Shown here in pieces: positions 1-64,000 of a stretch of DNA of 64,000 nucleotides. Source of the DNA: Clostridium sp. (GTDB lineage Bacteria > Bacillota > Clostridia > Clostridiales > Clostridiaceae); contig NZ_JAJFUC010000026.1 in the NCBI RefSeq assembly GCF_021372645.1, positions 62,001 to 126,000 of the forward strand. The letters are read 5' to 3'. The position numbers and the translations under genes were made by a program. The notes beneath the pieces are model-generated. The model ran no database searches and had not been told where the DNA came from. It was given only the letters and a program-made list of their open reading frames with translations. Position 1 is the stretch's first letter. Every line of letters starts with the position of its first letter.

Positions 1-1572
1 CAAATTTTAGCTATGTTAATAACAATAATGATGAGTTTAACAGCACATTTATTTATACTACAAATATATCCATCTGAAAAAGTTCAAAGTTCTTATCAAA
101 ATCATCAAGAAGAAAATATTAGTAATATGAATTATATGATTTTAGATACTAATGGAAAAGATTTAATGAAGTATGATAAAAAATATGTACTTGTAATAGA
201 TACTAAACCATTCAGTTTAAATAATTATGAAGAAACACTAGAAGACTTAATGGCTTTGAATTTTATAATGAAGTCTGAAAATCCTGAGTTTAATTATACG
301 GAAATAATGAAGAAAAGTGGAAAAGTATATTATAATATTTCAGAAGATACCTATAATAAAATAAATAATCTTAAAAATATAAAAGGAATATATACTTATA
401 TTACAGATGACACAGATACTAAAAAAGCATGGAGCATTAGTAATATGTTATCAAAAATATTAGATGAAGAGCATGAAGCAGGATCTCTTGAAGGCCAACT
501 TTATAATTATTTAAAAGATAATAAAAACCCTAAAAGCGAATTTTACTTAGATAATAGGGCAGTTTATGCAAAACAATCGGTAAATATAAGTGATAACAAT
601 AAAAATTTGAAATTAACAATAGATAAAGAAATTGAAGATAAAGTTAGAGAAATTTTAAATAAAGAGGAATACTCCAATTTAAATAATATAGGTATAAGCA
701 TAATGGAATCCGATACTGGAAAAATAAGAGCCATGGTACAAAAAGATGAAAGTGCAGCTAATATAAATTTAGGAATTCAACAAATAGGGTATGAACCAGG
801 TTCAATTTACAAAGTAATAACACTTGGTGCAGCTTTAGATATGGGTTTAATAAATACTAACGATACATTTGTTGGGACAGGGAAAATAGATAAAGTAGCA
901 TATGGAAAATTATCAGTTGAACAAGCATTTGAAAAATCTTGTAATGATATATTTGCACAAATAGGTTCTATGGTGGGATATAAAAAATTAATGGAGTATT
1001 CACAAGAACAAGGATTATATAGTAGAGTATTAAATTTACAAAGTGGAAATACAAATGAAGCAATAGGTGTAAAGCCAAGTGAGGATGCAGGAATAAATAA
1101 TATATCTATAGGACAATGTATGAATGTAACTCCAGTGCAGATGTTAGGTGCTATAAATACTGTAGTCAATAATGGAGTGTATGAAAAACCATATATAGTC
1201 GAAGATATTTTAGATAAAGGTGATAATGTAGTAAAAGAATTCGAAACTGATAAAAAAAGAGTATATAGTGAAACAACTGCTAAATTGATAAAAAATTCTA
1301 TGAGACAGGTTGTTATAAAAGGTACAGGAATAAAGGCCTATATAGGTGATTTAGATATAGGTGGTAAAACTGGTTCTGCAACAGGAACTGAGGGACAGAC
1401 ACATGGATGGTTTGCTGGATATTTCAGTATCGGAGAAAAAAATTATACAATGGTGGTATTTACACCAGAGATACAGTCGCTTAAGGGTACTAATAATGAA
1501 GATCTAGGTGGAGGAGATACAGCAGCACCAATATTTAAAGATATAGTTAAAAAATTAAATATGAGAGAGTAA
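1..1572 (+). CDS. Class B penicillin-binding protein (transpeptidase), 5' end outside window
   Basis: D,D-transpeptidase that cross-links peptidoglycan at the outer face of the membrane. The reading frame is open to the left edge (four codons precede the first ATG at 13), so the true start may lie outside. Numbering from that ATG, a hydrophobic N-terminal anchor is followed by a poorly conserved linker domain and then the transpeptidase domain with all three motifs: SIYK (Ser264, the acylated serine), SCN (309-311) and KTG (452-454). There is no C-terminal PASTA domain, so it is shorter than PBP2x or typical SpoVD. It lies upstream of sigK but is separated from it by a strong hairpin, so it is probably transcribed separately. 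Class B assignment is firm. Whether it is sporulation-specific cannot be told from the sequence. Confidence 0.9.
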   Translation, partial: QILAMLITIMMSLTAHLFILQIYPSEKVQSSYQNHQEENISNMNYMILDTNGKDLMKYDKKYVLVIDTKPFSLNNYEETLEDLMALNFIMKSENPEFNYTEIMKKSGKVYYNISEDTYNKINNLKNIKGIYTYITDDTDTKKAWSISNMLSKILDEEHEAGSLEGQLYNYLKDNKNPKSEFYLDNRAVYAKQSVNISDNNKNLKLTIDKEIEDKVREILNKEEYSNLNNIGISIMESDTGKIRAMVQKDESAANINLGIQQIGYEPGSIYKVITLGAALDMGLINTNDTFVGTGKIDKVAYGKLSVEQAFEKSCNDIFAQIGSMVGYKKLMEYSQEQGLYSRVLNLQSGNTNEAIGVKPSEDAGINNISIGQCMNVTPVQMLGAINTVVNNGVYEKPYIVEDILDKGDNVVKEFETDKKRVYSETTAKLIKNSMRQVVIKGTGIKAYIGDLDIGGKTGSATGTEGQTHGWFAGYFSIGEKNYTMVVFTPEIQSLKGTNNEDLGGGDTAAPIFKDIVKKLNMRE

Positions 1573-1581
1573 AAAATCAAT

Positions 1582-1650
1582 GCACATGAAATAAAACAAC
1601 AGACGCAATATACAAAAATATTGGTCTGTTGTTTTATTTCATGTGCCTAA
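1582..1650 (+). repeat. Palindromic intergenic repeat copy A (hairpin downstream of the PBP gene)
   Basis: A perfect 23-bp inverted repeat (1582-1604 pairs with 1624-1646) encloses a 19-base loop. The outer arm on the reverse strand reads TAGGCACATGAAAT then AAAACAACAG, which resembles the ends of the copies near 22431, 40271 and 48376. The arm contains its own T-rich stretch but no long T tract follows, so it is not a textbook terminator, although an RNA hairpin of this length would probably stop or protect transcripts. Confidence 0.7.
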
Positions 1651-1713
1651 AGTTATAAATAGAAAAGCAAAATATTATAATAGAACTAATAAAAAAATAA
1701 AAATGTACACGCA

Positions 1714-1740
1714 ACTTTTCTAAAACTTAAACATATTATA
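1714..1740 (+). promoter_or_regulatory. Candidate mother-cell (sigma-K/sigma-E type) promoter of sigK
   Basis: AC at 1714-1715, a 16-base spacer and CATATTATA at 1732-1740 match the sigma-K pattern AC-N16/17-CATANNNTA known from Bacillus. The -10 also fits the sigma-E box partly. It ends about 18 bases before the ribosome binding site of sigK. This is inference from consensus only. Confidence 0.4.
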
Positions 1741-1768
1741 ATATCAAGCACTGCTATGGAGGAAAAAG

Positions 1769-2467
1769 GTGTTTATATTAAATAGCTTTATAGACTTAAT
1801 ATGTAATTCATTTTTTTTAACAGGATATGTAACAAACAGCAATACTTTTCCGTTACCCTTAGATGAAGCAGAAGAACAAATGTATTTAAAGAAGTTTAAA
1901 GAGGGCGATAAAACTGCAAAAAGCATTTTGATTGAAAGAAACCTAAGATTAGTAGCTCATATAGTAAAAAAGTACTCATTTCCTAATAAGGATGTGGATG
2001 AATTAATTTCTATTGGTACTGTTGGATTAATAAAGGCTATTGATTCTTTTGATTCTAGTAAAGGAACTAGACTTGCTACTTATGCTTCAAGGTGTATTGA
2101 AAATGAAATTTTAATGTTGTTTAGAAATAATAAAAAACAAAAAAGTGAAATTTATCTTCAAGATCCAATTGGAGTTGATAAAGAAGGAAATGAATTTTGC
2201 CTTATGGATATATTAAGTAGTGAAAAAGATTGTGTTTTAGAAAAAGTTGAAAGTAATTTACAAATTAGAGCTTTATATAAAAAATTGGTTGAGTCATTAA
2301 CTAAAAGAGAAAGTTCCATTTTAATTATGAGGTATGGATTAATAGATGGAAAGTGCAAAACACAAAGAGAAATAGCTATAATTTTAGGGATTTCACGTTC
2401 CTATGTGTCAAGAATTGAAAAGAAAGCTTTGAAAAAATTGAAAAAAGAGTTATTTACAAAAAATTAA
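1769..2467 (+). CDS. sigK: RNA polymerase sigma factor SigK (pro-sigma-K)
   Basis: Late mother-cell sporulation sigma factor. The start is a GTG with GGAGG six bases upstream. The first 20 or so residues (MFILNSFIDLICNSFFLTGY) form the hydrophobic pro-sequence expected to be removed by an intramembrane protease before activation. Region 2 follows ([45 protein letters not shown]), then region 4 with the helix-turn-helix TQREIAIILGISRSYVSRIEKKAL. The 232 residues match the family length. The gene is continuous: no skin-type element interrupts it, unlike in B. subtilis or C. difficile. A sporulation-type promoter candidate lies just upstream and a terminator follows. The choice between SigK and SigE rests on the pro-sequence, the RSYVSRIEKKAL ending and the presence of a separate sigE at 7404. 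Confidence 0.92.
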   Translation: MFILNSFIDLICNSFFLTGYVTNSNTFPLPLDEAEEQMYLKKFKEGDKTAKSILIERNLRLVAHIVKKYSFPNKDVDELISIGTVGLIKAIDSFDSSKGTRLATYASRCIENEILMLFRNNKKQKSEIYLQDPIGVDKEGNEFCLMDILSSEKDCVLEKVESNLQIRALYKKLVESLTKRESSILIMRYGLIDGKCKTQREIAIILGISRSYVSRIEKKALKKLKKELFTKN

Positions 2468-2515
2468 AATTATGAATATTTTTTTATTTATATAGAGGAA
2501 TATTGACATACTTAG

Positions 2516-2553
2516 AATAAGGGTGCTATTTTTATATAGTACCCTTATTTTTA
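2516..2553 (+). terminator. Rho-independent terminator after sigK
   Basis: AATAAGGGTGCTA (2516-2528) pairs with TAGTACCCTTATT (2537-2549) with one G-U pair and a short loop, followed by T residues. It sits about 50 bases past the sigK stop. Confidence 0.8.
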
Positions 2554-2723
2554 CAAAAAAATAATTCACCTATAAAAAAGTACGCACCGATGAAAAAGCG
2601 CGAAGCGCAACCAAGAACATTTTAAGCACATATAAGAACAATTAACTTAAAAAAGAGAATTAAGGACTGTTGTTCATATGTATATATAGAGAAAATTATA
2701 AAGTGATTAGGAGAGAGGAGATT

Positions 2724-3755
2724 ATGGCAAAAATAGATAGATTATTAGATGATATTGATATACGGCATGTATCTGATATTCATATAACCTCAGGATTAGC
2801 TCCAATGGTAAGAATTGATGGAAAACTTATAACGGCATATGGCGATGTTATACCTTATGAAGTAGTTGACGAATATATCAAGGATTTAGTGCCAGATAAA
2901 TACGAAGAATTCTTAGAAAATGGGGAAATAGACTTTAAGTATAATAGACATGGAATATGTAAATTTAGAGTTAATGCATTTAAATGTAGAGAAAGTTATG
3001 CTATCTGTCTTAGGGTTATTAAAGAATCTATACCAAGGCTTAAGGACTTAACAACTGCACCTGCTTTAAAGGCTTTTACTGAATTAAATGATGGATTGGT
3101 TTTAGTTACAGGACCTACAGGCTCTGGTAAAAGTACCACCCTTGCTGCGATGGTTAATGAAATAAATATGACTAAAGAAAAACATATAATAACTTTAGAA
3201 GAACCAATAGAATATGTATATGATGCTAATAAGTGTATGATAAATCAAAGAGAAGTTGGACAAGATACAAAAAGTTATGCAATGGGACTAAGAGCTGCTC
3301 TTAGGCAAGATCCAGATGTTATACTTCTTGGAGAAATGAGAGATCCTGAAACAATAGAAATAGCTTTAAGAGCAGCACAAACAGGACATTTGGTTTTTTC
3401 TACTCTGCATAATATGGGAGCAGCAAATAGTATATATAGGATTATAAATTCATTTGAGTCTGGTCATCAAAATGAAGTTAAAATTCAATTGTCTTCATTA
3501 CTTAGGGGCGTTGTTTCACAGGTGTTATTGCCAAATGCCTCAGGAAAAGGTAGAACAGCTGCAATGGAAATAATGGTATGTACATCAAGTATAAAAAATC
3601 TTATCAGAGAAGGAAATTATGAACAAATTAATAGTTTTATTCAAATGGGCTCTAAGTTTGGAATGCAAACTATTGACATGGATTTAAAAAGATTAGTGAA
3701 TAATAATATTATATCAAGACAACAATATGAAATATGGATATCAAATAATAAATAA
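2724..3755 (+). CDS. pilT: PilT-family type IV pilus retraction ATPase
   Basis: Hexameric secretion ATPase that powers pilus retraction at the inner membrane. The start is taken as ATG 2724, behind the purine-rich GGAGAGAGGAG at 2710-2720. A longer frame from TTG 2670 adds 18 residues without family resemblance. Motifs in order: Walker A GPTGSGKS (residues 130-137), Asp box with TLEEPIEYV, Walker B DVILLGEMRDPETI, His box TGHLVFSTLH, and the PilT-type C-terminal motif IKNLIREGNYEQI, where the family usually has AIRNLIRE. The 343-residue length fits PilT and lacks the long N-terminal domain of PilB. No pilin or other pilus gene lies in the window, so it is detached from its partners, as is often the case in clostridia. 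It lies between sigK and the division genes. Confidence 0.9.
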   Translation: MAKIDRLLDDIDIRHVSDIHITSGLAPMVRIDGKLITAYGDVIPYEVVDEYIKDLVPDKYEEFLENGEIDFKYNRHGICKFRVNAFKCRESYAICLRVIKESIPRLKDLTTAPALKAFTELNDGLVLVTGPTGSGKSTTLAAMVNEINMTKEKHIITLEEPIEYVYDANKCMINQREVGQDTKSYAMGLRAALRQDPDVILLGEMRDPETIEIALRAAQTGHLVFSTLHNMGAANSIYRIINSFESGHQNEVKIQLSSLLRGVVSQVLLPNASGKGRTAAMEIMVCTSSIKNLIREGNYEQINSFIQMGSKFGMQTIDMDLKRLVNNNIISRQQYEIWISNNK

Positions 3756-3856
3756 ATTAAATTAAATTAATTTGTTTAAATAAAAGAGGAATTTCAATAG
3801 ATATGTTGAATTCATAGTGCAAATAGATTTTTTTCTGTAAGGGAAGGCTTGATTTT

Positions 3857-5113
3857 ATGCAACAAGAGATAATTACATCTGTAGATTTTGGAAGTGGGAA
3901 GTTATCTGCAACTATAGCAGTTAAAGGAAAAGAAGAACTAGAAATATTATGTGTTAAATCCTGCAAATCAATAGGCATAGAAAAAGGAATGTTAACAGAT
4001 ATTAATAAGTGCAAGAAAGCTGTAATTAATTTATTAACGGAATTAGAAGAAAAGATAAAGAAAGATGTTAAATATTTAACCATTGGCATTTCTTCAAGTA
4101 ACGTTAGAATTACAGAAACAACAATTCAGACTGTTCTAAAAGAGGGAAAGGTTACAAGTCAAGATATAAAAAAAGCACTAAAAAATGGACAAAATACTAT
4201 TACTATAAGTAGTGATGAGTCTATAGTAGATGTGTTAATAAATTTTTATATATTGGATGGTAAGGTAATACATGAAGATATACTCAACTGGAAAGGAAGA
4301 AAACTTGAATTAAATCTCACATTAGTAATAGCAAAAACAAAAGAAATTGAAAAATATTATGAGATTTTTAAAGAAACTAAATATAATATTGAATTTGTAA
4401 AGCTAAACATATTATCAGGAAAACAAATATTTTTAAATGAAAAAAATTCCATAGGCAATGTAGCATTAGCAGATATTGGTGCTGGAATTGTTGATATAGT
4501 TTTATTTAGTAATGGTATTCCTCAAAGTATAGATTGTTTACAAATAGGTGGTAATAATATTACTAATGATTTAGCTATTTGTGGAAGATTTTCTTTTATA
4601 GAAGCAGATAATATAAAAAAGATTTATTCAAGTAATTGCAAGGCATTCTATAACGATAATTCTATTCCAGATGAAATTGAGGTAGGAACTACAAAAGTAT
4701 CTAGGAAATTATTTTATCAAGTTGCAAATGCTAGGATTGAAGAAATATTAAATCATATTAATATCAAATTAAAAAATACTGGTCATTATGATAGAATTTG
4801 TAGTATAATTCTATATGGGGATGGAGTTAGCTATTTTGAAGATATAAATGAAATTGTTCATAAAATTTTCAAGGTGCGAACCAAGGTCATAAAAAGAATT
4901 GATTTAGGAATAAAGAATTCAGAAAATATAACTTCATTAGCGATAGCTAAAGAAGTATATGATAGATTAAATTTATTAGAGGATAGGAACGTAGTTCTAA
5001 CTAATAAAAGTAATGAAAATAAGAAAATAGAGGAAATAGGAAATTTACACAAGAATGAAGATAAAAATCATATATTAAAAAAAGTTAAAGGTTTTTTTGA
5101 TAAGCTTTTTTAA
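3857..5113 (+). CDS. ftsA: FtsA-like cell division protein (actin/ASKHA ATPase fold)
   Basis: FtsA-like protein that would tether FtsZ to the membrane and recruit divisome proteins. The N-terminus [16 protein letters not shown] is the phosphate-1 loop of the actin/Hsp70 fold. [16 protein letters not shown] near residue 208 is the phosphate-2 loop, and [15 protein letters not shown] corresponds to the adenosine motif. The C-terminus ends in a basic, amphipathic-looking helix ([14 protein letters not shown]), which fits the membrane-targeting sequence of FtsA. It is diverged, and the 1C interaction domain is only weakly recognisable. The gene ends 14 bases before ftsZ, whose ribosome binding site lies in that gap, so the two are almost certainly co-transcribed. 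The neighbour supports FtsA over MreB or PilM. Confidence 0.82.
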
Positions 5114-5127
5114 GGGGAGGAATTGTT

Positions 5128-6264
5128 TTGTTAGATTTTGAGACAGATATGCAAGAATTAACCAATATAAAAGTAATTGGTTGCGGTGGCGGTGGAAGTA
5201 ACGCTGTAAATAGAATGATAGTTGAGGGATTGAAAAATGTTGAATTTATTGCAATAAATACTGATAAGCAAGCATTATTGCTTTCTAATGCAAATCAAAA
5301 GATTCAAATTGGAGAAAAATTAACTAAAGGATTAGGCGCTGGTGCAAATCCTGAAATAGGAAAGAAAGCAGCAGAAGAAAGCAGAGAAGAAATCACAGCT
5401 TCAGTAAAGGGAGCTAATATGGTGTTTATTACAGCTGGAATGGGTGGCGGAACAGGAACTGGTGCTGCTCCAATCGTTGCAGAAATAGCTAAATCTATGG
5501 AGATATTGACTGTAGGGGTAGTTACAAAGCCATTTCCTTTTGAAGGAAAAAGAAGAATGAGGCATGCAGAAATTGGAATTGCCAATTTAAAAGAAAAAGT
5601 TGATACATTAGTTATAATTCCAAATGAAAGATTACTTAGTATGGCTGATAAGAAAACAACACTGTTAGATTCTTTTAAATTAGCGGATGAAGTGCTAAGA
5701 CAAGGTGTACAAGCGATTTCAGACTTAATTACAATAACGGGTGTAATTAATGCTGACTTTGCTGATATAAAAGCAGTAATGCTTGATAAGGGATTAGCGC
5801 ATATGGGTGTTGGATTTGGTAAAGGTGATACTAGAACACAAGATGCTGTTAGACAAGCAATATCATCTCCACTTTTAGAAACATCAATAGATGGAGCTAC
5901 TGATGTTATTATAAACTTTACTGGTGGAGCGGATCTTGGAGCATTGGAAGTATACGATGCAGCTGATGTTGTACGTGAAGCTGTTGATCCAGATGCAAAT
6001 ATAATTGTTGGAGCTGTAATAGATGAAAATCTTAGTGAAGAAATAAGAATTACTGTTATAGCAACTGGATTTGAAAGTGAAAATAGTAGAATAGCAAATA
6101 CTATATTAGAAGAACCAAAGAAACCTCAAGTACAGGTACAAGAAGTAGCAAAGCAAGAACCAGAAGTTGCTGTAGATGTGAAAGAATCAGAAATAAGTTC
6201 TAATAATTATGAAGCAGATGATTTAGATATACCTGTTTTTTTAAGAAGACAAAAGAGATATTAA
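5128..6264 (+). CDS. ftsZ: Cell division protein FtsZ
   Basis: Tubulin-like GTPase that polymerises into the Z ring at mid-cell, or near a pole during sporulation. The start is a TTG seven bases after GGGGAGG (5114-5120). N-terminal [14 protein letters not shown] starts the nucleotide-binding fold, and the tubulin signature [10 protein letters not shown] lies near residue 107. [21 protein letters not shown] forms the core helix, and residues around [17 protein letters not shown] build the C-terminal subdomain. A variable Q/E/V-rich linker (about 330-365) precedes the conserved tail [14 protein letters not shown], which binds FtsA and other partners. The 378-residue length is typical. It is co-transcribed with the FtsA-like gene and followed at once by a perfect hairpin. 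Confidence 0.97.
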
Positions 6265-6270
6265 TTATAA

Positions 6271-6330
6271 TAGGTATATTTCAAAAAATAAGAAGTCAAT
6301 ATGCATGGCATATTGACTTCTTATTTTTTC
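6271..6330 (+). repeat. Palindromic intergenic repeat copy B / terminator after ftsZ
   Basis: A perfect 22-bp stem (6283-6304 with 6308-6329) closes on a three-base loop and ends in a run of T, a strong intrinsic terminator. The flank TAGGTATAT followed by CAAAAAATAAGAAGTC matches the left arm of the larger copies, so it looks like a minimal member of the same family. Confidence 0.8.
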
Positions 6331-6523
6331 GTTTATTTTAAGGTACTTATATTATAAATTGAAAAGTTAGATTTTGTTATACTTATTTATAGCAAATTTA
6401 TATAAGATAAATGAGTTTATTTTTATATATTAAGTTAGTTTTCAATATAAAAAAGTAAACAAAAAAATATCGTGTATATATATGTAAAAAGTTAAATTAA
6501 AAAAACAAAAGTATTTAATGTCA

Positions 6524-6558
6524 TTGCGACAAATTTTTAAAATAAACAAGTATATAAT
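6524..6558 (+). promoter_or_regulatory. Spo0A-type promoter of spoIIGA-sigE
   Basis: TGCGACAAA (6525-6533) matches the inverted 0A box TTCGACAAA at eight of nine positions and overlaps a -35-like TTGCGA. TATAAT lies at 6553-6558, leaving an over-long 23-base spacer. A long spacer with a 0A box at the -35 is the arrangement known for the B. subtilis spoIIG promoter. Start of transcription would be near 6565, shortly before GGAGG at 6575. The rest of the gap (6331-6523) shows nothing I can name. Confidence 0.6.
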
Positions 6559-6586
6559 AAAATCAACACAGAATGGAGGAGTTAAG

Positions 6587-7429
6587 ATGGAAGTTTATGC
6601 TGACATTATAATTTTAGAAAATTGTATAGTAAATTTCTTTTTATTAACATTAACCATGAAATGCATAAAGCATAAATGTAAGATAAGTTCATTAATATGC
6701 TCTAGTTTAATAGGAGGAATTTATACTATAGTTCTACTAATTCCTAAGTTAAATATATTGGCTTGCTTGCCTTGTGAATTAGCAGTAGCTTGCATCATGA
6801 TTAGATTAGTGTATGGAAAGACAAGCATTTTCAATATGATTAAATTATTAGTTACATTTTTAATGATGACATTTACTTTAAGTGGAGTATGCTTTTTATT
6901 TTCATTAAAACAAAATTTATGTTTACTAGGAAACACATATAAAATAGAAAAATATTCAGTTAAATATATTATGTTAGGAATAATGATTATATATTTAATT
7001 TATAGTAGATTTATAGAATACATTAAAGATAAATTATTTACTAATAATTTTAGTTTTAAAATTGAATTTGAAGTAGAAAATAGACAATATAGTTTTCAAA
7101 GTTTTTTAGATACAGGAAATGAGTTGAGAGAGCCAATTAATAATCTTCCATGTATTTTAATTGAAGAAAATTTAATAAATGATATAAATTTTGATGGTAA
7201 GAACATATATCATATACTTTATAGCTCAATTGGGCATGATGGTAAGCTTAAAGGTATAAGAGTTAATGATATAAAAGTAACAAAAAAGGATTGCTTATAT
7301 GAGAAAATTGATGCAATAATATGCCCTTGTAAAGAAAAGTTAAGTAATGAACATGAGTTCAATGCTCTATTATCAAGGGGAATAGTATATAAGGGGGATA
7401 TATATGGAAAAACTAATGTTGCTATTTAA
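6587..7429 (+). CDS. spoIIGA: Sporulation sigma-E factor-processing peptidase SpoIIGA
   Basis: Membrane-embedded aspartic protease that cleaves pro-sigma-E in the mother cell after asymmetric division. The start is ATG 6587 with GGAGG seven bases upstream. A longer frame from 6518 would begin inside the promoter and is rejected. The N-terminal half has about five hydrophobic segments ([52 protein letters not shown] and others). The soluble C-terminal half carries the catalytic motif [11 protein letters not shown], where the DTG aspartate serves the active site. The 280-residue length is normal. Its end overlaps sigE by 26 bases, which couples protease and substrate synthesis. Confidence 0.95.
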
Positions 7430-8111
7430 CAAATTAATATGCAAGTTTAAGATGTTTAGAAAAAAATTATATTATGTTGGTGGAAATGATGCTTTGCCAC
7501 CACCCTTATCAAAGGATGAAGAAGAAGAGTTAGTAAACAAATTAAATTACGGAGATGAAAAAATTAGAAGTACATTAATTGAAAGAAATTTGAGATTAGT
7601 TGTTTATATAGCTAGAAAATTTGAAAATACAGGTGTATATGTAGAGGATTTAATATCTGTTGGAACTATTGGATTAATAAAAGCTGTAAATACTTTTAAT
7701 CCAGAAAAAAAGATAAAGCTTGCAACTTACGCATCAAGATGTATAGAAAACGAAATTCTAATGTATTTAAGAAGAAATAGCAAGATAAAAGCTGAAATTT
7801 CATTTTATGAACCACTAAATATTGATTGGGATGGAAATGAACTGCTATTATCAGATATATTAGGAACTGAAAACGATACAGTATATAATTTGATTGAAGA
7901 TGAAGTTGATAAACAATTATTAGTTATGGCATTGAAAAGCTTAAATGATAGAGAAAAAGAAATAGTACGTCTTAGATTTGGATTAAATGGAACAAGAGAA
8001 AAGACACAAAAAGAAGTAGCTGATATGCTTGGAATCTCTCAATCGTATATATCTAGATTAGAAAAAAAAATAATTAAAAGATTGAAAAAAGAAATAAGTA
8101 GAATGATTTAG
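7404..8111 (+). CDS. sigE: RNA polymerase sigma factor SigE (pro-sigma-E)
   Basis: First mother-cell sigma factor. ATG 7404 lies inside the spoIIGA 3' end, behind a GGGGG stretch. The N-terminal basic/hydrophobic leader ([20 protein letters not shown], about 25-30 residues) is the membrane-associated pro-sequence removed by SpoIIGA. Sigma region 2 ([52 protein letters not shown]) and region 4 ([27 protein letters not shown]) are intact. Its 235 residues are close to the B. subtilis length. It is part of the spoIIGA operon. The gap to sigG is 73 bases and holds a separate forespore-type promoter. Confidence 0.96.
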
Positions 8112-8122
8112 CTTGTCTTCAA

Positions 8123-8152
8123 GTATAAAAGTATTGCCTATCGGAGATAATG
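8123..8152 (+). promoter_or_regulatory. Sigma-F-type promoter of sigG
   Basis: GTATA (8123-8127), a spacer of exactly 15 bases and GGAGATAATG (8143-8152) fit the Bacillus sigma-F pattern GYATA-N15-GGNNANAMTR at every defined position. It lies about 40 bases before the sigG start, as expected for a gene first switched on in the forespore by sigma-F. Consensus match only. Confidence 0.65.
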
Positions 8153-8193
8153 TTTAATGCAATGGATTATTACTTTCGAAGGGGTTGATACTT

Positions 8194-8967
8194 GTGATAA
8201 TTAACAAAGTAGAAATATGTGGCGTTAATACTTCAAAACTCCCTATACTTAAAGAGAAAGAAAAAAAGCAACTTTTTCTACAGATGAAGGCAGGAGATAA
8301 AAGTGCAAGAGAAACTTTTATAAAGGGAAATTTAAGATTAGTACTTAGTGTTATTAAAAGGTTTAACAATAGAGGAGAAAACATTGATGATTTATTTCAA
8401 GTTGGTTGTATAGGACTGATGAAGTCTATAGATAATTTTGATTTAGCTCAAAATGTTAAATTTTCAACCTATGCAGTGCCAATGATAATTGGAGAAATTA
8501 GAAGATATTTAAGAGATAATAATTCTATTAGAGTTAGCAGATCTCTAAGAGATATTGCTTACAAAGCTTTGATTATGAGAGAGAAGTTTATAAAAGATAA
8601 TAATAAAGAGCCTACTATATCACAAATTGCAAAGGAACTTGAATTGCCGAGAGAAGAAGTGGTATTTGCTCTAGATGCAATACAAGATCCGGTATCACTA
8701 TTTGAACCAATTTATCATGATGGAGGAGATGCCATATATGTAATGGATCAAATAAGTGACGCTAAAAATACCGATGAACATTGGCTTGAAAAAATCTCCA
8801 TTAAAGAAGCAATGAAGAAGCTTACAAGTAGAGAAAAATTAATATTAAATTTAAGATTTTTTAATGGAAGAACTCAAATGGAAGTTGCAGATGAAATTGG
8901 AATTTCACAAGCGCAAGTTTCAAGATTAGAAAAAACAGCTTTAAAGCATATGAGAAAACATGTATAA
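8194..8967 (+). CDS. sigG: RNA polymerase sigma factor SigG
   Basis: Late forespore sigma factor. The start chosen is GTG 8194: AAGGGG lies nine bases upstream, and translation from there (MIINKVEICGV) aligns with the known SigG N-terminus. TTG 8185, immediately after the AAGGGG, would add three residues. It has no pro-sequence. Region 2 reads RLVLSVIKRFNNRGENIDDL, then FSTYAVPMIIGEIRRYLRDN. Region 3 contains RSLRDIAYKAL, and region 4 ends in TQMEVADEIGISQAQVSRLEKTA. Region 3 is what distinguishes SigG/SigF from SigE/SigK. It is third in the conserved spoIIGA-sigE-sigG cluster and also has its own forespore-type promoter. Confidence 0.97.
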   Translation: MIINKVEICGVNTSKLPILKEKEKKQLFLQMKAGDKSARETFIKGNLRLVLSVIKRFNNRGENIDDLFQVGCIGLMKSIDNFDLAQNVKFSTYAVPMIIGEIRRYLRDNNSIRVSRSLRDIAYKALIMREKFIKDNNKEPTISQIAKELELPREEVVFALDAIQDPVSLFEPIYHDGGDAIYVMDQISDAKNTDEHWLEKISIKEAMKKLTSREKLILNLRFFNGRTQMEVADEIGISQAQVSRLEKTALKHMRKHV

Positions 8968-9007
8968 AAATAAGATATTAATAATATTATAATTATGGGG
9001 GATAATT

Positions 9008-9271
9008 ATGGAACTTGAGCTACATTCACTTAATGCTATGAGAAATATGGAAGTAATAGATATATTAACAGGAGCTAAAATAGGGTTTATAAGAGATTTC
9101 AAAATAGACTGTAATGAAAATAAAATAATTTCGTTAATATTGCCTGGAGAAATAAAATCATGGTTTGGAAAAGAAGATGGAAAAGAAATTCTCTGGAAAG
9201 ATATAATTAAAATTGGGAAAGATGTTATATTAGTAAACACAAAAGATGAAATAGATGTAAACAATGTATAG
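9008..9271 (+). CDS. ylmC: YlmC/YmxH family sporulation protein (PRC-barrel)
   Basis: Small 87-residue protein of the PRC-barrel superfamily, whose biochemical function is unknown. The N-terminal half (MEVIDILTGAKIGFIRDFKID) has the beta-strand pattern of a PRC barrel, followed by LILPGEIKSWFGKEDGKEILW and a second beta pair (IIKIGKDVILVNT). GGGG precedes the ATG by seven bases. It comes 40 bases after sigG with no terminator between, the usual place for this family in clostridia and bacilli, which is the basis for a role in sporulation. No catalytic residues are apparent. Confidence 0.85.
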   Translation: MELELHSLNAMRNMEVIDILTGAKIGFIRDFKIDCNENKIISLILPGEIKSWFGKEDGKEILWKDIIKIGKDVILVNTKDEIDVNNV

Positions 9272-9342
9272 CCATATTTTGAAAATATATGTATAATAAT
9301 TATAAGATTTTGATACACGAAGGCAAAGAGGTGAATGAAAGT

Positions 9343-9792
9343 ATGAAATGTCCATTTTGCAGTTTTGAAGAAAGCAAGGTTGTAGATTCTAGATCAACAG
9401 ATGATAACACAACAATTAGAAGAAGAAGAGAATGCTTAAAATGTACTAAACGCTATACTACGTATGAAAAGATAGAGGATTTTCCTATTTTAGTAATAAA
9501 AAAGGATTTGACTAGAGAAAATTTTAATAAAGAAAAAATAATTAATGGTCTAATTATAGCGTGCCAAAAAAGGCCTATATCTAGAAAACAAATTGAAGAT
9601 ATGGCATATGATGTAGAAAAAACAATTTCTAATAGTATGCTTACAGAAGTTCCATCAAAGGATATAGGAGAAATGGTTATGGCTAGATTGAAAGATTTGG
9701 ATGAAATATCATATGTAAGATTCGCATCAGTTTATAGACAGTTTAAGGACATAAATACTTTTCTAGAAGAAATAAAAAATCTTATAACATAA
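9343..9792 (+). CDS. nrdR: Transcriptional repressor NrdR
   Basis: Nucleotide-sensing repressor of ribonucleotide reductase genes. The start is ATG 9343, nine bases after GAGGTG. A frame open from 9289 adds 18 unrelated residues. The N-terminal zinc ribbon has CPFC (residues 3-6) and CLKC, with RRRRECLKC between them forming the basic DNA-binding surface. An ATP-cone follows (ILVIKKDLTRENFNKEKIINGL to the DLDEISYVRFASVYRQF motif), which senses ATP or dATP. The 149-residue length is typical. No NrdR box was found nearby. Its targets are not in this window. Confidence 0.96.
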   Translation: MKCPFCSFEESKVVDSRSTDDNTTIRRRRECLKCTKRYTTYEKIEDFPILVIKKDLTRENFNKEKIINGLIIACQKRPISRKQIEDMAYDVEKTISNSMLTEVPSKDIGEMVMARLKDLDEISYVRFASVYRQFKDINTFLEEIKNLIT

Positions 9793-9802
9793 TCACATGT
9801 TT

Positions 9803-9838
9803 AAGGATATTGAAAAAATAAATTTCAATATCCTTTTT
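9803..9838 (+). terminator. Rho-independent terminator after nrdR
   Basis: AAGGATATTGAAA (9803-9815) pairs with TTTCAATATCCTT (9823-9835) across a seven-base loop and runs into T residues. It lies ten bases after the nrdR stop. Confidence 0.85.
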
Positions 9839-9840
9839 CT

Positions 9841-10120
9841 TATAATTATACAAATTCAATTCGCAATGAAGGAGAAAGCTTAAAGAGAAAGTTTAAGAAA
9901 CCAAATATAAAATGCTTACAGGATACCCTAAAGGGCATAAACTGTGCATTGAAATGTTATATATAAGTTAAACTTTAGTTAATAAAGATGATAAATAGTC
10001 AATAGAATGTTAATATTAAATAATAAGATATATTTAGAGATAAATAATTTTATGAACAATAACGTAAGAAGAATTTATGCTCAGAAGGTTATAAAAATTT
10101 TTTAATTTTAGAAATTTCAT
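9841..10120. other. Intergenic gap between nrdR and pgeF; one possible hairpin
   Basis: No credible reading frame. A possible imperfect fold lies near 9911-9958: ATGC and ACAG could pair with CTGT and GCAT around an inner CCCTAAAGGG. No promoter was seen that I would defend. The remainder is A/T-rich without recognisable structure. Confidence 0.3.
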
Positions 10121-10131
10121 GGAGGATTAGA

Positions 10132-10872
10132 TTGAATAAATTAGATTTTAAATTATTAAAGAAAAAAGATGATTTTGTAATAATAGATGGTGAGAAATTT
10201 CAAATTGTATTTACAAATGCAGAAAGAGATAGAAGTTTTAACAGAAATACAGAAAAAGGAATAAAAGAGCTAAATTCATTAAAAAAAGAATTTAATGTAA
10301 AAGATATTATATATCTTAAACAAATTCATAGTGATAAAATATTGAAATATATATGTGATGATAAAAGTATTAAGAACGAAGATGGAGATGCAATAATAAC
10401 AAATGAAAAGAATGTTATTATTGGGGTTTTTACTGCCGATTGTGTACCAATTATCTTAATCGATGAAAAGAATGAGGTAATAGCTGCAATCCATAGTGGG
10501 TGGAAAGGAACTTTTGAATCAATTACATTAAAAACTATTGAAAAAATGAAGCGTGAATTTAATACAAATGAAATAGATATCAAAGCATATATTGGTCCAC
10601 ATATTAGGCAATGCTGTTATGAGGTTTCAGAAGAGCTAAAAGTGAATTTTATAGAGAAAAAAAAGACAATAAGTGAAGAAGAATTATTTTATAAAAATAA
10701 TCTTAATTTAGAAGCATGTATAATAGATGATTTAAAAAGAGCTGGAGTACAAGATTATAATATAAATAGTTTAAATTTATGTACGTATTGTAGTCATGAT
10801 ACTAAATTACATTCATATAGGAAGTCACAAGGTTCTTATGGTAGAATGTTTTCTTTTATTATGTTACGTTGA
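10132..10872 (+). CDS. pgeF: Peptidoglycan editing factor PgeF / YfiH (laccase-domain family)
   Basis: YfiH-type Cys/His metalloprotein. Family members act on purine nucleosides or remove wrong residues from peptidoglycan precursors, so the cellular role here is not settled. The start is TTG 10132, six bases after GGAGG. Conserved metal ligands are visible: YLKQIHSDKI (histidine), FTADCVPI (cysteine) and AAIHSGWKGT (histidine), plus the downstream IGPHIRQCCYEV and NLCTYCSHD stretches. The 246-residue length is usual. It ends 14 bases before the phoP start with no terminator between, so some phoPR transcription may come from its promoter. Confidence 0.88.
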   Translation: MNKLDFKLLKKKDDFVIIDGEKFQIVFTNAERDRSFNRNTEKGIKELNSLKKEFNVKDIIYLKQIHSDKILKYICDDKSIKNEDGDAIITNEKNVIIGVFTADCVPIILIDEKNEVIAAIHSGWKGTFESITLKTIEKMKREFNTNEIDIKAYIGPHIRQCCYEVSEELKVNFIEKKKTISEEELFYKNNLNLEACIIDDLKRAGVQDYNINSLNLCTYCSHDTKLHSYRKSQGSYGRMFSFIMLR

Positions 10873-10886
10873 GGAGGAAAAAGACT

Positions 10887-11588
10887 ATGGCTAAAGAAAA
10901 AGTATTAATAGTTGATGATGAGGAACATATAATTGAACTATTAAAATTTAATTTACTGAATGCTGGATATGATGTTTTTATCGCTAATAATGGTATAGAT
11001 GCAGTAAAAATAGCAAAAGCAGAGAAACCAAGTTTATTGTTACTTGATTTAATGTTACCAGGTATCGATGGATTAGATATTTGCAAGGAAATAAAAAGAG
11101 ATAATGAAATGAAAAAAGCATCGATAATAATGCTAACTGCAAAAGGTGAAGAATTAGATAAAATACTTGGATTAGAACTTGGAGCTGATGACTATATAAC
11201 AAAACCATTTTCAGTTCGGGAATTACTTGCAAGAGTAAAAGCTGTTTTAAGAAGAACAAATACATTTAATGAGTCGGAAGAAGATGTTTATGATTCGCAA
11301 AGCCTTAAAGTAGACTTTGAGCGCCATGATGTATATGTTAATGGAGCAAAAGTAGATTTAACATTAAAAGAATTTGAACTTTTACAAATATTAATAAAAA
11401 ATAAAGGAAAAATTCTTAAGAGAGAAACTTTATTGGACAAAATTTGGAGTTATGAATATATAGGTGAAACAAGAACTGTAGATGTTCATATAAGATATCT
11501 TAGAAAGAAGATAGAAGAAGATGATAAAAATCCACAATTTATTGAAACTATAAGAGGAGTGGGTTATAGATTTAACCCAACAGAATAA
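10887..11588 (+). CDS. phoP: OmpR/PhoB-family response regulator, PhoP-like
   Basis: DNA-binding response regulator, most likely of phosphate starvation. The start is ATG 10887 after GAGGAGG. The receiver domain begins KVLIVDDEEHI with the acidic pair. The phosphorylated aspartate is D54 in LLLLDLMLPGIDG, the switch threonine lies in IIMLTAKGEE and the lysine in DDYITKPFSVREL. The C-terminal winged helix ends RTVDVHIRYLRKKIE and ETIRGVGYRF, typical of PhoB/PhoP. It is followed two bases later by the histidine kinase and then the pst operon. That context, together with the phased TTAACA-like array before pstS, argues for PhoP rather than another OmpR-type regulator. Confidence 0.9.
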   Translation: MAKEKVLIVDDEEHIIELLKFNLLNAGYDVFIANNGIDAVKIAKAEKPSLLLLDLMLPGIDGLDICKEIKRDNEMKKASIIMLTAKGEELDKILGLELGADDYITKPFSVRELLARVKAVLRRTNTFNESEEDVYDSQSLKVDFERHDVYVNGAKVDLTLKEFELLQILIKNKGKILKRETLLDKIWSYEYIGETRTVDVHIRYLRKKIEEDDKNPQFIETIRGVGYRFNPTE

Positions 11589-11590
11589 CA

Positions 11591-13300
11591 ATGAAAAATA
11601 AGATATTAACGTCTGTTATTATAACAGTCTTATTTGCAATCATAATTGTAGCATTTTCTTTTATGGTATTAATAAATTTGGAACAAGTGAAGAATACCAA
11701 AGAGGAGCTTAGAAATGTTAATTATTTAATTTCCGAACTTTATAATGTTAAAGACATTAGTCAAAATGATTATGAGGATTTGAAAAGGCTAAATAATATA
11801 AAAATAAATGATATGAATGTGCGATTTACACTTATAGATAATAACGGAGTTGTATTATATGATAATGAGCAAAAAAGCAGTGAAAATCATAAGGAGAGAA
11901 TAGAAGTTAAAGAAGCATTAGATAATGGGGAAGGATATTCCACGAGGTATAGTGATACAATTAAAGCTAACTTAATTTACTATGCAACTAGGTTAGATGA
12001 TAATTTTGTAATTAGAAGTGCTGTTTCTATAAATATAATAACTATATTACAAAAAGAAAATATTAAGTATTGTTTATTAATATTAGTTTTAGTTATCACA
12101 TTATCTATATTCTTATCTTTAAGGTTGGTTAGAAAAATTGTTGAACCAGTAAAAGAGTTAGAAAGTGTAACATTAAAAATGACTCATGGAGATTATAAAA
12201 TAAGAGCTAATGTTAAAACTAATGATGAACTTGGGACATTAGCGAATAGTTTTAATAATATGGCAGGACAATTACAAATAAAAATTCGTGAAGTTATAGA
12301 AAAGCAAACAAAAATAGAATTAATATTGAAAAGTATGGAAAATGGTGTTGTAGCTGTTGATAATCATAATAATGTAATTTCAATTAACCCATGTGCAGAA
12401 TCATTACTTGGAATAAGGAAAAATATTGTGGGGCAATGTTTGTTAGATTATGTGAATGATTATGATATAAATAAATTCTTGCAACAAGAAGATGATGATG
12501 ATGATAAAGAAATAAAAATACTTCACCCCATGGAGAGAGATTTTAAAATTAAAAAATCAGAAATGATTGATGGAATAGATAGTATAGGTAAAGTTATAAT
12601 ATTTCAAGATATTACAGATATAAATAGAGTTGAACTTATGAGAAGTCAGTTTGTTGCTAATGTATCTCATGAATTAAAAACTCCTTTAACATCTATAAAA
12701 GGATTTGCTGAAACATTGAAATTTGTTAAAGATGATGAGACAAGAGAGAAATTTTTAGATATTATAGATAAGGAAGCTGAACGATTAACAAGACTTATAA
12801 ATGATATATTAGTGTTGTCAAATATTGAAAGTAATTTAATTGCTGATGTGGATGAGTTTGAACCAAGTTCAGTAATTGAAGAAGTTCTTAACATTATGAG
12901 AAAAAGTGCAGTTAATAGAAATGTTAAATTAGAATTTAAAAATAATAATAATGAACGTATTCTAGGAGATAGAGATAAATTTTATCAATTAGGTTTAAAT
13001 TTAATTGAAAATGCAATAAAATATTCAAAAGATACTTCAGGACAAGTAGAAGTGTTGAGTTATAACGAAGATGGATATTATTGCTTGATAGTACAAGATA
13101 ATGGAATAGGAATACCTAGAGAAGATATATCGAGAATCTTTGAACGATTTTACAGAGTAGATAAGTCAAGGAAAAAAGGTGGGACTGGTCTTGGATTAGC
13201 TATTGTAAAGCATATTGTTAAAATATTTAACGGAGAAATTAATGTTAAAAGTGAACTTGGCGAAGGAACAATCTTTAAAGTCAGAATACCGTATATTTAA
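11591..13300 (+). CDS. phoR: Sensor histidine kinase, PhoR-like
   Basis: Membrane histidine kinase partner of the preceding regulator. ATG comes two bases after the phoP stop, so translation is probably coupled. Order: membrane segment near residues 5-27, an extracytoplasmic domain of about 120 residues, second membrane segment (YCLLILVLVITLSIFLSLRL), HAMP, PAS (LKSMENGVVAVDNHNNVISI) with an acidic run DDDDDK, HisKA with the phospho-acceptor H360 in FVANVSHELKTPL, then ATPase boxes N (NLIENAIKYS), G1 (DNGIGIPREDISRIFERFY) and G2 (GGTGLGLAIV). Length and domain order equal Firmicute PhoR/WalK-type kinases. The pst neighbours favour PhoR. Confidence 0.9.
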   Translation: MKNKILTSVIITVLFAIIIVAFSFMVLINLEQVKNTKEELRNVNYLISELYNVKDISQNDYEDLKRLNNIKINDMNVRFTLIDNNGVVLYDNEQKSSENHKERIEVKEALDNGEGYSTRYSDTIKANLIYYATRLDDNFVIRSAVSINIITILQKENIKYCLLILVLVITLSIFLSLRLVRKIVEPVKELESVTLKMTHGDYKIRANVKTNDELGTLANSFNNMAGQLQIKIREVIEKQTKIELILKSMENGVVAVDNHNNVISINPCAESLLGIRKNIVGQCLLDYVNDYDINKFLQQEDDDDDKEIKILHPMERDFKIKKSEMIDGIDSIGKVIIFQDITDINRVELMRSQFVANVSHELKTPLTSIKGFAETLKFVKDDETREKFLDIIDKEAERLTRLINDILVLSNIESNLIADVDEFEPSSVIEEVLNIMRKSAVNRNVKLEFKNNNNERILGDRDKFYQLGLNLIENAIKYSKDTSGQVEVLSYNEDGYYCLIVQDNGIGIPREDISRIFERFYRVDKSRKKGGTGLGLAIVKHIVKIFNGEINVKSELGEGTIFKVRIPYI

Positions 13301-13362
13301 TGTATTTTACTCATACGAGCCATTTTATATAGAAAGAAGTGGAAGCCATTCTAAAAACAATG

Positions 13363-13436
13363 TTAAATTTATTTAACACATATCTAATATAATTTAACAG
13401 CTCTCTAATAATAGGTTAACTAAAAGGGTATATTAT
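13363..13436 (+). promoter_or_regulatory. Pho-box-like phased array and promoter of pstS
   Basis: Six related hexamers begin at 13363, 13373, 13384, 13394, 13405 and 13416: TTAAAT, TTAACA, CTAATA, TTAACA, CTAATA, TTAACT. The 10-11 base phasing places them on one face of the helix, as for the TT(A/C/T)ACA repeats bound by B. subtilis PhoP. A -10-like TATTAT follows at 13431-13436 with no good -35, as expected for an activated promoter. The phoR-pstS gap is 193 bases. Confidence 0.65.
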
Positions 13437-13493
13437 AGAGTGTGTAATAAGAAAGTGTTAAATAATATATAATTTATTTGGAGGGATATAATA

Positions 13494-14402
13494 ATGAAAA
13501 AAAGAGCATTGAAATTAATGGTAAGTACTTTAGTTATAGGAATGTTAGGGATTGGAATTGCAGGTTGTGGAAATTCAGCTACAAATGATAGTAAGGCCGA
13601 TAATAAAGCAGGGTCAAATGAAGTGACTGGATCTATAACAGTTAGTGGTTCTTCAGCATTATTACCACTAATGGAAAAAACAAATGAAAAGTTTAAAGAA
13701 AAAAATCCTAAGGCCGAAATTGGAGCTCAAGCTGGTGGATCAGGTACAGGACTTACTCAAGTGTTAGATGGAACAGTGGATATTGGAAACTCAGATGTTT
13801 TTGCAGATGAAAAATTAGATAAAGCAAAGGCAGCAGAATTAGTTGATCATAAAGTAGTAGCTCAAGGATTTGGAATTGTAGTAAGTAAATCACTTGGAAT
13901 AGATGATTTATCCTCAGATCAAATTAAAAGTATATTCGCTGGAAAAGTTACTAACTGGAAAGATGTTGGAGGACCAAACAAAGAAATATTGTTAATTCAT
14001 AGAACAGCAGGTTCAGGAACAAGAGCAACTTTCGAAAAGACAATACTTGGCAATGATAAATCTTTAGAAAATGATTCTTTAGGAGTAACTCAAGATTCAA
14101 ATGGTGCAGTATTAAGTGCAATGAGATCAAATGATGGTGCAATTAGTTACTTAGGTCTTGCATACATGCAAACTAAAGAAGCTCAAGATGCTTTGAAATT
14201 AGTTAAAATTGATGGTGTATCTTCAGATAAAGCAAATATAACAGATGGTTCTTATAAATTTTGGTCATGGGGTCATATGTATACTAAGGGTGAAGCAACA
14301 GGACTTGCTAAGAGTTTTATTGACTTTGTAACAAGTAGTGATAATAAAGAAAACATGGAAAGTTTGGGATTTATTTCAGGAGCTGAAATGAAAGTAAAAT
14401 AA
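13494..14402 (+). CDS. pstS: Phosphate ABC transporter substrate-binding lipoprotein PstS
   Basis: Captures phosphate outside the cell for the PstCAB importer. The N-terminus has a basic start, hydrophobic core and lipobox GIAGC, giving lipidated Cys25. A short N/S/K/D-rich linker leads to the binding domain, which opens with ITVSGSSALLPLMEK, a phosphate-contacting loop. QAGGSGTGLTQVLDGTVDIG and HRTAGSGTRATFEK are the other conserved ligand loops. The 302-residue length is normal. GGAGG precedes the ATG. It heads the pst operon directly under the candidate PhoP-controlled promoter. Confidence 0.97.
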   Translation: MKKRALKLMVSTLVIGMLGIGIAGCGNSATNDSKADNKAGSNEVTGSITVSGSSALLPLMEKTNEKFKEKNPKAEIGAQAGGSGTGLTQVLDGTVDIGNSDVFADEKLDKAKAAELVDHKVVAQGFGIVVSKSLGIDDLSSDQIKSIFAGKVTNWKDVGGPNKEILLIHRTAGSGTRATFEKTILGNDKSLENDSLGVTQDSNGAVLSAMRSNDGAISYLGLAYMQTKEAQDALKLVKIDGVSSDKANITDGSYKFWSWGHMYTKGEATGLAKSFIDFVTSSDNKENMESLGFISGAEMKVK

Positions 14403-14424
14403 TTCAATTAAGGAATGAGTGAAG

Positions 14425-15318
14425 ATGGAAAAAAGAAGTTTTAAAGAAAGGCTTAAAAATGAATATTTAGGTCAAGGTTTTGCAGCACTATGTGGAATGT
14501 TAATAATAGTTATAACAATAGCAATCATAGTATTCATAGCTTCAAAAGGAATAAGAATTTTTACAGCAGATGGATATAGTCCTTCAGAATTTTTATTCAT
14601 GAATAATTGGAAGCCTAATAAAGGAGGAGAGCCTTCCTTTGGAGCTCTTGCTTTCATCCTAGGTTCAACTTTAGTATCAATAGGTGCAGTGATTTTAAGT
14701 GCACCTATTGCAGTTGCGTTAGCAATATTTGTAAATGTTATATCTAGTAAATTTGGAAAGAAGATAATTAAACCATCATTAGAAGTACTAGTTGGAATAC
14801 CTTCTGTTGTTTATGGATGGGTTGGTATTTCTGTATTAGTACCACTTATTAAAAATAATTTTGGAGGAATGGGATTCTCTTTAATTGCAGGAGTATTAGT
14901 TCTTTCATTAATGATATTACCAACTATAGCAACCTTATCTATAGATGCTATAAAAACAATACCTAAAGATCATATTGAAGCTTCTTATGGACTGGGCGCT
15001 ACAAGATGGCAGACAATATCTAGAGTAATAGTTCCAGGGGCAAAAACAGGTATACTTACAGGAGTTGTACTTGGTATAGCAAGAGCTTTTGGAGAAGCAT
15101 TAGCAGTTCAAATGGTTATTGGTAATACTGTTAAAATACCAGATGGAATATTTTCTTCAATGGCAACATTAACAAGTATCATAACTATGGACATGGCTAA
15201 TACTGTTGGTGGAACAGCATGGAATGATGCATTATGGACGTTAGCATTAATTTTACTTGTAATCTCTTTTATATTTATAGTAATAGTTAGAATGATTGAA
15301 AAAAGGAGTGCAATATAA
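14425..15318 (+). CDS. pstC: Phosphate ABC transporter permease PstC
   Basis: First membrane subunit of the phosphate importer. I place the start at ATG 14425, with AAGGA ten bases upstream. GTG 14419 is also possible and adds two residues. About six transmembrane segments are seen, the first as LCGMLIIVITIAIIVFIAS. The cytoplasmic EAA-like loop that contacts PstB reads IEASYGLGATRWQTISRVIVPGAKTG with spacing as in the family. The motif EVLVGIPSVVYGWVGI is characteristic of PstC. It lies 22 bases after pstS and overlaps pstA by one base. Confidence 0.95.
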   Translation: MEKRSFKERLKNEYLGQGFAALCGMLIIVITIAIIVFIASKGIRIFTADGYSPSEFLFMNNWKPNKGGEPSFGALAFILGSTLVSIGAVILSAPIAVALAIFVNVISSKFGKKIIKPSLEVLVGIPSVVYGWVGISVLVPLIKNNFGGMGFSLIAGVLVLSLMILPTIATLSIDAIKTIPKDHIEASYGLGATRWQTISRVIVPGAKTGILTGVVLGIARAFGEALAVQMVIGNTVKIPDGIFSSMATLTSIITMDMANTVGGTAWNDALWTLALILLVISFIFIVIVRMIEKRSAI

Positions 15319-16202
15319 TGGATGCGAAAAAAGTTGATAAAATTGCAACAATTATATTTTATATAATAAGTATGTTTATAGTATTTTTACTTGCTGCATT
15401 TATTTCATACATATTATATAAAGGCGGAAGTATGTTAAAACCTTCATTTTTATTTGGAAAACCAAAACTAACAGGAGTTGGAGGCGGAATTGGGCCTCAA
15501 TTATTTAATTCCTTTTATATGTTAATTATTTCACTCATAATAACAATTCCCATTGGAGTTGGAGCAGGTATTTATTTAGCTGAATATGCAAAGGAAGGAC
15601 CAATTCTTAGATTTATAAGAATGTCTCTCGAAACAATGTCTTCTCTACCATCTATTGTTATAGGTATGTTTGGATTATTAGTTTTTGTTAATATGGCTGG
15701 ATGGGGATATTCAATACTTGCAGGAGCATTATCAGTAAGTATATTAAATATACCATCTATGACTAGAATTTCTGAAAATGCTATAGTAGCAGCAAGTAAA
15801 AGAGTAAAAGAAGCATCATTAGGTCTTGGAGCAACCAAATGGCAGACTTTAGCAAGGCTTACAGTTCCAACAGCTATGGGTGAAATATTAACAGGGGTAA
15901 TATTGGCAGCTGGAAGAATTTTTGGAGAGGCAGCAGCATTTTTGTATACTGCAGGATTAAGTTCGAAAAATTTGAATTTTGATTCAATAAGCTTGTCAGG
16001 AAATAGTTCAGCATTTTCACTTTTCAGACCAGCAGAAACATTAGCTGTACACATATGGAAATTAAACTCGGAAGGAATAGTACCTGATGCAGCTCAAATA
16101 GCAAATGGAACAGCGGCAGTACTTATAATTGCAGTTCTTATATTTAACATTGGTGCTAGATTACTTGGAAATAGATTGATGAAAGCTTATAGTGGGAAGT
16201 AG
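15318..16202 (+). CDS. pstA: Phosphate ABC transporter permease PstA
   Basis: Second membrane subunit. Its ATG shares one base with the pstC stop (TAATG), indicating translational coupling. It has about six transmembrane segments, a PstA-type ETMSSLPSIVIGMFGLLVF stretch and the coupling loop KEASLGLGATKWQTLARLTV, which mirrors that of PstC. GPQLFNSFYMLIISLIITIP is a typical early helix. The 294-residue length is normal. It forms a heterodimer with PstC and uses the PstB ATPase encoded three bases downstream. Confidence 0.95.
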   Translation: MDAKKVDKIATIIFYIISMFIVFLLAAFISYILYKGGSMLKPSFLFGKPKLTGVGGGIGPQLFNSFYMLIISLIITIPIGVGAGIYLAEYAKEGPILRFIRMSLETMSSLPSIVIGMFGLLVFVNMAGWGYSILAGALSVSILNIPSMTRISENAIVAASKRVKEASLGLGATKWQTLARLTVPTAMGEILTGVILAAGRIFGEAAAFLYTAGLSSKNLNFDSISLSGNSSAFSLFRPAETLAVHIWKLNSEGIVPDAAQIANGTAAVLIIAVLIFNIGARLLGNRLMKAYSGK

Positions 16203-16205
16203 GAG

Positions 16206-16961
16206 ATGGATGTGAATATTATAGAAACTAAAGATTTATGTTTATATTATGGTGATAATCAAGCTCTTAAAAATATAAATATGTCTATTAATAAAAATGA
16301 AGTTACAGCACTTATTGGACCTTCAGGTTGTGGAAAATCAACTTATTTAAGAACTTTAAATAGAATGAATGATTTAATTGAAAGTGTAAGAATAACAGGG
16401 CAAGTTTTATTTGAAGATAAGGATATATATAAAGTCTGTGATGAGATATATTTAAGAAAAAGAATAGGTATGGTGTTTCAAAGACCGAATCCATTTCCAA
16501 TGTCTATTTATGATAATATCGCATATGGACCTAGAATACATGGAACAAAAAATAAGAAAATATTAGATGAAATTGTAGAAAAGAGTTTAAAAGAAGCAGC
16601 ACTTTGGGATGAAACTAAAGATAGATTAAAAACAAGTGCTCTTGGTATGTCAGGTGGCCAACAACAAAGATTATGTATAGCTAGAACTATTGCAGTTTCA
16701 CCAGAAGTAATCTTAATGGATGAACCAACATCAGCCTTAGATCCTATATCAACAGGCAAAATGGAAGAACTTATGGATGAATTAAAAAAACAGTACACAG
16801 TTATAATAGTTACTCATAATATGCAACAAGCGGGAAGAATAGCTGATAAAACTGCATTTTTCTTAAATGGTGAAGTTATTGAATATGGAAAAACAGAAGA
16901 TATATTTTATAATCCAAAAGATAAAAGAACAGAGGACTATATTACAGGCAGATTTGGTTAA
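16206..16961 (+). CDS. pstB: Phosphate ABC transporter ATP-binding protein PstB
   Basis: ATPase subunit of the phosphate importer. Walker A is GPSGCGKST near residue 37. The Q-loop lies in [21 protein letters not shown] (the NPFP is PstB-specific), the ABC signature in [15 protein letters not shown], Walker B plus catalytic glutamate in [13 protein letters not shown], and the switch histidine in [12 protein letters not shown]. The C-terminal [10 protein letters not shown] is the usual PstB ending. It starts three bases after pstA and is followed by phoU with an AAGGAGG between them. Confidence 0.97.
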
Positions 16962-16979
16962 AAAGGAGGATTGATTATT

Positions 16980-17642
16980 GTGACAAGAGGATCTCAAGAT
17001 GCAAGAGTAAAAATTATAAACAAAGAATTGTTAAATATGTCAAGCTTAGTAGAAAAACAAATATATGAGAGTATGCTTAGCTTAAAAAACTACGATTTAA
17101 AAAAAGCTGAGCAAGTTATTAAAGATGATGATAAAGTAGATAACATGCAAAAAAAAATAGAAGATGAATGTATTAAATTTATTGCAACAGAACAGCCTCT
17201 TGCAACAGATTTAAGAAGAGTATTTACTGCTTCGAAGATAGTGACAGATTTGGAAAGAATGGCAGATCATGCAGTAGATATATGCAAAATTACAAAGCGA
17301 ATAGGTAGAAATGTAAAATCATTTAAAGGAAATTCAGATGAACTATGGGAAATGGAAGAAAAAGTAAGAACTATGATTAAATTAGCTATAGATTCATATA
17401 TTAATGAAGATGAGGCTATGGCATATAAAATTTGTGAGAGAGATGATGAAATAGATACATTTTATAAGTCTTTATTTAGCAATTTAATTGAAGCAATTAA
17501 AGTAGATGAAAATTTAATTCATGAAGGAGCACAGTTATTATTTGTAATAAAATATTTAGAAAGAATAGGAGATCATGTAACTAATATATGTGAGTGGACT
17601 ATTTTCTCTAAGACTGGAGTTTATATAGATTTAAATGAATAA
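16980..17642 (+). CDS. phoU: Phosphate transport regulator PhoU (copy 1)
   Basis: Cytoplasmic negative regulator linking Pst transport to PhoR signalling. The start is taken as GTG 16980, ten bases after AGGAGG. This gives MTRGSQDARV, which aligns exactly with the start of the second copy, while TTG 16971 is only one base from the ribosome binding site. Two three-helix bundles carry the PhoU metal motifs: DLERMADHAVDI in the first and YLERIGDHVTNICEW in the second. The 220-residue length is normal. It is the last gene of the pst operon and is followed by a hairpin terminator. Confidence 0.95.
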   Translation: MTRGSQDARVKIINKELLNMSSLVEKQIYESMLSLKNYDLKKAEQVIKDDDKVDNMQKKIEDECIKFIATEQPLATDLRRVFTASKIVTDLERMADHAVDICKITKRIGRNVKSFKGNSDELWEMEEKVRTMIKLAIDSYINEDEAMAYKICERDDEIDTFYKSLFSNLIEAIKVDENLIHEGAQLLFVIKYLERIGDHVTNICEWTIFSKTGVYIDLNE

Positions 17643-17669
17643 TAAGTAAATATAGATATAATAATAATA

Positions 17670-17704
17670 AAATGTTCTTTTAATTAAGAGCATTTTTTAT
17701 TTTC
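17670..17704 (+). terminator. Rho-independent terminator between the two phoU genes
   Basis: AATGTTCTT and AAGAGCATT pair (with a G-U) around TTAATT, followed by TTTTTATTTT. This suggests copy 2 depends on its own promoter. Confidence 0.75.
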
Positions 17705-17746
17705 TTTAATATTACTTACATTGGAAAAAATATAGTCATGCTTTTG

Positions 17747-17775
17747 TTGACATAACGATTACATCAATGTAATAT
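17747..17775 (+). promoter_or_regulatory. Sigma-A promoter of the second phoU
   Basis: TTGACA (17747-17752), a 17-base spacer and TAATAT (17770-17775). This is a near-consensus housekeeping promoter with no phased TTAACA hexamers around it, so the second phoU may be expressed independently of phosphate. Confidence 0.65.
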
Positions 17776-17837
17776 AAACAATATACTTCAATTATACAGG
17801 TAAATAGTAGATTTCGCTAGAAGGGGGAAACTATGCA

Positions 17838-18500
17838 ATGACAAGAGGATCACAGGATATTAAGGTAAAGAATATACATAGACAACTAGCAACTATGGCT
17901 AGCTTAGTAGAAAAACAAATATATGAAAGTATGCTTAGCTTAAAGAATTATGACGTGGAATTAGCAAATAAGATTATTCTAAATGATGATAAAGTAGATG
18001 AATTGCAAAAGGTAATAGAAGAGCAATGTATTAAGTATATTGCATCAGAACAACCTTTGGCAACGGATTTAAGAAGAATAATGGCAGCCACTAAGATAGT
18101 AACAGATTTAGAACGAATGGCAGATCATGCAGTGGATATATGTAAAATAACAAAAAAAATGGGTGCAAATATAAATTCATTCAAAAAAAGTTCGGAAACC
18201 TTATGGGAAATGGAAAAAAAAGTAAGAGATATGATAGGTGTGGCTATCGATTCATATATTAATGATGATGATGAAATAGCATATAGGGTTTGTGAGAAGG
18301 ATGATGAGATAGATTCATTTTATAAATCTCTATTTACCATATTTATTAACGATATAAAATTGGATGAGAGTTTAACTGAAAAAGGAATTAGACTTTTATT
18401 TGTAATAAAATACTTAGAAAGAATAGGCGATCATGTAACAAATATTTGTGAGTGGACTATATATTCTAAAAGTGGAGATTATGTAGATTTAAATGAATAA
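17838..18500 (+). CDS. phoU: PhoU-family regulator (copy 2, tandem paralogue)
   Basis: Close paralogue of the gene immediately upstream. By eye about two thirds to three quarters of residues are identical across all 220 positions, including SLVEKQIYESMLSLKNYD, DLERMADHAVDICKITK and YLERIGDHVTNICEW. ATG 17838 follows AAGGGGG. Both metal motifs are intact, so it is not a pseudogene. Differences are spread along the protein, which fits an old duplication rather than an assembly artefact. It has its own promoter and terminator and thus could give a PhoU pool not tied to the Pho regulon. Its separate function is unknown. Confidence 0.93.
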   Translation: MTRGSQDIKVKNIHRQLATMASLVEKQIYESMLSLKNYDVELANKIILNDDKVDELQKVIEEQCIKYIASEQPLATDLRRIMAATKIVTDLERMADHAVDICKITKKMGANINSFKKSSETLWEMEKKVRDMIGVAIDSYINDDDEIAYRVCEKDDEIDSFYKSLFTIFINDIKLDESLTEKGIRLLFVIKYLERIGDHVTNICEWTIYSKSGDYVDLNE

Positions 18501-18558
18501 ACAACAAATAAGTTTAATTATTATATTCTAATAATTACTTTTTCATTTTATATATTAG

Positions 18559-18603
18559 AAAGTCATGTGTACAAATCTAAAATTTGTATACATGGCTTTT
18601 TTA
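18559..18603 (+). terminator. Rho-independent terminator after phoU copy 2
   Basis: AGTCATGTGTACAAAT (18561-18576) pairs with ATTTGTATACATGGCT (18582-18597), with G-U pairs tolerated, followed by a T6 run. Confidence 0.85.
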
Positions 18604-18682
18604 AGATGGTGAATGTTATGTTAGAGGCAATTCTACTTATAATATTTATTTTTTTATGAAAAGCTTTGCCTGATATGTCTTA

Positions 18683-18711
18683 TTGACTTAGCTAAGGGAT
18701 TAATGTAATAT
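18683..18711 (+). promoter_or_regulatory. Sigma-A promoter of the DUF512-der-gpsA operon
   Basis: TTGACT (18683-18688), 17-base spacer, TAATAT (18706-18711). The start codon of the next gene is 36 bases further on. Confidence 0.6.
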
Positions 18712-18747
18712 AACAAGGATAAGTATGTTATAATTGGGAGTGAAGAC

Positions 18748-20073
18748 ATGAAAAATATTATAACAAAAGTGATCTCAAATGGAATTGCAGAAGAAGTTGG
18801 GATTGAAGTAAATGATGTTTTACTATCTATTAATGATAATAAAATAAATGATATTATAGATTATAAATTTTTATCAGCAGATGAAGAAATCATTTTAGAA
18901 GTAGAGAAAACCGATGGAGAGATATGGGAAATTGAAATTGAAAAAGAATATGGTGAGGATTTAGGTATAGAATTTGGTGGCGGTATAATGGATAAAGCAA
19001 AATCATGTAGTAATAAATGTATATTTTGTTTTATAGATCAGCTTCCAAATGGAATGAGAGAATCATTATATTTTAAAGATGATGATTCAAGATTATCTTT
19101 TTTACAAGGTAATTTTGTTACATTAACTAATATGAAGGATGAAGATATTGACAGGATAATACAATATCACATAAGTCCTATAAATGTATCTGTTCATACA
19201 ACAAATCCAGAACTTAGAGTTCAAATGCTTAATAACAGATTTGCTGGCAATGTTTTTGAGCGAATGAAAAGATTAGCAGATTCGGGAATTACAATGAATG
19301 CACAAATAGTTTCAGTTCCAGGAATAAATAATGCAGATGAACTTGAAAGAACAATTGCAGATTTATATACATTATATCCACAGGTTTCAGATGTGGCAGT
19401 AGTACCAATAGGGATAACTAAATTTAGGCAAGGTCTAAAACAAGTTAATGCATATACAAAGGAACAGTCTATAGAAGAACTTGAAAGAGTTAAAAAACTT
19501 CAAGATGTATATATGAAAGAAATAGGTAAACCATTTGTTAGATTATCTGATGAATTCTATTTAGTTGCAGATAAACAAATTCCAAATCAAGAGTTTTATG
19601 ATGATTATCATCAAATAGAAGATGGTATAGGTATGGTTAGATGTTTTAGGCATTCCATAGATAGCACGTTAGACGATTTGGACTTAAAGATGCAAGGCAG
19701 TTTTTCTATTGTTACAGGAGAACTCGCATATAATGAATTACTAGAAGCTAGTTCTAAAATTAAAGAGAGAAACTCTAATATACAACTTGATGTTTACAAG
19801 ATAAAAAATAATTATTTTGGAGAAACAATTACTATAGCTGGGCTTTTGACAGGAATTGATATAATAGATCAAATGAAGGGCATAATAAATAGTAAGTATT
19901 TAATATTATCAAATAATATGTTTAGAAAAGGATATGAATTAACAGATTCTACTGAACAAATTATGTTAGATAATATGAAAATAAAAGATATTGAATCAGC
20001 TTTAAATGTGAAGGTTATAGTAGTAGATTACACAGGAGAAGATTTAATTCAAAAACTAAATGAATACAAATAG
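18748..20073 (+). CDS. DUF512-domain radical SAM protein (PDZ-like N-terminus)
   Basis: Putative radical S-adenosylmethionine enzyme whose substrate is unknown. The N-terminal 60 residues look like a PDZ domain ([22 protein letters not shown]). The iron-sulfur motif CSNKCIFC (C87, C91, C94) has the CxxxCxxC spacing of radical SAM enzymes. It is followed by [19 protein letters not shown] and GNFVTLTNM, hallmarks of this family. The C-terminal DUF512 part contains [12 protein letters not shown] and [12 protein letters not shown]. The 441-residue length is typical. It lies immediately before der, as in many clostridia, which has led to guesses of a link to ribosome or tRNA maturation, but nothing in the sequence proves this. 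Confidence 0.88.
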
Positions 20074-20086
20074 GAGGAAAATAAAA

Positions 20087-21403
20087 ATGGCTAAACCAAT
20101 AGTTGCTATAGTTGGAAGACCAAATGTTGGAAAATCAACATTGTTTAATAAATTGGCAGGAAAAAGAATTTCAATAGTACAAGATACACCAGGAGTTACA
20201 AGAGACAGGGTGTATGCAGAAGCTGAATGGCTAAATTATAACTTTACTATGATAGATACAGGAGGTATTGAACCAGAAAATAACGATATCATAGTAAAAC
20301 AAATGAGAAGACAAGCGAATATTGCAATTGAAACGGCAGATGTAATAATATTTATAGTTGACGGAAAAGAAGGATTAACTGCTGCAGATAATGAAGTTGC
20401 AACTATGCTTAGAAAGAGCAAAAAGCCAGTAGTTTTAGTGGTCAATAAAGTTGACAATTTAAAAGATGAAAATAATGCATATGAATTTTATAGCTTAGGA
20501 ATAGGTGATCCTATAACGATATCAGCAGGGCAAGGATTAGGTCTTGGGGATATGCTTGATAAAGTAGTTGAAGGTTTTGACAAATCAATTTATGAAACAG
20601 ATGAGGATGAATATATTAGAATTGCTATGATTGGTAAACCTAATGTAGGAAAATCTTCTTTAATTAATAAATTGCTTGGTGAAGAAAGAACAATAGTTTC
20701 AGATATTCCAGGAACTACAAGAGATGCAATAGATAGTTATTTAGAAACTGAAGAAGGTAAATTTATCTTAGTTGATACTGCCGGAATTAGAAGAAAAAGT
20801 AAGGTGAAAGAAGAGATTGAAAGATATAGTGTTATAAGAACTTATGCTGCTATTGAAAGAGCCGATGTTTGTATACTTATGATTGATGCAACAGAAGGAG
20901 TTACGGAACAAGACGAAAAGATAATAGGATATGCTCATGAGATGAGCAAAGCTATTATGGTTATTGTTAACAAATGGGATTTGGTTGAAAAAGACGGTAA
21001 GACTTTAGATAAGTTTAAGAAGGAATTACAAGGAAACTTAAAATTCTTAAGTTATGCAGAATATTTATTTATTTCTGCATTAACAGGACAAAGAACTAAT
21101 AAGGTACTTAAAATGGCAAAATATTGTTATGATAATTACAATAAGAGAATTTCAACAGGAATATTAAATGATGTTATAAGTAAGGCAGTTCTTATGAAAG
21201 AACCACCTACCGTTTCGCTTAAGAGAATGAAAATTTATTATGTAACTCAAGTTGCAACTAAGCCACCAAAGTTTGTGTTCTTTGTAAATGATGAAAGTGC
21301 TAGACATTTCTCATATGAAAGATATTTAGAAAATCAGCTAAGAAATAGTTTTGATTTTAAAGGAACTGGTATACAAATAGAATATAGACAAAGAAAGGAA
21401 TAA
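20087..21403 (+). CDS. der: Ribosome biogenesis GTPase Der (EngA)
   Basis: Double GTPase required for 50S ribosomal subunit assembly. The start is ATG 20087, nine bases after AGGAGG. An upstream in-frame start at 20060 would overlap the previous gene. G domain 1: [23 protein letters not shown] and NKVD. G domain 2: [29 protein letters not shown] and NKWDL. The C-terminal KH-like domain ends [16 protein letters not shown]. At 438 residues it is full length. The gene begins 13 bases after the DUF512 gene and ends two bases before gpsA. Confidence 0.97.
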
Positions 21404-21405
21404 TT

Positions 21406-22398
21406 ATGAGTAAAATTACTTTTCTAGGCGGGGGAAGCTTTGGAAGTGCCTTAGCTGTTTTACTTGCAGAAAAAAATAATATTGTTAATATATACAACAG
21501 GGATGAAAATGTTGTTAATGAAATAAATATTAAAAGAACAAATGAAAAGTATATGAAAGACTTAAAAATTCCAAGCACCGTAACTGCATTTAATAATATT
21601 GAAGAAGCAATTGAAGGTTCGGATTATGTAGTATTATCAGTACCTTCCCATGTTATTAGAAGTATGTGCAAGACGCTCAAAGGAAAAATATCTAAGGATA
21701 TACCAATAATCTCAATTGCTAAAGGAATTGAAGAAGATAGTGATAAAAGATTATCAGTTGTAATTGAAGAAGAATTAGATAATCCAGTAGTTATTTTATC
21801 AGGACCAAGCCATGCAGAAGAGGTTAGTATGAGGCTTCCAACTACAATTGTAAGCACCTCTAAAGATATGAAATATGCAGAGGATGTTCAAGATTTGTTT
21901 ATGACTTCGTATTTTAGAATTTATACTAATGATGATATCATAGGAGTTGAAATTGGCGGTGCAGTAAAAAATATAATTGCATTAGCAGCAGGGGTTATAG
22001 ACGGTCTTGGATATGGAGATAATACAAAGGCAGCTCTTCTTACAAGAGGGATGAAAGAAATCACTAGAGTTGGAATAGCACTTGGTGGAAAAGCTGAAAC
22101 TTTTTATGGATTAACTGGTATGGGTGATTTAATAGTTACTTGTACATCTATGCATTCTAGAAATAGAAGAGCTGGCTTTTTAATTGGCAAAGGAATGCCG
22201 GTTGAAGAAGCTTTAAAAGAAATAGGTATGGTTGTTGAGGGAGTAAAAGCATGTAGAGCTTTTTACCAATTAAAAGAAAAGATTGGTATATCTATGCCTA
22301 TAACAGATGGTATTTATAAAAGTTTATTTGAAGGCAAGGATGCTAAAGTTATTATTGATGAGCTTATGAATAGAGATAAGAAAAGTGAAACATTTTAA
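21406..22398 (+). CDS. gpsA: NAD(P)-dependent glycerol-3-phosphate dehydrogenase
   Basis: Reduces dihydroxyacetone phosphate to sn-glycerol 3-phosphate for membrane lipid synthesis. The N-terminal Rossmann motif reads [26 protein letters not shown] and [11 protein letters not shown] belong to the nucleotide/substrate cleft, and [28 protein letters not shown] includes the catalytic lysine. [14 protein letters not shown] and [16 protein letters not shown] are typical C-terminal motifs. The 330-residue length is normal. It follows der by two bases, and an element of the palindromic repeat family lies downstream. Confidence 0.97.
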
Positions 22399-22430
22399 AG
22401 CTAGATATACAAAAAAAGAATAAATTTAAT

Positions 22431-22592
22431 TTAGGCATATGAAAGAAAATAACAAGTCCAAAATGTGATGTATATTTCGCGTCAGACGAGTAAGTATGTT
22501 TACCTCATAGCGGGCTATTAGGTGAACATGCTGATGAAGTATGACACGAAATAGACTAGCATATTGACTTGTTATTTTTTTGATTATGCCTT
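22431..22592 (+). repeat. Palindromic intergenic repeat copy C (full-length, downstream of gpsA)
   Basis: 162-base element. The outer arms TTAGGCATATGAAAG and AAAATAACAAGTC mirror GACTTGTTATTTTT plus TGATTATGCC at the other end. A second stem pairs TATTTCGCGTCA with TGACACGAAATA, and an inner hairpin pairs GTTTACCTCATAG (22498-22510) with CTATTAGGTGAAC (22515-22527). The T-rich right arm can act as terminator of the der-gpsA operon. It shares outer and inner sequence with copies at 37999, 40271 and 48376. Confidence 0.75.
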
Positions 22593-22671
22593 ATATAGAA
22601 TTCTAAAATAATTTTAATCATATATTAAAGTGGTTATAATTATTTTAGGATTTTTTAATTTAATATAATTT

Positions 22672-22700
22672 GTATATTTTAAAATTAGTATGAATATATA
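22672..22700 (+). promoter_or_regulatory. Possible sigma-E promoter of spoIVA
   Basis: GTATATT at 22672-22678 matches the sigma-E -35 box. After 14 bases AATATATA (22693-22700) matches CATACANT at only about four positions. It is supported mainly by spoIVA being a sigma-E gene in Bacillus. Confidence 0.3.
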
Positions 22701-22733
22701 TATATTGGTAAAAAGAATATAGGAGGGAAGTAA

Positions 22734-24212
22734 GTGGATAATTTTAACATATACAAAGATATAGCAGATAGAACCCAAGGGGACATATATGTGGGAGTTG
22801 TAGGACCAGTTAGAACAGGAAAATCTACATTTATAAAAAAGTTCATGGATCTTATGGTGATACCTAAAATTGATAATGCCCATAAAAAGGAAAGAGCAAA
22901 AGATGAATTGCCACAAAGTGGATCAGGAAAAAATATTCATACAACAGAACCTAAGTTTGTACCTAATGAGGCGGTTGAAATAAATTTAGGTGACGAGATT
23001 AAATTTAAAATAAGGATGGTTGATTGCGTAGGGTATATTGTAAAGGGGGCTTTAGGTTATTTAGATGGAGAGGAAAGTAAAATGGTTCATACACCATGGT
23101 TTGATTATGAAATACCATTTGAAGATGCTGCTGAAATCGGAACAAGAAAGGTAATAAATGATCATTCTACAATAGGACTTGTAGTCACAACAGATGGTAG
23201 TATAACAGGAATAGATAGAAATGATTATATAGATGCAGAGGAAAGGGTAATATATGAACTGCAGTCCTTAAATAAACCATTTATTGTTGTTCTTAATACA
23301 AGTAAACCTAATTCTCAAGAAACTAAAGTATTAAAGAAAGAATTAGAAGATAAATATAATGTAACAGTACAAGTAATGGATGTTTACAATATGGAAGAAC
23401 AAGATATTGAAGATTTGTTTAAACATGTACTTAAAGAGTTCCCTATAAAAGAAATTAACATTGATATGCCTGAATGGTTAGAAAAATTAGAGTGTAACCA
23501 TTGGCTAAAAAAAGACTTTTTCAACATAATTATGAGTATGAGTCAAGATGTCTCTAAAGTAAGAGATATTAAGTACTGTTTGAACAATTTTGAAGAAGAA
23601 GATTTTATGGGGAAAGCTACAATAAAAGAGGTAGACTTGGGAAATGGAATGGCAAAAGTACTTATGAAACCAAAGGATGGAATTTTCTATAAAGTTCTTA
23701 GTGAAATATGTGACTTAGAAGTCAATTCAGAAAGTGACTTACTTGGAATAATAAAAGATTTAACTCACGCTAAATATGAATATGATAAAGTCAAAGATGC
23801 CTTGGAAGATGTAAAGGGAACTGGATATGGGTTAGTTGCACCGCAACTTGCAGAAATGAAGTTTGAGGAACCTGAAATAGTTAAACAAGGGAATAAATAT
23901 GGAGTGAAATTAAAAGCAAGTGCTCCAAGCTTACATTTTATAAAATGTGATATAAAAACAGAAATAAGTCCTATAATGGGATCTGAAAAGGAATCAGAAG
24001 AACTTGTAAAAGGACTCCTTCAACAATTTGAAATAGATCCAGCCCTTCTTTGGCAAAGTAATATGTTTGGAAAATCTTTAGAAGTGTTAGTAAAGGAAGG
24101 CTTACAAAATAAACTGTATAAGATGCCAGAGGATGTTCAAATTAAGATTCAAAAGACTCTACAAAAAATCATTAATGAAGGTAATGGTGGGTTGATTTGT
24201 ATAATCCTTTAA
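22734..24212 (+). CDS. spoIVA: Stage IV sporulation protein A (spore coat basement ATPase)
   Basis: Mother-cell ATPase that polymerises on the forespore surface as the foundation of the coat, anchored by SpoVM (encoded at 40624). GTG start with AGGAGGG about six bases upstream. Walker A is GPVRTGKST (from residue 24), with the fused TRAFAC-like motifs RMVDCVGYIV and VVTTDGSITGIDRNDYIDAEERV, and NTSKPNSQETK in the base-recognition position. A long middle and C-terminal domain follow, ending GNGGLICIIL, the conserved tail needed for polymerisation. The 492-residue length is standard. It stands alone between two repeat/hairpin regions. Confidence 0.97.
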   Translation: MDNFNIYKDIADRTQGDIYVGVVGPVRTGKSTFIKKFMDLMVIPKIDNAHKKERAKDELPQSGSGKNIHTTEPKFVPNEAVEINLGDEIKFKIRMVDCVGYIVKGALGYLDGEESKMVHTPWFDYEIPFEDAAEIGTRKVINDHSTIGLVVTTDGSITGIDRNDYIDAEERVIYELQSLNKPFIVVLNTSKPNSQETKVLKKELEDKYNVTVQVMDVYNMEEQDIEDLFKHVLKEFPIKEINIDMPEWLEKLECNHWLKKDFFNIIMSMSQDVSKVRDIKYCLNNFEEEDFMGKATIKEVDLGNGMAKVLMKPKDGIFYKVLSEICDLEVNSESDLLGIIKDLTHAKYEYDKVKDALEDVKGTGYGLVAPQLAEMKFEEPEIVKQGNKYGVKLKASAPSLHFIKCDIKTEISPIMGSEKESEELVKGLLQQFEIDPALLWQSNMFGKSLEVLVKEGLQNKLYKMPEDVQIKIQKTLQKIINEGNGGLICIIL

Positions 24213-24245
24213 AAAGACAAATCTGAAAAATTTTTATATTTTAAT

Positions 24246-24347
24246 AAAGTGTTGATTTTATAATATAGTTAAATAAATGGAAATATAATGGATATCACTA
24301 CATATTTCTTTATATTATATAAAATATAGTATAATCAACACTTTTTT
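24246..24347 (+). terminator. Long hairpin downstream of spoIVA, probable terminator
   Basis: AAAGTGTTGATT (24246-24257) is repeated inverted at 24333-24344 and followed by T residues. The roughly 75-base loop is itself A/T-rich with partial self-complementarity. It is longer than a usual terminator. Confidence 0.5.
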
Positions 24348-24428
24348 AGGTATTATTTTTTTATTTAATAAGTGGAGAAATACATAGTATTGGGATATAA
24401 TAAAAAAAGGATATAAATGAGGGGTATT

Positions 24429-24854
24429 ATGAAAAGAGAGTATAAAGCTTATAAGAAAGTTGGTAAAATAAAAATCTCTATAAGTGAGCTCTTAGAGCTT
24501 GATTTACCTAGAATTGTTTATGCCTCTCCAGGTGTTATAAACCATATAAAAAAAAGACATGGTAGACAACTCACCAAAAAAATGAAAGACAATATGATAG
24601 ATATAATAGAAAAAATAATAAAAGAACCTGAATATGTTGGATTATATTATAGAAGAGGGAATGATGAGTCTCTTGAACTAATAAAAAAGATCGATAATAT
24701 TATTTTACTTTTGGGCTTAGAAATTGATTCGGAAGAGCAATATATATATGTAGCAACGATGTATCCTATAACGTTGTCAAAAATGAATGCAAGAATATAT
24801 AGGGGAAGATTAATAAAAATTGAAGATACTGAATTAAAAGAAAATATATTATGA
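24429..24854 (+). CDS. Orphan small protein with PBECR3-like (RelE/EndoU-type nuclease fold) domain
   Basis: 141 residues from ATG 24429, which has AGGGG four bases upstream. ATG 24417, with AAAGG six bases upstream, adds four residues and cannot be excluded. The pattern VYASPGVINHIKKRHG, then IIEKIIKEPEYVG, a central SLELIKKI and a YIYVATMYPIT strand is what I recall for PBECR3 domains, a group related to phage and toxin nucleases. The HxxKRH stretch could be catalytic. No membrane segment or signal peptide is visible. It has no partner gene: spoIVA ends 200 bases upstream and yicC starts nearly 400 bases downstream, so it is a single-gene unit with its own terminator. Coding statistics look like the neighbours. 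The domain call is from memory and moderate, and function is unknown. Confidence 0.7.
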   Translation: MKREYKAYKKVGKIKISISELLELDLPRIVYASPGVINHIKKRHGRQLTKKMKDNMIDIIEKIIKEPEYVGLYYRRGNDESLELIKKIDNIILLLGLEIDSEEQYIYVATMYPITLSKMNARIYRGRLIKIEDTELKENIL

Positions 24855-24867
24855 TATATTTTTAATG

Positions 24868-24960
24868 AACTTATTTTTTGAGGTGAGAAAGGGCTCCTCA
24901 CGCGCTAAGTATAGTAATCAGAGATGCAGGATACGCCGACCTGCCAAAAAATAATTTATA
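24868..24960. repeat. Structured palindromic segment upstream of a terminator
   Basis: Outer arms ATTTTTTG (from 24874) and CAAAAAAT (ending about 24951) enclose two small hairpins: GTGAG pairing with CTCAC near 24883-24900, and GCAGG pairing with CCTGC near 24925-24945. It is relatively GC-rich for this genome. It shares the general plan of the palindromic repeat family but not its sequence. It has no coding potential. Confidence 0.4.
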
Positions 24961-24967
24961 CTAATGG

Positions 24968-25012
24968 GATTGCTTCACAATGATTTTATAAATAGCTGTG
25001 AAGCAATTTTTT
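24968..25012 (+). terminator. Rho-independent terminator before yicC
   Basis: ATTGCTTCACA pairs with TGTGAAGCAAT around an A/T-rich loop, followed by seven T. It would end transcription of the orphan PBECR3-like gene or of the structured segment just before it. Confidence 0.85.
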
Positions 25013-25172
25013 TAACTTTTTATGCTCATTTTAGTATTTTTCACAAAAATCAAATTAAGGAATAATAATATACACGTTAGTAATGGTGTGTTGTGTATTA
25101 AAAAACGTAGAAAACCCTTTAATAATTAAAATATAAAATAAATATAGTTGTTAACAATGTGTGAACAAAATG

Positions 25173-25202
25173 TTGACAGAGAAGAGTAAATTAATTTATG
25201 AT
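25173..25202 (+). promoter_or_regulatory. Sigma-A promoter of the yicC-remA-gmk operon
   Basis: TTGACA (25173-25178), an 18-base spacer and TATGAT (25197-25202), about 30 bases before the AAGGAGGTG of yicC. Confidence 0.6.
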
Positions 25203-25245
25203 TGGGTTATTGAATTAATATGATTATTTAGAAGGAGGTGTAAAT

Positions 25246-26127
25246 TTGATAAAAAGTATGACTAGCTTTGGAAGAGCTCAAAGTGAAGAAGGCACGGATT
25301 CGTACTTTTCAATAGAAATGAAAAGTGTAAATCATAGATATTTAGATATAAACATTAGAATGCCAAGAATGATGCTTGCCTTAGAAGAGAAAATAAGAAG
25401 TATAATTAGTAAAAAATTAAATAGAGGTAAAGTTGATGTTTTTATTAATTATAAGAATTATGGGAATAATGCTGGGAAAGCAAATTTAAATATGGCGTTA
25501 GCTAAGGATTATTATGATTGTTTAAAACAAATTCAAAAGGAATTAAGTATTATAGATGATGTTTCTACTACCCAAATAGGAAGGTTTCCAGATGTGATTA
25601 CGTTACAAGAACCAGAAGAAAACTTGGATAATATTTTTAATGAAATTTCTCCATTAATTGAATCAGCTCTTAATCTCATGGAAGAAATGAGAAGTAGAGA
25701 AGGCGAAAAATTAAAAGAAGATATTTTATCAAAAATTCAAATAATAGAGACCTATGTTGAAGAAATTGAAAAAGTAGCAGATAATATTCCTAAAAATTAC
25801 AAAAAAAAGCTTGAAGATAGATTAAGTGAGTTACTGTATGGAGTAAATATAGATGAAAGTCGAATAGCTCTTGAAGTAGCAATTCTTTCTGATAAGGCAG
25901 CTGTAGATGAAGAAATAACTAGGCTTAGAAGTCATTTAAGTCAAATAAAGAGTACTTTATACATAGATGAACCAATTGGCAGAAAATTGGACTTTATAAT
26001 TCAAGAAATGAATAGAGAAGCTAATACTATAGCATCTAAATCAACAGATATTCATATGACTAACAAGGTAATAGAAGTTAAGAATACAATTGAAAAAATA
26101 AGAGAACAAGTTCAAAATATTGAATAA
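25246..26127 (+). CDS. yicC: YicC/YloC family endoribonuclease
   Basis: Member of the YicC RNase family, cytoplasmic. TTG start five bases after a strong AAGGAGGTG. The N-terminal MTSFGRAQ and [19 protein letters not shown] are the conserved YicC_N signature. The C-terminal DUF1732 region contains [12 protein letters not shown] and [24 protein letters not shown], ending with the helix [16 protein letters not shown]. The 293-residue length matches the family. It heads a stable Firmicute cluster: remA, gmk, rpoZ, coaBC and priA follow closely. Confidence 0.93.
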
Positions 26128-26141
26128 TTGGGAGGACAAAA

Positions 26142-26414
26142 ATGGGAATAAAGTTAATAAACATAGGATTTGGGAATATAGTTTCTGCAAATAGATTAGT
26201 TGCAATTGTGAGCCCAGAATCAGCACCTATTAAAAGAATTATTCAAGAAGCACGAGATAGAGGAATGTTAATAGATGCCACTTATGGAAGGCGAACTAGA
26301 GCAGTTATAATAACAGACAGTGATCATATTATATTATCAGCAGTTCAACCTGAAACTGTGGCTCATAGATTAGCAACGAAAGATGATATAGTAGTTGATG
26401 AGGTTGACGAGTAA
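26142..26414 (+). CDS. remA: Extracellular matrix regulator RemA (DUF370)
   Basis: 90-residue DNA-binding protein that in B. subtilis activates biofilm-matrix and osmoprotection genes. It starts [20 protein letters not shown], the DUF370 signature, followed by [18 protein letters not shown] and [20 protein letters not shown] with the basic RRTR that contacts DNA. GGGAGG lies upstream. Fourteen bases after yicC, and its TAA overlaps the ATG of gmk by one base. The matrix genes it would control are not in this window. Confidence 0.94.
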
Positions 26415-27052
26415 TGGCAGTTGAAGGAAGAGGGTTATTAATAGTTATATCAGGACCATCAGGTGCAGGAAAAGGTACTATATGTAAAAGCTTTTTGGAT
26501 AGAAACAAAGATGTAGCTTTATCTGTATCTGCAACTACGCGAAATCCAAGACAAGGAGAAGTGGAAGGCGTTAATTACTATTTTATGTCTAAAGAAAAAT
26601 TTAAAAAAAAAATAGAAACTAATGATTTTCTAGAATATGCAGAAGTATATGATAATTATTACGGAACACCGAAGTCTAATGTTGAAGAGATATTAGAAAG
26701 TGGAAGGGATGTTATTTTAGAAATAGATATACAAGGTGCCTTGAAAGTTAAAGAAAATACAGATGAGGGAGTTTTTATATTTGTACTTCCACCATCTATG
26801 AAAGAATTAAAGCAAAGAATTATAAATAGGGGAAGTGAGACTCAAGAATCTTTAATGAAAAGATTTAATTCTGCATATAAGGAAATTAAATTTCTTTCTA
26901 AATATAATTATGCAGTAGTAAATGATAAAGTAGAGATAGCAGTTGAAAAATTAGAAGCTATAATATCTGCTGAAAAATGCAGAGTAGATAGAATAAAAGA
27001 TAGTATATTAGATTTAAAGGAGGAAATGATAAATGAACAACTCTATGATTAG
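26414..27052 (+). CDS. gmk: Guanylate kinase
   Basis: Converts GMP and ATP to GDP and ADP. P-loop ISGPSGAGKGTI is near residue 12. The GMP-binding stretch is SVSATTRNPRQGEVEGVNY and the lid region contains FLEYAEVYDNYYGTPKS. EIDIQGALKVKE and VFVLPPS-like IFVLPPSMKEL follow. The 212-residue length is normal. It overlaps remA by one base at the start and rpoZ by 20 bases at the end, so these genes are translationally coupled. Confidence 0.97.
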   Translation: MAVEGRGLLIVISGPSGAGKGTICKSFLDRNKDVALSVSATTRNPRQGEVEGVNYYFMSKEKFKKKIETNDFLEYAEVYDNYYGTPKSNVEEILESGRDVILEIDIQGALKVKENTDEGVFIFVLPPSMKELKQRIINRGSETQESLMKRFNSAYKEIKFLSKYNYAVVNDKVEIAVEKLEAIISAEKCRVDRIKDSILDLKEEMINEQLYD

Positions 27053-27251
27053 TCCATCAGTGGTAGATTTATTGGAAAAGATACATGATAGATATTCTTT
27101 GGTAATTTTAACATCAAAGAGAGCTAGACAAATAATTGAGGGAGCTACTCCTAAAATTTCAATAAATTCAAACAAACCTTTAACAATTGCAATTAATGAA
27201 GTAGATAAAAATGCAGTTGAATATGAAATTATAGAAGAAGGTATTAAATAA
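27033..27251 (+). CDS. rpoZ: RNA polymerase omega subunit
   Basis: 72-residue subunit that helps assemble RNA polymerase. ATG 27033 lies inside the gmk end with AGGAGG ten bases upstream. The conserved omega helices read SVVDLLEKIHDRYSLVILTSKRARQI with the following IEGATP. Length is typical for Firmicute omega. The next gene starts one base after its stop. Confidence 0.95.
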   Translation: MNNSMISPSVVDLLEKIHDRYSLVILTSKRARQIIEGATPKISINSNKPLTIAINEVDKNAVEYEIIEEGIK

Positions 27252-27252
27252 A

Positions 27253-28437
27253 ATGAAAAAAAATGTAGTGATAGGAGTAAGTGGAGGAATTTCAGCATAT
27301 AAAGCTTTAGAAATTGTAAGTTTACTTATAAAAAAAGGCATTAATGTTAATGTAATTATGACAGAGTCAGCTACTAAATTTGTAACACCACTTTCTTTTC
27401 AATCGTTAAGTCAAAATATGGTTACATGTGATATGTTTACAGAACCAAAAGCTTGGGAAATTCAACATATAAGTTTAGCAGAAAAAGCAGATGTGTTTTT
27501 AGTAGCACCTGCTACTGCTAATATAATAGGAAAGGTTGCAAATGGAATAGCTGATGATATGCTTTCAACTACAATAATGGCAACAAAAGCTAAAGTTATT
27601 TTTGCACCTGCTATGAATACAAATATGTATGAAAATCCTATAGTTCAAGATAATATTGAAAAGCTTAAATCTTTTGGATATGAGTTTATAGAGCCGTCTG
27701 AAGGAAGACTTGCTTGTGGAACAAGTGGCAAAGGAAAACTTGAAAGCCCAGAAGTTATAGTAGACAGAGTTTTAATGGAGCTTTATGAAAAAAAAGATTT
27801 GTTAAATAAGAATGTTTTAGTAACAGCAGGACCAACTATAGCACCTATAGATCCAGTTCGATTTATTACAAATAGATCAACAGGTAAAATGGGATATGCA
27901 ATAGCTAAAGAAGCAAGAAATAGGGGAGCGAATGTAACGTTAATATCTGGACCTACATCTATAGATGTTCCTAAGAATATTAATGTTATTAAAGTTTCAA
28001 CCAATGAAGAAATGAAAAATGAAGTTATAAAGATATTTGATAATGCTGATATTGTAATTAAATCAGCAGCTGTCGCTGATTACAAGCCTAAATATTATAG
28101 TGATCAAAAGATAAAAAAAGGCGATGAAGCACTAAAATTAGAATTTATTAGAGATAATGATATTTTGATGGAACTTGGAAAGAAAAAAGAAAAGCAAATT
28201 CTAGTAGGTTTTGCTGCTGAAAGCCAAAATTTAAAAGAAAATGCTATGTCTAAACTTCAAAGAAAGAATTTAGATTATATTATAGCAAATGATATAACTG
28301 CAAATGATACTGGATTTGCCTCAGAAGATAATAAAGTAATAATCTTATCTAAAAAAGATGGAGAAATACATCTGGATAAGATGAGCAAAGAAAAAATTGC
28401 AAGTAACTTATTTGATATTATACTTGAGAAGCGTTAG
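27253..28437 (+). CDS. coaBC: Bifunctional phosphopantothenoylcysteine decarboxylase/phosphopantothenate-cysteine ligase
   Basis: Carries out two successive steps of coenzyme A synthesis. The N-terminal flavoprotein CoaC domain shows GVSGGISAYKALEI, the catalytic histidine in WEIQHISLA, VAPATANIIGKVANGIADD and FAPAMNTNMYENP with the essential Asn-x-Met. The cap cysteine lies in GRLACGTSGKGKL. The CoaB domain starts VLVTAGPTIAPIDPVRFITNRSTGKMG and contains KSAAVADYKP with its lysine. The 394-residue length is normal. The ribosome binding site is weak, and the gene probably relies on coupling to rpoZ one base upstream. Confidence 0.97.
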   Translation: MKKNVVIGVSGGISAYKALEIVSLLIKKGINVNVIMTESATKFVTPLSFQSLSQNMVTCDMFTEPKAWEIQHISLAEKADVFLVAPATANIIGKVANGIADDMLSTTIMATKAKVIFAPAMNTNMYENPIVQDNIEKLKSFGYEFIEPSEGRLACGTSGKGKLESPEVIVDRVLMELYEKKDLLNKNVLVTAGPTIAPIDPVRFITNRSTGKMGYAIAKEARNRGANVTLISGPTSIDVPKNINVIKVSTNEEMKNEVIKIFDNADIVIKSAAVADYKPKYYSDQKIKKGDEALKLEFIRDNDILMELGKKKEKQILVGFAAESQNLKENAMSKLQRKNLDYIIANDITANDTGFASEDNKVIILSKKDGEIHLDKMSKEKIASNLFDIILEKR

Positions 28438-28456
28438 AATTTTTGCGCTTCTTTAT
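28427..28456 (+). terminator. Possible weak terminator at the end of coaBC
   Basis: AGAAGCG (28427-28433) pairs with CGCTTCT (28446-28452) and is followed by TTA. The stem overlaps the stop codon. It is short and may only attenuate transcription into priA. Confidence 0.35.
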
Positions 28457-28521
28457 TAATATTAGGAAGTTTTTATGGTGCAAATAATTAATTTGGGCGT
28501 AAGGTGGTAGATGTAAATATT

Positions 28522-30717
28522 ATGTATGTTGAAATAATTCTAAATAATGATGCCGTGGAGATAGATAAGCCATTTACATATAAAGTACCTTATGAACTTA
28601 TAGAAAAGATAGACATAGGATTTAGAGTTAAAGTTCCTTTTAGGCAAAGAAATAAACCGGTAGAGGGATTTGTATATTCAATATTGCAAGAGAATTCAAT
28701 AAATTTTAAATATAAAGTGAAAGAAATTGTAAATTTATGCGATGATGAGCCTATATTAACTGAAGACGATATTAAAATGATTCAGTTTTTGAGAAAAAAG
28801 TATCTTTGTAAATTTATTGATGCTGTTCGTCTCATGATTCCAGTTGGTATTATGAAAGGTTCGAAGAATAAAAAGAAAAAAGTAATATCAATAAATAAAG
28901 AAATAAATGTAGATGAAATCAAAAAAGAAAATTACATAAATTTATATAATTTTATAGTTAATAATAATGGCATGTATACTAAAGCAGAAGTTACCAATAA
29001 TGAACAGTTTTCTTTGTATTCATTAAACAAACTTATAGAAAAGGATATCTTAAAAGTAGAAGAACAAGTAGTTTTTAGATATAATATTCGTAAATATGAA
29101 AATGATAATAATAAGTTGTTAAATGAAGAACAAAAGCATTGTTTAAATACAATTTTAAATGGAACAAAGTTAAAATATCTTATAAAGGGTGTTACAGGTT
29201 CGGGAAAAACAGAAGTATACATGAGATTGGTTCAAGATGTTTTAAATCAAGGTAAAAGTGCAATTGTTTTGGTACCGGAAATTTCATTGACGCCTCAAAT
29301 GATTGAGAGGTTCAAAGGCAGATTTGGAGAAGATGTAGCATTATTTCATAGTAGACTAAGTGATGGTGAAAGATTTGATGAATGGTATAGAATAAAGATG
29401 GGAAAAGCTAAATTAGTCATAGGGGCAAGGAGTGCATTATTTCTACCACTACAAAATCTTGGGCTTATAATAATTGATGAGGAGCATGAAAATACATATA
29501 AATCAGAACATAATCCTAAATATCATACTAGGGAAGTAAGTGAATTTTTATGTGAACTTAAAAATTGTAAATTAGTTTTAGGTTCAGCAACTCCAAGCAT
29601 TGAAAGTTATTATAAATCTCTTAAAGGTGAATATAAATTGATAGAAATGCATAAAAGAATTAATGGGAATAAAATGCCTCAAATGAAGATAATAGATATG
29701 CGCGAAGAATTAAAGAACAAAAATCTTTCTTTATTCAGTAAAAAGCTCTTTAAGGAAATTGAGATAACTTTAAAAAATAAAAAACAAGTAATTTTATTTC
29801 TTAACAGAAGAGGTTATTCTACATTTATATCATGTAGAAGTTGCGGACATGTATTTAAGTGTCCAGAATGTGATGTTTCTATGACGTATCACAAGAATGG
29901 ATATTTAATATGCCACTATTGTGGAAGAGCAGAAAAAGTTAGTAAAGTTTGTCCTAAATGTAATAGTAAATATGTGAAATTTTTTGGTGCAGGAACAGAG
30001 CGAGTTGAATTAGAAGTAAAAAAATATTTTCCAAAAGCAAAAGTATTGAGAATGGATGTAGATACTACTAGACATAAAAATTCTCATGAGTCTATTTATA
30101 ATTCTTTTAAAAATGGAGAAGCAGATATTTTAATAGGAACTCAAATGGTATCCAAAGGATTAGATTTTAAAAATGTTACTTTAGTAGGGGTTTTGGCTGC
30201 AGATATGTCCTTGAATTTGCCCGACTACAGAGCTTCTGAAAGAACATATCAAATAATAACTCAAGTTGCAGGAAGAGCTGGTAGAGGTGAGGAGGAAGGT
30301 GCTGTAATTGTTCAAAGTTATACACCAGACCATTATAGCTTAAAATACGCTAAAGAAGAAGATTATGAAGGTCTATTTAAAGAAGAAATAAATATCAGAA
30401 GGTTGATGGGAAATCCTCCTTTTGGTAAAATATTATTAATCAACGGGTCTTCAAAATTTGAAGAAAAACTAAAAAAATTTATGTATACTTTAGAGTTTAA
30501 TTTGAAAAAATTAATAGTAGAAGATTTAATTATGCTTGGGCCAGTCCCTTGCATTATTACTAAATTGAAGGAAAATTATAGATGGCAAATTATCATAAAA
30601 GGAAATTTCGATGATGATTTTAGCGAAAAAGTGAAAGATACACTTTATCTATTAAATAAGAGTGTATATAATGAAATAAGGATTAGTATAGATATTAATC
30701 CTAATAATATGAATTAG
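28522..30717 (+). CDS. priA: Primosomal protein N' (PriA helicase)
   Basis: Replication-restart helicase. The start is uncertain: ATG 28522 gives MYVEIILNN in line with the family, but the AAGGTGG upstream is 14 bases away, and GTG 28504 is an alternative adding six residues. The N-terminal 3'-DNA-binding domain leads to a DEAD-like helicase with Walker A GVTGSGKTEVYM, LVPEISLTPQM, the DEEH box and GSATPSIES. A zinc-binding insert carries paired CRSC, CPEC, CHYC and CPKC motifs. The second helicase lobe contains ILIGTQMVSKGLDFKNV and TQVAGRAGRG. The 731 residues are normal length. Confidence 0.95.
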   Translation: MYVEIILNNDAVEIDKPFTYKVPYELIEKIDIGFRVKVPFRQRNKPVEGFVYSILQENSINFKYKVKEIVNLCDDEPILTEDDIKMIQFLRKKYLCKFIDAVRLMIPVGIMKGSKNKKKKVISINKEINVDEIKKENYINLYNFIVNNNGMYTKAEVTNNEQFSLYSLNKLIEKDILKVEEQVVFRYNIRKYENDNNKLLNEEQKHCLNTILNGTKLKYLIKGVTGSGKTEVYMRLVQDVLNQGKSAIVLVPEISLTPQMIERFKGRFGEDVALFHSRLSDGERFDEWYRIKMGKAKLVIGARSALFLPLQNLGLIIIDEEHENTYKSEHNPKYHTREVSEFLCELKNCKLVLGSATPSIESYYKSLKGEYKLIEMHKRINGNKMPQMKIIDMREELKNKNLSLFSKKLFKEIEITLKNKKQVILFLNRRGYSTFISCRSCGHVFKCPECDVSMTYHKNGYLICHYCGRAEKVSKVCPKCNSKYVKFFGAGTERVELEVKKYFPKAKVLRMDVDTTRHKNSHESIYNSFKNGEADILIGTQMVSKGLDFKNVTLVGVLAADMSLNLPDYRASERTYQIITQVAGRAGRGEEEGAVIVQSYTPDHYSLKYAKEEDYEGLFKEEINIRRLMGNPPFGKILLINGSSKFEEKLKKFMYTLEFNLKKLIVEDLIMLGPVPCIITKLKENYRWQIIIKGNFDDDFSEKVKDTLYLLNKSVYNEIRISIDINPNNMN

Positions 30718-30730
30718 GGGGATGAGAAAC

Positions 30731-31171
30731 ATGGCATTAAGAAATATAAGAGAATTTGGAGACGACATATTAAGAAGGAAATGTAGAGAAGTTGACGAAA
30801 TAGATAACAGGCTATTAACTTTAATTGAAGATATGAAGGAAACAATGTATGAGGCTGAAGGTGTTGGTCTTGCAGCACCACAAGTTGGAATATTAAAGAG
30901 ATTATTTGTAATAGATATTGGAGAAGGTCCACTAGTATTTATAAATCCTGAAATAATAGAAACAAGTGGATCACAAATAGATGAAGAAGGATGCCTAAGT
31001 CTACCAGGAGAAACAAAAGAAGTCATGAGACCTAATTATGTTAGAGCAAGAGCTTTAAATGAAAAAGGAGAACAATTTGAAATAGAAGCAGAAGAACTAC
31101 TTGCACGAGCTATTTTACATGAGTATGATCATTTAAATGGGACTTTATTTATTGACCGAGTAAAAAAATAA
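30731..31171 (+). CDS. def: Peptide deformylase
   Basis: Removes the formyl group from the N-terminal methionine of new proteins. ATG 30731 is preferred, ten bases after AGGGGG. ATG 30722 is only one base from it. Motif 1 [10 protein letters not shown], motif 2 EGCLS with metal ligand C88, and motif 3 HEYDH with H130 and H134 as ligands and the glutamate as catalyst are all present. The 147-residue length fits the type found in clostridia. It sits between priA and fmt, which adds the formyl group, so the two opposing activities are encoded together. Confidence 0.97.
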
Positions 31172-31194
31172 ATAATGACAGGAGGAAAAACAGA

Positions 31195-32121
31195 ATGAAT
31201 ATAGTATTTATGGGTACTCCTGATTTTGCAGTTCCTTCTTTAAAAAGATTAATTGAAGAATATAATGTTACTGCCGTATTAACTCAACCAGATAAACCAA
31301 AAGGCAGAGGTAAAAAGATGGCATATTCAGCAGTTAAAGAAGAAGCATTAAAACATGGACTTCCAATATATCAGCCTACAAAGCTTAAAGATGATATAAA
31401 TTTAATTGAAACCTTAAAAGAATTAAAACCTGACTTTATTATAGTAGTAGCTTTTGGACAAATTTTAACTAAAGAAGTACTAGATATACCTAAGTATGGA
31501 TGTATAAACCTTCATGCATCTTTATTACCAATGTATAGAGGCGCAGCACCATTAAATTGGGCAATAATAAATGGTGAAAAAGTTACAGGGAATACTACAA
31601 TGCTTATGGATATGGGTTTAGATACAGGAGACATGATTCTTAAAGATGAAGTTGAAATTACTAATAATATGACAACTGGAGAATTACATGATATATTAAT
31701 GGTAAGAGGAGCAGAACTTTTAATAAAAAGTATAGAAGGTATTGTTTACGAAAATATAGTTTTACAGAAGCAAGAAGACGAAACTTTTTATGCGAAAATG
31801 TTAGATAAAGGCCTTGCCAATATAAATTGGAATAGAAGTTCTAAGGAAATTCATAATATAGTAAGAGGATTAAATCCATGGCCAATAGCTTATACTAATT
31901 ATCAGGGTGAAAGAATGAAAATATACGAAACTGAAGCTTTAGAAGAAAAAACTTCAATGGAGCCCGGAACAATTTTAGATGTAAGTAAAAATGGCGTAAA
32001 AGTTGCATGTAAAGAAAGTGTACTTATTATAAAAAAAGTGCAGTTTCCAAATGGTAAGCCATTAACAATAGAACAGTATATAAATGGACATGAAATAGAG
32101 AAAAGTATAGTTTTAGGATAA
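31195..32121 (+). CDS. fmt: Methionyl-tRNA formyltransferase
   Basis: Formylates initiator methionyl-tRNA using 10-formyltetrahydrofolate. It starts [19 protein letters not shown]. The folate-binding and catalytic region is [25 protein letters not shown] with the family's Asn-His pair, followed by [17 protein letters not shown] containing the catalytic aspartate. The C-terminal OB-like domain begins around [12 protein letters not shown] with LNPWPIAYT. The 308-residue length is typical. AGGAGG is upstream. It lies 23 bases after def. Confidence 0.97.
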
Positions 32122-32136
32122 TGGAGGGATGTTTTA

Positions 32137-32826
32137 ATGCATTTTTATCCGTATTTTGACTCGACAATGATAATATTAATGCCAGCTATAATTATTTCAT
32201 TTTGGGCACAAAGCAAAATTAATAGTACTTATAGCAAATATAGTGAAGTTAGAACTATGAATGGATATTCTGGTCAGCAAATTGCAAGAATGATGTTAGA
32301 TGAAGCAGGACTTTTTGATGTTAGAATAGAAGTTGTAAATACTAAACTTGGTGATCATTATGATCCTTTAAGTAGAGTACTAAGATTATCACCAGATGTA
32401 TATTCAGGTGGAACTATATCTTCAGCTGGAATAGCAGCTCATGAAGTTGGGCATGCAATTCAACATAAAGAAAAATATAAGCCATTAGTAATAAGAAATT
32501 CTATAGTTCCAGTTGTAAATTTAGGTTCAAGTATATCTTGGGTGTTATTCTTTGTAGGGTTCCTATTAGGGATTAAAGGATTAACTACGCTCGGAATATT
32601 TTTGTTTTCTGGGGTTGTAATCTTTCAGTTAATAACATTACCAGTTGAATTCAATGCATCTACTAGAGCTTTGAATATATTAAAATCAAAAGGAATACTA
32701 TATGGTGATGAAACAAAAAATGCACAAAAAGTTTTAGATGCAGCAGCAATGACTTATGTAGCTGCAACATTAATGGCAGTATCACAACTAATAAGACTCA
32801 TTGCCTTAAGCAATAGAGACGATTGA
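32137..32826 (+). CDS. Neutral zinc metallopeptidase, YugP family
   Basis: Membrane-associated zinc peptidase of the PF04298 family, substrate unknown. The zinc site is HEVGHAIQH (first histidine at residue 102), with the preceding DHYDPLSRVLRLSPDVYSG and the later PVEFNAS stretch, whose glutamate is a likely third ligand, as is usual for the family. Hydrophobic segments are at the N-terminus (STMIILMPAIIISFWA), in the middle (ISWVLFFVGFLLGI, GIFLFSGVVIFQLITL) and near the C-terminus. The 229-residue length is normal. It is embedded in the def-fmt-rsmB cluster, as in many clostridia. Confidence 0.9.
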   Translation: MHFYPYFDSTMIILMPAIIISFWAQSKINSTYSKYSEVRTMNGYSGQQIARMMLDEAGLFDVRIEVVNTKLGDHYDPLSRVLRLSPDVYSGGTISSAGIAAHEVGHAIQHKEKYKPLVIRNSIVPVVNLGSSISWVLFFVGFLLGIKGLTTLGIFLFSGVVIFQLITLPVEFNASTRALNILKSKGILYGDETKNAQKVLDAAAMTYVAATLMAVSQLIRLIALSNRDD

Positions 32827-32840
32827 AAAAGAGGTAGCGT

Positions 32841-34157
32841 ATGAATTGTAGAAAAATAGCAGTAAAGATATTAGATAGAGTTTTAAATGAAGGAGCGTAT
32901 TCTAATATAATACTTTCAAAAGAACTAAATGAAGTAGAATTAAATGATAAGGATAAGGCATTATTAACTGAAATTGTATATGGTGTGTTAAGAAGAAAAA
33001 AAACATTAGATATTATAATTTCTAACTTTGTAAAAGATATTAAATTAATGAATAAAGATACTTTAAATATCTTAAGAATAGCAATTTATCAAATGAATTT
33101 CTTAGATAAAATACCAAGCTATGCTGCTTGTAATGAAGCAGTAGAAGAAGCAAAAGAAATATCAGAGGGTGATTCAAAATTAGTAAATGGAATACTTAGA
33201 AACTTTACTAAAAATCCGGATGATATTGAAGTCCCAGGTAATAAAATTGATGAATATGCATATAAATTTTCATTTGAACCTTGGATGATAAGACTTTTAA
33301 TAAAGCAATATGGAGAAAATTTATCAAAGAAAATAATGTCAGGATTAAATAACATACCACAAGTTAGTGTTAGAGTAAATGAAATTAAAGCAGATTATGA
33401 TGAAGTTTTTGAAGAACTAGAAGCCCTTGAATATGAAATTGAAGAAGGTGCTGTCTGCCCAGAGGCAATTTCAATTAAAGGTGGCAAATCTATAGAAAAT
33501 AATCCACTTTTTAGTGAAGGAAAGATTACAGTTCAAGATGAAAGTGCAATGATTATAGCACCTCTATTAGAATTAGAAGAAGGAATGACAGTTATAGACT
33601 TATGTAGTGCACCAGGTGGAAAAACTACTCATATAGCTGAAATACTTCAAAACACTGGAAAAGTGTTAGCTTTTGATCTTCATGAGTCTAAGCTTAGATT
33701 AATAAAAGAAAACTGTGAAAGATTAGGATTAACTAATGTTGAAGTTAATACAAATGACGCAACTAAATTAAATCCAGACTTAATTGCATGTAGTGATAGA
33801 ATTTTATTAGACGTTCCATGTTCAGGAATTGGAATCATAAGAAAAAAACCAGAAATAAAATGGAATAAGACAAGAAATGATTTGAGAGCAGTTATATCAG
33901 TTCAAAGAGATATAATGGAAAATGCATGGATGTATTTAAATGATGGTGGAATAATGATATATTCAACTTGTACATTAAACAAAGAAGAAAATGAAGAAAA
34001 TATTGAGTGGTTTGTTAATAAACATAAAGATTGTAGTGTGAAAAAAATCTTTATAGGTAAGCAAGATAACTTAGTATATAATAGGAATGGTTCTTTAACT
34101 ATTATGCCAAATGAAAGTATGGATGGATTTTTTGTGGCTAAACTAGAAAAAAGATAA
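32841..34157 (+). CDS. rsmB: 16S rRNA (cytosine-C5)-methyltransferase RsmB
   Basis: Methylates C967 (E. coli numbering) of 16S rRNA. The N-terminal NusB-like domain (AVKILDRVLNEGAYSNIIL to VNGILRNF) precedes a Rossmann methyltransferase. SAM-binding motif I is VIDLCSAPGGKTTHIAE, DVPCSGIGIIRKKPEIKW holds one catalytic cysteine, and IMIYSTCTLNKEENE holds the second. The 438-residue length is usual. It comes 14 bases after the YugP gene and is 14 bases from rlmN. Confidence 0.96.
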   Translation: MNCRKIAVKILDRVLNEGAYSNIILSKELNEVELNDKDKALLTEIVYGVLRRKKTLDIIISNFVKDIKLMNKDTLNILRIAIYQMNFLDKIPSYAACNEAVEEAKEISEGDSKLVNGILRNFTKNPDDIEVPGNKIDEYAYKFSFEPWMIRLLIKQYGENLSKKIMSGLNNIPQVSVRVNEIKADYDEVFEELEALEYEIEEGAVCPEAISIKGGKSIENNPLFSEGKITVQDESAMIIAPLLELEEGMTVIDLCSAPGGKTTHIAEILQNTGKVLAFDLHESKLRLIKENCERLGLTNVEVNTNDATKLNPDLIACSDRILLDVPCSGIGIIRKKPEIKWNKTRNDLRAVISVQRDIMENAWMYLNDGGIMIYSTCTLNKEENEENIEWFVNKHKDCSVKKIFIGKQDNLVYNRNGSLTIMPNESMDGFFVAKLEKR

Positions 34158-34171
34158 TAGTAGGTGAATAA

Positions 34172-35224
34172 ATGAACAATTTACTAGATTATACTTTAGA
34201 AGAACTTAAAGTATGGATGAAGGAAAATGGTGAAAGTGCATTTAGGGGTAAACAAATATTATCATGGATTTATAAAGGTATTAATGAATTTGATAATATG
34301 AAGAATATGCCTAAATTATTAATATCTAATCTAAAAGAAAATTTTACGATTAATTTACCAAAGATAGTAGAAGTTTATAAATCTGATATGGATGGAACAG
34401 AAAAGTTCTTATTAGGATTTGAAGATGGAAATTTAATAGAATCTGTACTTATGAGATATAAACATGGGAATTCAATATGCATATCAACTCAAATTGGTTG
34501 TAGAATGGGATGTAAATTTTGCGCGTCTACTCTTGAAGGACGCGTTAGAAATTTAACAACTGGAGAAATTTTGTCACAGGTTCTGGTAGTACAAAACTAT
34601 ATTAGTGAAAGAATATCTAATATAGTACTAATGGGAAGTGGAGAACCATTAGATAATTATGATAATGTTGTAAAGTTTTTAGAAGTAGTTTCAGCAGAGT
34701 ATGGATTAAATATTGGTCAAAGGCATATAACATTATCTACTTGTGGCATTGTGCCAAAGATATATGAATTGGCTGATAAAGAATTTAGCATAACGCTTGC
34801 GATTTCACTACATGCATTTAGTGATGAAAAAAGAAAAGAGATTATGCCTATAGCAAATAAATATAGTATTGAAGAAATATTAGAAGCTTGCAGATATTAT
34901 ATTAATAAAACTAACAGAAGAATTACATTTGAATATGCATTAGTAAAAGAAATAAATGATGGCAAGGAAGATGCAAAATCTTTAGGTAAGCTATTAAGAG
35001 GAATGCTTTGCCATGTAAATTTAATACCTGTAAATGAAATAAAAGAAAACACTTATAAAAGATCTTCAAAGAAGTCAATAGACGATTTTTCTGAAATATT
35101 AAAAACCTATGGGATAGAAGTTACTACAAGACGTGAAATGGGAAGTGACATTAATGCAGCATGTGGACAACTTAGAAGAAGTTACATGGAAACCCAAGAA
35201 ATAGAGGGGAGAATGAAATGGTAG
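34172..35224 (+). CDS. rlmN: Dual-specificity RNA methyltransferase RlmN
   Basis: Radical SAM enzyme that methylates A2503 of 23S rRNA and A37 of some tRNAs. The cluster motif CRMGCKFC uses C110, C114 and C117. [15 protein letters not shown] precedes it, and [12 protein letters not shown] binds [11 protein letters not shown] and the C-terminal INAACGQLR, whose cysteine resolves the protein-RNA intermediate, are present. An N-terminal helix domain includes [14 protein letters not shown]. The 350-residue length is typical. Its last seven bases overlap the start of prpC. Confidence 0.97.
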
Positions 35225-35937
35225 GCTTAGTTAGTGATGTGGGATTAAAGCGGACATTAAATGAAGATTTTGCTTCTTATTTAGAGAAAGAAGAATTTAA
35301 AATATACGTAGTAGCAGACGGAATGGGTGGACATAATGCAGGAGAAGTTGCAAGTCAAATGGCTGCAGATAGGATTGTTAGCTATGTAAATGAAAAATTT
35401 TCTTTTTGCAGAGTAGAAGATTTAATTGATGAAGCTATTAAAAAAGTGAATAGGGATATATTTAATTTTTCTAATAGTAATGAAAATTTAAGTGGAATGG
35501 GAACTACAGTTACAGCTTGTTTTATTACTGAAAATTTTATACATGTTGCCAATGTAGGTGATAGTTGTTGTTTTGCAATAAAACATAATGAAATTAGAAA
35601 AATTACTAAAGATCATTCTTTAGTACAAGAGCTTGTTGACAGTGGAAGTATAAGCGAAAAAGAAGCAGAAAATCATCCAAAGAAGAATATTATTACAAGA
35701 GCTTTAGGTACTAGTAGCATTGTGAATGTAGATGTATTCCAATTAGATAATAATGAATATGACTTATATATATTATGTTCAGATGGACTGACAAATGAGT
35801 TAACTAAGGAAGAGATTCTACAAGTTGTCACCGAAGAAAAAGATTATATAAAGAGTGCTAACAAATTAGTAAATTTAGCAAAAGAAAAAGGTGGCAGAGA
35901 TAATATAACAGTATTGTTGTTTGGAGGAGAGATGTAG
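35218..35937 (+). CDS. prpC: PP2C-type serine/threonine phosphatase PrpC (Stp1)
   Basis: Metal-dependent phosphatase opposing the PASTA kinase encoded next door. It opens [17 protein letters not shown], where the aspartates and glutamate bind Mn/Mg. [50 protein letters not shown] and [11 protein letters not shown] complete the PP2C motif set. The usual R-x-G near the start is present in modified form (V-G-L-K-R). The 239-residue length is normal. ATG 35218 lies within the rlmN end and its stop is one base before the prkC ATG, so the pair is translationally coupled. Confidence 0.96.
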
Positions 35938-35938
35938 T

Positions 35939-37843
35939 ATGGACGGGATTGTACTTGGAAACAGATACGAGTTGTTAGACAAAATAGGTGAAGGTGGAAT
36001 GTCAGAAGTATTTAAAGCAAGATGTAATAAACTAAATAGATTTGTTGCAGTTAAAATTCTTAAAAAAGAATTTTGTAATAATGCTGACATTGTTGAGAAA
36101 TTTAAAGGAGAAGCAACTGCTATTGCAACTTTATCTGACAACAATATAGTAAATATACTTGATGTGGGCACTCAAGATGATATAAGTTACATCGTAATGG
36201 AATATGTTAAAGGTAAAACTTTAAAGGATATAATAAAACAAGTTGGAAAGATGAATTACGAGACAGCTATATCCATTGCTATTCAAATTGCTAGAGCTTT
36301 AGATTGTGCTCATAGAAACAATATAATTCATAGAGATGTTAAACCACAGAATATTTTAGTAACAGAAGATGGGATTATGAAAGTAACTGATTTTGGAATA
36401 GCAAAATCGGCAACTTCTGAAACTATTACAAATACTAGTACAATAATGGGATCAGCTCATTACCTTTCTCCAGAACAAGCGAAGGGAAGTTTTATTGATT
36501 GTAGAACGGATATATATTCATTAGGAGTTGTCTTATACGAAATGGTTACAGGAACTCTTCCTTTTCAAGCTGATACTGCTGTGACTATAGCATTGAAGCA
36601 TCTTCAAGAAGAGGTTGTGCCTCCTAAAAATCTTAATTCAAAAGTTCCTGATAGCCTAAACCAATTGATTTTAAAGGCTATGGAAAAGGAACCTATTAAA
36701 AGATATCAAAGTGCTAAAGAATTGATTTCAGATCTTCAAAAAATTAAGGATGATCCAAATGCACGTATAGATAAAGCTGAAGAAGATAATGATCATACCA
36801 TAATAATGTCAGCTGTAACTGAGCAAATCATAAAGAAAGAAGAGACTAACAATAAAAAAAATGATGACTATTGTGATGAAGATGATGACTATTATGAAGA
36901 TGATGATGATGAAAGAATAGGTGGAATGAATAAAAGTAAAATAGTAAAAATTGCAGTAGGTGTGGCTTTAGTATTATTATTAGTAGTTTTAGGAGCTGGA
37001 GCTTTTAAGCTAGCTAGTTCAGTTACTACTAATAAAGAAGTTCAAGTGCCTAATATAGTTGGAAAAACTGTAGACGATGCAAAAAAACAACTTGAAAGCT
37101 TAAATTTAGTGTTGGTAAATGCTAAAACAGAAACTAGTGATCAGCCAGAAGGGACAATTCTTGAAATGAACGTAGAAGCTGGGAGTATGGTTAAGGAAAA
37201 GAGTGAAGTTAGAGTTAGTGTAAGTTCAGGAGCAGTAAAGTGTAAAATGCCTGACTTGAAGGATTATGATATAGATGATGCAAAAACTATTTTGAAATCT
37301 TTAGGTCTTAAGATTAGTAGCAATAGTGAAGAATTTAGTGATAGTGTACCTAAGGGTCAAATAATGAGTCAAAATCCTATAAAGGACACAGACATATCGG
37401 CAAGTGATGAAATAACAGTTGTTGTAAGCAAAGGACCTAAAGTTATACGTACAACAGTACCAAGTACAGTAGGATTAGATGCAGAATCAGCTAAGAGTAA
37501 ATTAAGTGATGCTGGTTTAAGTGTATCTGTTGGGTCAGAGAACACTGAAGATGAGAGTAAGAATGGTACGGTATTAAGCCAAAATTACGAAGGAGGAACT
37601 AAAGTACAACAAGGAACTACAGTTACAATAGTAGTTGGAAAATATGTTGCAAAGCAACAACCGCCTGTAACAACTAATCCTGGAAATACTAAGACAGATG
37701 GAACGACGCCAAGTACAGGAACAACTCCAAGCACAGGAACAACTCCAAGTACAGGAACAACTCCAAGTACAGGGAAAACTCCAAGTACAGGAACAACCCC
37801 AAGTACACCTACAGGTCCTTGGGATACTACAACTAATAACTAA
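35939..37843 (+). CDS. prkC: PASTA-domain serine/threonine kinase PrkC
   Basis: Membrane kinase that senses muropeptides or lipid II and controls growth, cell wall metabolism and, in Bacillus, spore germination. ATG 35939 follows GGAGGAGAG at eight bases. TTG 35921 is rejected. The kinase domain (residues 10-270) has GEGGMSEVFKAR, catalytic HRDVKPQNIL, DFGIAKS and the activation loop TSTIMGSAHYLSPEQA. An acidic tract (DDYYEDDDDE) precedes the membrane segment near 334-358. Three PASTA repeats begin near 368 (VQVPNIVGKTVDDAKK), 434 and 505. The extreme C-terminus is a run of about six TPSTGT repeats, probably an extended cell-wall tether. Confidence 0.96.
   Translation: MDGIVLGNRYELLDKIGEGGMSEVFKARCNKLNRFVAVKILKKEFCNNADIVEKFKGEATAIATLSDNNIVNILDVGTQDDISYIVMEYVKGKTLKDIIKQVGKMNYETAISIAIQIARALDCAHRNNIIHRDVKPQNILVTEDGIMKVTDFGIAKSATSETITNTSTIMGSAHYLSPEQAKGSFIDCRTDIYSLGVVLYEMVTGTLPFQADTAVTIALKHLQEEVVPPKNLNSKVPDSLNQLILKAMEKEPIKRYQSAKELISDLQKIKDDPNARIDKAEEDNDHTIIMSAVTEQIIKKEETNNKKNDDYCDEDDDYYEDDDDERIGGMNKSKIVKIAVGVALVLLLVVLGAGAFKLASSVTTNKEVQVPNIVGKTVDDAKKQLESLNLVLVNAKTETSDQPEGTILEMNVEAGSMVKEKSEVRVSVSSGAVKCKMPDLKDYDIDDAKTILKSLGLKISSNSEEFSDSVPKGQIMSQNPIKDTDISASDEITVVVSKGPKVIRTTVPSTVGLDAESAKSKLSDAGLSVSVGSENTEDESKNGTVLSQNYEGGTKVQQGTTVTIVVGKYVAKQQPPVTTNPGNTKTDGTTPSTGTTPSTGTTPSTGTTPSTGKTPSTGTTPSTPTGPWDTTTNN
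37706..37812 (+). repeat. Tandem 18-bp repeats encoding TPSTGT at the PrkC C-terminus
   Basis: Units of the type ACAACTCCAAGTACAGGA repeat about six times in frame with few changes, one of which turns T into K. In-frame tandem repeats of this kind can change copy number by slippage without breaking the gene. Confidence 0.8.
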
Positions 37844-37923
37844 CGATTAAAGAAGTACTTCACAAAATAAAACATCAAATCAGAATCGTTATTTTTGAAG
37901 ATGTCTTAATAAGAAAAAATATG

Positions 37924-37954
37924 AGGAGAGGTTTGTAAAAATCCTCTCCTTTTA
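37924..37954 (+). terminator. Rho-independent terminator after prkC
   Basis: AGGAGAGG (37924-37931) pairs with CCTCTCCT (37943-37950), followed by TTTTATAAT. Confidence 0.75.
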
Positions 37955-37998
37955 TAATATATTTATTTTTATAACTATATAGAATTGTGAAAGACTAA

Positions 37999-38072
37999 AT
38001 ATAATAAGTCAAAGATGTTTGAGTCAGGTAGAGGGGATGCTTAGTTCATAGTGCGTTATTAAGTGAATCGAA
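37999..38072 (+). repeat. Degenerate palindromic repeat copy F (prkC-rsgA gap)
   Basis: ATAATAAGTCAAAGATG (from 38001) and TTCATAGTGCGTTATTAAG (near 38043-38062) align with the left arm and inner hairpin of copy C (ATAACAAGTCCAAAATG and CTCATAGCGGGCTATTAGG). The right outer arm is missing, so it appears to be a decayed member of the family. Confidence 0.45.
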
Positions 38073-38120
38073 GTTTGTAAAGTTAGTTTTGTTAAATTTG
38101 TGAAATTATGGAGGGAAAAT

Positions 38121-38993
38121 ATGAATGGAAAGATAATAAAAGGCATAGGAGGCTTCTATTATATTAAGACAGAAGAAGGATTAATAGAATGTAAAGCTAG
38201 AGGTAAATTTAGACATAAAGATATAACACCCATGGTAGGGGATAATGTTACTATTAAAATAGAGAATGGAAAAGGCGTTATTGAAGAAATACATAAGCGG
38301 AAATCGAAATTAATTAGACCAACTGTTGCAAATGTTTCTCTAGCATTTATTGTTTTTGCAGTTAAGAATCCGGAAATAAACTTTGATTTATTAAACAAAT
38401 TCTTAATTCTGTGCGAGTATAATAATATTGAGGTTATAGTTTGTTTAAATAAAATAGACTTAGTGTCAGAGGAGGAAAGAGATGAAATAAAAAAGAAAAT
38501 AAATGATATAGGATATGAAGTTCTTTATATAAATGCTAAAAAAGGACTTGGAATAGAGAGATTAGAAGAAAAGATTCAAGGAAATATAACAGTTTTCTGT
38601 GGTCCATCTGGAGCGGGAAAATCTACATTAATTAATAAACTTTCTAATAAAGAACATATGGAGACTGGAAAGGTTAGTGAAAAGATTGGAAGAGGTAAGC
38701 ATACTACAAGGCATAGTGAACTTATAGAAGTTTCGGATGGATACATTGTTGATACACCAGGATTCTCTACATTGGAAATAAAAGATTTAATGGACAAAGA
38801 TTCTCTTAAATATTGTTTTCCTGAATTTAGTGAGTATAATGATAAGTGTAAATATAGAGGATGTTTACATTATAAAGAACCAAGTTGTGTTTTAAAAGAA
38901 GCTCTAGAGAAGGGGGAAGTTAATAAATACAGATATAACTTTTATATAAAAACATTAGAAGAAATAATGGAGGAGGAAAAAAACAAATGGTAA
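38121..38993 (+). CDS. rsgA: Ribosome small subunit-dependent GTPase RsgA (CpgA/YloQ)
   Basis: Circularly permuted GTPase acting in late 30S assembly. The start is ATG 38121, five bases after GGAGGG. An upstream GTG at 38100 is rejected. The N-terminal OB domain includes [20 protein letters not shown]4 (CLNKIDL) comes before G1 ([14 protein letters not shown]), and G2/G3 read GRGKHTTRH and DTPGFSTLE, the order that defines the family. A zinc knuckle follows with [14 protein letters not shown]. 290 residues. Its last seven bases overlap rpe. Confidence 0.97.
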
Positions 38994-39631
38994 AGATTGC
39001 ACCATCAATATTATCAGCAGATTTTTCAAAATTAGGAGAAGATATAGAAAGAATAGATAGAGGGGGAGCAGATTTCATCCATATAGATGTAATGGATGGT
39101 TCTTTTGTACCTAATATATCTTTAGGGTTACCAGTTATAAAGTCAATAAGAAATAGAACAGATAAGATATTTGATGTACATTTAATGATAGCTAATCCAT
39201 CAAATTACATAGATGATTTTATAGAAGCAGGAGCTGATATAATTACTGTTCATTATGAAGCAGATAAACATATAGATAGAACAATTAACTATATTAAGTC
39301 AAAAGGTAAAAAAGCAGCAATTTCTTTAAATCCAGGGACTCCAACAAGTGTGTTGAAAGATTTGATACCAAGTTTAGATATGGTTTTAATAATGAGTGTA
39401 AATCCAGGTTTCGGAGGACAAAAGTTTATACCATATTGTTTAGATAAAATTAGAGAAATAAAAGAATTTAGCGATAAGGTTAATCCATCACTATTAATAG
39501 AAGTTGATGGAGGCGTAGATAAAACTAATGTGAAAGAAATTATAGAAGCTGGTGCTAATGTAATTGTTGCAGGTTCCGCTGTATTTAATGGGGGAGAAAT
39601 CAGTGATAATATAAAAGCTTTGAGGGGGTAA
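38987..39631 (+). CDS. rpe: Ribulose-phosphate 3-epimerase
   Basis: Interconverts ribulose 5-phosphate and xylulose 5-phosphate in the pentose phosphate pathway. The TIM barrel starts [34 protein letters not shown] holds metal-binding histidine and catalytic aspartate, [28 protein letters not shown] and [10 protein letters not shown] complete the active site, and the phosphate site is [10 protein letters not shown]. The 214-residue length is typical. GGAGGAGG lies upstream within rsgA. thiN follows four bases later. Confidence 0.97.
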
Positions 39632-39635
39632 TACT

Positions 39636-40271
39636 TTGAATGTGGCGATTGTAAGTGGAGGTAAAGCACCATCAGAAAGATTATTAAGGCGTTATCTTGA
39701 AAAAGTAGATGTTATAATAGCTGCTGATAGGGGAAGTGAATGTCTTTATAATTATGGTATTGTTCCAGACTTGCTACTCGGAGATTTTGATTCTGTGAAA
39801 AAAGAAGTTTTAGATAATATGAAATTACAAATAAAAGAAGTTTTAGAGTTTCCACCAGAAAAGGATTATACAGATACCGAAATTGCAATAATAGAAGCTA
39901 TTAAAAGAGGCGCAAAGAAAATATATCTATTTGGAGCAATTGGATCTAGGGTGGATCATACGTTGGGAAATATAGGGCTTCTTTTAACTACCAAGAAAAA
40001 AGGAGCAACTTTAGAAATAATTGATGATAATAATAGTCTTTATCTAGGCGAAAAGAAAATGAAGTTGTTTGGAGAATATGGTGAAAATATATCTTTTCAT
40101 GCACTATGTGATAAAGTTAAGGGTTTTAAGATTAGAGGCGCTAAATACAATTTAGAGACTTGCGATATGAGTTTATTAGATCCAAGAGCTATATGTAATG
40201 AGTTTATTGATACTCCAATAGAGATTAGTTATGAAGAAGGAGAATTATTAATTCTCCACTCAATTGATTAA
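39636..40271 (+). CDS. thiN: Thiamine pyrophosphokinase
   Basis: Converts thiamine to thiamine diphosphate. TTG start, seven bases after GAGGGGG. Characteristic motifs: AADRGSECLYNYGIVPDLLLGDFDS, where the aspartates bind metal; FPPEKDYTDTEIAI; FGAIGSRVDHTLGNIGLL. The C-terminal beta sandwich contains KGFKIRGAKYNLE and SNEF-like ICNEFIDTPIEIS. The 211-residue length is normal. It ends the prpC-prkC-rsgA-rpe-thiN run, and a copy of the palindromic repeat begins at its stop codon. Confidence 0.94.
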   Translation: MNVAIVSGGKAPSERLLRRYLEKVDVIIAADRGSECLYNYGIVPDLLLGDFDSVKKEVLDNMKLQIKEVLEFPPEKDYTDTEIAIIEAIKRGAKKIYLFGAIGSRVDHTLGNIGLLLTTKKKGATLEIIDDNNSLYLGEKKMKLFGEYGENISFHALCDKVKGFKIRGAKYNLETCDMSLLDPRAICNEFIDTPIEISYEEGELLILHSID

Positions 40272-40480
40272 GGTATATCAAAGAAAATAACAAGTCAAAG
40301 ATGCGATGTATTTTGACCAGACAGGAGTATGACATAAGATGAAACTTTTTAGGTTAAATTTTTTATATTCCAGCTGAATTTAGTTGAACCTATCTTTAAA
40401 AGGGGCACCACGTTTGGGGTAGGGAAGACGTAAGGTGAAACACGAGTACACTGACCTATTATTTTTTTTTGAATATGCCT
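40271..40480 (+). repeat. Palindromic intergenic repeat copy D (expanded, downstream of thiN)
   Basis: 210-base element beginning AGGTATATCAAAG then AAAATAACAAGTCAAAG, and ending CTGACCTATT, T10-rich, GAATATGCCTAA. The outer arms pair as in copies C and E, but the middle is larger, with an internal stem of AGGTTAAATT against AATTTAGTTGAACCT and a GC-richer stretch near 40400-40440. It is placed directly on the thiN stop codon. Confidence 0.7.
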
Positions 40481-40623
40481 AATATACGTTTAGTCTTTGA
40501 AAGTTATTTTCTTTGATGGATAAAATTTGGAACATTTTTAATAGTAACTGAATATTAATATAATAAGATCAAATTAATTTCAAGATGGGTGTTTTGTATT
40601 ATTAATATTTAGGAGGGATAGCT

Positions 40624-40695
40624 ATGAAAATAATAGCGTTCAAATTACCGAAATTTTTATCAAATATAATAAGATTTTTTAGAAAAAAAAACTAG
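40624..40695 (+). CDS. spoVM: Stage V sporulation protein M (SpoVM)
   Basis: Only 23 residues, containing IAFKLPKFLSNIIRFF and ending in three basic/polar residues. It is an amphipathic helix that recognises the convex forespore membrane and anchors SpoIVA. It shares the KLPKFL core with B. subtilis SpoVM. AGGAGGG lies six bases before the ATG. The position between thiN and rpmB is the same as in B. subtilis, which makes the call firm despite the size. It is easily missed by gene finders. spoIVA, its partner, is at 22734. A sigma-E promoter is expected, but I could not identify one with confidence. Confidence 0.92.
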   Translation: MKIIAFKLPKFLSNIIRFFRKKN

Positions 40696-40706
40696 AGTAT
40701 ACATAA

Positions 40707-40741
40707 GGCATGTTTTATTATTTATTTTTCCATATGCCTAA
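40707..40741 (-). repeat. Truncated palindromic repeat copy G (between spoVM and rpmB)
   Basis: On the reverse strand it reads TTAGGCATATGGAAA then AATAAATAATAAAACATGCC, i.e. the left outer arm of the family joined to a short right arm. GGCAT and ATGCC at its ends can pair. Confidence 0.5.
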
Positions 40742-40756
40742 ATAACTCTAAAAAAC

Positions 40757-40790
40757 AAAAAATGCAATTGGGATAACAATTGCATTTTTT
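40757..40790. terminator. Bidirectional terminator between spoVM and rpmB
   Basis: AAAAAATGCAATTG (40757-40770) and CAATTGCATTTTTT (40777-40790) form a perfect 14-bp stem with a six-base loop and T runs on both strands. It serves the convergent spoVM and rpmB transcripts. Confidence 0.9.
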
Positions 40791-40799
40791 ATTATGAAC

Positions 40800-40991
40800 T
40801 TATATTGCTCTTTGAACCTTTCCAGATCTAAGGCATCTTGTACATACATGAACAGTTTTTGGTGTTCCGTTAACTAAAGCTTTTACTTTCTTTATGTTAG
40901 GAGCCCAAGTTCTCTTTGATTGACGATGTGAATGGCTGTATTGTACACCTGCTACAACACCCTTATCACAAATTTCGCATCTTCTTGCCAT
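40800..40991 (-). CDS. rpmB: 50S ribosomal protein L28
   Basis: 63-residue ribosomal protein on the reverse strand. It begins MARRCEICDKGVVAGVQYSH, continues SKRTWAPNIKKVKALVNG and ends in CTRCLRSGKVQRAI. The two cysteine pairs (CEIC, CTRC) mark the zinc-binding form. AGGAGGTG lies upstream. It is convergent with spoVM and divergent from asp23, the inverted orientation usual for this gene in Firmicutes. Confidence 0.97.
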   Translation of the reverse strand: MARRCEICDKGVVAGVQYSHSHRQSKRTWAPNIKKVKALVNGTPKTVHVCTRCLRSGKVQRAI

Positions 40992-41045
40992 TAGAAAACA
41001 CCTCCTTATATTGCATAGATAATCATCTTCAATAGGACAGACTAA

Positions 41046-41074
41046 ATTATACCATAGGAAAATATAATAGGCAA
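41046..41074 (-). promoter_or_regulatory. Sigma-A promoter of rpmB
   Basis: On the reverse strand: TTGCCT (41074-41069), 17-base spacer, TATAAT (41051-41046). The leader to the rpmB start would be about 50 bases. Confidence 0.7.
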
Positions 41075-41397
41075 GATAAATTGTTATTATATTATAATTT
41101 AATATATATTACAGGATAACCTAGCTTAAAATAATATTTATCACATATACAATAATATTGCTAAACATAAATATTTAATCATTGAATAATTTATATTTAT
41201 ACAATAAAACTAAGTTAAGATTTATAGTTTTAGACAATATTTACTCAATCAAAATCTATTATATAGAATAAAATACCATTAGTATTATTAAAGTGGAGAA
41301 AATTTGTTTCTTTGTCATGTTATCCCATGTATATTATTTGAATACTTGAATAATATATTGTTCTAATATAAAATATAAAATAGTATATAAGATTTTA
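41075..41397. other. A/T-rich gap between rpmB promoter and asp23
   Basis: No reading frame or stable hairpin stands out. It must hold the forward promoter of the asp23-fakA operon, but several TATAAT-like strings occur in this A/T-rich stretch and I cannot pick one. Confidence 0.4.
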
Positions 41398-41409
41398 GGA
41401 GGAATATGA

Positions 41410-41760
41410 ATGATTGGATTTTCAAATGAAAATGGTAATATAAATTATTCTGGGGAAGTTTTAGCTAAAATTGTTGGGTTGTCCACAATGGAATGCTATG
41501 GAGTAGTTGGTATGGTTTCTAAAAATGCTAGCGAAGGACTTTGGGAACTAATGGGCATAGAAAATTTAAGCAAAGGTGTAAAATTACAATTAACAAATGA
41601 AAATAAATTACAAATAGAATTATTTGTTATGGTGGAATATGGAACAAAGATATCGGTTATATCTAATAATATAATTCAAAAGGTTCGTTATAGTGTTGAA
41701 AATTACACAGGACTTAAGGTTTCATCTATAACAGTAAATGTGCAAGCGGTAAGAGTTTAG
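41410..41760 (+). CDS. Asp23/Gls24 family envelope stress protein (YloU)
   Basis: 116-residue Asp23-domain protein. The family in staphylococci sits at the membrane and responds to envelope stress; a role in fatty-acid kinase function has been suggested from gene context. It begins with INYSGEVLAKIVGLSTMECYGVVGM, the usual opening, and ends VENYTGLKVSSITVNVQAVRV. AGGAGG is upstream. It lies 13 bases before the DhaL-type gene, the standard yloU-yloV pair. Confidence 0.93.
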   Translation: MIGFSNENGNINYSGEVLAKIVGLSTMECYGVVGMVSKNASEGLWELMGIENLSKGVKLQLTNENKLQIELFVMVEYGTKISVISNNIIQKVRYSVENYTGLKVSSITVNVQAVRV

Positions 41761-41773
41761 GAGGTTAAACTAA

Positions 41774-43444
41774 ATGAAATATACAAAAATCAATGGTCGT
41801 GATTTTTATAACATGATTGTTAATGCTAGTAATAGACTATTAGAACAAAGTGATTTTGTTAATGCATTAAATGTGTTTCCAGTTCCGGATGGAGATACTG
41901 GAACTAATATGTCCATGACATTTAAAGCAGCAATTAAAGAAATAGAAAATATAGATACTGATTCTATAGGCGAGATATCTAAAAAGTTAGCAAAAGGTGC
42001 ATTAATGGGTGCCAGGGGTAACTCGGGAGTTATATTATCTCAAATACTTAGAGGGATTTCTAAAGGGTTAGAAGGAAAAAATGAAGTAGATGTTACTGAA
42101 TTTGCAATCAGCTTTTTTGAAGGGTCAAAATCAGCCTATAAGGCAGTTATGAGACCAACAGAAGGAACTATACTTTCTGTAATTAGAGCTGCATCAGAAG
42201 CAGCAATAACATCTGAGGCAAAAGATATAGTAAGCTTTATGGAGGATGTAACAATTAAAGCAAAAGATATGTTAGATAGGACTCCAGAGTTACTACCAGC
42301 ACTTAAGAAAGCTAAAGTAGTTGATTCTGGTGGGATGGGACTTTACATTATACTTAAAGGCATGCTTGAAGCATTAAAGGATGAAATTAAAGCGGAAATA
42401 AAAGATATAACTATAGGCACACCTGGGAATACTTTAGCTAAGTCGATTGAAGAAATAGATATTAAGTTTGGTTATTGTACTGAATTTATAATTCTTGGAG
42501 ATGCTAAATTTGCAAAAGGGTTTCAAAATGAAATAGAATCTCTTGGGGATTCAATGGTTGTTGTTGGATATGATGATGTAATTAAAGTTCACATACATAC
42601 GAATGATCCTGGATTAGTATTATCTAAGGCAGTAGCTATAGGAGAATTATCAAAAATTAAAATTGATAATATGAGAGAAGAGCATAGAGAACTTTTAATT
42701 AATGCTAAGGATAAAGAATTAAATGTTGATAAGATGCAAGAAGAAAACAGTTCTAAAATTGAAGATGAGATCCTAGAAGATGAAAAGAAAAAATATGGAT
42801 TTATAACAGTAGCCATGGGAGATGGAATTTCAAATATATTTAAAGACTTAGGGATGGATTATGTTATTGAAGGTGGTCAAACCATGAATCCATCTACTCA
42901 AGATATTTTAGATGCTGTTAACAAGATAAATGCTGAACATATTTTTATTATGCCTAATAATAAAAATATAATTATGGCAGCTAATCAAGCAACAGAAATA
43001 TCAGATAAAGATATACGTGTGGTACCTACAACAACTATTCCTCAAGGTATAGCATGTGCTACTATGTTTAATTTTGATTCTGAGGTTGAGGATAATTTTA
43101 ATAACTTAACTAATACAATTCAAGAAGTTAAAACTGGTTCGGTAACTTATGCAGTTCGTGATACTGAAATTGACGGAATTGATATTAAAGAAGGTAATAT
43201 GCTAGGACTAGTAGAAGGTAAAATAAAAGAAGTAGGCGAAGATAAGAAAATTGTTGCAAGCAAAGTTCTAGATCATATGATAGATGATGATTGTGAACTT
43301 GTTACTGTATATTATGGTGAAGAGGTAACTAATGAGGAAGCTAATACATTTGAACTTGAGTTACAAGATAAATATGGGGAATTAGATATTCAATTCTATA
43401 AGGGAAATCAACCTCTTTATTATTTTTTAATGTCGGTAGAATAG
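41774..43444 (+). CDS. fakA: Fatty acid kinase catalytic subunit FakA (DAK2/DhaL domain, YloV)
   Basis: Phosphorylates fatty acids held by FakB carriers so that exogenous fatty acids can enter phospholipids. The N-terminal DhaL domain has FPVPDGDTGTNMSMTF, where the aspartates bind Mg-ATP, then GARGNSGVILSQILRG and the later KVVDSGGMGLYI. The middle domain contains DDVIKVHIHTNDPG, and the C-terminal region includes FIMPNNKNIIMAANQ and VVPTTTIPQGI. The 556-residue length is usual. It follows asp23 with AGGAGG between. plsX, which feeds the same acyl-phosphate pool, is at 54180. Confidence 0.93.
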   Translation: MKYTKINGRDFYNMIVNASNRLLEQSDFVNALNVFPVPDGDTGTNMSMTFKAAIKEIENIDTDSIGEISKKLAKGALMGARGNSGVILSQILRGISKGLEGKNEVDVTEFAISFFEGSKSAYKAVMRPTEGTILSVIRAASEAAITSEAKDIVSFMEDVTIKAKDMLDRTPELLPALKKAKVVDSGGMGLYIILKGMLEALKDEIKAEIKDITIGTPGNTLAKSIEEIDIKFGYCTEFIILGDAKFAKGFQNEIESLGDSMVVVGYDDVIKVHIHTNDPGLVLSKAVAIGELSKIKIDNMREEHRELLINAKDKELNVDKMQEENSSKIEDEILEDEKKKYGFITVAMGDGISNIFKDLGMDYVIEGGQTMNPSTQDILDAVNKINAEHIFIMPNNKNIIMAANQATEISDKDIRVVPTTTIPQGIACATMFNFDSEVEDNFNNLTNTIQEVKTGSVTYAVRDTEIDGIDIKEGNMLGLVEGKIKEVGEDKKIVASKVLDHMIDDDCELVTVYYGEEVTNEEANTFELELQDKYGELDIQFYKGNQPLYYFLMSVE

Positions 43445-43447
43445 AAC

Positions 43448-43486
43448 AATAATAGAAGCGCCTAAATAACAGGTGCTTTTATTATT
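43448..43486 (+). terminator. Hairpin between fakA and recG
   Basis: AATAATAGAAGCGCCT pairs imperfectly with AGGTGCTTTTATTATT around AAATAAC. The T-rich right arm could terminate. It overlaps the upstream part of the frame read from 43473, which is one reason to place the recG start further down. Confidence 0.65.
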
Positions 43487-43505
43487 GTTGAAAGGAGGCA
43501 AACAT

Positions 43506-45539
43506 TTGGATATATATAGTAATATTTCTGTTTTAAAAGGAGTAGGTCCAAAAGCTACTGAAAAATTAAATAGATGTGGAATTTTTAATATATTAGACAT
43601 TTTGTTATATTTCCCAAGAAATTATGAATTTGTAGATAGTAATGCAAAATTTGAAAATATTACAGAGGAAGACAAACAAATTTTAAAATGTGAAGTTATA
43701 CGATTTAGAAGTGATGTTAAGACTAAAACTGGTAAACTATTGACAACAATAGATTTTAATTATAATGGACATAAAGTGTCTGCAAAGTGGTTTAATCAAA
43801 GATATATAAAAAGTTCTTTTGCGCTAGGAAAAATATATAATTTGATGGGGAAGTTTAAAAGAATAGGTAATACTTTAAAAGTAATTAACCCTATAGTTAC
43901 TTGTGAGGAAGCACTATCAAGTGAAATTCTACCCCAATATCCTTTAAAAGCAGATATAAGTAATAAACTATTCGAAAAATTGATTAATGAGATTTTATCA
44001 CATATGGAAGTTAAAGAAAATTTATCTAAGAATATAATAGATAAATATTCTTTAATTTCTTTAAATGACGCTATAAGAAACATACATTTCCCGGAAAATA
44101 AAGACATGTTAGAAAAAGCTACAATAAGACTTAAGTTTCAAGAATTATTCACATACTCATTAAAATTATTGCTTCTAAAGTATAAAATTAAAAAAAATGC
44201 AAATGGGATATTTTACGAATGGGTAGATGAACTTAGTGATTTTAAAGAAAAGCTACCATTTCCGCTTACGGGTGCTCAAACTAGAGTTGTACGTGAAATT
44301 TTAAGAGACCAAAAGTCAAATTCTTCTATGAATAGATTAATTCAAGGGGATGTTGGAAGTGGGAAGACCATAGTTGCCCTAATAGCTATTTTTAATGTTA
44401 TTAAAAATGGCTATAAATGTGCTTTTATGGCTCCAACAGAAATTCTTGCAAGTCAACATTTTGAAGAATCAAAAAAAGTTTTTAAGGATTTTAATATAGA
44501 AATGGAATTATTAACAGGATCAACTACTTTAAAGGAAAAGCAAAGAATTAAAGAGAGAATTAAAGCTTCAGAACCTATTTTGGTAATAGGAACTCACGCA
44601 CTTTTCCAAGATGATGTGGAATTCAGAAAATTAGGATTAATAGTAACTGATGAACAACACAGATTTGGAGTGGAGCAGAGAAGTAAGCTCATAAATAAAG
44701 GAAAAAGAGCAGATTGCTTGGTTATGACAGCTACACCAATTCCCCGAACTTTAGCTTTATATCTTTATTCGGATCTAGACGTATCTATAATTGATGAGTT
44801 GCCACCAGGTAGAAAGAAAATAGATACTAGATTTTACGTAGATGCTCAAAGAGGCATAGGTTATGATTTAGCTTACGATGAAATAGAAAAAGGAAGGCAA
44901 GTATATATTGTTTGTCCTCTTATTGAAAAAGATGAAAAGGAAGAATTAAATTCAGTTGAAACTGTGTATAACAGACTTACAAATGGAATTTTTAAAGACT
45001 TAAAGGTTGAAATTCTTCACGGAAAAATGAAGGGAACAGAAAAAGATGACATAATTAAAAGATTTAAAAATAATGAATTTAATGTTTTAATTTCAACTAC
45101 TGTAATTGAAGTTGGAGTTAATGTTCCTAATGCTTCAGTTATGATTGTTGAAAATGCAGAAAGATTTGGTCTTTCTCAGCTTCATCAATTAAGAGGGAGA
45201 GTTGGAAGAGGAGATTATTCTTCTTATTGCATATTAATAGCAAAGGCTAAAAGCAATACAACTAAAAAGAGGATGCAAATAATGACAGAATGTAGTGATG
45301 GATTTTTAATATCAGAAAAAGATTTGAAGCTTAGAGGTGCAGGAGAAATGTTTGGTAGAAAACAAAGTGGAGATGAAGGTTTTATACTTGCAAATCTTTA
45401 TGATGATATAAAAATTTTAAGATGTGCTAAACTAGAAGCAAATAATATGCTGCAAAATGAATTCGAGTTAAATAAAGAAATAATAAATGAGATTAGCAAG
45501 AATTTAGAAAAAAGCAGTAAATATATTTGTTTTAATTAA
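43506..45539 (+). CDS. recG: ATP-dependent DNA helicase RecG
   Basis: Branch-migration helicase for stalled forks and Holliday junctions. The start is TTG 43506, seven bases after AAGGAGG. Upstream codons in the frame read LLLLLKGG through the hairpin and ribosome binding site and are rejected. It begins DIYSNISVLKGVGPKATEKL, the helix-hairpin-helix-like wedge domain leader. Helicase motifs: GDVGSGKTIVAL, MAPTEILASQH, TDEQHRFGV, MTATPIPRTL, STTVIEVGVNVPNAS and QLRGRVGRG. The C-terminal hook has LRGAGEMFGRKQSG. The 678-residue length is normal. Confidence 0.96.
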   Translation: MDIYSNISVLKGVGPKATEKLNRCGIFNILDILLYFPRNYEFVDSNAKFENITEEDKQILKCEVIRFRSDVKTKTGKLLTTIDFNYNGHKVSAKWFNQRYIKSSFALGKIYNLMGKFKRIGNTLKVINPIVTCEEALSSEILPQYPLKADISNKLFEKLINEILSHMEVKENLSKNIIDKYSLISLNDAIRNIHFPENKDMLEKATIRLKFQELFTYSLKLLLLKYKIKKNANGIFYEWVDELSDFKEKLPFPLTGAQTRVVREILRDQKSNSSMNRLIQGDVGSGKTIVALIAIFNVIKNGYKCAFMAPTEILASQHFEESKKVFKDFNIEMELLTGSTTLKEKQRIKERIKASEPILVIGTHALFQDDVEFRKLGLIVTDEQHRFGVEQRSKLINKGKRADCLVMTATPIPRTLALYLYSDLDVSIIDELPPGRKKIDTRFYVDAQRGIGYDLAYDEIEKGRQVYIVCPLIEKDEKEELNSVETVYNRLTNGIFKDLKVEILHGKMKGTEKDDIIKRFKNNEFNVLISTTVIEVGVNVPNASVMIVENAERFGLSQLHQLRGRVGRGDYSSYCILIAKAKSNTTKKRMQIMTECSDGFLISEKDLKLRGAGEMFGRKQSGDEGFILANLYDDIKILRCAKLEANNMLQNEFELNKEIINEISKNLEKSSKYICFN

Positions 45540-45603
45540 ATTGAAATACTATGTATGTATGTGTTAATATATTAAATATATAGACTTAAGGAGGAATAAT
45601 GTT

Positions 45604-46161
45604 TTGAGAATAATAGCAGGAAAAGCAAGAGGACATAAATTAATACCTCCAGCAACAATGGAAACTAGACCTACATTAGATAGGGTTAAGGAAGCTATGT
45701 TTAGCTCAATTCAGTCATATATACAAGATGCAGTGGTTGTGGATGTTTTTTCGGGAACAGGAAGTTTAGGATTAGAATCTGCAAGCCGAGGAGCAAGTGA
45801 GGTTTATTTATTTGATAAGAGCTCAGTGACATTCCCATTATTAAAGCAAAATGTAGAAAAACTTAGATTTGAAGATTTTTGTTTTCCTATAAATACTGAT
45901 GCTTATGCAGGACTTAGACAATTAGCAAGTAAGGGAAAAAAATTTGATATAATATTTATTGATCCACCTTATTGTAAAGAAATGATTCCAGAAGCTATGA
46001 AAATTGTTAAGGAACATGATTTGTTAAAGGAAGATGGAATAATAGTTACTAAAATAGATACTATTGAAGAAGTTTATGATGGCTATAAAGATATTAAATT
46101 AAATAAGAGTAAGAAATATGGAAATACAACAGTATGCTATTATAAGTATGAGGAGAAATAA
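45604..46161 (+). CDS. rsmD: 16S rRNA (guanine(966)-N2)-methyltransferase RsmD
   Basis: Methylates G966 (E. coli numbering) of 16S rRNA. The start is TTG 45604, eight bases after AAGGAGG. The nearby ATG at 45600 is followed at once by a stop. MRIIAGKARGHKLIPP and TRPTLDRVKEAMFS are family signatures, VVDVFSGTGSLGLESASRGA binds SAM, and the catalytic motif is FIDPPY. 185 residues. coaD starts three bases after its stop, the classical rsmD-coaD pair. Confidence 0.96.
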   Translation: MRIIAGKARGHKLIPPATMETRPTLDRVKEAMFSSIQSYIQDAVVVDVFSGTGSLGLESASRGASEVYLFDKSSVTFPLLKQNVEKLRFEDFCFPINTDAYAGLRQLASKGKKFDIIFIDPPYCKEMIPEAMKIVKEHDLLKEDGIIVTKIDTIEEVYDGYKDIKLNKSKKYGNTTVCYYKYEEK

Positions 46162-46164
46162 TTA

Positions 46165-46644
46165 ATGAAAATTGCAGTATATCCAGGAAGCTTTGATCCT
46201 ATAACTAACGGACATCTTGATATTATAAAGCGAGGATCAAAGGTGTTTGATAAAATCATAGTATCAGTATTAGTTAATGTGGATAAAAAGTCTCTTTTTG
46301 AAATTGATAAAAGAGTTGAATTAATAAAAAAAGTGACAAGGAATATAGAAAATGTTGAAGTTAGAAGTTTTAATGGACTTGTAGTAAATTTCCTAAAAGA
46401 ATGTAATACTAATATAATTTTAAAGGGATTAAGAACAAATTCGGATTTTGAATATGAGTCTCAAATGGCGTTTATGAATAATGAATTAGATTCAAATATT
46501 GAAACTGTATGTATGATGTCATCTTCTAAAAACCTACATATAAGTTCTTCTCATGTTAAACAAGTGGCGAAATTTGGAGGGAATATTGAAGCACTTGTTC
46601 CGACTGAAATTGTCTCAGATATAATATCTAGAATAAATATCTAA
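46165..46644 (+). CDS. coaD: Phosphopantetheine adenylyltransferase
   Basis: Penultimate step of coenzyme A synthesis. The N-terminal [16 protein letters not shown] contains the TxGH nucleotidyl-transfer motif. [20 protein letters not shown] follows and the C-terminal [14 protein letters not shown] corresponds to ISSTxVR. 159 residues. coaBC, an earlier step of the same pathway, is at 27253. Confidence 0.97.
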
Positions 46645-46655
46645 GGAGTGTTTTT

Positions 46656-47198
46656 ATGGAAAAAATAGATGTGAATATTATAGAGTTATTAGAGTATTTA
46701 CAAGATTTGGTGGAAAACTCATCAAAGGTACCTATGAGTGGTAAGGTTATGATTGATAAAAGAGAAATTAATGAAGTTATTGATCAAATAATTAATTATA
46801 TGCCAGATCAATTTAAAAAAGCTGAATGGGTTATGAGTGAAAGAGAGCGTATATTAAATGAAGCTAAGAAGGAATATGACTCTGTTAGAAAAGAAACAAT
46901 GACTATGATGAGGCAAAATGTTGAAAATCATGATATTGTAAAAGAAGCAAAGGTGAGGGCTCAAGAAATTATAGCCTCAGCACAACGAGATGCTAAGGCT
47001 ATAAGACTAGGGTCTAGAGACTATTCTGATGAAATATTAACTCAATTGGATAAAGAAATAGAAGATCAAAAGATAAAGTTAATAAAAGGTCTCCAAGATA
47101 GCTTTGAATCAGTTGCTAAGGATATTGATACAAGTTTAGCTGCTGCATGTAATGTTATAAGAGATAATGTTAAAGAATTACGTAGCATGAAAAAATAA
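46656..47198 (+). CDS. Conserved coiled-coil protein of unknown function (coaD-ylbJ interval)
   Basis: 180-residue protein rich in charged residues, with predicted long helices and coiled coil from about residue 55 to 160 (ERERILNEAKKEYDSVRKET and KEAKVRAQEIIASAQRDAKA). The alternation resembles the stator b subunit of ATP synthase, which is why such proteins get called ATPase-like, but no ATP-binding motif or membrane segment is present. GGAGTG precedes the ATG. It follows coaD by 11 bases and so shares its transcript. Its 3' end overlaps the convergent ylbJ by 21 bases. Function unknown. A scaffold role is only a guess. Confidence 0.8.
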   Translation: MEKIDVNIIELLEYLQDLVENSSKVPMSGKVMIDKREINEVIDQIINYMPDQFKKAEWVMSERERILNEAKKEYDSVRKETMTMMRQNVENHDIVKEAKVRAQEIIASAQRDAKAIRLGSRDYSDEILTQLDKEIEDQKIKLIKGLQDSFESVAKDIDTSLAAACNVIRDNVKELRSMKK

Positions 47199-48359
47199 TT
47201 TACAAGCCTTATTAAGTATAATTAATAAGAGTGTTAATAAAATTAAGACTAATATTGGATAAAAATATGTATATACACTTACAAAAGAATTTATTCTAAG
47301 TTTAGATGTATATATGCTTGTAGGTAATACTTTTAATAATATATAAGTTATAATAAAACTAAAGATTCCTTGGATTATCTTAAAAAATATATATTTACTA
47401 TAACGAATTTTAGTCTCACTTACAAAAGAACTGACTTGAGCAATTACAGCTAGACCTGAAAATGAGCATAAGAAGCTTATTATACTTAATTTTAGAGATA
47501 GTGAAATAGAAAGTGTAGATATAATGCTACAACCATTTGTCATTTCTATGCTTCCTAAAAACAAACAATATAAGGTTCCAACAGGTAAGCTTAAAAAAGT
47601 CTCTAACTGTTTAAATATAATATAAAAATAAACATTATTTTTAATAAGAGATATTACAACAGAAAAAATTATGATAAATCCGCCAATAGATAATGTGGTA
47701 TTTATTGCATTTTGAATTGCATTTTTTATTGCGGAACCAAAATTTATCATTTCATATTTTGGACAAGATAGAGAACTTAATTTCATTGGGTTTCGCTTTT
47801 TTTTTGTTATAAGTCCTATTAAGATACTTGATAAGTAATTTCCAACAAGCAAAATATATCCTAAAGAGACATTTCCAAGTAAAGTGCCAGCAACAGAACC
47901 AATTAAAAATAGCGGACCAACATTAGAAGCTATATTCAAAAGTCTCTCATACTCATCTTTTTTTATATACTCCATAGAGTATAAATCAACACAATACTTT
48001 GCACCTAATGGATAACCACAAAGAATACTAGCTACAATAGGGAAGGAGCAATTCTTAGAAAGTCCTAGGGGTTTGCAAATTAAAGGACCAAGAAACTTAG
48101 AATAAAGGCTTATCCCATCATAGTATATTAGTAAGTTACAGATAACTATAAAGGGAAAGGTTGTTGGTAATATAGATTTATACCATAATTTGCATCCATC
48201 AATAGCTGCAGAAATGCATTGGTTTATATTTAATATAAAAAGAATTATTAATATAGAAATAAATATGCAAATAATAATATTTTTTTTTATATTAAGTTGC
48301 TTAATTAAAATAATAATTAAGCTCATAATTAAAACCCACAAGATAATAATATATATCAT
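47178..48359 (-). CDS. ylbJ: Sporulation integral membrane protein YlbJ
   Basis: 393-residue membrane protein with about eight to ten hydrophobic segments. It has the nucleoside-transporter/YlbJ-type gate motifs (FPFIVICNLLIYYDGI; SILCGYPLGAKY; GLAVIAQVSSFV near the end). In B. subtilis it is a mother-cell sporulation gene needed for heat-resistant spores. The N-terminus starts with a hydrophobic stretch (MIYIIILWVLIMSLIIILI). It is on the reverse strand, tail to tail with the coiled-coil gene with 21 bases shared, and head towards a palindromic repeat copy. The coaD-ylbJ-ylbM neighbourhood is conserved in Firmicutes. Confidence 0.9.
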   Translation of the reverse strand: MIYIIILWVLIMSLIIILIKQLNIKKNIIICIFISILIILFILNINQCISAAIDGCKLWYKSILPTTFPFIVICNLLIYYDGISLYSKFLGPLICKPLGLSKNCSFPIVASILCGYPLGAKYCVDLYSMEYIKKDEYERLLNIASNVGPLFLIGSVAGTLLGNVSLGYILLVGNYLSSILIGLITKKKRNPMKLSSLSCPKYEMINFGSAIKNAIQNAINTTLSIGGFIIIFSVVISLIKNNVYFYIIFKQLETFLSLPVGTLYCLFLGSIEMTNGCSIISTLSISLSLKLSIISFLCSFSGLAVIAQVSSFVSETKIRYSKYIFFKIIQGIFSFIITYILLKVLPTSIYTSKLRINSFVSVYTYFYPILVLILLTLLLIILNKACKLFFHAT

Positions 48360-48375
48360 GAAATCACTCCAATCT

Positions 48376-48513
48376 TTAGGCGTATTCTAGAAAATAATAA
48401 GTCGGTATGCTAGTCTATTTTGAGTCATGAGGAAGTTTGACTCGTATACACTCGCTGAGTCTGACTAAAAATAGACATCGCATCATCGATTTATTATTTT
48501 CTTTCATATGCCT
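48376..48513 (-). repeat. Palindromic intergenic repeat copy E (downstream of ylbM, reverse orientation)
   Basis: 138-base element. Read on the reverse strand it begins GGCATATGAAAGAAAATAAT and ends with AATAATAAGTC's mirror and GCCTAA, matching copy C. A second stem pairs TCTATTTTGAGTCA with TGACTAAAAATAGA. It lies between the ylbM stop and the ylbJ start, both on the reverse strand, so its polarity equals that of ylbM. Confidence 0.75.
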
Positions 48514-48562
48514 TCTTTCAGATATCTAATTATATATATTCCTGTGGTTGTGTAAAATATTA

Positions 48563-49768
48563 CTACATAATAATGGGACCTTTTAAATAATCTTCTATGG
48601 GACTTATTTTTGAATTTAAAAGAGAATATGCCTTTGTGCCTAAAATGTCAATTTTCATATGATCATCTAAATTGTTTTTTTTGATTTTTGTTATTATATT
48701 AATATTTCCTTTTGATTTTATATTCTTTAGTATATTGCGTCCAATAGAATTAAAGCCCAGAACTCTTGCGTAAGGTGCAGGTGATTTAGATAAATTAAAC
48801 AAGTGAAAGTCTTCAAGATTTAAAAAGCTTTGTGTAAGGATTCTATTAATCCTAGTATAAGTGTATCTTTTACTTTTAGAATTAAGTATTAACTCATTTA
48901 AGGAATTAGCATTTAGAACTTCCTTTAATATTTTATTTTCTAAGCCTTCTGAAATATCAGGTAAGTTTAAAAGAGAATTTTCGTTTGTAAATAATTTATA
49001 TTTAATATATTTAAACATATCATCTTCAAAAATAAAAGGATAATCTGAAGATGATAAATCACATAAAATATCATAACTAGCTTTTGGAAGGATGTCAATT
49101 AATTCACTTAATGAATTTTCTCTAAGATGTTTTCTTATAGACGTGGCTGAAGAAAAAGAAGAACTTAAATTATTATCATTATAAGATGCACCTTCTCGTT
49201 TTAATGTTTTAGGTGTTATTGAACTGTTTAATTCTATTAAAGCTTTTATATATTCAATACCTAAAATGTTATTAGAACTAGATAATACATTTAAAACATC
49301 ACTTGAATTTAAATAATTATTAAGAGCATTTGCTCGGCTTAAATGAAAAGGTAAACCTAATTTTAAATTGTTTTTCAAAAGATTTTTATATTCATAAGGC
49401 TCAGTAACTAAAGTTGTTGCTATGTCCTCCAATGTATCTATACTTCCTTCTTCACTTCCGAAATATAAATAATCTACTATACCTAAAGAATTGAGAAGAG
49501 AAACACTACCGAAGGCAAAATGTTCAGCCGAAGATATTGAATAAACTAGAGGTAATTCTAAAACCAAATCAACTCCATTTCTAATAGCCATTTCAGCTCT
49601 TTTCCATTTATCTATAATTGAAGGTATTCCTCTTTGCATGAAATTACCACTCATTACACAAACTATACCATCTGCATTTGTATCAGATTTTGCTTTGTGA
49701 AGATGATATTCATGACCTTTGTGAAATGGATTATATTCAGTAATTATTCCTGTAATTATTTTAATCAT
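48563..49768 (-). CDS. tmcAL: tRNA(Met) cytidine acetate ligase TmcAL (YlbM)
   Basis: Forms N4-acetylcytidine at the wobble base of elongator tRNA-Met using acetate and ATP. The nucleotidyl-transferase motif is TEYNPFHKGHEYHL (HxGH). VMSGNFMQRGIPSIIDKWKRAE, LELPLVYSISSAEHFA and FGSEEG are family hallmarks, with GASYNDN and SATSIRKHL later. 401 residues. The GAGGAG upstream directly abuts the ATG, an unusually short spacing, but no other start codon is available. Because it consumes acetate, its position beside pta-ackA is noteworthy but common in Firmicutes. Confidence 0.93.
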   Translation of the reverse strand: MIKIITGIITEYNPFHKGHEYHLHKAKSDTNADGIVCVMSGNFMQRGIPSIIDKWKRAEMAIRNGVDLVLELPLVYSISSAEHFAFGSVSLLNSLGIVDYLYFGSEEGSIDTLEDIATTLVTEPYEYKNLLKNNLKLGLPFHLSRANALNNYLNSSDVLNVLSSSNNILGIEYIKALIELNSSITPKTLKREGASYNDNNLSSSFSSATSIRKHLRENSLSELIDILPKASYDILCDLSSSDYPFIFEDDMFKYIKYKLFTNENSLLNLPDISEGLENKILKEVLNANSLNELILNSKSKRYTYTRINRILTQSFLNLEDFHLFNLSKSPAPYARVLGFNSIGRNILKNIKSKGNINIITKIKKNNLDDHMKIDILGTKAYSLLNSKISPIEDYLKGPIIM

Positions 49769-50310
49769 CTCCTCTTAAAAAAATTGAGTTAAATTATATT
49801 TATATATATGGCTATTTAATAATAAAGATAATGATAGTATAACATATATTAAGTCTGACAGTATCAATTATTAACAATGGAATATATGATATATTTTGTC
49901 TATTATGATATTAAAAAATATAAAAAAATCATTGTTAAATAATATACTTTTATGATTTTGCTATACTAAATGGTAATTTAAATAATAATCAGAATATTGT
50001 TGAAATGTGAATTTTATGTTAATTCTATTATAAATAAAAAAAGTAGGAGAATATAATGATATTCAAATTTTTATTTTATGTTTTTACTAATTTAGAACTT
50101 AAAATATAGATTAAAATATAATAATTACTTATGTATAGAGTACTAAAGTTAAGATATTTAAGGAAATTTAATAATGAATTATAAAGTAATTTTATAGAAA
50201 ATTTAATTGTTAAAAAAAATACTTTTGCTATATTAGTCTTTTACAGTGTTATTGTCAAACAATTTAGATTATTTCAAATCTAAAGACTTCTATTTTATAG
50301 CGAATTTGTG
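49769..50310. other. Long divergent intergenic region ylbM / pta with inverted repeats
   Basis: No credible gene. TTAACAATG (49871-49879) recurs inverted as CATTGTTAA at 49930-49938. A hairpin of TTTAGATT against AATCTAAA lies near 50264-50285, flanked by AGTCTT and AAGACT. The region must carry the ylbM promoter (reverse) and upstream control of pta (forward). No known riboswitch fold was recognised. Confidence 0.4.
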
Positions 50311-50340
50311 TTGAAAAAAGCACTACTAAAGGAGTATATT
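50311..50340 (+). promoter_or_regulatory. Candidate sigma-A promoter of pta-ackA
   Basis: TTGAAA (50311-50316), 18-base spacer, TATATT (50335-50340), about 20 bases before the AGAGGAG of pta. Confidence 0.5.
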
Positions 50341-50378
50341 AGTATTAGAAATAGAATATAGAGAGGAGATTAATAAAT

Positions 50379-51380
50379 ATGGACCTTATGAAAAAAATAT
50401 GGACTGCCGCGCAATCTGATAAAAAGAAAATTGTTCTTCCAGAAGGCAATGAAGAAAGAAATATAGCAGCGGCAGAAAAAATACACAAATTGGGATTAGC
50501 ATATCCAATTTTAATTGGTAAAAAGGAAGAAATAAATAACAAGGCAAAGGAACTAGATATAGATTTGTCAGGAATTCAATTGATAGATCCAGATGAATCA
50601 GAAAACTTAAACAAATACATTGCAGCTTTTTATGAACTTAGAAAGACAAAAGGCGTAACAATGGAAAAAGCAGATAAGATAGTAAGAGATTCTCTATATT
50701 TTGCTACAATGATGGTAAAATTAGATGACGCAGATGGAATGGTATCAGGAGCTATTCATACTACAGGAGATTTATTAAGACCGGGATTACAAATAATAAA
50801 GACAGCACCAGGGGTATCGGTTGTTTCAAGTTTCTTCATAATGCAAGTTCCAGGATCAACTTACGGTGATAAAGGAACACTTATATTCTCTGACTGTGCA
50901 GTTAATCCTAACCCTAATCAAGATGAATTAGCAGCGATTGCAATAGCAACAGCGGAAACAGCTAAAAACTTATGCGATATGGATCCTAAAGTTGCAATGT
51001 TATCATTCTCTACTATGGGAAGTGCAGATAATGAATTAGTTGATAAGGTTAGAAATGCAACAAGAAAGGCTCAAGAAATGAGACCGGATTTAGATATTGA
51101 CGGTGAGCTTCAATTAGATGCAGCTATAGTTAAAAAAGTAGCAGATCAAAAAGCACCAAATAGTAAAGTTGCTGGAAAAGCTAATGTTTTAGTATTCCCA
51201 GATTTACAATCTGGAAATATAGGATATAAACTAGTTCAAAGATTTGCTAATGCAGAGGCGATTGGACCAATTTGTCAAGGTTTTGCAAAACCAATCAATG
51301 ATTTATCAAGAGGATGTAGCTCAGATGATATCGTAAATGTTGTTGCATTAACAGCAGTTCAAGCACAAACTAATAAGTAA
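50379..51380 (+). CDS. pta: Phosphate acetyltransferase
   Basis: Converts acetyl-CoA and phosphate to acetyl phosphate, the first step of acetate formation. It starts MKKIWTAAQSDKKKIVLPEGNEERNI-like with KIVLPEGNEERN, and contains DADGMVSGAIHTTGDLLRPGLQI, SSFFIMQVPG, FSDCAVNPNPNQDELAAIA, MLSFSTMGSA and VFPDLQSGNIGYKLVQRF. The 333-residue length is the short Pta form typical of Firmicutes. ackA follows after 85 bases without a terminator. Confidence 0.96.
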   Translation: MDLMKKIWTAAQSDKKKIVLPEGNEERNIAAAEKIHKLGLAYPILIGKKEEINNKAKELDIDLSGIQLIDPDESENLNKYIAAFYELRKTKGVTMEKADKIVRDSLYFATMMVKLDDADGMVSGAIHTTGDLLRPGLQIIKTAPGVSVVSSFFIMQVPGSTYGDKGTLIFSDCAVNPNPNQDELAAIAIATAETAKNLCDMDPKVAMLSFSTMGSADNELVDKVRNATRKAQEMRPDLDIDGELQLDAAIVKKVADQKAPNSKVAGKANVLVFPDLQSGNIGYKLVQRFANAEAIGPICQGFAKPINDLSRGCSSDDIVNVVALTAVQAQTNK

Positions 51381-51465
51381 CATATGGATTAGAAAAATAA
51401 TCTAAGAAATTTTAAGGAAACAATCTAAATTAAAAAAATAGAGAATGTTATAAGGAGAAGAATTT

Positions 51466-52671
51466 ATGAAAGTATTAGTTATAAATTGTGGTAGCTCTTC
51501 ATTAAAATATCAACTTATTGATATGAGTAATGAAGAAGCTTTAGTTCAAGGACTTGTTGAAAGAATAGGAATTAATGGTTCAATATTAACTCAAAAAGTT
51601 GAAGGAAAAGATAAATATGTGGTTGAAACGCCACTTGAAGATCATAAAGATGCAATTGAACTTGTATTAAGAAGTTTAGTAGATGAAAATTATGGCGTAA
51701 TAAAATCAATGGATGAAATATCTGCTGTTGGACATAGAGTTGTTCATGGTGGAGAAAAGTATGCAACTTCAGTAATACTTAATGAAGAAGTAATAAAAAA
51801 TCTTGATGAATTTACAAAATTAGCACCACTTCATAATCCACCAAATTTAATTGGAATAAATGCGTGCAAAGCTCTTATGCCAAAAACTCCAATGGTAGCT
51901 GTATTTGATACTGCATTCCATCAAACTATGCCAGAAAAAGCATTTATGTATCCACTTCCATACGAATTATATAAGGAAGATCATATAAGAAGATATGGAT
52001 TCCACGGAACATCTCATAAGTATGTAGCCGGAGAAATGGCAAAAAGGATGAATAAAGAAATTGCTGATTTAAAAATTATCACTTGTCATGTAGGTAATGG
52101 GGTAAGTATTACAGCTGTAGACGGAGGAAAATCTGTAGATACTACAATGGGATTCACTCCATTAGATGGTATTGTAATGGGATCAAGATCTGGAAGCATA
52201 GATCCAGCTATAGTAACTTATTTGATAAAGGAAAAAGAATATTCTATAGATGAAGTAAACGACATCTTAAATAAGAAGTCAGGGCTTTTAGGAGTATCAG
52301 GAATAGGAACAGACTTAAGAGATATCGAAAGTGCTGTAGAAAATGATAATAATTCTAGAGCATTACTTGCTATGGATATATTAGGATATCAAATTAAAAA
52401 GCAAATTGGTGCTTATGTTGCTGCAATGGGTGGTGTAGATGCAATTGTACTTACTGCAGGAGTTGGAGAGCATGATTCAAAAATAAGAGGAAAAGCTTTG
52501 ACTAACATGGAATTTTTAGGAATAGAAGTAGACTTAGAAAAGAATGAAAGTAATAATGTTGGTGATGGTATGGAAATTTCTAAAGAAACTTCAAAAGTAA
52601 AAGTAGTTGTAATTCCTACAAATGAAGAATTAATGATTGCTAAGGAAACTTTAGAACTAGTTAAAAAGTAA
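51466..52671 (+). CDS. ackA: Acetate kinase
   Basis: Makes ATP and acetate from acetyl phosphate. ASKHA fold with [19 protein letters not shown] at the start, [30 protein letters not shown] and the two adenosine-site stretches CHVGNGVSI and [28 protein letters not shown] is the substrate loop. 401 residues. It is co-transcribed with pta. No convincing terminator follows before the insertion-sequence scar at 52729. Confidence 0.97.
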
Positions 52672-52728
52672 TTATACTAAATACCTATCAACCATTTTTG
52701 AAAATGTCCTAAAATAGTTTAAACATAA

Positions 52729-52998
52729 GGGGCTGTTGCAAAATAGAAATATAATTTCTATTTTACACAGCTCACTTTTTTACAAAAAAGTTAAGAGCAG
52801 ACTCCTAAAAATCCGCTCTTTGTTGTATAATTTATTCATGTTAAATAACAAATTAATACAAAAGAATTATAACAATAATACAAATATTTATCTCAAAATG
52901 TACTCATTTTTATCATAGATTTTTACTCTGTTTATTCAAAAATACATAAAAAGAGGATGTTGCTCAAAATGATTTGAAAAATCATTTTGCAACACCCC
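52729..52998 (+). mobile_element. IS1182-like element, internally deleted relic with both ends
   Basis: The terminal inverted repeats GGGGCTGTTGCAAAAT (from 52729) and ATTTTGCAACACCCC (to 52998) differ by one base. Each end carries a subterminal palindrome: AAAATAGAAAT/ATTTCTATTTT on the left and AAAATGATT/AATCATTTT on the right. About 270 bases remain of an element normally well over 1.5 kb. Hence it cannot move by itself, but it resembles a MITE that could be mobilised by a full copy elsewhere. Confidence 0.75.
52838..52918 (+). pseudogene. N-terminal fragment of an IS1182-family transposase
   Basis: Twenty-six codons starting MLNNKLIQKNYNNN and ending at TAG, resembling the first residues of IS1182-type DDE transposases (the MLxNxxIQKNYxxN opening). 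The catalytic domain is gone. A hairpin of AGAGC and GCTCT just upstream, usual in this family, remains. It lies inside the inverted-repeat-bounded relic. Confidence 0.6.
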
Positions 52999-52999
52999 A

Positions 53000-53188
53000 T
53001 TAAATTAAGTAGTTGTTTAAGAATTCATTTGCTTCAGTAATTGTGCTAACACCAGCTAGTTTCATTTCGATAGGAAGCCGTGATTGGAGAGTCTGGAACA
53101 TCCTCTCGACACGCCCTTTAGCTTGAGCTATACTGCTGGTTTTAATCTCAATTCCAAGCTGGTTACATACATAATCCAATGTAATATA
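53000..53188 (-). pseudogene. C-terminal fragment of an integrase-core transposase (ISNCY/IS1202-like)
   Basis: The reverse strand encodes about 62 residues including LGIEIKTSSIAQAKGRVERM and FQTLQSRLPIEMKLAGVS, ending with EANEFLNNYLI and a stop at 53000-53002. The AKGRVER motif and downstream QTLQxRLxxELxLAG pattern identify the end of an rve-type transposase catalytic domain. A stop codon interrupts the frame at 53189 and the rest of the gene is missing. Its 3' end abuts the right inverted repeat of the IS1182-like relic, so one element probably inserted beside or into the other. Confidence 0.75.
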
Positions 53189-53242
53189 CTAAGACATTAT
53201 CATAAATGAATCAGAACTAAAAAGTAATTTGTAATAAATATC

Positions 53243-53271
53243 TTGACTTTTTAGTACTCAATTTATATAAT
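53243..53271 (+). promoter_or_regulatory. Sigma-A promoter of yceD-rpmF
   Basis: TTGACT (53243-53248), 17-base spacer, TATAAT (53266-53271). The leader to the next gene would be about 95 bases. It lies outside the transposon relics, so the scar has not separated the operon from its promoter. Confidence 0.65.
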
Positions 53272-53371
53272 TAATTGTGTTTGTTTTGTAAATATATGCG
53301 CTAAGGAGTGAAAAGGGGAGACTATTGTATAATTTTAAATAAGTTTATTATATAATATACCCTGTAGATTT

Positions 53372-53878
53372 ATGAAAGTACAAATTTCAGATATTATTTC
53401 AGGTAAAGATAGAAGCAAAAATTTTAATTACACATTTGAGATGCCACAATTTAACTTTGAAGGGGATATAATTAAACCAATAGGTTCTTGTGAAGTTATT
53501 GGCGTGATTTCGTCAGATAGTGATATTTTAATATTAAGTGCTAAAATTGAAGCTAATTTAGAAATGATATGTTCAAGATGCTTAGATACCTTTATCTATC
53601 CAATAGATATTGATATAGAAGAAAGGTTTACAACTAATAGAAGCACAGAAGATGGTGAAGCTATTGTTGTAATGGATGATGTTTTAGACATCACAGAGGT
53701 TGTTGAAACTAGTATAATTTCAACACTACCTATTAAAAGAGTTTGCAAAGACGACTGCAAAGGGCTTTGCCAAGAATGTGGATGTAATTTAAATTATAAT
53801 GCATGTTCTTGTCATAAAGAAGACATAGATATACGCTTTGAAGCCCTAAAAGGTTTGTTTGACAATAAGGAGGTGTAA
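53372..53878 (+). CDS. yceD: DUF177 family protein YceD (YlbN)
   Basis: 168-residue DUF177 protein, implicated in 23S rRNA/L32 handling in other bacteria but not well defined. Conserved features are [22 protein letters not shown] and, near the C-terminus, [17 protein letters not shown]. The cysteines suggest a metal site. The ATG lacks a good ribosome binding site. It ends two bases before rpmF, the universal partner of this family. Confidence 0.92.
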
Positions 53879-53880
53879 GT

Positions 53881-54063
53881 ATGGGAAATCCAGCAAGAAA
53901 AATGGGGAAAGCAAGTACAAGATCAAGAAGAGCTCAAACTTTTAAAGCTAGTTTACCTGGCATAGTTGAATGTCCACAATGCCACGAAATGAAACTTGCT
54001 CATAGAGTATGTAAGAACTGTGGTTTTTACAAAGGTAAGGAAGTTGTAGCTTCTGAAAAATAA
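53881..54063 (+). CDS. rpmF: 50S ribosomal protein L32
   Basis: 60-residue ribosomal protein. It starts [19 protein letters not shown], and the zinc ribbon is CPQC (residues 27-30) and CKNC, ending [17 protein letters not shown] upstream lies within the end of yceD. It is followed by a terminator, then plsX. Confidence 0.97.
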
Positions 54064-54095
54064 AAGAAAGTCTTTATGACTTTCTTTTATTTTAT
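54062..54095 (+). terminator. Rho-independent terminator after rpmF
   Basis: AAAAGAAAGTC and GACTTTCTTTT pair around TTTAT and run into TATTTTAT. It starts at the rpmF stop. Confidence 0.75.
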
Positions 54096-54179
54096 ACAAA
54101 ATAATATAAAGAGCAATTGTCAATGTTCAACAAAAACTACTTTGTTATCTATATAGATAAAATGAAGGGAGATTATTAT

Positions 54180-55181
54180 ATGAAGATAGCTATAGATGGT
54201 ATGGGTGGAGATAATGCACCAGTAGCTGTAATAGGTGGTGCAATTCAAGCTTTAAAAGAATATGATGACATTGAGTTATATATTACTGGGCCAATAGAAA
54301 TTATAAATTCAGAATTAGCTAAATATACTTATCCTAAAGAGAAAGTTACTGTTGTTGATGCTAAAGAAGTGATTTTGCCTAGTGAACATCCTGTGATGGC
54401 CTTAAGAAAAAAAAAAGATGCTAGTATAGTTAAGGCATTAAATTTGGTTAAAGACGGAACTTGTGAGGGTGTAATATCTGGGGGGAGTACAGGTACGTTT
54501 CTAGCAGGATGTACACTTATAGTAGGTAGAATTAATGGTGTTGAAAGACCAGCACTTGCACCCATAATGATTGGTAGACGTGGGAATTTTATGATAGTAG
54601 ATGTTGGGGCTAATGTTGATTGCAAACCAGCATTTTTGGTTCAATTTGCAAAAATGGGGAAAATATACTATCAAAAAATTTTTAATGTAAAAAATCCTAG
54701 TATAGGACTTATAAATATTGGAGAAGAAGAAGAAAAAGGAAATGAGCTTACAAAAGCTACATTTAAACTTTTAAAAGAAGAAAGTTCTCTTAATTTTAAA
54801 GGAAATATAGAACCTAGAGAAATACCTACAGGTGATACTAATGTTTTAGTAAGTGATGGTTTTGTAGGAAATACAGCTTTAAAAATGTATGAAGGCTCCG
54901 TCTCAAGTATTTTAGGGATAATAAAGGATGAAGTATTTAAATCATCAATTATATCTAAATTAGGTGTGGTTCTATTAAAACCCGTATTAAAAAATATAAT
55001 GAAAAAGTTTGATTATAAAGAATATGGAGGAGCACCATTTTTAGGTGTGGATGGAATTTGCATAAAAGCTCACGGTAGTTCAGATGCAAAAGCATTCAAA
55101 AACGCTATTAAGCAAACTAAAGTTTTTTATGAAAATGATGTGTTAAATGATATAAAAAATGAATTTTCTTTAGAAAATTAA
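54180..55181 (+). CDS. plsX: Phosphate acyltransferase PlsX
   Basis: Makes acyl-phosphate from acyl-ACP for phospholipid synthesis, at the membrane surface. The start is ATG 54180, nine bases after GAAGGGA. An in-frame ATG at 54117 would add 21 residues unlike the family. [14 protein letters not shown] is the invariant opening. [62 protein letters not shown] and [25 protein letters not shown] are conserved active-site segments. 333 residues. acpP follows 80 bases later. Confidence 0.96.
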
Positions 55182-55261
55182 TTAAATATTATTGAAACTA
55201 ATATTGACGATTTAAGCAATATATACTATTATCTAAATGTAGAACTTGGGAGGTGAAATTA

Positions 55262-55492
55262 ATGTTTGAAAAAATACAAGCAATTATAGCGGATAAGTTA
55301 AGTGTCGATGCAGAAAGCATTGTTATGGAAGCATCATTTATTGAAGATTTAAATGCTGACTCATTAGATATAGTTGAACTTATTATGGCTCTAGAAGATG
55401 AACTAGATATGGAAATACCTGATGAAGATGTTGAAAACTTTAAAATAGTTGGAGATGTTGTTAATTACGTAAAAGCTCATCACGAAGAATAA
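55262..55492 (+). CDS. acpP: Acyl carrier protein
   Basis: 76-residue carrier of fatty acyl chains. ATG 55262 lies six bases after GGGAGGTG. A GTG at 55253 is part of that ribosome binding site. The phosphopantetheine serine is in [13 protein letters not shown]. It is acidic throughout. plsX upstream and rnc downstream form the standard cluster, although fabD/fabG are absent here. Confidence 0.97.
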
Positions 55493-55496
55493 AATA

Positions 55497-55524
55497 ATCC
55501 CGCACCTTTGCGGGATTTTATATT
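55497..55524 (+). terminator. Rho-independent terminator after acpP
   Basis: ATCCCGC and GCGGGAT pair around ACCTTT, followed by TTTATATTTT. It is compact and GC-rich, lying about five bases after the stop. Confidence 0.9.
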
Positions 55525-55621
55525 TTCTTATTAATTAGTTTATTCTTGAATTTGTTATAGTAAACATAAATTAAGAAAATGTTTTAGCAAGTTGAAGAAT
55601 AAACTTCAAGGAGTGGAATAC

Positions 55622-56320
55622 ATGAATAGATATACACTTAAAGAAATAGAAGAAAACTTAGGAGTTTGTTTTAATAATCCGACGTTGCTAAAAACAGCGC
55701 TTACACACAGTTCTTTTGGAAATCAATTTAAAGATGCTGAATATAATGAAAGACTTGAATTTTTAGGCGATTCAGTATTGCAACTTTGTATTACTGAATA
55801 TCTTTTTAATAATTTTAAGCATAAAAGTGAAGGAGAATTAACTAAAATAAGAAGTTTGATAGTTTGTGAAAATTCTCTTTATGAAATTGCAAAAAAAATA
55901 AATCTGGGGTCTTATATTAGAATGAGTAAAGGTGAAGAAATTACAGGGGGAAGAGAAAGAATTTCAATACAAGCGGATGCAGTTGAAGCAGTATTGGCAG
56001 CTGTTTATTTAGATAAAGGTATTGGATTTGTAAGAGATTTTATATTACTTCATTTTGAAGACGTGATAAAAAAGGCTATAAATAATGAAATAGTATTGGA
56101 CTTTAAGACAAAACTTCAAGAACTTCTTCAAAAAGATGGAGAGATAGTAATTCAATATGAATTAACAAGGTATGAAGGGCCACCTCATAGAAGAAAATTT
56201 TTTACCAATGTAATTATTGATAAAAAACTTATGGGTGAAGGTTCAGGCTATAGTAAAAAAGAATCAGAACAAAATGCAGCTAAACAAGCGTTAGACATAT
56301 TGGAAGGTATAAATGAGTAA
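55622..56320 (+). CDS. rnc: Ribonuclease III
   Basis: Cleaves double-stranded RNA, including rRNA precursors. The start is ATG 55622, seven bases after AAGGAGTGG. TTG 55592 is rejected. The catalytic signature is ERLEFLGDSVLQLCITEYLF, and a second set of acidic residues lies in ADAVEAVLAAVYLDKG. The C-terminal double-stranded-RNA-binding domain reads DFKTKLQELLQKDG to KKESEQNAAKQALDIL. 232 residues. Its end overlaps the next gene by eight bases. Confidence 0.97.
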   Translation: MNRYTLKEIEENLGVCFNNPTLLKTALTHSSFGNQFKDAEYNERLEFLGDSVLQLCITEYLFNNFKHKSEGELTKIRSLIVCENSLYEIAKKINLGSYIRMSKGEEITGGRERISIQADAVEAVLAAVYLDKGIGFVRDFILLHFEDVIKKAINNEIVLDFKTKLQELLQKDGEIVIQYELTRYEGPPHRRKFFTNVIIDKKLMGEGSGYSKKESEQNAAKQALDILEGINE

Positions 56321-57341
56321 GAATTATTATATAATCCCTATATTTGTACCACATGAAGGATGCCCTCATAATTGTGTGTTTTGTAATCAAGATAGAATAA
56401 CTGGAGTTCATGATGGTGTTACAGCTCAAACTGTAAGGAATACAATAAATGAATATTTAGAAACAATACAAAATAAGAGTGCAACTATTGAGGTTTCGTT
56501 TTTCGGCGGAACATTTACAGGCATAAGAGAAGAAAAACAAAGAGAACTATTAGAAATAGCTAAAGAGTTTAAAGATAAAAAACTTATAGATAAAATAAGA
56601 CTTTCTACAAGACCGGATTATATAAATGATTATATATTAACTTATCTTAAAGAGTATGGAGTTAATATAATAGAACTTGGTGTTCAGTCATTAGATGAAG
56701 AGGTACTAAAAAAAGCTGGAAGAGGACATAGTGTACAGGATGTTATAAATGCATCTAAACTAATTAAGGAATATGAATTTGTTTTAGGACATCAAATAAT
56801 GCCAGGACTTCCAGGAGATACATTTGAAAAGGATATAAACACTACTAAAGCATCAATTAATATGAATCCAGACATTTGCAGAATATATCCAGCTTTAGTT
56901 ATAAAAGATACACCTATGGAAAAAATGTATAAATGTAATGCGTATGTTCCATATTCTTTAGAAGAAGCCGTGAATATAAGTAAAGTTATGTATGGTATGT
57001 ATAGAAAAAATAAAATTAATGTAATACGAATAGGACTTCAACCAACAGAAAGTATAAATGAAGGTGGAGATATTGTAGCGGGTCCATTTCATCCTTCCTT
57101 TAGAGAATTAGTTGAAGGCAGCTTATTAGTAGATATGATTTTAGAAAATATGAAGGAAGAAGAAAATGTAGTAATTCATATTAACTCTAAAGATTTAAGT
57201 AAGCTTTATGCAAATAAGAAATTATATTTTAATAAGTTTAAAGAAATTAAGAAAGTTATTAGTGTAAAACAAGATAATAAAATAGAACGAGGACATATAA
57301 AACTCTGTTTAAAAGATGAAAAATTAGATATAATATATTAG
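56313..57341 (+). CDS. Elp3-like radical SAM protein
   Basis: Radical SAM enzyme related to the catalytic subunit of Elongator, presumably acting on tRNA, but without the acetyltransferase domain of true Elp3. The cluster motif is CPHNCVFC (C17, C21, C24). SFFGGTFTGI, RLSTRPDYIND, IELGVQSLDEEVLKKAGRGH and QIMPGLPGDT are the shared barrel motifs, followed by RIYPALVIKDTPMEKMY and IRIGLQPTES. 342 residues, the short form usual in clostridia between rnc and smc. It overlaps rnc by eight bases. The substrate is unproven. Confidence 0.9.
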   Translation: MSKNYYIIPIFVPHEGCPHNCVFCNQDRITGVHDGVTAQTVRNTINEYLETIQNKSATIEVSFFGGTFTGIREEKQRELLEIAKEFKDKKLIDKIRLSTRPDYINDYILTYLKEYGVNIIELGVQSLDEEVLKKAGRGHSVQDVINASKLIKEYEFVLGHQIMPGLPGDTFEKDINTTKASINMNPDICRIYPALVIKDTPMEKMYKCNAYVPYSLEEAVNISKVMYGMYRKNKINVIRIGLQPTESINEGGDIVAGPFHPSFRELVEGSLLVDMILENMKEEENVVIHINSKDLSKLYANKKLYFNKFKEIKKVISVKQDNKIERGHIKLCLKDEKLDIIY

Positions 57342-57439
57342 CGAGGGGAGACTCTCGCTTTTAATATTATACTTAATATGTTGTATTGATATTTATTAAT
57401 CTTTATTATAAACTAAATTGTAATGAGGAGTGTTTAGTT

Positions 57440-57538
57440 ATGAAAAAAAAGACTAGAAATAGAATGACAGTTGCTATGGCTATTTTTATTGTAATAATTT
57501 TTGTTATAGGATTCATACCTACTATATTTCATTTGTAA
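57440..57538 (+). CDS. 32-residue single-span membrane peptide between the Elp3-like gene and smc
   Basis: Short frame with a basic start (MKKKTRNRMT) and one hydrophobic helix (VAMAIFIVIIFVIGFIP), ending shortly after. GAGGAG lies ten bases upstream. The stop codon overlaps the AAGGAG of smc, so translation may be coupled to smc. I do not recognise the family. Position, ribosome binding site and tidy N-in type membrane topology make a real gene likely, but this is not proof. Confidence 0.6.
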   Translation: MKKKTRNRMTVAMAIFIVIIFVIGFIPTIFHL

Positions 57539-57549
57539 GGAGTATGCAC

Positions 57550-60500
57550 ATGTTTTTAAAATCTCTGGAAATAAGAGGATTTAAGTCCTTTGCTGATAAA
57601 ACGGAATTAAAATTTAAAAAGGGTGTAACGGCTGTTGTAGGACCTAATGGAAGTGGAAAGAGTAATATTTCTGATGCTGTAAGATGGGTACTTGGAGAAC
57701 AAAGTGTTAAGGTACTCCGAGGCGGAAAGATGGAAGATGTAATATTTTCTGGAACTCAGTTTAGAAAGGCTGTTGGGCTTGCACAAGTTTCGTTAACTCT
57801 CGATAATAGTGAGGAGCAATTAGCAACAGCATATAATGAGGTGACAGTATCTAGAAGAATATTCAGATCAGGAGAATCTGAATATTTAATAAATAATTCA
57901 AAATGCAGACTTAAAGATGTAACAAATCTTTTTGTGGATACAGGAATAGGTAAAGAAGGATATTCATTAATTGGACAAGGTAAAATAGAAGCCGTTTTAA
58001 GTGGTAAGCCAGAAGATAGAAGATCCCTTTTAGAAGAAGCGGCAGGTATTGTAAAATTTAAGAATAGAAAAGAAGAAGCTGAAAAAAAGTTAAGTAATAC
58101 TGATGATAATTTAGTTAGAATAAATGATATTTTATCAACTTATGAAGAGAGAATTGAGCCTTTAAGAATTGAAAGAGAAAAGGCATTAGAGTTTAATGAA
58201 TTATCTAAGGATTTAAAGAAAAAAGAAGTATCACTTATAGTCCATTCTATAAAGAATATGGAAGATGAATTAAAAGGCTTTAATGAAGATTTAGAATTGA
58301 AAATTAAGGGGATTGAAGATAAACGAAAAGAGATAGCTAGTGATAAAGAAAAACTTAGGTCTTTAGAATATGAGATAGAGGAAATAGATAGGAAAAACCT
58401 GGAAGAAAAAGAGCGATATTATAATTTAAAAGAAATAGTTAGTGAAGATGAAAAAAACATTGAGATTTACAATGAAAGAATTAAGAGTTTTGAAGAGAAA
58501 ATTAATAGAAATAACTATGAATTAAGTGATGTCGAAGCTAAAATAAGTCAAATAAATAAGATTAAGATAATATTAGAAGAAGAATTAACTAAAAGTTTAG
58601 AAGAACAAAAGTTAAAAAATCAAGATATTGAAAAACTAGAAGAAGACAATATAAAAAGTTCTAAAGAGCTTAAAAGTATTGAAGAAGAGATTAAAGCTTT
58701 AAAAGAAGGAGAATTTGAACTTTTAAGAAATAATTCGGATATAAAAAGTGATATTACTATATTAAATAAAGATATTTCACTTACAGAAGAAAAAACAGAA
58801 ACATTAAATTCATCTATATCATCTTTAGAGCATAATATAGTAATTAATTTAGCAACTTATAAAGGCTTAAGTAATGACATTAAAAATAAGAAAGACAAGA
58901 TAAAGTTATCAAATTTACAAATAGTAGAAGATAAGAAAAAAATAAGTTCAATATCTACCAATTTGAGTAAAAAGGAAAATGAGTTTAGAGAATTGAATAG
59001 AATTTTAACTAAACTTGATGCAAATAAGGCTATGTTAGAAAGTTTAGAGAAGCATTATGAAGGGTATAACAGGTCTGTAAAGTCATTAATGGAGTCAATT
59101 CATAAGGAAAAAATTACTCCTGTTAGTGATACTAAAGTTTTAGGTGAAGTTTTTACGGTTGAAAAAAATTATGAAACGGCTATAGAAATTGCATTAGGAG
59201 CTGCAATATCTAATGTAATAACAAAAAATGAAGCAATAGCTAAAGTTCTTATTGGATATTTGAAAAAAAACAATTTAGGAAGAGCAACCTTTTTGCCTTT
59301 AAATATAATAAGAGGTAGAAAATTAGAATTAGATAAAAACATTACTGAATCTAATGGCTATATTGGCATCGGAAGTGACATAATTTCCTACGATAAAGAG
59401 TATGATAATATAATGAATTATGTTCTTGGAAGAACAATAATTTGTACTAATATGGATTGCGCCCTTAGTATTGCACGTACTGGAAAATATAATTATAAAA
59501 TTGTTACTTTAGATGGTGAAGTGTTAAATCCAGGGGGATCTTTAACTGGTGGTAGCATAAAAGGAAAAAATTCTAATGTTCTAGGTAGAAAAAGAGAAAT
59601 TGAAGAATTAACAAAAGATATATACCATAAGAAAGAACATTATGAAGAATTAATGAAATTAGTTCAAGGACTTAAAGAAGAAATCAAAAGTTTAGATGAA
59701 AATATATTAAATAAAAGAGATGAAGTTCATGAAAAAAATATTGAATTGACTAAAAAAGAAAGTGAAATTCAAGGATTACAAAATGATACTGATAAATTAA
59801 AAAGAAATTTAGAAGTATTTAAAGAAGAACTTAAAAGAATAGTCAATGAAAAAGAACTTATATTTAAAAAGCTCAAAATTAAAGAAAATGAAATTAAATC
59901 CATTGAAAATGAAAATACATTTAATAAAAGTAAAAGCATAAACTTAGAAGAATTAATAAGCGTAAAAGCACAAGAGGTAAATGATAATGATAATAAGCTT
60001 ACAGAAATGAAAATAAATAAGGCAACTTTAGATGAAGCTATTGAAAATAAAAAAAATGAGTTTTCAAGAATGGAAAAAGAAATTTATGATTTAGCTGTTA
60101 AGAATGAATTTTTAAATAAAGAAAATGCTGAAAATAAAAACAGTATTGAAAGTTTAAATTTAAATATAAAAGTTAAAAATAAAAATATAGAAGATAATAC
60201 AATCAGCATTACTAAATTAGAATTAAATTTCAAAGATGAAGACTTAGTGAAAGAAAAACTAAAACATGAATTTAAAGAGAAAGATAATGTAATAAGTGGA
60301 ATTTTAGATGAAATTAGCTTGAGAGAAATGGAAGTTAATAAAAGAGAAATAATTAAGGCTAAAAAAGAAGCGGATAAGGAACATACTTATAAAAAGCTTA
60401 ATGAGGAATTAGAATTAACATATGCAGAAGCACTAGATATATGCGAACCAGTAATTCATGAAGAAGCTTTAAAACAAGAAATATATACTACAAAGAGTAA

Positions 60501-61113
60501 AATAACAAAACTTGGAGTAGTAAATTTAGCTGCTATAGAAGAATATGAAGAAATAAAGGATAAATATGAGTTTATGTCATCCCAAGCAGAGGATTTAGAG
60601 AATGCTAAAAAAGAATTAAATTCTGTTATTGAAGAGATGACTAGTGAAATGAAAATTTTATTTAGAGAGAACTTTAAAATTTTAAATTATAACTTTAATC
60701 AGACTTTTAAAGAGTTATTTAAAGGTGGAAGTGCAGAGCTTATTTTAGGCGAAGGTGATGAACTTACAGCTAATATTGATATAAATGTAGAGCCTCCAGG
60801 TAAAAAACTTCAAAATATTAATCTGATGTCAGGTGGAGAAAAAGTTTTATCGGCAATAGCATTGCTTTTTGGAATTTTAAAAATGAAGCCAACACCATTT
60901 TGTATACTAGATGAAATAGAAGCAGCACTAGATGATGCAAATGTGTATAGGTATGCAGAATTTTTAAAAGTGTTTTCTAAAAATACTCAATTTATAATTA
61001 TAACTCATAGAAAAGGTACTATGGAAGTTAGTGATATTATATATGGTGTAACTATGGAGGAAAAAGGAATATCTAAAGTGGTATCAGTAGACTTATCAGA
61101 AAATTTTAATTAG
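57550..61113 (+). CDS. smc: Chromosome segregation protein SMC
   Basis: Condenses and segregates chromosomes with ScpAB. ATG 57550 is seven bases after AAGGAG. ATG 57544 is too close to it. The N-terminal head opens MFLKSLEIRGFKSFADKTEL-like with Walker A GPNGSGKS (31-38) and the Q-loop region RWVLGEQSVK. Long coiled coils (about 160-500 and 680-1010) flank the hinge, which contains EVFTVEKNYETAIEIALGAA and LNPGGSLTGGS. The C-terminal head has signature LMSGGEKVLSAIALLFGIL and Walker B FCILDEIEAALDD (D1121, E1122). 1187 residues, full length. ftsY follows, as in most Firmicutes. Confidence 0.97.
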   Translation: MFLKSLEIRGFKSFADKTELKFKKGVTAVVGPNGSGKSNISDAVRWVLGEQSVKVLRGGKMEDVIFSGTQFRKAVGLAQVSLTLDNSEEQLATAYNEVTVSRRIFRSGESEYLINNSKCRLKDVTNLFVDTGIGKEGYSLIGQGKIEAVLSGKPEDRRSLLEEAAGIVKFKNRKEEAEKKLSNTDDNLVRINDILSTYEERIEPLRIEREKALEFNELSKDLKKKEVSLIVHSIKNMEDELKGFNEDLELKIKGIEDKRKEIASDKEKLRSLEYEIEEIDRKNLEEKERYYNLKEIVSEDEKNIEIYNERIKSFEEKINRNNYELSDVEAKISQINKIKIILEEELTKSLEEQKLKNQDIEKLEEDNIKSSKELKSIEEEIKALKEGEFELLRNNSDIKSDITILNKDISLTEEKTETLNSSISSLEHNIVINLATYKGLSNDIKNKKDKIKLSNLQIVEDKKKISSISTNLSKKENEFRELNRILTKLDANKAMLESLEKHYEGYNRSVKSLMESIHKEKITPVSDTKVLGEVFTVEKNYETAIEIALGAAISNVITKNEAIAKVLIGYLKKNNLGRATFLPLNIIRGRKLELDKNITESNGYIGIGSDIISYDKEYDNIMNYVLGRTIICTNMDCALSIARTGKYNYKIVTLDGEVLNPGGSLTGGSIKGKNSNVLGRKREIEELTKDIYHKKEHYEELMKLVQGLKEEIKSLDENILNKRDEVHEKNIELTKKESEIQGLQNDTDKLKRNLEVFKEELKRIVNEKELIFKKLKIKENEIKSIENENTFNKSKSINLEELISVKAQEVNDNDNKLTEMKINKATLDEAIENKKNEFSRMEKEIYDLAVKNEFLNKENAENKNSIESLNLNIKVKNKNIEDNTISITKLELNFKDEDLVKEKLKHEFKEKDNVISGILDEISLREMEVNKREIIKAKKEADKEHTYKKLNEELELTYAEALDICEPVIHEEALKQEIYTTKSKITKLGVVNLAAIEEYEEIKDKYEFMSSQAEDLENAKKELNSVIEEMTSEMKILFRENFKILNYNFNQTFKELFKGGSAELILGEGDELTANIDINVEPPGKKLQNINLMSGGEKVLSAIALLFGILKMKPTPFCILDEIEAALDDANVYRYAEFLKVFSKNTQFIIITHRKGTMEVSDIIYGVTMEEKGISKVVSVDLSENFN

Positions 61114-61125
61114 GAGGAAATGAAT

Positions 61126-62034
61126 TTGTTTGGAAATTTATTTAATAAACTAAAAGAGGGATTAACAAAGACTAGGGATGGATTAACTGATAAAATAAAT
61201 GAAGTTTTAAATTTAGCAATAACTATAGATGAAGATTTATATGAAGAATTAGAAGAAATATTAATTATATCAGATGTAGGCATGGAAACTACAGTAGATA
61301 TTATAGAAAGATTAAGAAACAAGATACGTAAAGAAAAAATAAATGATCCTAAAGAAGTTAATCCTGCGTTAAAGGAAGTTATAAAAAATATGTTACTTGA
61401 AGGTTCTTATGAAGATGATGAAGAAGGCAAAAAAGTAATGCTTGTAATTGGGGTTAATGGTGTAGGTAAAACTACGTCTATTGGTAAACTTGCTGCTAAA
61501 AATAAAGAAGAAGGCAAAAAGGTATTATTAGCTGCAGCAGATACATTTAGAGCAGCAGCTATAGATCAACTTGAAGTTTGGAGCAGTCGAGCTCAAGTTG
61601 ATATAATAAAACATCAAGAAGGTTCAGACCCAGCTGCAGTAGTTTTTGATGCAATACAGGCAGCTAAAGCTAGAAATGTTGATTTATTAATATGTGACAC
61701 AGCAGGAAGACTTCATAATAAAAAGAATTTAATGAATGAACTTGAAAAGATAAATAGAATAATAGATAAAGAATTAGGTGGGTATAAAAAAGAAACATTA
61801 CTTGTTTTAGATGCAACCACAGGACAAAATGCTGTAATTCAAGCTAAGCAATTTATGGAGGCTTGTCCTATTGATGGAATAATATTAACTAAATTAGATG
61901 GGACTGCAAAAGGTGGAGTAGTTTTATCGATAAAACAAAGTTTGAATATTCCAGTTAGATATATAGGTGTTGGAGAAGGTGTTGATGATCTTCAAAAATT
62001 TGATGCAGAAGAGTTTGCAGAAGCATTGATATAG
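61126..62034 (+). CDS. ftsY: Signal recognition particle receptor FtsY
   Basis: GTPase that docks the signal recognition particle at the membrane. TTG 61126, eight bases after AGGAGG, gives MFGNLFNKLKEGLTKTRDGL; ATG 61120 would add two residues but is only two bases away from the ribosome binding site. The N-domain helices come first. The G domain has GVNGVGKTTSIGKLA (from about residue 108), DTFRAAAIDQLEVW, DTAGRLHNKKNLM, DATTGQNAV and TKLDGTAKGG. The C-terminus ends GVGEGVDDLQKFDAEEFAEAL. 302 residues, without the long acidic extension of E. coli FtsY. Confidence 0.96.
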   Translation: MFGNLFNKLKEGLTKTRDGLTDKINEVLNLAITIDEDLYEELEEILIISDVGMETTVDIIERLRNKIRKEKINDPKEVNPALKEVIKNMLLEGSYEDDEEGKKVMLVIGVNGVGKTTSIGKLAAKNKEEGKKVLLAAADTFRAAAIDQLEVWSSRAQVDIIKHQEGSDPAAVVFDAIQAAKARNVDLLICDTAGRLHNKKNLMNELEKINRIIDKELGGYKKETLLVLDATTGQNAVIQAKQFMEACPIDGIILTKLDGTAKGGVVLSIKQSLNIPVRYIGVGEGVDDLQKFDAEEFAEALI

Positions 62035-62137
62035 TATTATAAACTGTGAAATATGAATTTTCTGCATGTGTTAAGTAAAAGTACTTGACACATATAAATA
62101 ATCCTGTTAAAATCTTTTTTGTAGGTAAGGTGATTAA

Positions 62138-62467
62138 ATGGAAGATAGAGTTGAGATTTCGTTGCTTATGGATTTTTATGGTCCATTACTAACTGATAAG
62201 CAAAGTGAAATTATGCAGTGGTATTATAATGATGATTTATCTTTATCTGAAATAGCAGAACTTAATAAAACAAGTCGACAAGCTATTCATGATTTAATCA
62301 AAAGATGTTATAAACAGCTTCTCTCCTATGAACGTAAGCTTAACTTACTTCAAAAGAGCATAAAACGCGAAAAAGAAATTATAAATTTTTTAGAACATTT
62401 AAAAAATAATTATTCCATAGATAATGAGGATATTATAAAATATAAAGAAAAGCTAGAAAATTTATAA
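62138..62467 (+). CDS. ylxM: YlxM/p13-like SRP-associated helix-turn-helix protein
   Basis: 109-residue helical protein with a sigma-region-4-like helix-turn-helix (LTDKQSEIMQWYYNDDLSLS then EIAELNKTSRQAIHDLIKRC) and a C-terminal coiled region. Its invariable place before ffh has led to the view that it assists the signal recognition particle. In Streptococcus mutans a homologue binds SRP components. AAGGTG precedes the ATG. It ends 13 bases before ffh. Confidence 0.93.
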   Translation: MEDRVEISLLMDFYGPLLTDKQSEIMQWYYNDDLSLSEIAELNKTSRQAIHDLIKRCYKQLLSYERKLNLLQKSIKREKEIINFLEHLKNNYSIDNEDIIKYKEKLENL

Positions 62468-62480
62468 GGAGGATGTAAAC

Positions 62481-63836
62481 ATGGCTTTCGAAGGATTAGG
62501 TGAAAAACTACAGGAAACTTTCAGGAAATTAAAAGGTAAAGGAAAGTTATCTGAAAAAGACATAAAAGAAGCCATGAGAGAAGTAAAGCTTGCCTTGTTA
62601 GAAGCAGATGTTAACTATAAAGTTGTTAAACAATTTATTGCATCAGTCAGTGCTAAGTGCGTTGGAGATGAAGTACTACAAAGTTTAACACCAGGACAAC
62701 ATGTAATAAAAATAGTTAATGAAGAACTTACTAATCTTATGGGTGGAAGTGAGAGTAAACTTAACTACAGTAGTTCAGGTCTTACAGTTATAATGTTAGT
62801 TGGACTACAAGGAGCAGGTAAAACTACTATGTGTGGTAAGCTTGCATTAAACCTTAGAAAAGATAATAAGAAACCATTACTAGTAGCATGTGATATTTAT
62901 AGACCAGCAGCTATAAAACAATTAGAGATTGTAGGAAAGCAAATTGAAATTCCAGTATTCTCAATGGGTGATAAAGTTAATCCAGTTGAAATTGCAAAGA
63001 ATGGAATAGCTCATGCAAAAGACAATGGAAATAATGTAGTTATTATTGATACTGCAGGTAGACTTCACATTGATGAAGAATTAATGCAGGAATTAAAAAA
63101 TATAAAAGAAAATGTAAAACCATCAGAAATATTATTAGTTGTTGATTCAATGACTGGTCAAGATGCTGTTAATGTAGCAGAAAGCTTTAATAATGATTTA
63201 GATTTAAGCGGAGTTATTTTAACAAAGTTAGATGGTGATACTAGAGGTGGAGCTGCACTTTCAATCAAAAGCATAGTTGATAAACCAATTAAATATGCTG
63301 GTATTGGTGAAAAGATGAATGATCTTGAAGTGTTCCATCCTGATAGAATGGCATCAAGAATACTTGGAATGGGTGATGTATTATCACTTATTGAAAAGGC
63401 TCAAGAAGCTATTGATGAAAAGGAAGCTGCAGATTTAGGTAAAAGAATGTTAAATCAAGAATTTAACTTTGATGATTATCTAATGGCAATGGAACAAATG
63501 AAGAAGCTTGGACCTTTAAATAAAATTTTAGAAATGATACCTGGCATGAATTCAAAGGAGCTTCAAGGAGTTGACTTTGATAAAGGAACAGAAGCACTTG
63601 ATAAAAGTAAGGCAGTCATTCAATCTATGACAGCTAAAGAAAGAAAAAATCCAAATCTTATAGTGAAATCTGCATCAAGAAAAAACAGAATAGCTAAGGG
63701 ATCTGGTACAAGTGTCCAAGAAGTTAATAAGCTCATGAAAGGCTATGAAATGATGAAAAAGCAAATGAAGCAAATGAAGTCATTCACAAAGCAATCAAAG
63801 AAGGGCGGCGGCTTATTTGGTAAGCTACCATTCTAG
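62481..63836 (+). CDS. ffh: Signal recognition particle protein Ffh (SRP54)
   Basis: GTPase and signal-sequence-binding subunit of the signal recognition particle. The N-domain begins MAFEGLGEKLQETFRKLKGK. The G domain has GLQGAGKTTMCGKLA, CDIYRPAAIKQLE, DTAGRLHIDEELM, DSMTGQDAVNVAE and TKLDGDTRGGAALS. The M domain is methionine-rich with PGMNSKELQG, the RNA-binding SASRKNRIAKGSGTSVQEVN and a C-terminus (YEMMKKQMKQMKSF). 451 residues. It is co-transcribed with ylxM, and rpsP follows as in other Firmicutes. Confidence 0.97.
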   Translation: MAFEGLGEKLQETFRKLKGKGKLSEKDIKEAMREVKLALLEADVNYKVVKQFIASVSAKCVGDEVLQSLTPGQHVIKIVNEELTNLMGGSESKLNYSSSGLTVIMLVGLQGAGKTTMCGKLALNLRKDNKKPLLVACDIYRPAAIKQLEIVGKQIEIPVFSMGDKVNPVEIAKNGIAHAKDNGNNVVIIDTAGRLHIDEELMQELKNIKENVKPSEILLVVDSMTGQDAVNVAESFNNDLDLSGVILTKLDGDTRGGAALSIKSIVDKPIKYAGIGEKMNDLEVFHPDRMASRILGMGDVLSLIEKAQEAIDEKEAADLGKRMLNQEFNFDDYLMAMEQMKKLGPLNKILEMIPGMNSKELQGVDFDKGTEALDKSKAVIQSMTAKERKNPNLIVKSASRKNRIAKGSGTSVQEVNKLMKGYEMMKKQMKQMKSFTKQSKKGGGLFGKLPF

Positions 63837-63886
63837 AAAAAAGACATATTTGGTTAAGCATTTTATGTGATACCTAAAATATATAA

Positions 63887-64000
<114 letters not shown>

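Follow-up and report, generated by a model that had tools for sequence, protein, structure and literature searches.

The window, i.e. the whole stretch of 64,000 nucleotides of Clostridium DNA analysed here, contains several palindromic segments between its genes, raising the question of what kind of element they are and why their interior is conserved. A model, R1, was made from 11 copies of the window's own genome (G000), the copy at 22431 among them, and a rescan of the window with filters off gave 39 matches at E ≤ 10.

Copies in the window and distribution of the family

The full-length element (22431-22593, + strand) is 163 bp long with both TTA triplets (22431-22433 and 22591-22593) and is located between a gpsA-like gene (21406-22398) and spoIVA (22734-24212; both by Pfam). 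Its R1 score of 189 bits is high by construction, as this copy is part of the model. An expanded copy at 40269-40482 (+) scores 21.4 bits (E 0.016) over 40284-40465. By reading, it starts with TAA and GGTATATC and ends with ATATGCC and TAA, and it holds a nested module, M1 (ATGAAACTTTTT...GTTGAACCTATCTTTAA, 40339-40399, +), of which the same pattern is found inside other copies; because of these matching ends with triplets and the module, it was accepted as a copy. Its left TAA (40269-40271) doubles as the stop codon of the thiamin pyrophosphokinase-like gene lying upstream (39636-40271; ORF end, Pfam). At 48376-48515 (locus L049) a partly decayed copy on the - strand, with a remnant of another nested module, M2, scores 88 bits (E 1.7e-17) and reads, on the + strand, TTA at its left and TTC at its right. 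A short form of 73 bp (1578-1650), a near-perfect palindrome consisting of the outer stem only, scores 47.3 bits (E 2.3e-8) on the + strand against 43.5 on the -, a weak strand call; it is flanked by CAA and TAA and falls in the size class of other short copies.

An earlier note on this DNA had counted six to seven related segments. Those at 22431, 40269, 48376 and 1578 are supported by R1 or by their ends, while the others are doubtful. The hairpin at 6270-6340, after ftsZ (Pfam), resembles the inner arm (35 bits on +, E 1.3e-5; 32.7 on -); its right flank has no terminal repeat match, and it may be an ordinary terminator. The 38 bp at 40704-40741, read as TAA, GGCAT...ATATGCC, TAA, might be a remnant, with a non-significant R1 score (11.8 bits, E 2.2). 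A possible decayed left half at 37999-38072 (+) was seen by eye and is absent from the R1 matches at E ≤ 10. Over the whole window, AAAATAACAAGTC occurs 18 times at up to two mismatches versus a shuffled mean of 7.2, a count that none of 100 shuffles reaches. For the outer pattern alone (up to three mismatches), the window shows no enrichment, with 40 occurrences versus a shuffled mean of 38.6 and as many in 36 of 100 shuffles.

A model search of G000 revealed at least 91 places at E ≤ 1, 58 of them at 40 bits or more, and thus not a handful of unrelated hairpins. This number, obtained from 108 rows by removing 17 opposite-strand rows, is a lower bound, since scoring covered 150 of 5,496 first-look candidates; the underlying list omits the window's copy at 1578. 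Genome-wide, a longer version of the end pattern has 57 + 62 occurrences, its reversed control 1 + 1. Within the genus Clostridium, 23 of 68 genomes carry the element, the window's genome counted, and 45 gave no match. Desulfosporosinus is also a host, as are two genomes of other families (G133 and G398) among 398 sampled, with seven candidates scored per genome; searches over more than 40 genomes ran with stricter filters. All seven scored candidates of G133 matched the element, and G005 gave 56 matches. Most copies are about 163 bp long, with accepted forms ranging from 61 to 315 bp.

For the analyses below, copies from G000, other-genome and locus searches were pooled to a set of 147 (149 typed rows minus two duplicates). 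From the locus search (179 rows, 100 of 109 stretches), opposite-strand rows, copies cut by a locus end and some weak partial matches were dropped from this set. Per genome, the listed copies among the matches are 87 of 101 in G029, 114 of 135 in G068, 36 of 46 in G071 and 20 of 28 in G027. In G029, both ends were found in 85 copies, and 83 entered an age ranking.

Ends, target sites and candidate partners

The terminal inverted repeats are imperfect and about 25 bp long, most copies reading GGCAYATGAAAGAAAATAACAAGTC at the left and GGCAYAATCAAAAAAATAACAAGTC, or something close to it, at the right. In the 147 copies, the flanking triplets are TTA/TTA in 62 and TAA/TAA in 52, i.e. identical in 114, with four mixed and 29 other pairs; in G029 (n = 85) these classes hold 76, 2 and 7 copies. 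Identical TWA on both sides is what a 3-bp target duplication gives. The earlier note's idea of mobility would have failed had no relative shown an empty site, but such sites were found: the G029 copy at 5425604 is cleanly absent from G067, where both BLAST pieces meet at the same base, and the gpsA-spoIVA gap, which holds the 22431 copy in the window, is free of the element in six relatives, with a possible remnant in G008. Short forms without the interior (about 61-80 nt) are present at many sites, and 12 of 20 have identical TWA triplets. The interior therefore seems dispensable in cis. With its size and copy number, terminal inverted repeats, target duplication and empty sites, the family is transposable in the manner of miniature inverted-repeat elements (MITEs), and the earlier note's proposal is borne out that a non-autonomous element has proliferated and now exists in minimal, full, expanded and decayed forms.

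A search for an autonomous partner in 1.63 Mb of loci, some of which overlap, produced 35 candidate end pairs, and not one is convincing. One pair (L226) encloses a DDE_Tnp_1 gene, but one of its members sits inside that gene. DDE_Tnp_1 had no match in the element hosts G005 or G133, DDE_Tnp_4 had none in ten genomes, and 30 DDE_Tnp_1 loci yielded no convincing repeat pair, which is weak evidence as the loose pattern matches randomly many times. Based on these genome, locus and end-pair searches, neither transposase family is supported as the partner. Carriage by plasmids or phages was likewise rejected, with no match in those searched and none for two exact patterns in viral contigs.

The earlier note knew of no named family that matches, and this agrees with Rfam 15, in which no family reaches its gathering threshold for the element: over the window, the sole match is RF02924 at 24873-24952, a feature distinct from the element, and over 22400-22620 the best score is 28.1 bits where 140 would be required. 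A known RNA family was rejected on these scans. Hammerhead-like motifs read CUGAYGA...GAAA. The presence of such a motif was considered by eye and dropped because the alignment shows no conservation of GAAA.

Position relative to genes and replication

Among the 147 copies, genes were called on both sides of 128, and 19 lie at locus edges. The contexts were derived with a longest-ORF caller that drops ORFs overlapping the element, so that intragenic copies would be missed. In tandem contexts 47 copies are co-directional and 47 opposed; 20 are convergent and 14 divergent. The claim that polarity equals that of the upstream gene hence does not hold across hosts, and in G029 the tandem copies are even mostly opposed (19 co-directional, 43 opposed). 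It arose from the window, whose own genome has 13 co-directional versus six opposed copies. Placement directly after gene ends stands loosely, the median distance to a gene 3' end being 33 bp for co-directional and 59 bp for opposed tandem copies, and 44.5 bp for tandem copies in G029. At least two Desulfosporosinus copies (L128 and L132) lie, by eye, just 5' of a ribosome-binding site and start codon.

These figures bear on the idea of a mobile intrinsic terminator or 3'-UTR element, whose copies would be retained at sites at which they terminate or stabilise the transcript of the gene upstream. Such a role is consistent with an outer stem carrying an A-run and a T-run, with the short distances to gene ends and the co-directional excess in G000, and with the gpsA-spoIVA gap, where the element occupies the place of a plain hairpin with a T-run seen by eye in the six element-free relatives. 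However, the lack of a co-directional preference across hosts makes a general terminator role unlikely, and the opposed excess in G029 and the Desulfosporosinus copies in front of start codons also argue against it. A terminator scan of 22300-22760 found none, which is not decisive as it covered loops of 3-8 only. Altogether, this reading is very unlikely for the family, while single copies may have been adopted as terminators, e.g. in the gpsA-spoIVA gap.

A second idea is a genomic parasite that moves in single-stranded form at the replication fork, its conserved hairpin being DNA recognised by a recombinase. IS200/IS605 elements move in this way, and neither they nor their derivatives are known to have inverted terminal repeats or to make a target duplication. 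The element resembles them in its hairpins and, in some genomes only, in a replication-linked polarity: in G029, 64 of the 87 listed copies are oriented against the leading strand (Fisher p 1.4e-5; skew checked), as are 42 of the 50 youngest of the 83 ranked, and in G027 this applies to 16 of the 20 listed copies (skew, hand count). By local skew, the two largest groups of other Clostridium loci have opposed excesses of 40:22 and 27:16. Polarity is unclear in G068 (63 against, 51 with), G071 (19:17, hand count) and G000 (10 against, 13 with), and Desulfosporosinus has three copies against and seven with the leading strand. As a general rule, replication-fork polarity was therefore rejected, and it is retained only as a genome-dependent observation. 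Moreover, the element has true terminal inverted repeats together with a 3-bp duplication, and its two DNA strands fold nearly alike (-34.9 versus -31.8, the + strand being favoured in 131 of 161 copies), making this explanation extremely improbable.

The conserved interior and its explanation

The interior, about 110 nt in length, folds as a single long hairpin, and the internal loops that interrupt it, around GACAAGG, ACGNAGUAU and AAAAUAGRC, are largely conserved; domains M1, M2 and X are optional additions in long copies. The earlier note had proposed compensatory changes as a test, and they were found. In alignment A2, 20 of 60 pairs have double changes, with a covariation of 0.260 versus at most 0.075 for slid controls. 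In alignment A4, covering four host groups, 27 of 47 pairs have a double compensatory change, with a covariation of 0.452 versus at most 0.118 and 94.1% of the cells paired versus at most 47.5%. As the structures came from an A2 member and the A4 consensus, they are favoured over the slid controls. In G398 the terminal repeat differs, yet the loop letters are largely kept. Chance hairpins were rejected on the covariation and the identical triplets.

The RNA fold is better on the + strand in 152 of 161 copies, with a mean of -66.7 versus -55.7 (shuffled: -31.1 versus -26.0), and base composition accounts for nearly half of this advantage; the consensus folds at -45.6 on + versus -19.3 on -. Across 80 full copies there are 252 G-U cells versus 120 A-C cells, 53 of the latter in two register-shift columns. 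Compared with a near-kin consensus, changes give G-U in 124 cases and A-C in 67, and double changes lead to another Watson-Crick pair in 43 cases, to G-U in three and to a mismatch in four. Strictly private changes are about even, with 16 G-U and 17 A-C in a small test of 33 transition-type changes, besides three compatible double changes and no mismatched ones; at the widest setting the private changes number 66 G-U and 50 A-C, which is not significant. The private rate is 0.8% at paired versus 1.2% at unpaired sites, so that some selection on individual copies is possible.

Taken together, the most probable explanation, at roughly 75%, is a MITE-like non-autonomous family whose RNA-like interior is kept by selection on active source copies, with a + transcript that aids these sources. 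A transposase supplied in trans would recognise the ends alone and insert the element at TWA, as suggested by the interior-less derivatives at many places with triplets of their own. Selection would target the sources, not every inserted copy individually, since among changes shared by kin G-U outnumbers A-C and compensation is frequent, while strictly private ones are about even. The + transcript most likely helps full-length sources to persist or be mobilised, possibly by binding a protein or by limiting damage to the host mRNA.

A plain MITE with a functionless interior, conserved through recent descent from few sources and with palindrome arms converting each other to keep the pairing, would fit the even private changes, the interior-less short forms and the absent gene-orientation preference over all hosts. 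The double compensatory changes across hosts in A4 and the strand-specific G-U excess over the near-kin consensus speak against it, as do internal-loop letters that are kept where terminal repeats differ, which arm-to-arm conversion does not explain; we consider it unlikely. Going further than selection on sources, the element might be a selfish, transposon-like RNA gene whose + transcript, with its conserved loops, its strand-specific fold and the optional domains of long copies, is a functional structured RNA required in trans for mobilisation. Full-length copies would then be the RNA sources and short forms parasites of the parasite, and mobility would depend on RNA plus transposase, a scenario that appears rather improbable.

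Bacterial MITEs are usually viewed as empty shells that a transposase moves. In this family, it is above all the interior, and less so the ends, that the most distant hosts have in common, and this interior is strand-specific and covarying. Whether miniature transposons carry working RNAs thus becomes directly testable in tractable, non-pathogenic clostridia. In some hosts the family explains dozens of unannotated hairpins per genome, which can mislead the annotation of terminators, sRNAs and operons, and it provides a marker for past transposition.

MITEs are described as being <500 bp, with terminal inverted repeats, flanking direct repeats, an intergenic preference and transcripts predicted as stem-loops (PMC10969869). 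The element shares the size, the terminal repeats and the flanking direct repeats, its stem-loop transcripts likewise being predicted, and the copies with gene calls lie close to gene ends, but its interior covaries across host families with largely conserved loops, and a parental IS was not found in the loci searched. The closest kind is that of structured MITEs such as bcr1, judged by description rather than by sequence. According to PMC2267715, bcr1 is 167 bp long with a conserved predicted structure; bcr repeats are reported as MITE-like and often located within UTRs or operon gaps (PMC3446304), with their mobility tied to a TTTAT motif and bcr1 restricted to the Bacillus cereus group (PMC6542083). 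By description, bcr1, bcr2 and bcr3 are intergenic, as the element is by the gene calls, and resemble it in high copy number and similar length. Unlike bcr1, it has TWA triplets instead of TTTAT and hosts that span several families of Bacillota (Clostridium, Desulfosporosinus, G133 and G398). Among other Firmicutes, BOX, RUP and Efa-1 are presented as stem-loop families of dispersed repeats with a common fold, Efa-1 of E. faecalis being 163 long with a pair of adjacent stem-loops, and families of 93, 74, 31 and 90 bp are listed for C. perfringens and C. tetani (PMC2267715). Efa-1 has a length like that of the element but is set apart, by description, by its two adjacent stem-loops. BOX elements have a modular composition, and in this the element, with its own modular composition, is similar to them.

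Copies in the window's genome and in other hosts

We conclude that the MITE-like repeat of about 163 bp found at 22431-22593 (+), in the gpsA-spoIVA gap, represents a new family with a conserved RNA-like core, set apart from known families by their descriptions. Compared in the same way, bcr1 is the closest in kind, and no description of the family was found in titles and abstract openings of the open-access literature. Searching the 22431 segment against the whole genome of the window (G000) gave 90 alignment rows, and many copies there read as GGCATATGAAAG...TTATGCC with TTA on either side. A covariance model (R1) was built on the fold of one copy from an alignment (A2) of 11 full copies that lack extra modules; the 22431 segment is one of them. 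At E≤1, it yielded 108 rows in this genome, corresponding to at least 91 places, a lower bound because 150 of 5,496 candidates were scored. Among the places listed, at least 58 reach 40 bits or more, at least 26 combine 140–235 nt with at least 60 bits and at least 40 are below 80 nt. The proliferating dispersed family proposed in the earlier note is supported. Of the segments it listed, the copies at 22431-22593 (itself in the model), 48376-48515 and 1578-1650 and the match at 6270-6340 are significant with R1, and 40269-40482 is accepted as a copy on its ends. The segments at 40704-40741 and 37999-38072 receive no support from the model. A weak R1 match at 54045-54105 (19.4 bits, E 0.042) looks like a short terminator hairpin of the ordinary kind. 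Unrelated to the element, a skipping-rope RNA (Rfam RF02924, 81.5 bits) is located at 24873-24952 (+).

At E≤0.001, R1 matched 13 of 59 genomes, every one within the genus; at E≤1e-8, it matched 23 of 68 genus genomes. The window's genome is counted in both. Across a phylum sample, 3 of 398 genomes match, namely the window's genome, G133 and G398, the latter two belonging to other families. A pattern scan of named genomes gave 109 stretches. Their hosts are Clostridium chromiireducens, neonatale, uliginosum, puniceum, beijerinckii HUN142 and sp. LS, along with several metagenome assemblies and four of Desulfosporosinus. By eye, the Desulfosporosinus copies are closely like those of the window's genome, a likeness that makes transfer between distant hosts likely. 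Plasmid, phage and viral collections scanned for the element gave no match. In two Desulfosporosinus loci, L128 (5356-5518) and L132 (297-454), the copies finish in TTA followed at once by GGAGG and a start codon (by eye), which places them just 5' of a likely ribosome-binding site.

Insertion and mobilisation

Among 147 copies, the flanking triplet is TTA at both ends in 62, TAA at both ends in 52, one of each in 4 and another triplet in 29. A palindrome would have TTA on one side and TAA on the opposite side; the identical triplets are therefore direct duplications. For the compared genome G029 (n=85), 76 copies have identical triplets, 2 mixed and 7 other. Mobility, as claimed earlier, is also backed by a clean empty site: the sequence around the G029 copy at 5425604 aligns to G067 on the left and right up to one shared base, with a single TCA in G067 where G029 reads TAA-element-TAA. 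The gpsA-spoIVA gap of six other genomes (G022, G013, G018, G011, G005 and G009) holds no element, only a plain hairpin and T-run (by eye). In G008 (locus L408), this gap contains a stretch that resembles the element's right half in decayed form, next to a plain hairpin distinct from it, so the insertion of the 22431 copy may be older than the split from G008.

Duplication of TTA or TAA recalls IS5/Harbinger-type enzymes. Such a mobiliser finds no support here: DDE_Tnp_1, present in 8 of 10 genomes, has no match in the element carriers G005 and G133, and DDE_Tnp_4 occurs in 0 of the 10. The mobiliser therefore probably comes from a family other than DDE_Tnp_1, or comes and goes. The 1.63 Mb of loci searched yielded no convincing example of a copy that carries a transposase inside.

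Orientation

The idea that copies share the polarity of the upstream gene fails when all hosts are taken together. A gene is called on each side of 128 copies, and 19 others lie at locus edges. Tandem contexts among the 128 comprise 47 co-directional and 47 opposed copies, next to 20 convergent and 14 divergent contexts; the window's genome alone has 13 co-directional and 6 opposed. As for replication, the GC skew of G029 flips at about 3.0 Mb and 64 of the 87 copies listed for it run against the leading strand. When 83 of its copies are ordered by distance to kin, the 50 nearest, taken as the youngest, are 42:8 opposed and the oldest 33 are 19:14. Among listed copies elsewhere, opposition reaches 16 of 20 in G027 (by hand), 63:51 in G068 and 19:17 in G071 (by hand). 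By local skew, opposed and with number 10 and 13 in G000, 3 and 7 in Desulfosporosinus, and 40:22 and 27:16 in the two largest other Clostridium groups. A clear leading-strand polarity is absent in G068, G071 and G000. Replication polarity is therefore genome-dependent, and no general mechanism is drawn from it.

Interior fold, short forms and nested modules

Compensatory change, on which the earlier note had let the family idea depend, is present: both sides changed in 20 of 60 pairs in A2 and in 27 of 47 in A4, an alignment of 21 sequences (3 from Desulfosporosinus, 10 from Clostridium and a Bacillota assembly, 3 from G133 and 5 from G398). Pairing cells amount to 91.7% in A2 versus at most 46.6% when the fold is slid, and to 94.1% versus at most 47.5% in A4 (covariation 0.452 versus at most 0.118), a comparison biased in favour of the fold, which was taken from one A2 member and from the A4 consensus. 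The G398 copies have a different terminal repeat (GGGGCTATCAAG), but their internal-loop letters are largely kept around GACAAGG, ACGNAGTAT and AAAxAGAC, as is the apical ATA/TAT. As RNA, the + strand folds better in 152 of 161 copies, nearly half of the mean advantage being due to composition; with DNA parameters, the two strands differ little.

Each copy was scored for changes against the consensus of its six nearest kin. Changes to G-U number 124 and those to A-C 67; double changes led to another Watson-Crick pair in 43 cases, to G-U in 3 and to a mismatch in 4, and the change rate is 2.6% at paired and 5.0% at unpaired sites. Changes private to a single copy within its close kin (73 copies) comprise 16 to G-U and 17 to A-C, with 3 compatible and 0 mismatched doubles and rates of 0.8% paired and 1.2% unpaired; the widest setting (158 copies) gives 66 and 50. 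Judged from these small numbers, inserted copies look nearly neutral, and the source lineages would have kept the RNA fold.

Among 20 short derivatives read, the triplets at the two ends are an identical TTA or TAA in 12, mixed in 2 and other in 6. By eye, apparently one deletion junction recurs at separate places in L323, L324, L328, L331 and L332, and a second in L321, L326 and L327. The interior thus seems dispensable in cis.

Extended copies of 205–315 nt hold modules inside, some common to several species: M1 (GTGAAAC..TTGAAC), M2 (CTTACTCAGCGAG..GAGTCGAGCTTCC) and X, an AGAAAAG..CTTTTCT palindrome. The modules are found within copies at L006, L010, L012, L015, L098, L133, L142, L150, L152 and L178 and at 40339-40399 of the window. 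M1 and X occur in either arm, and X is seemingly nested inside X in 246-nt copies. All three may represent either optional domains of the RNA or mobile elements of smaller size.
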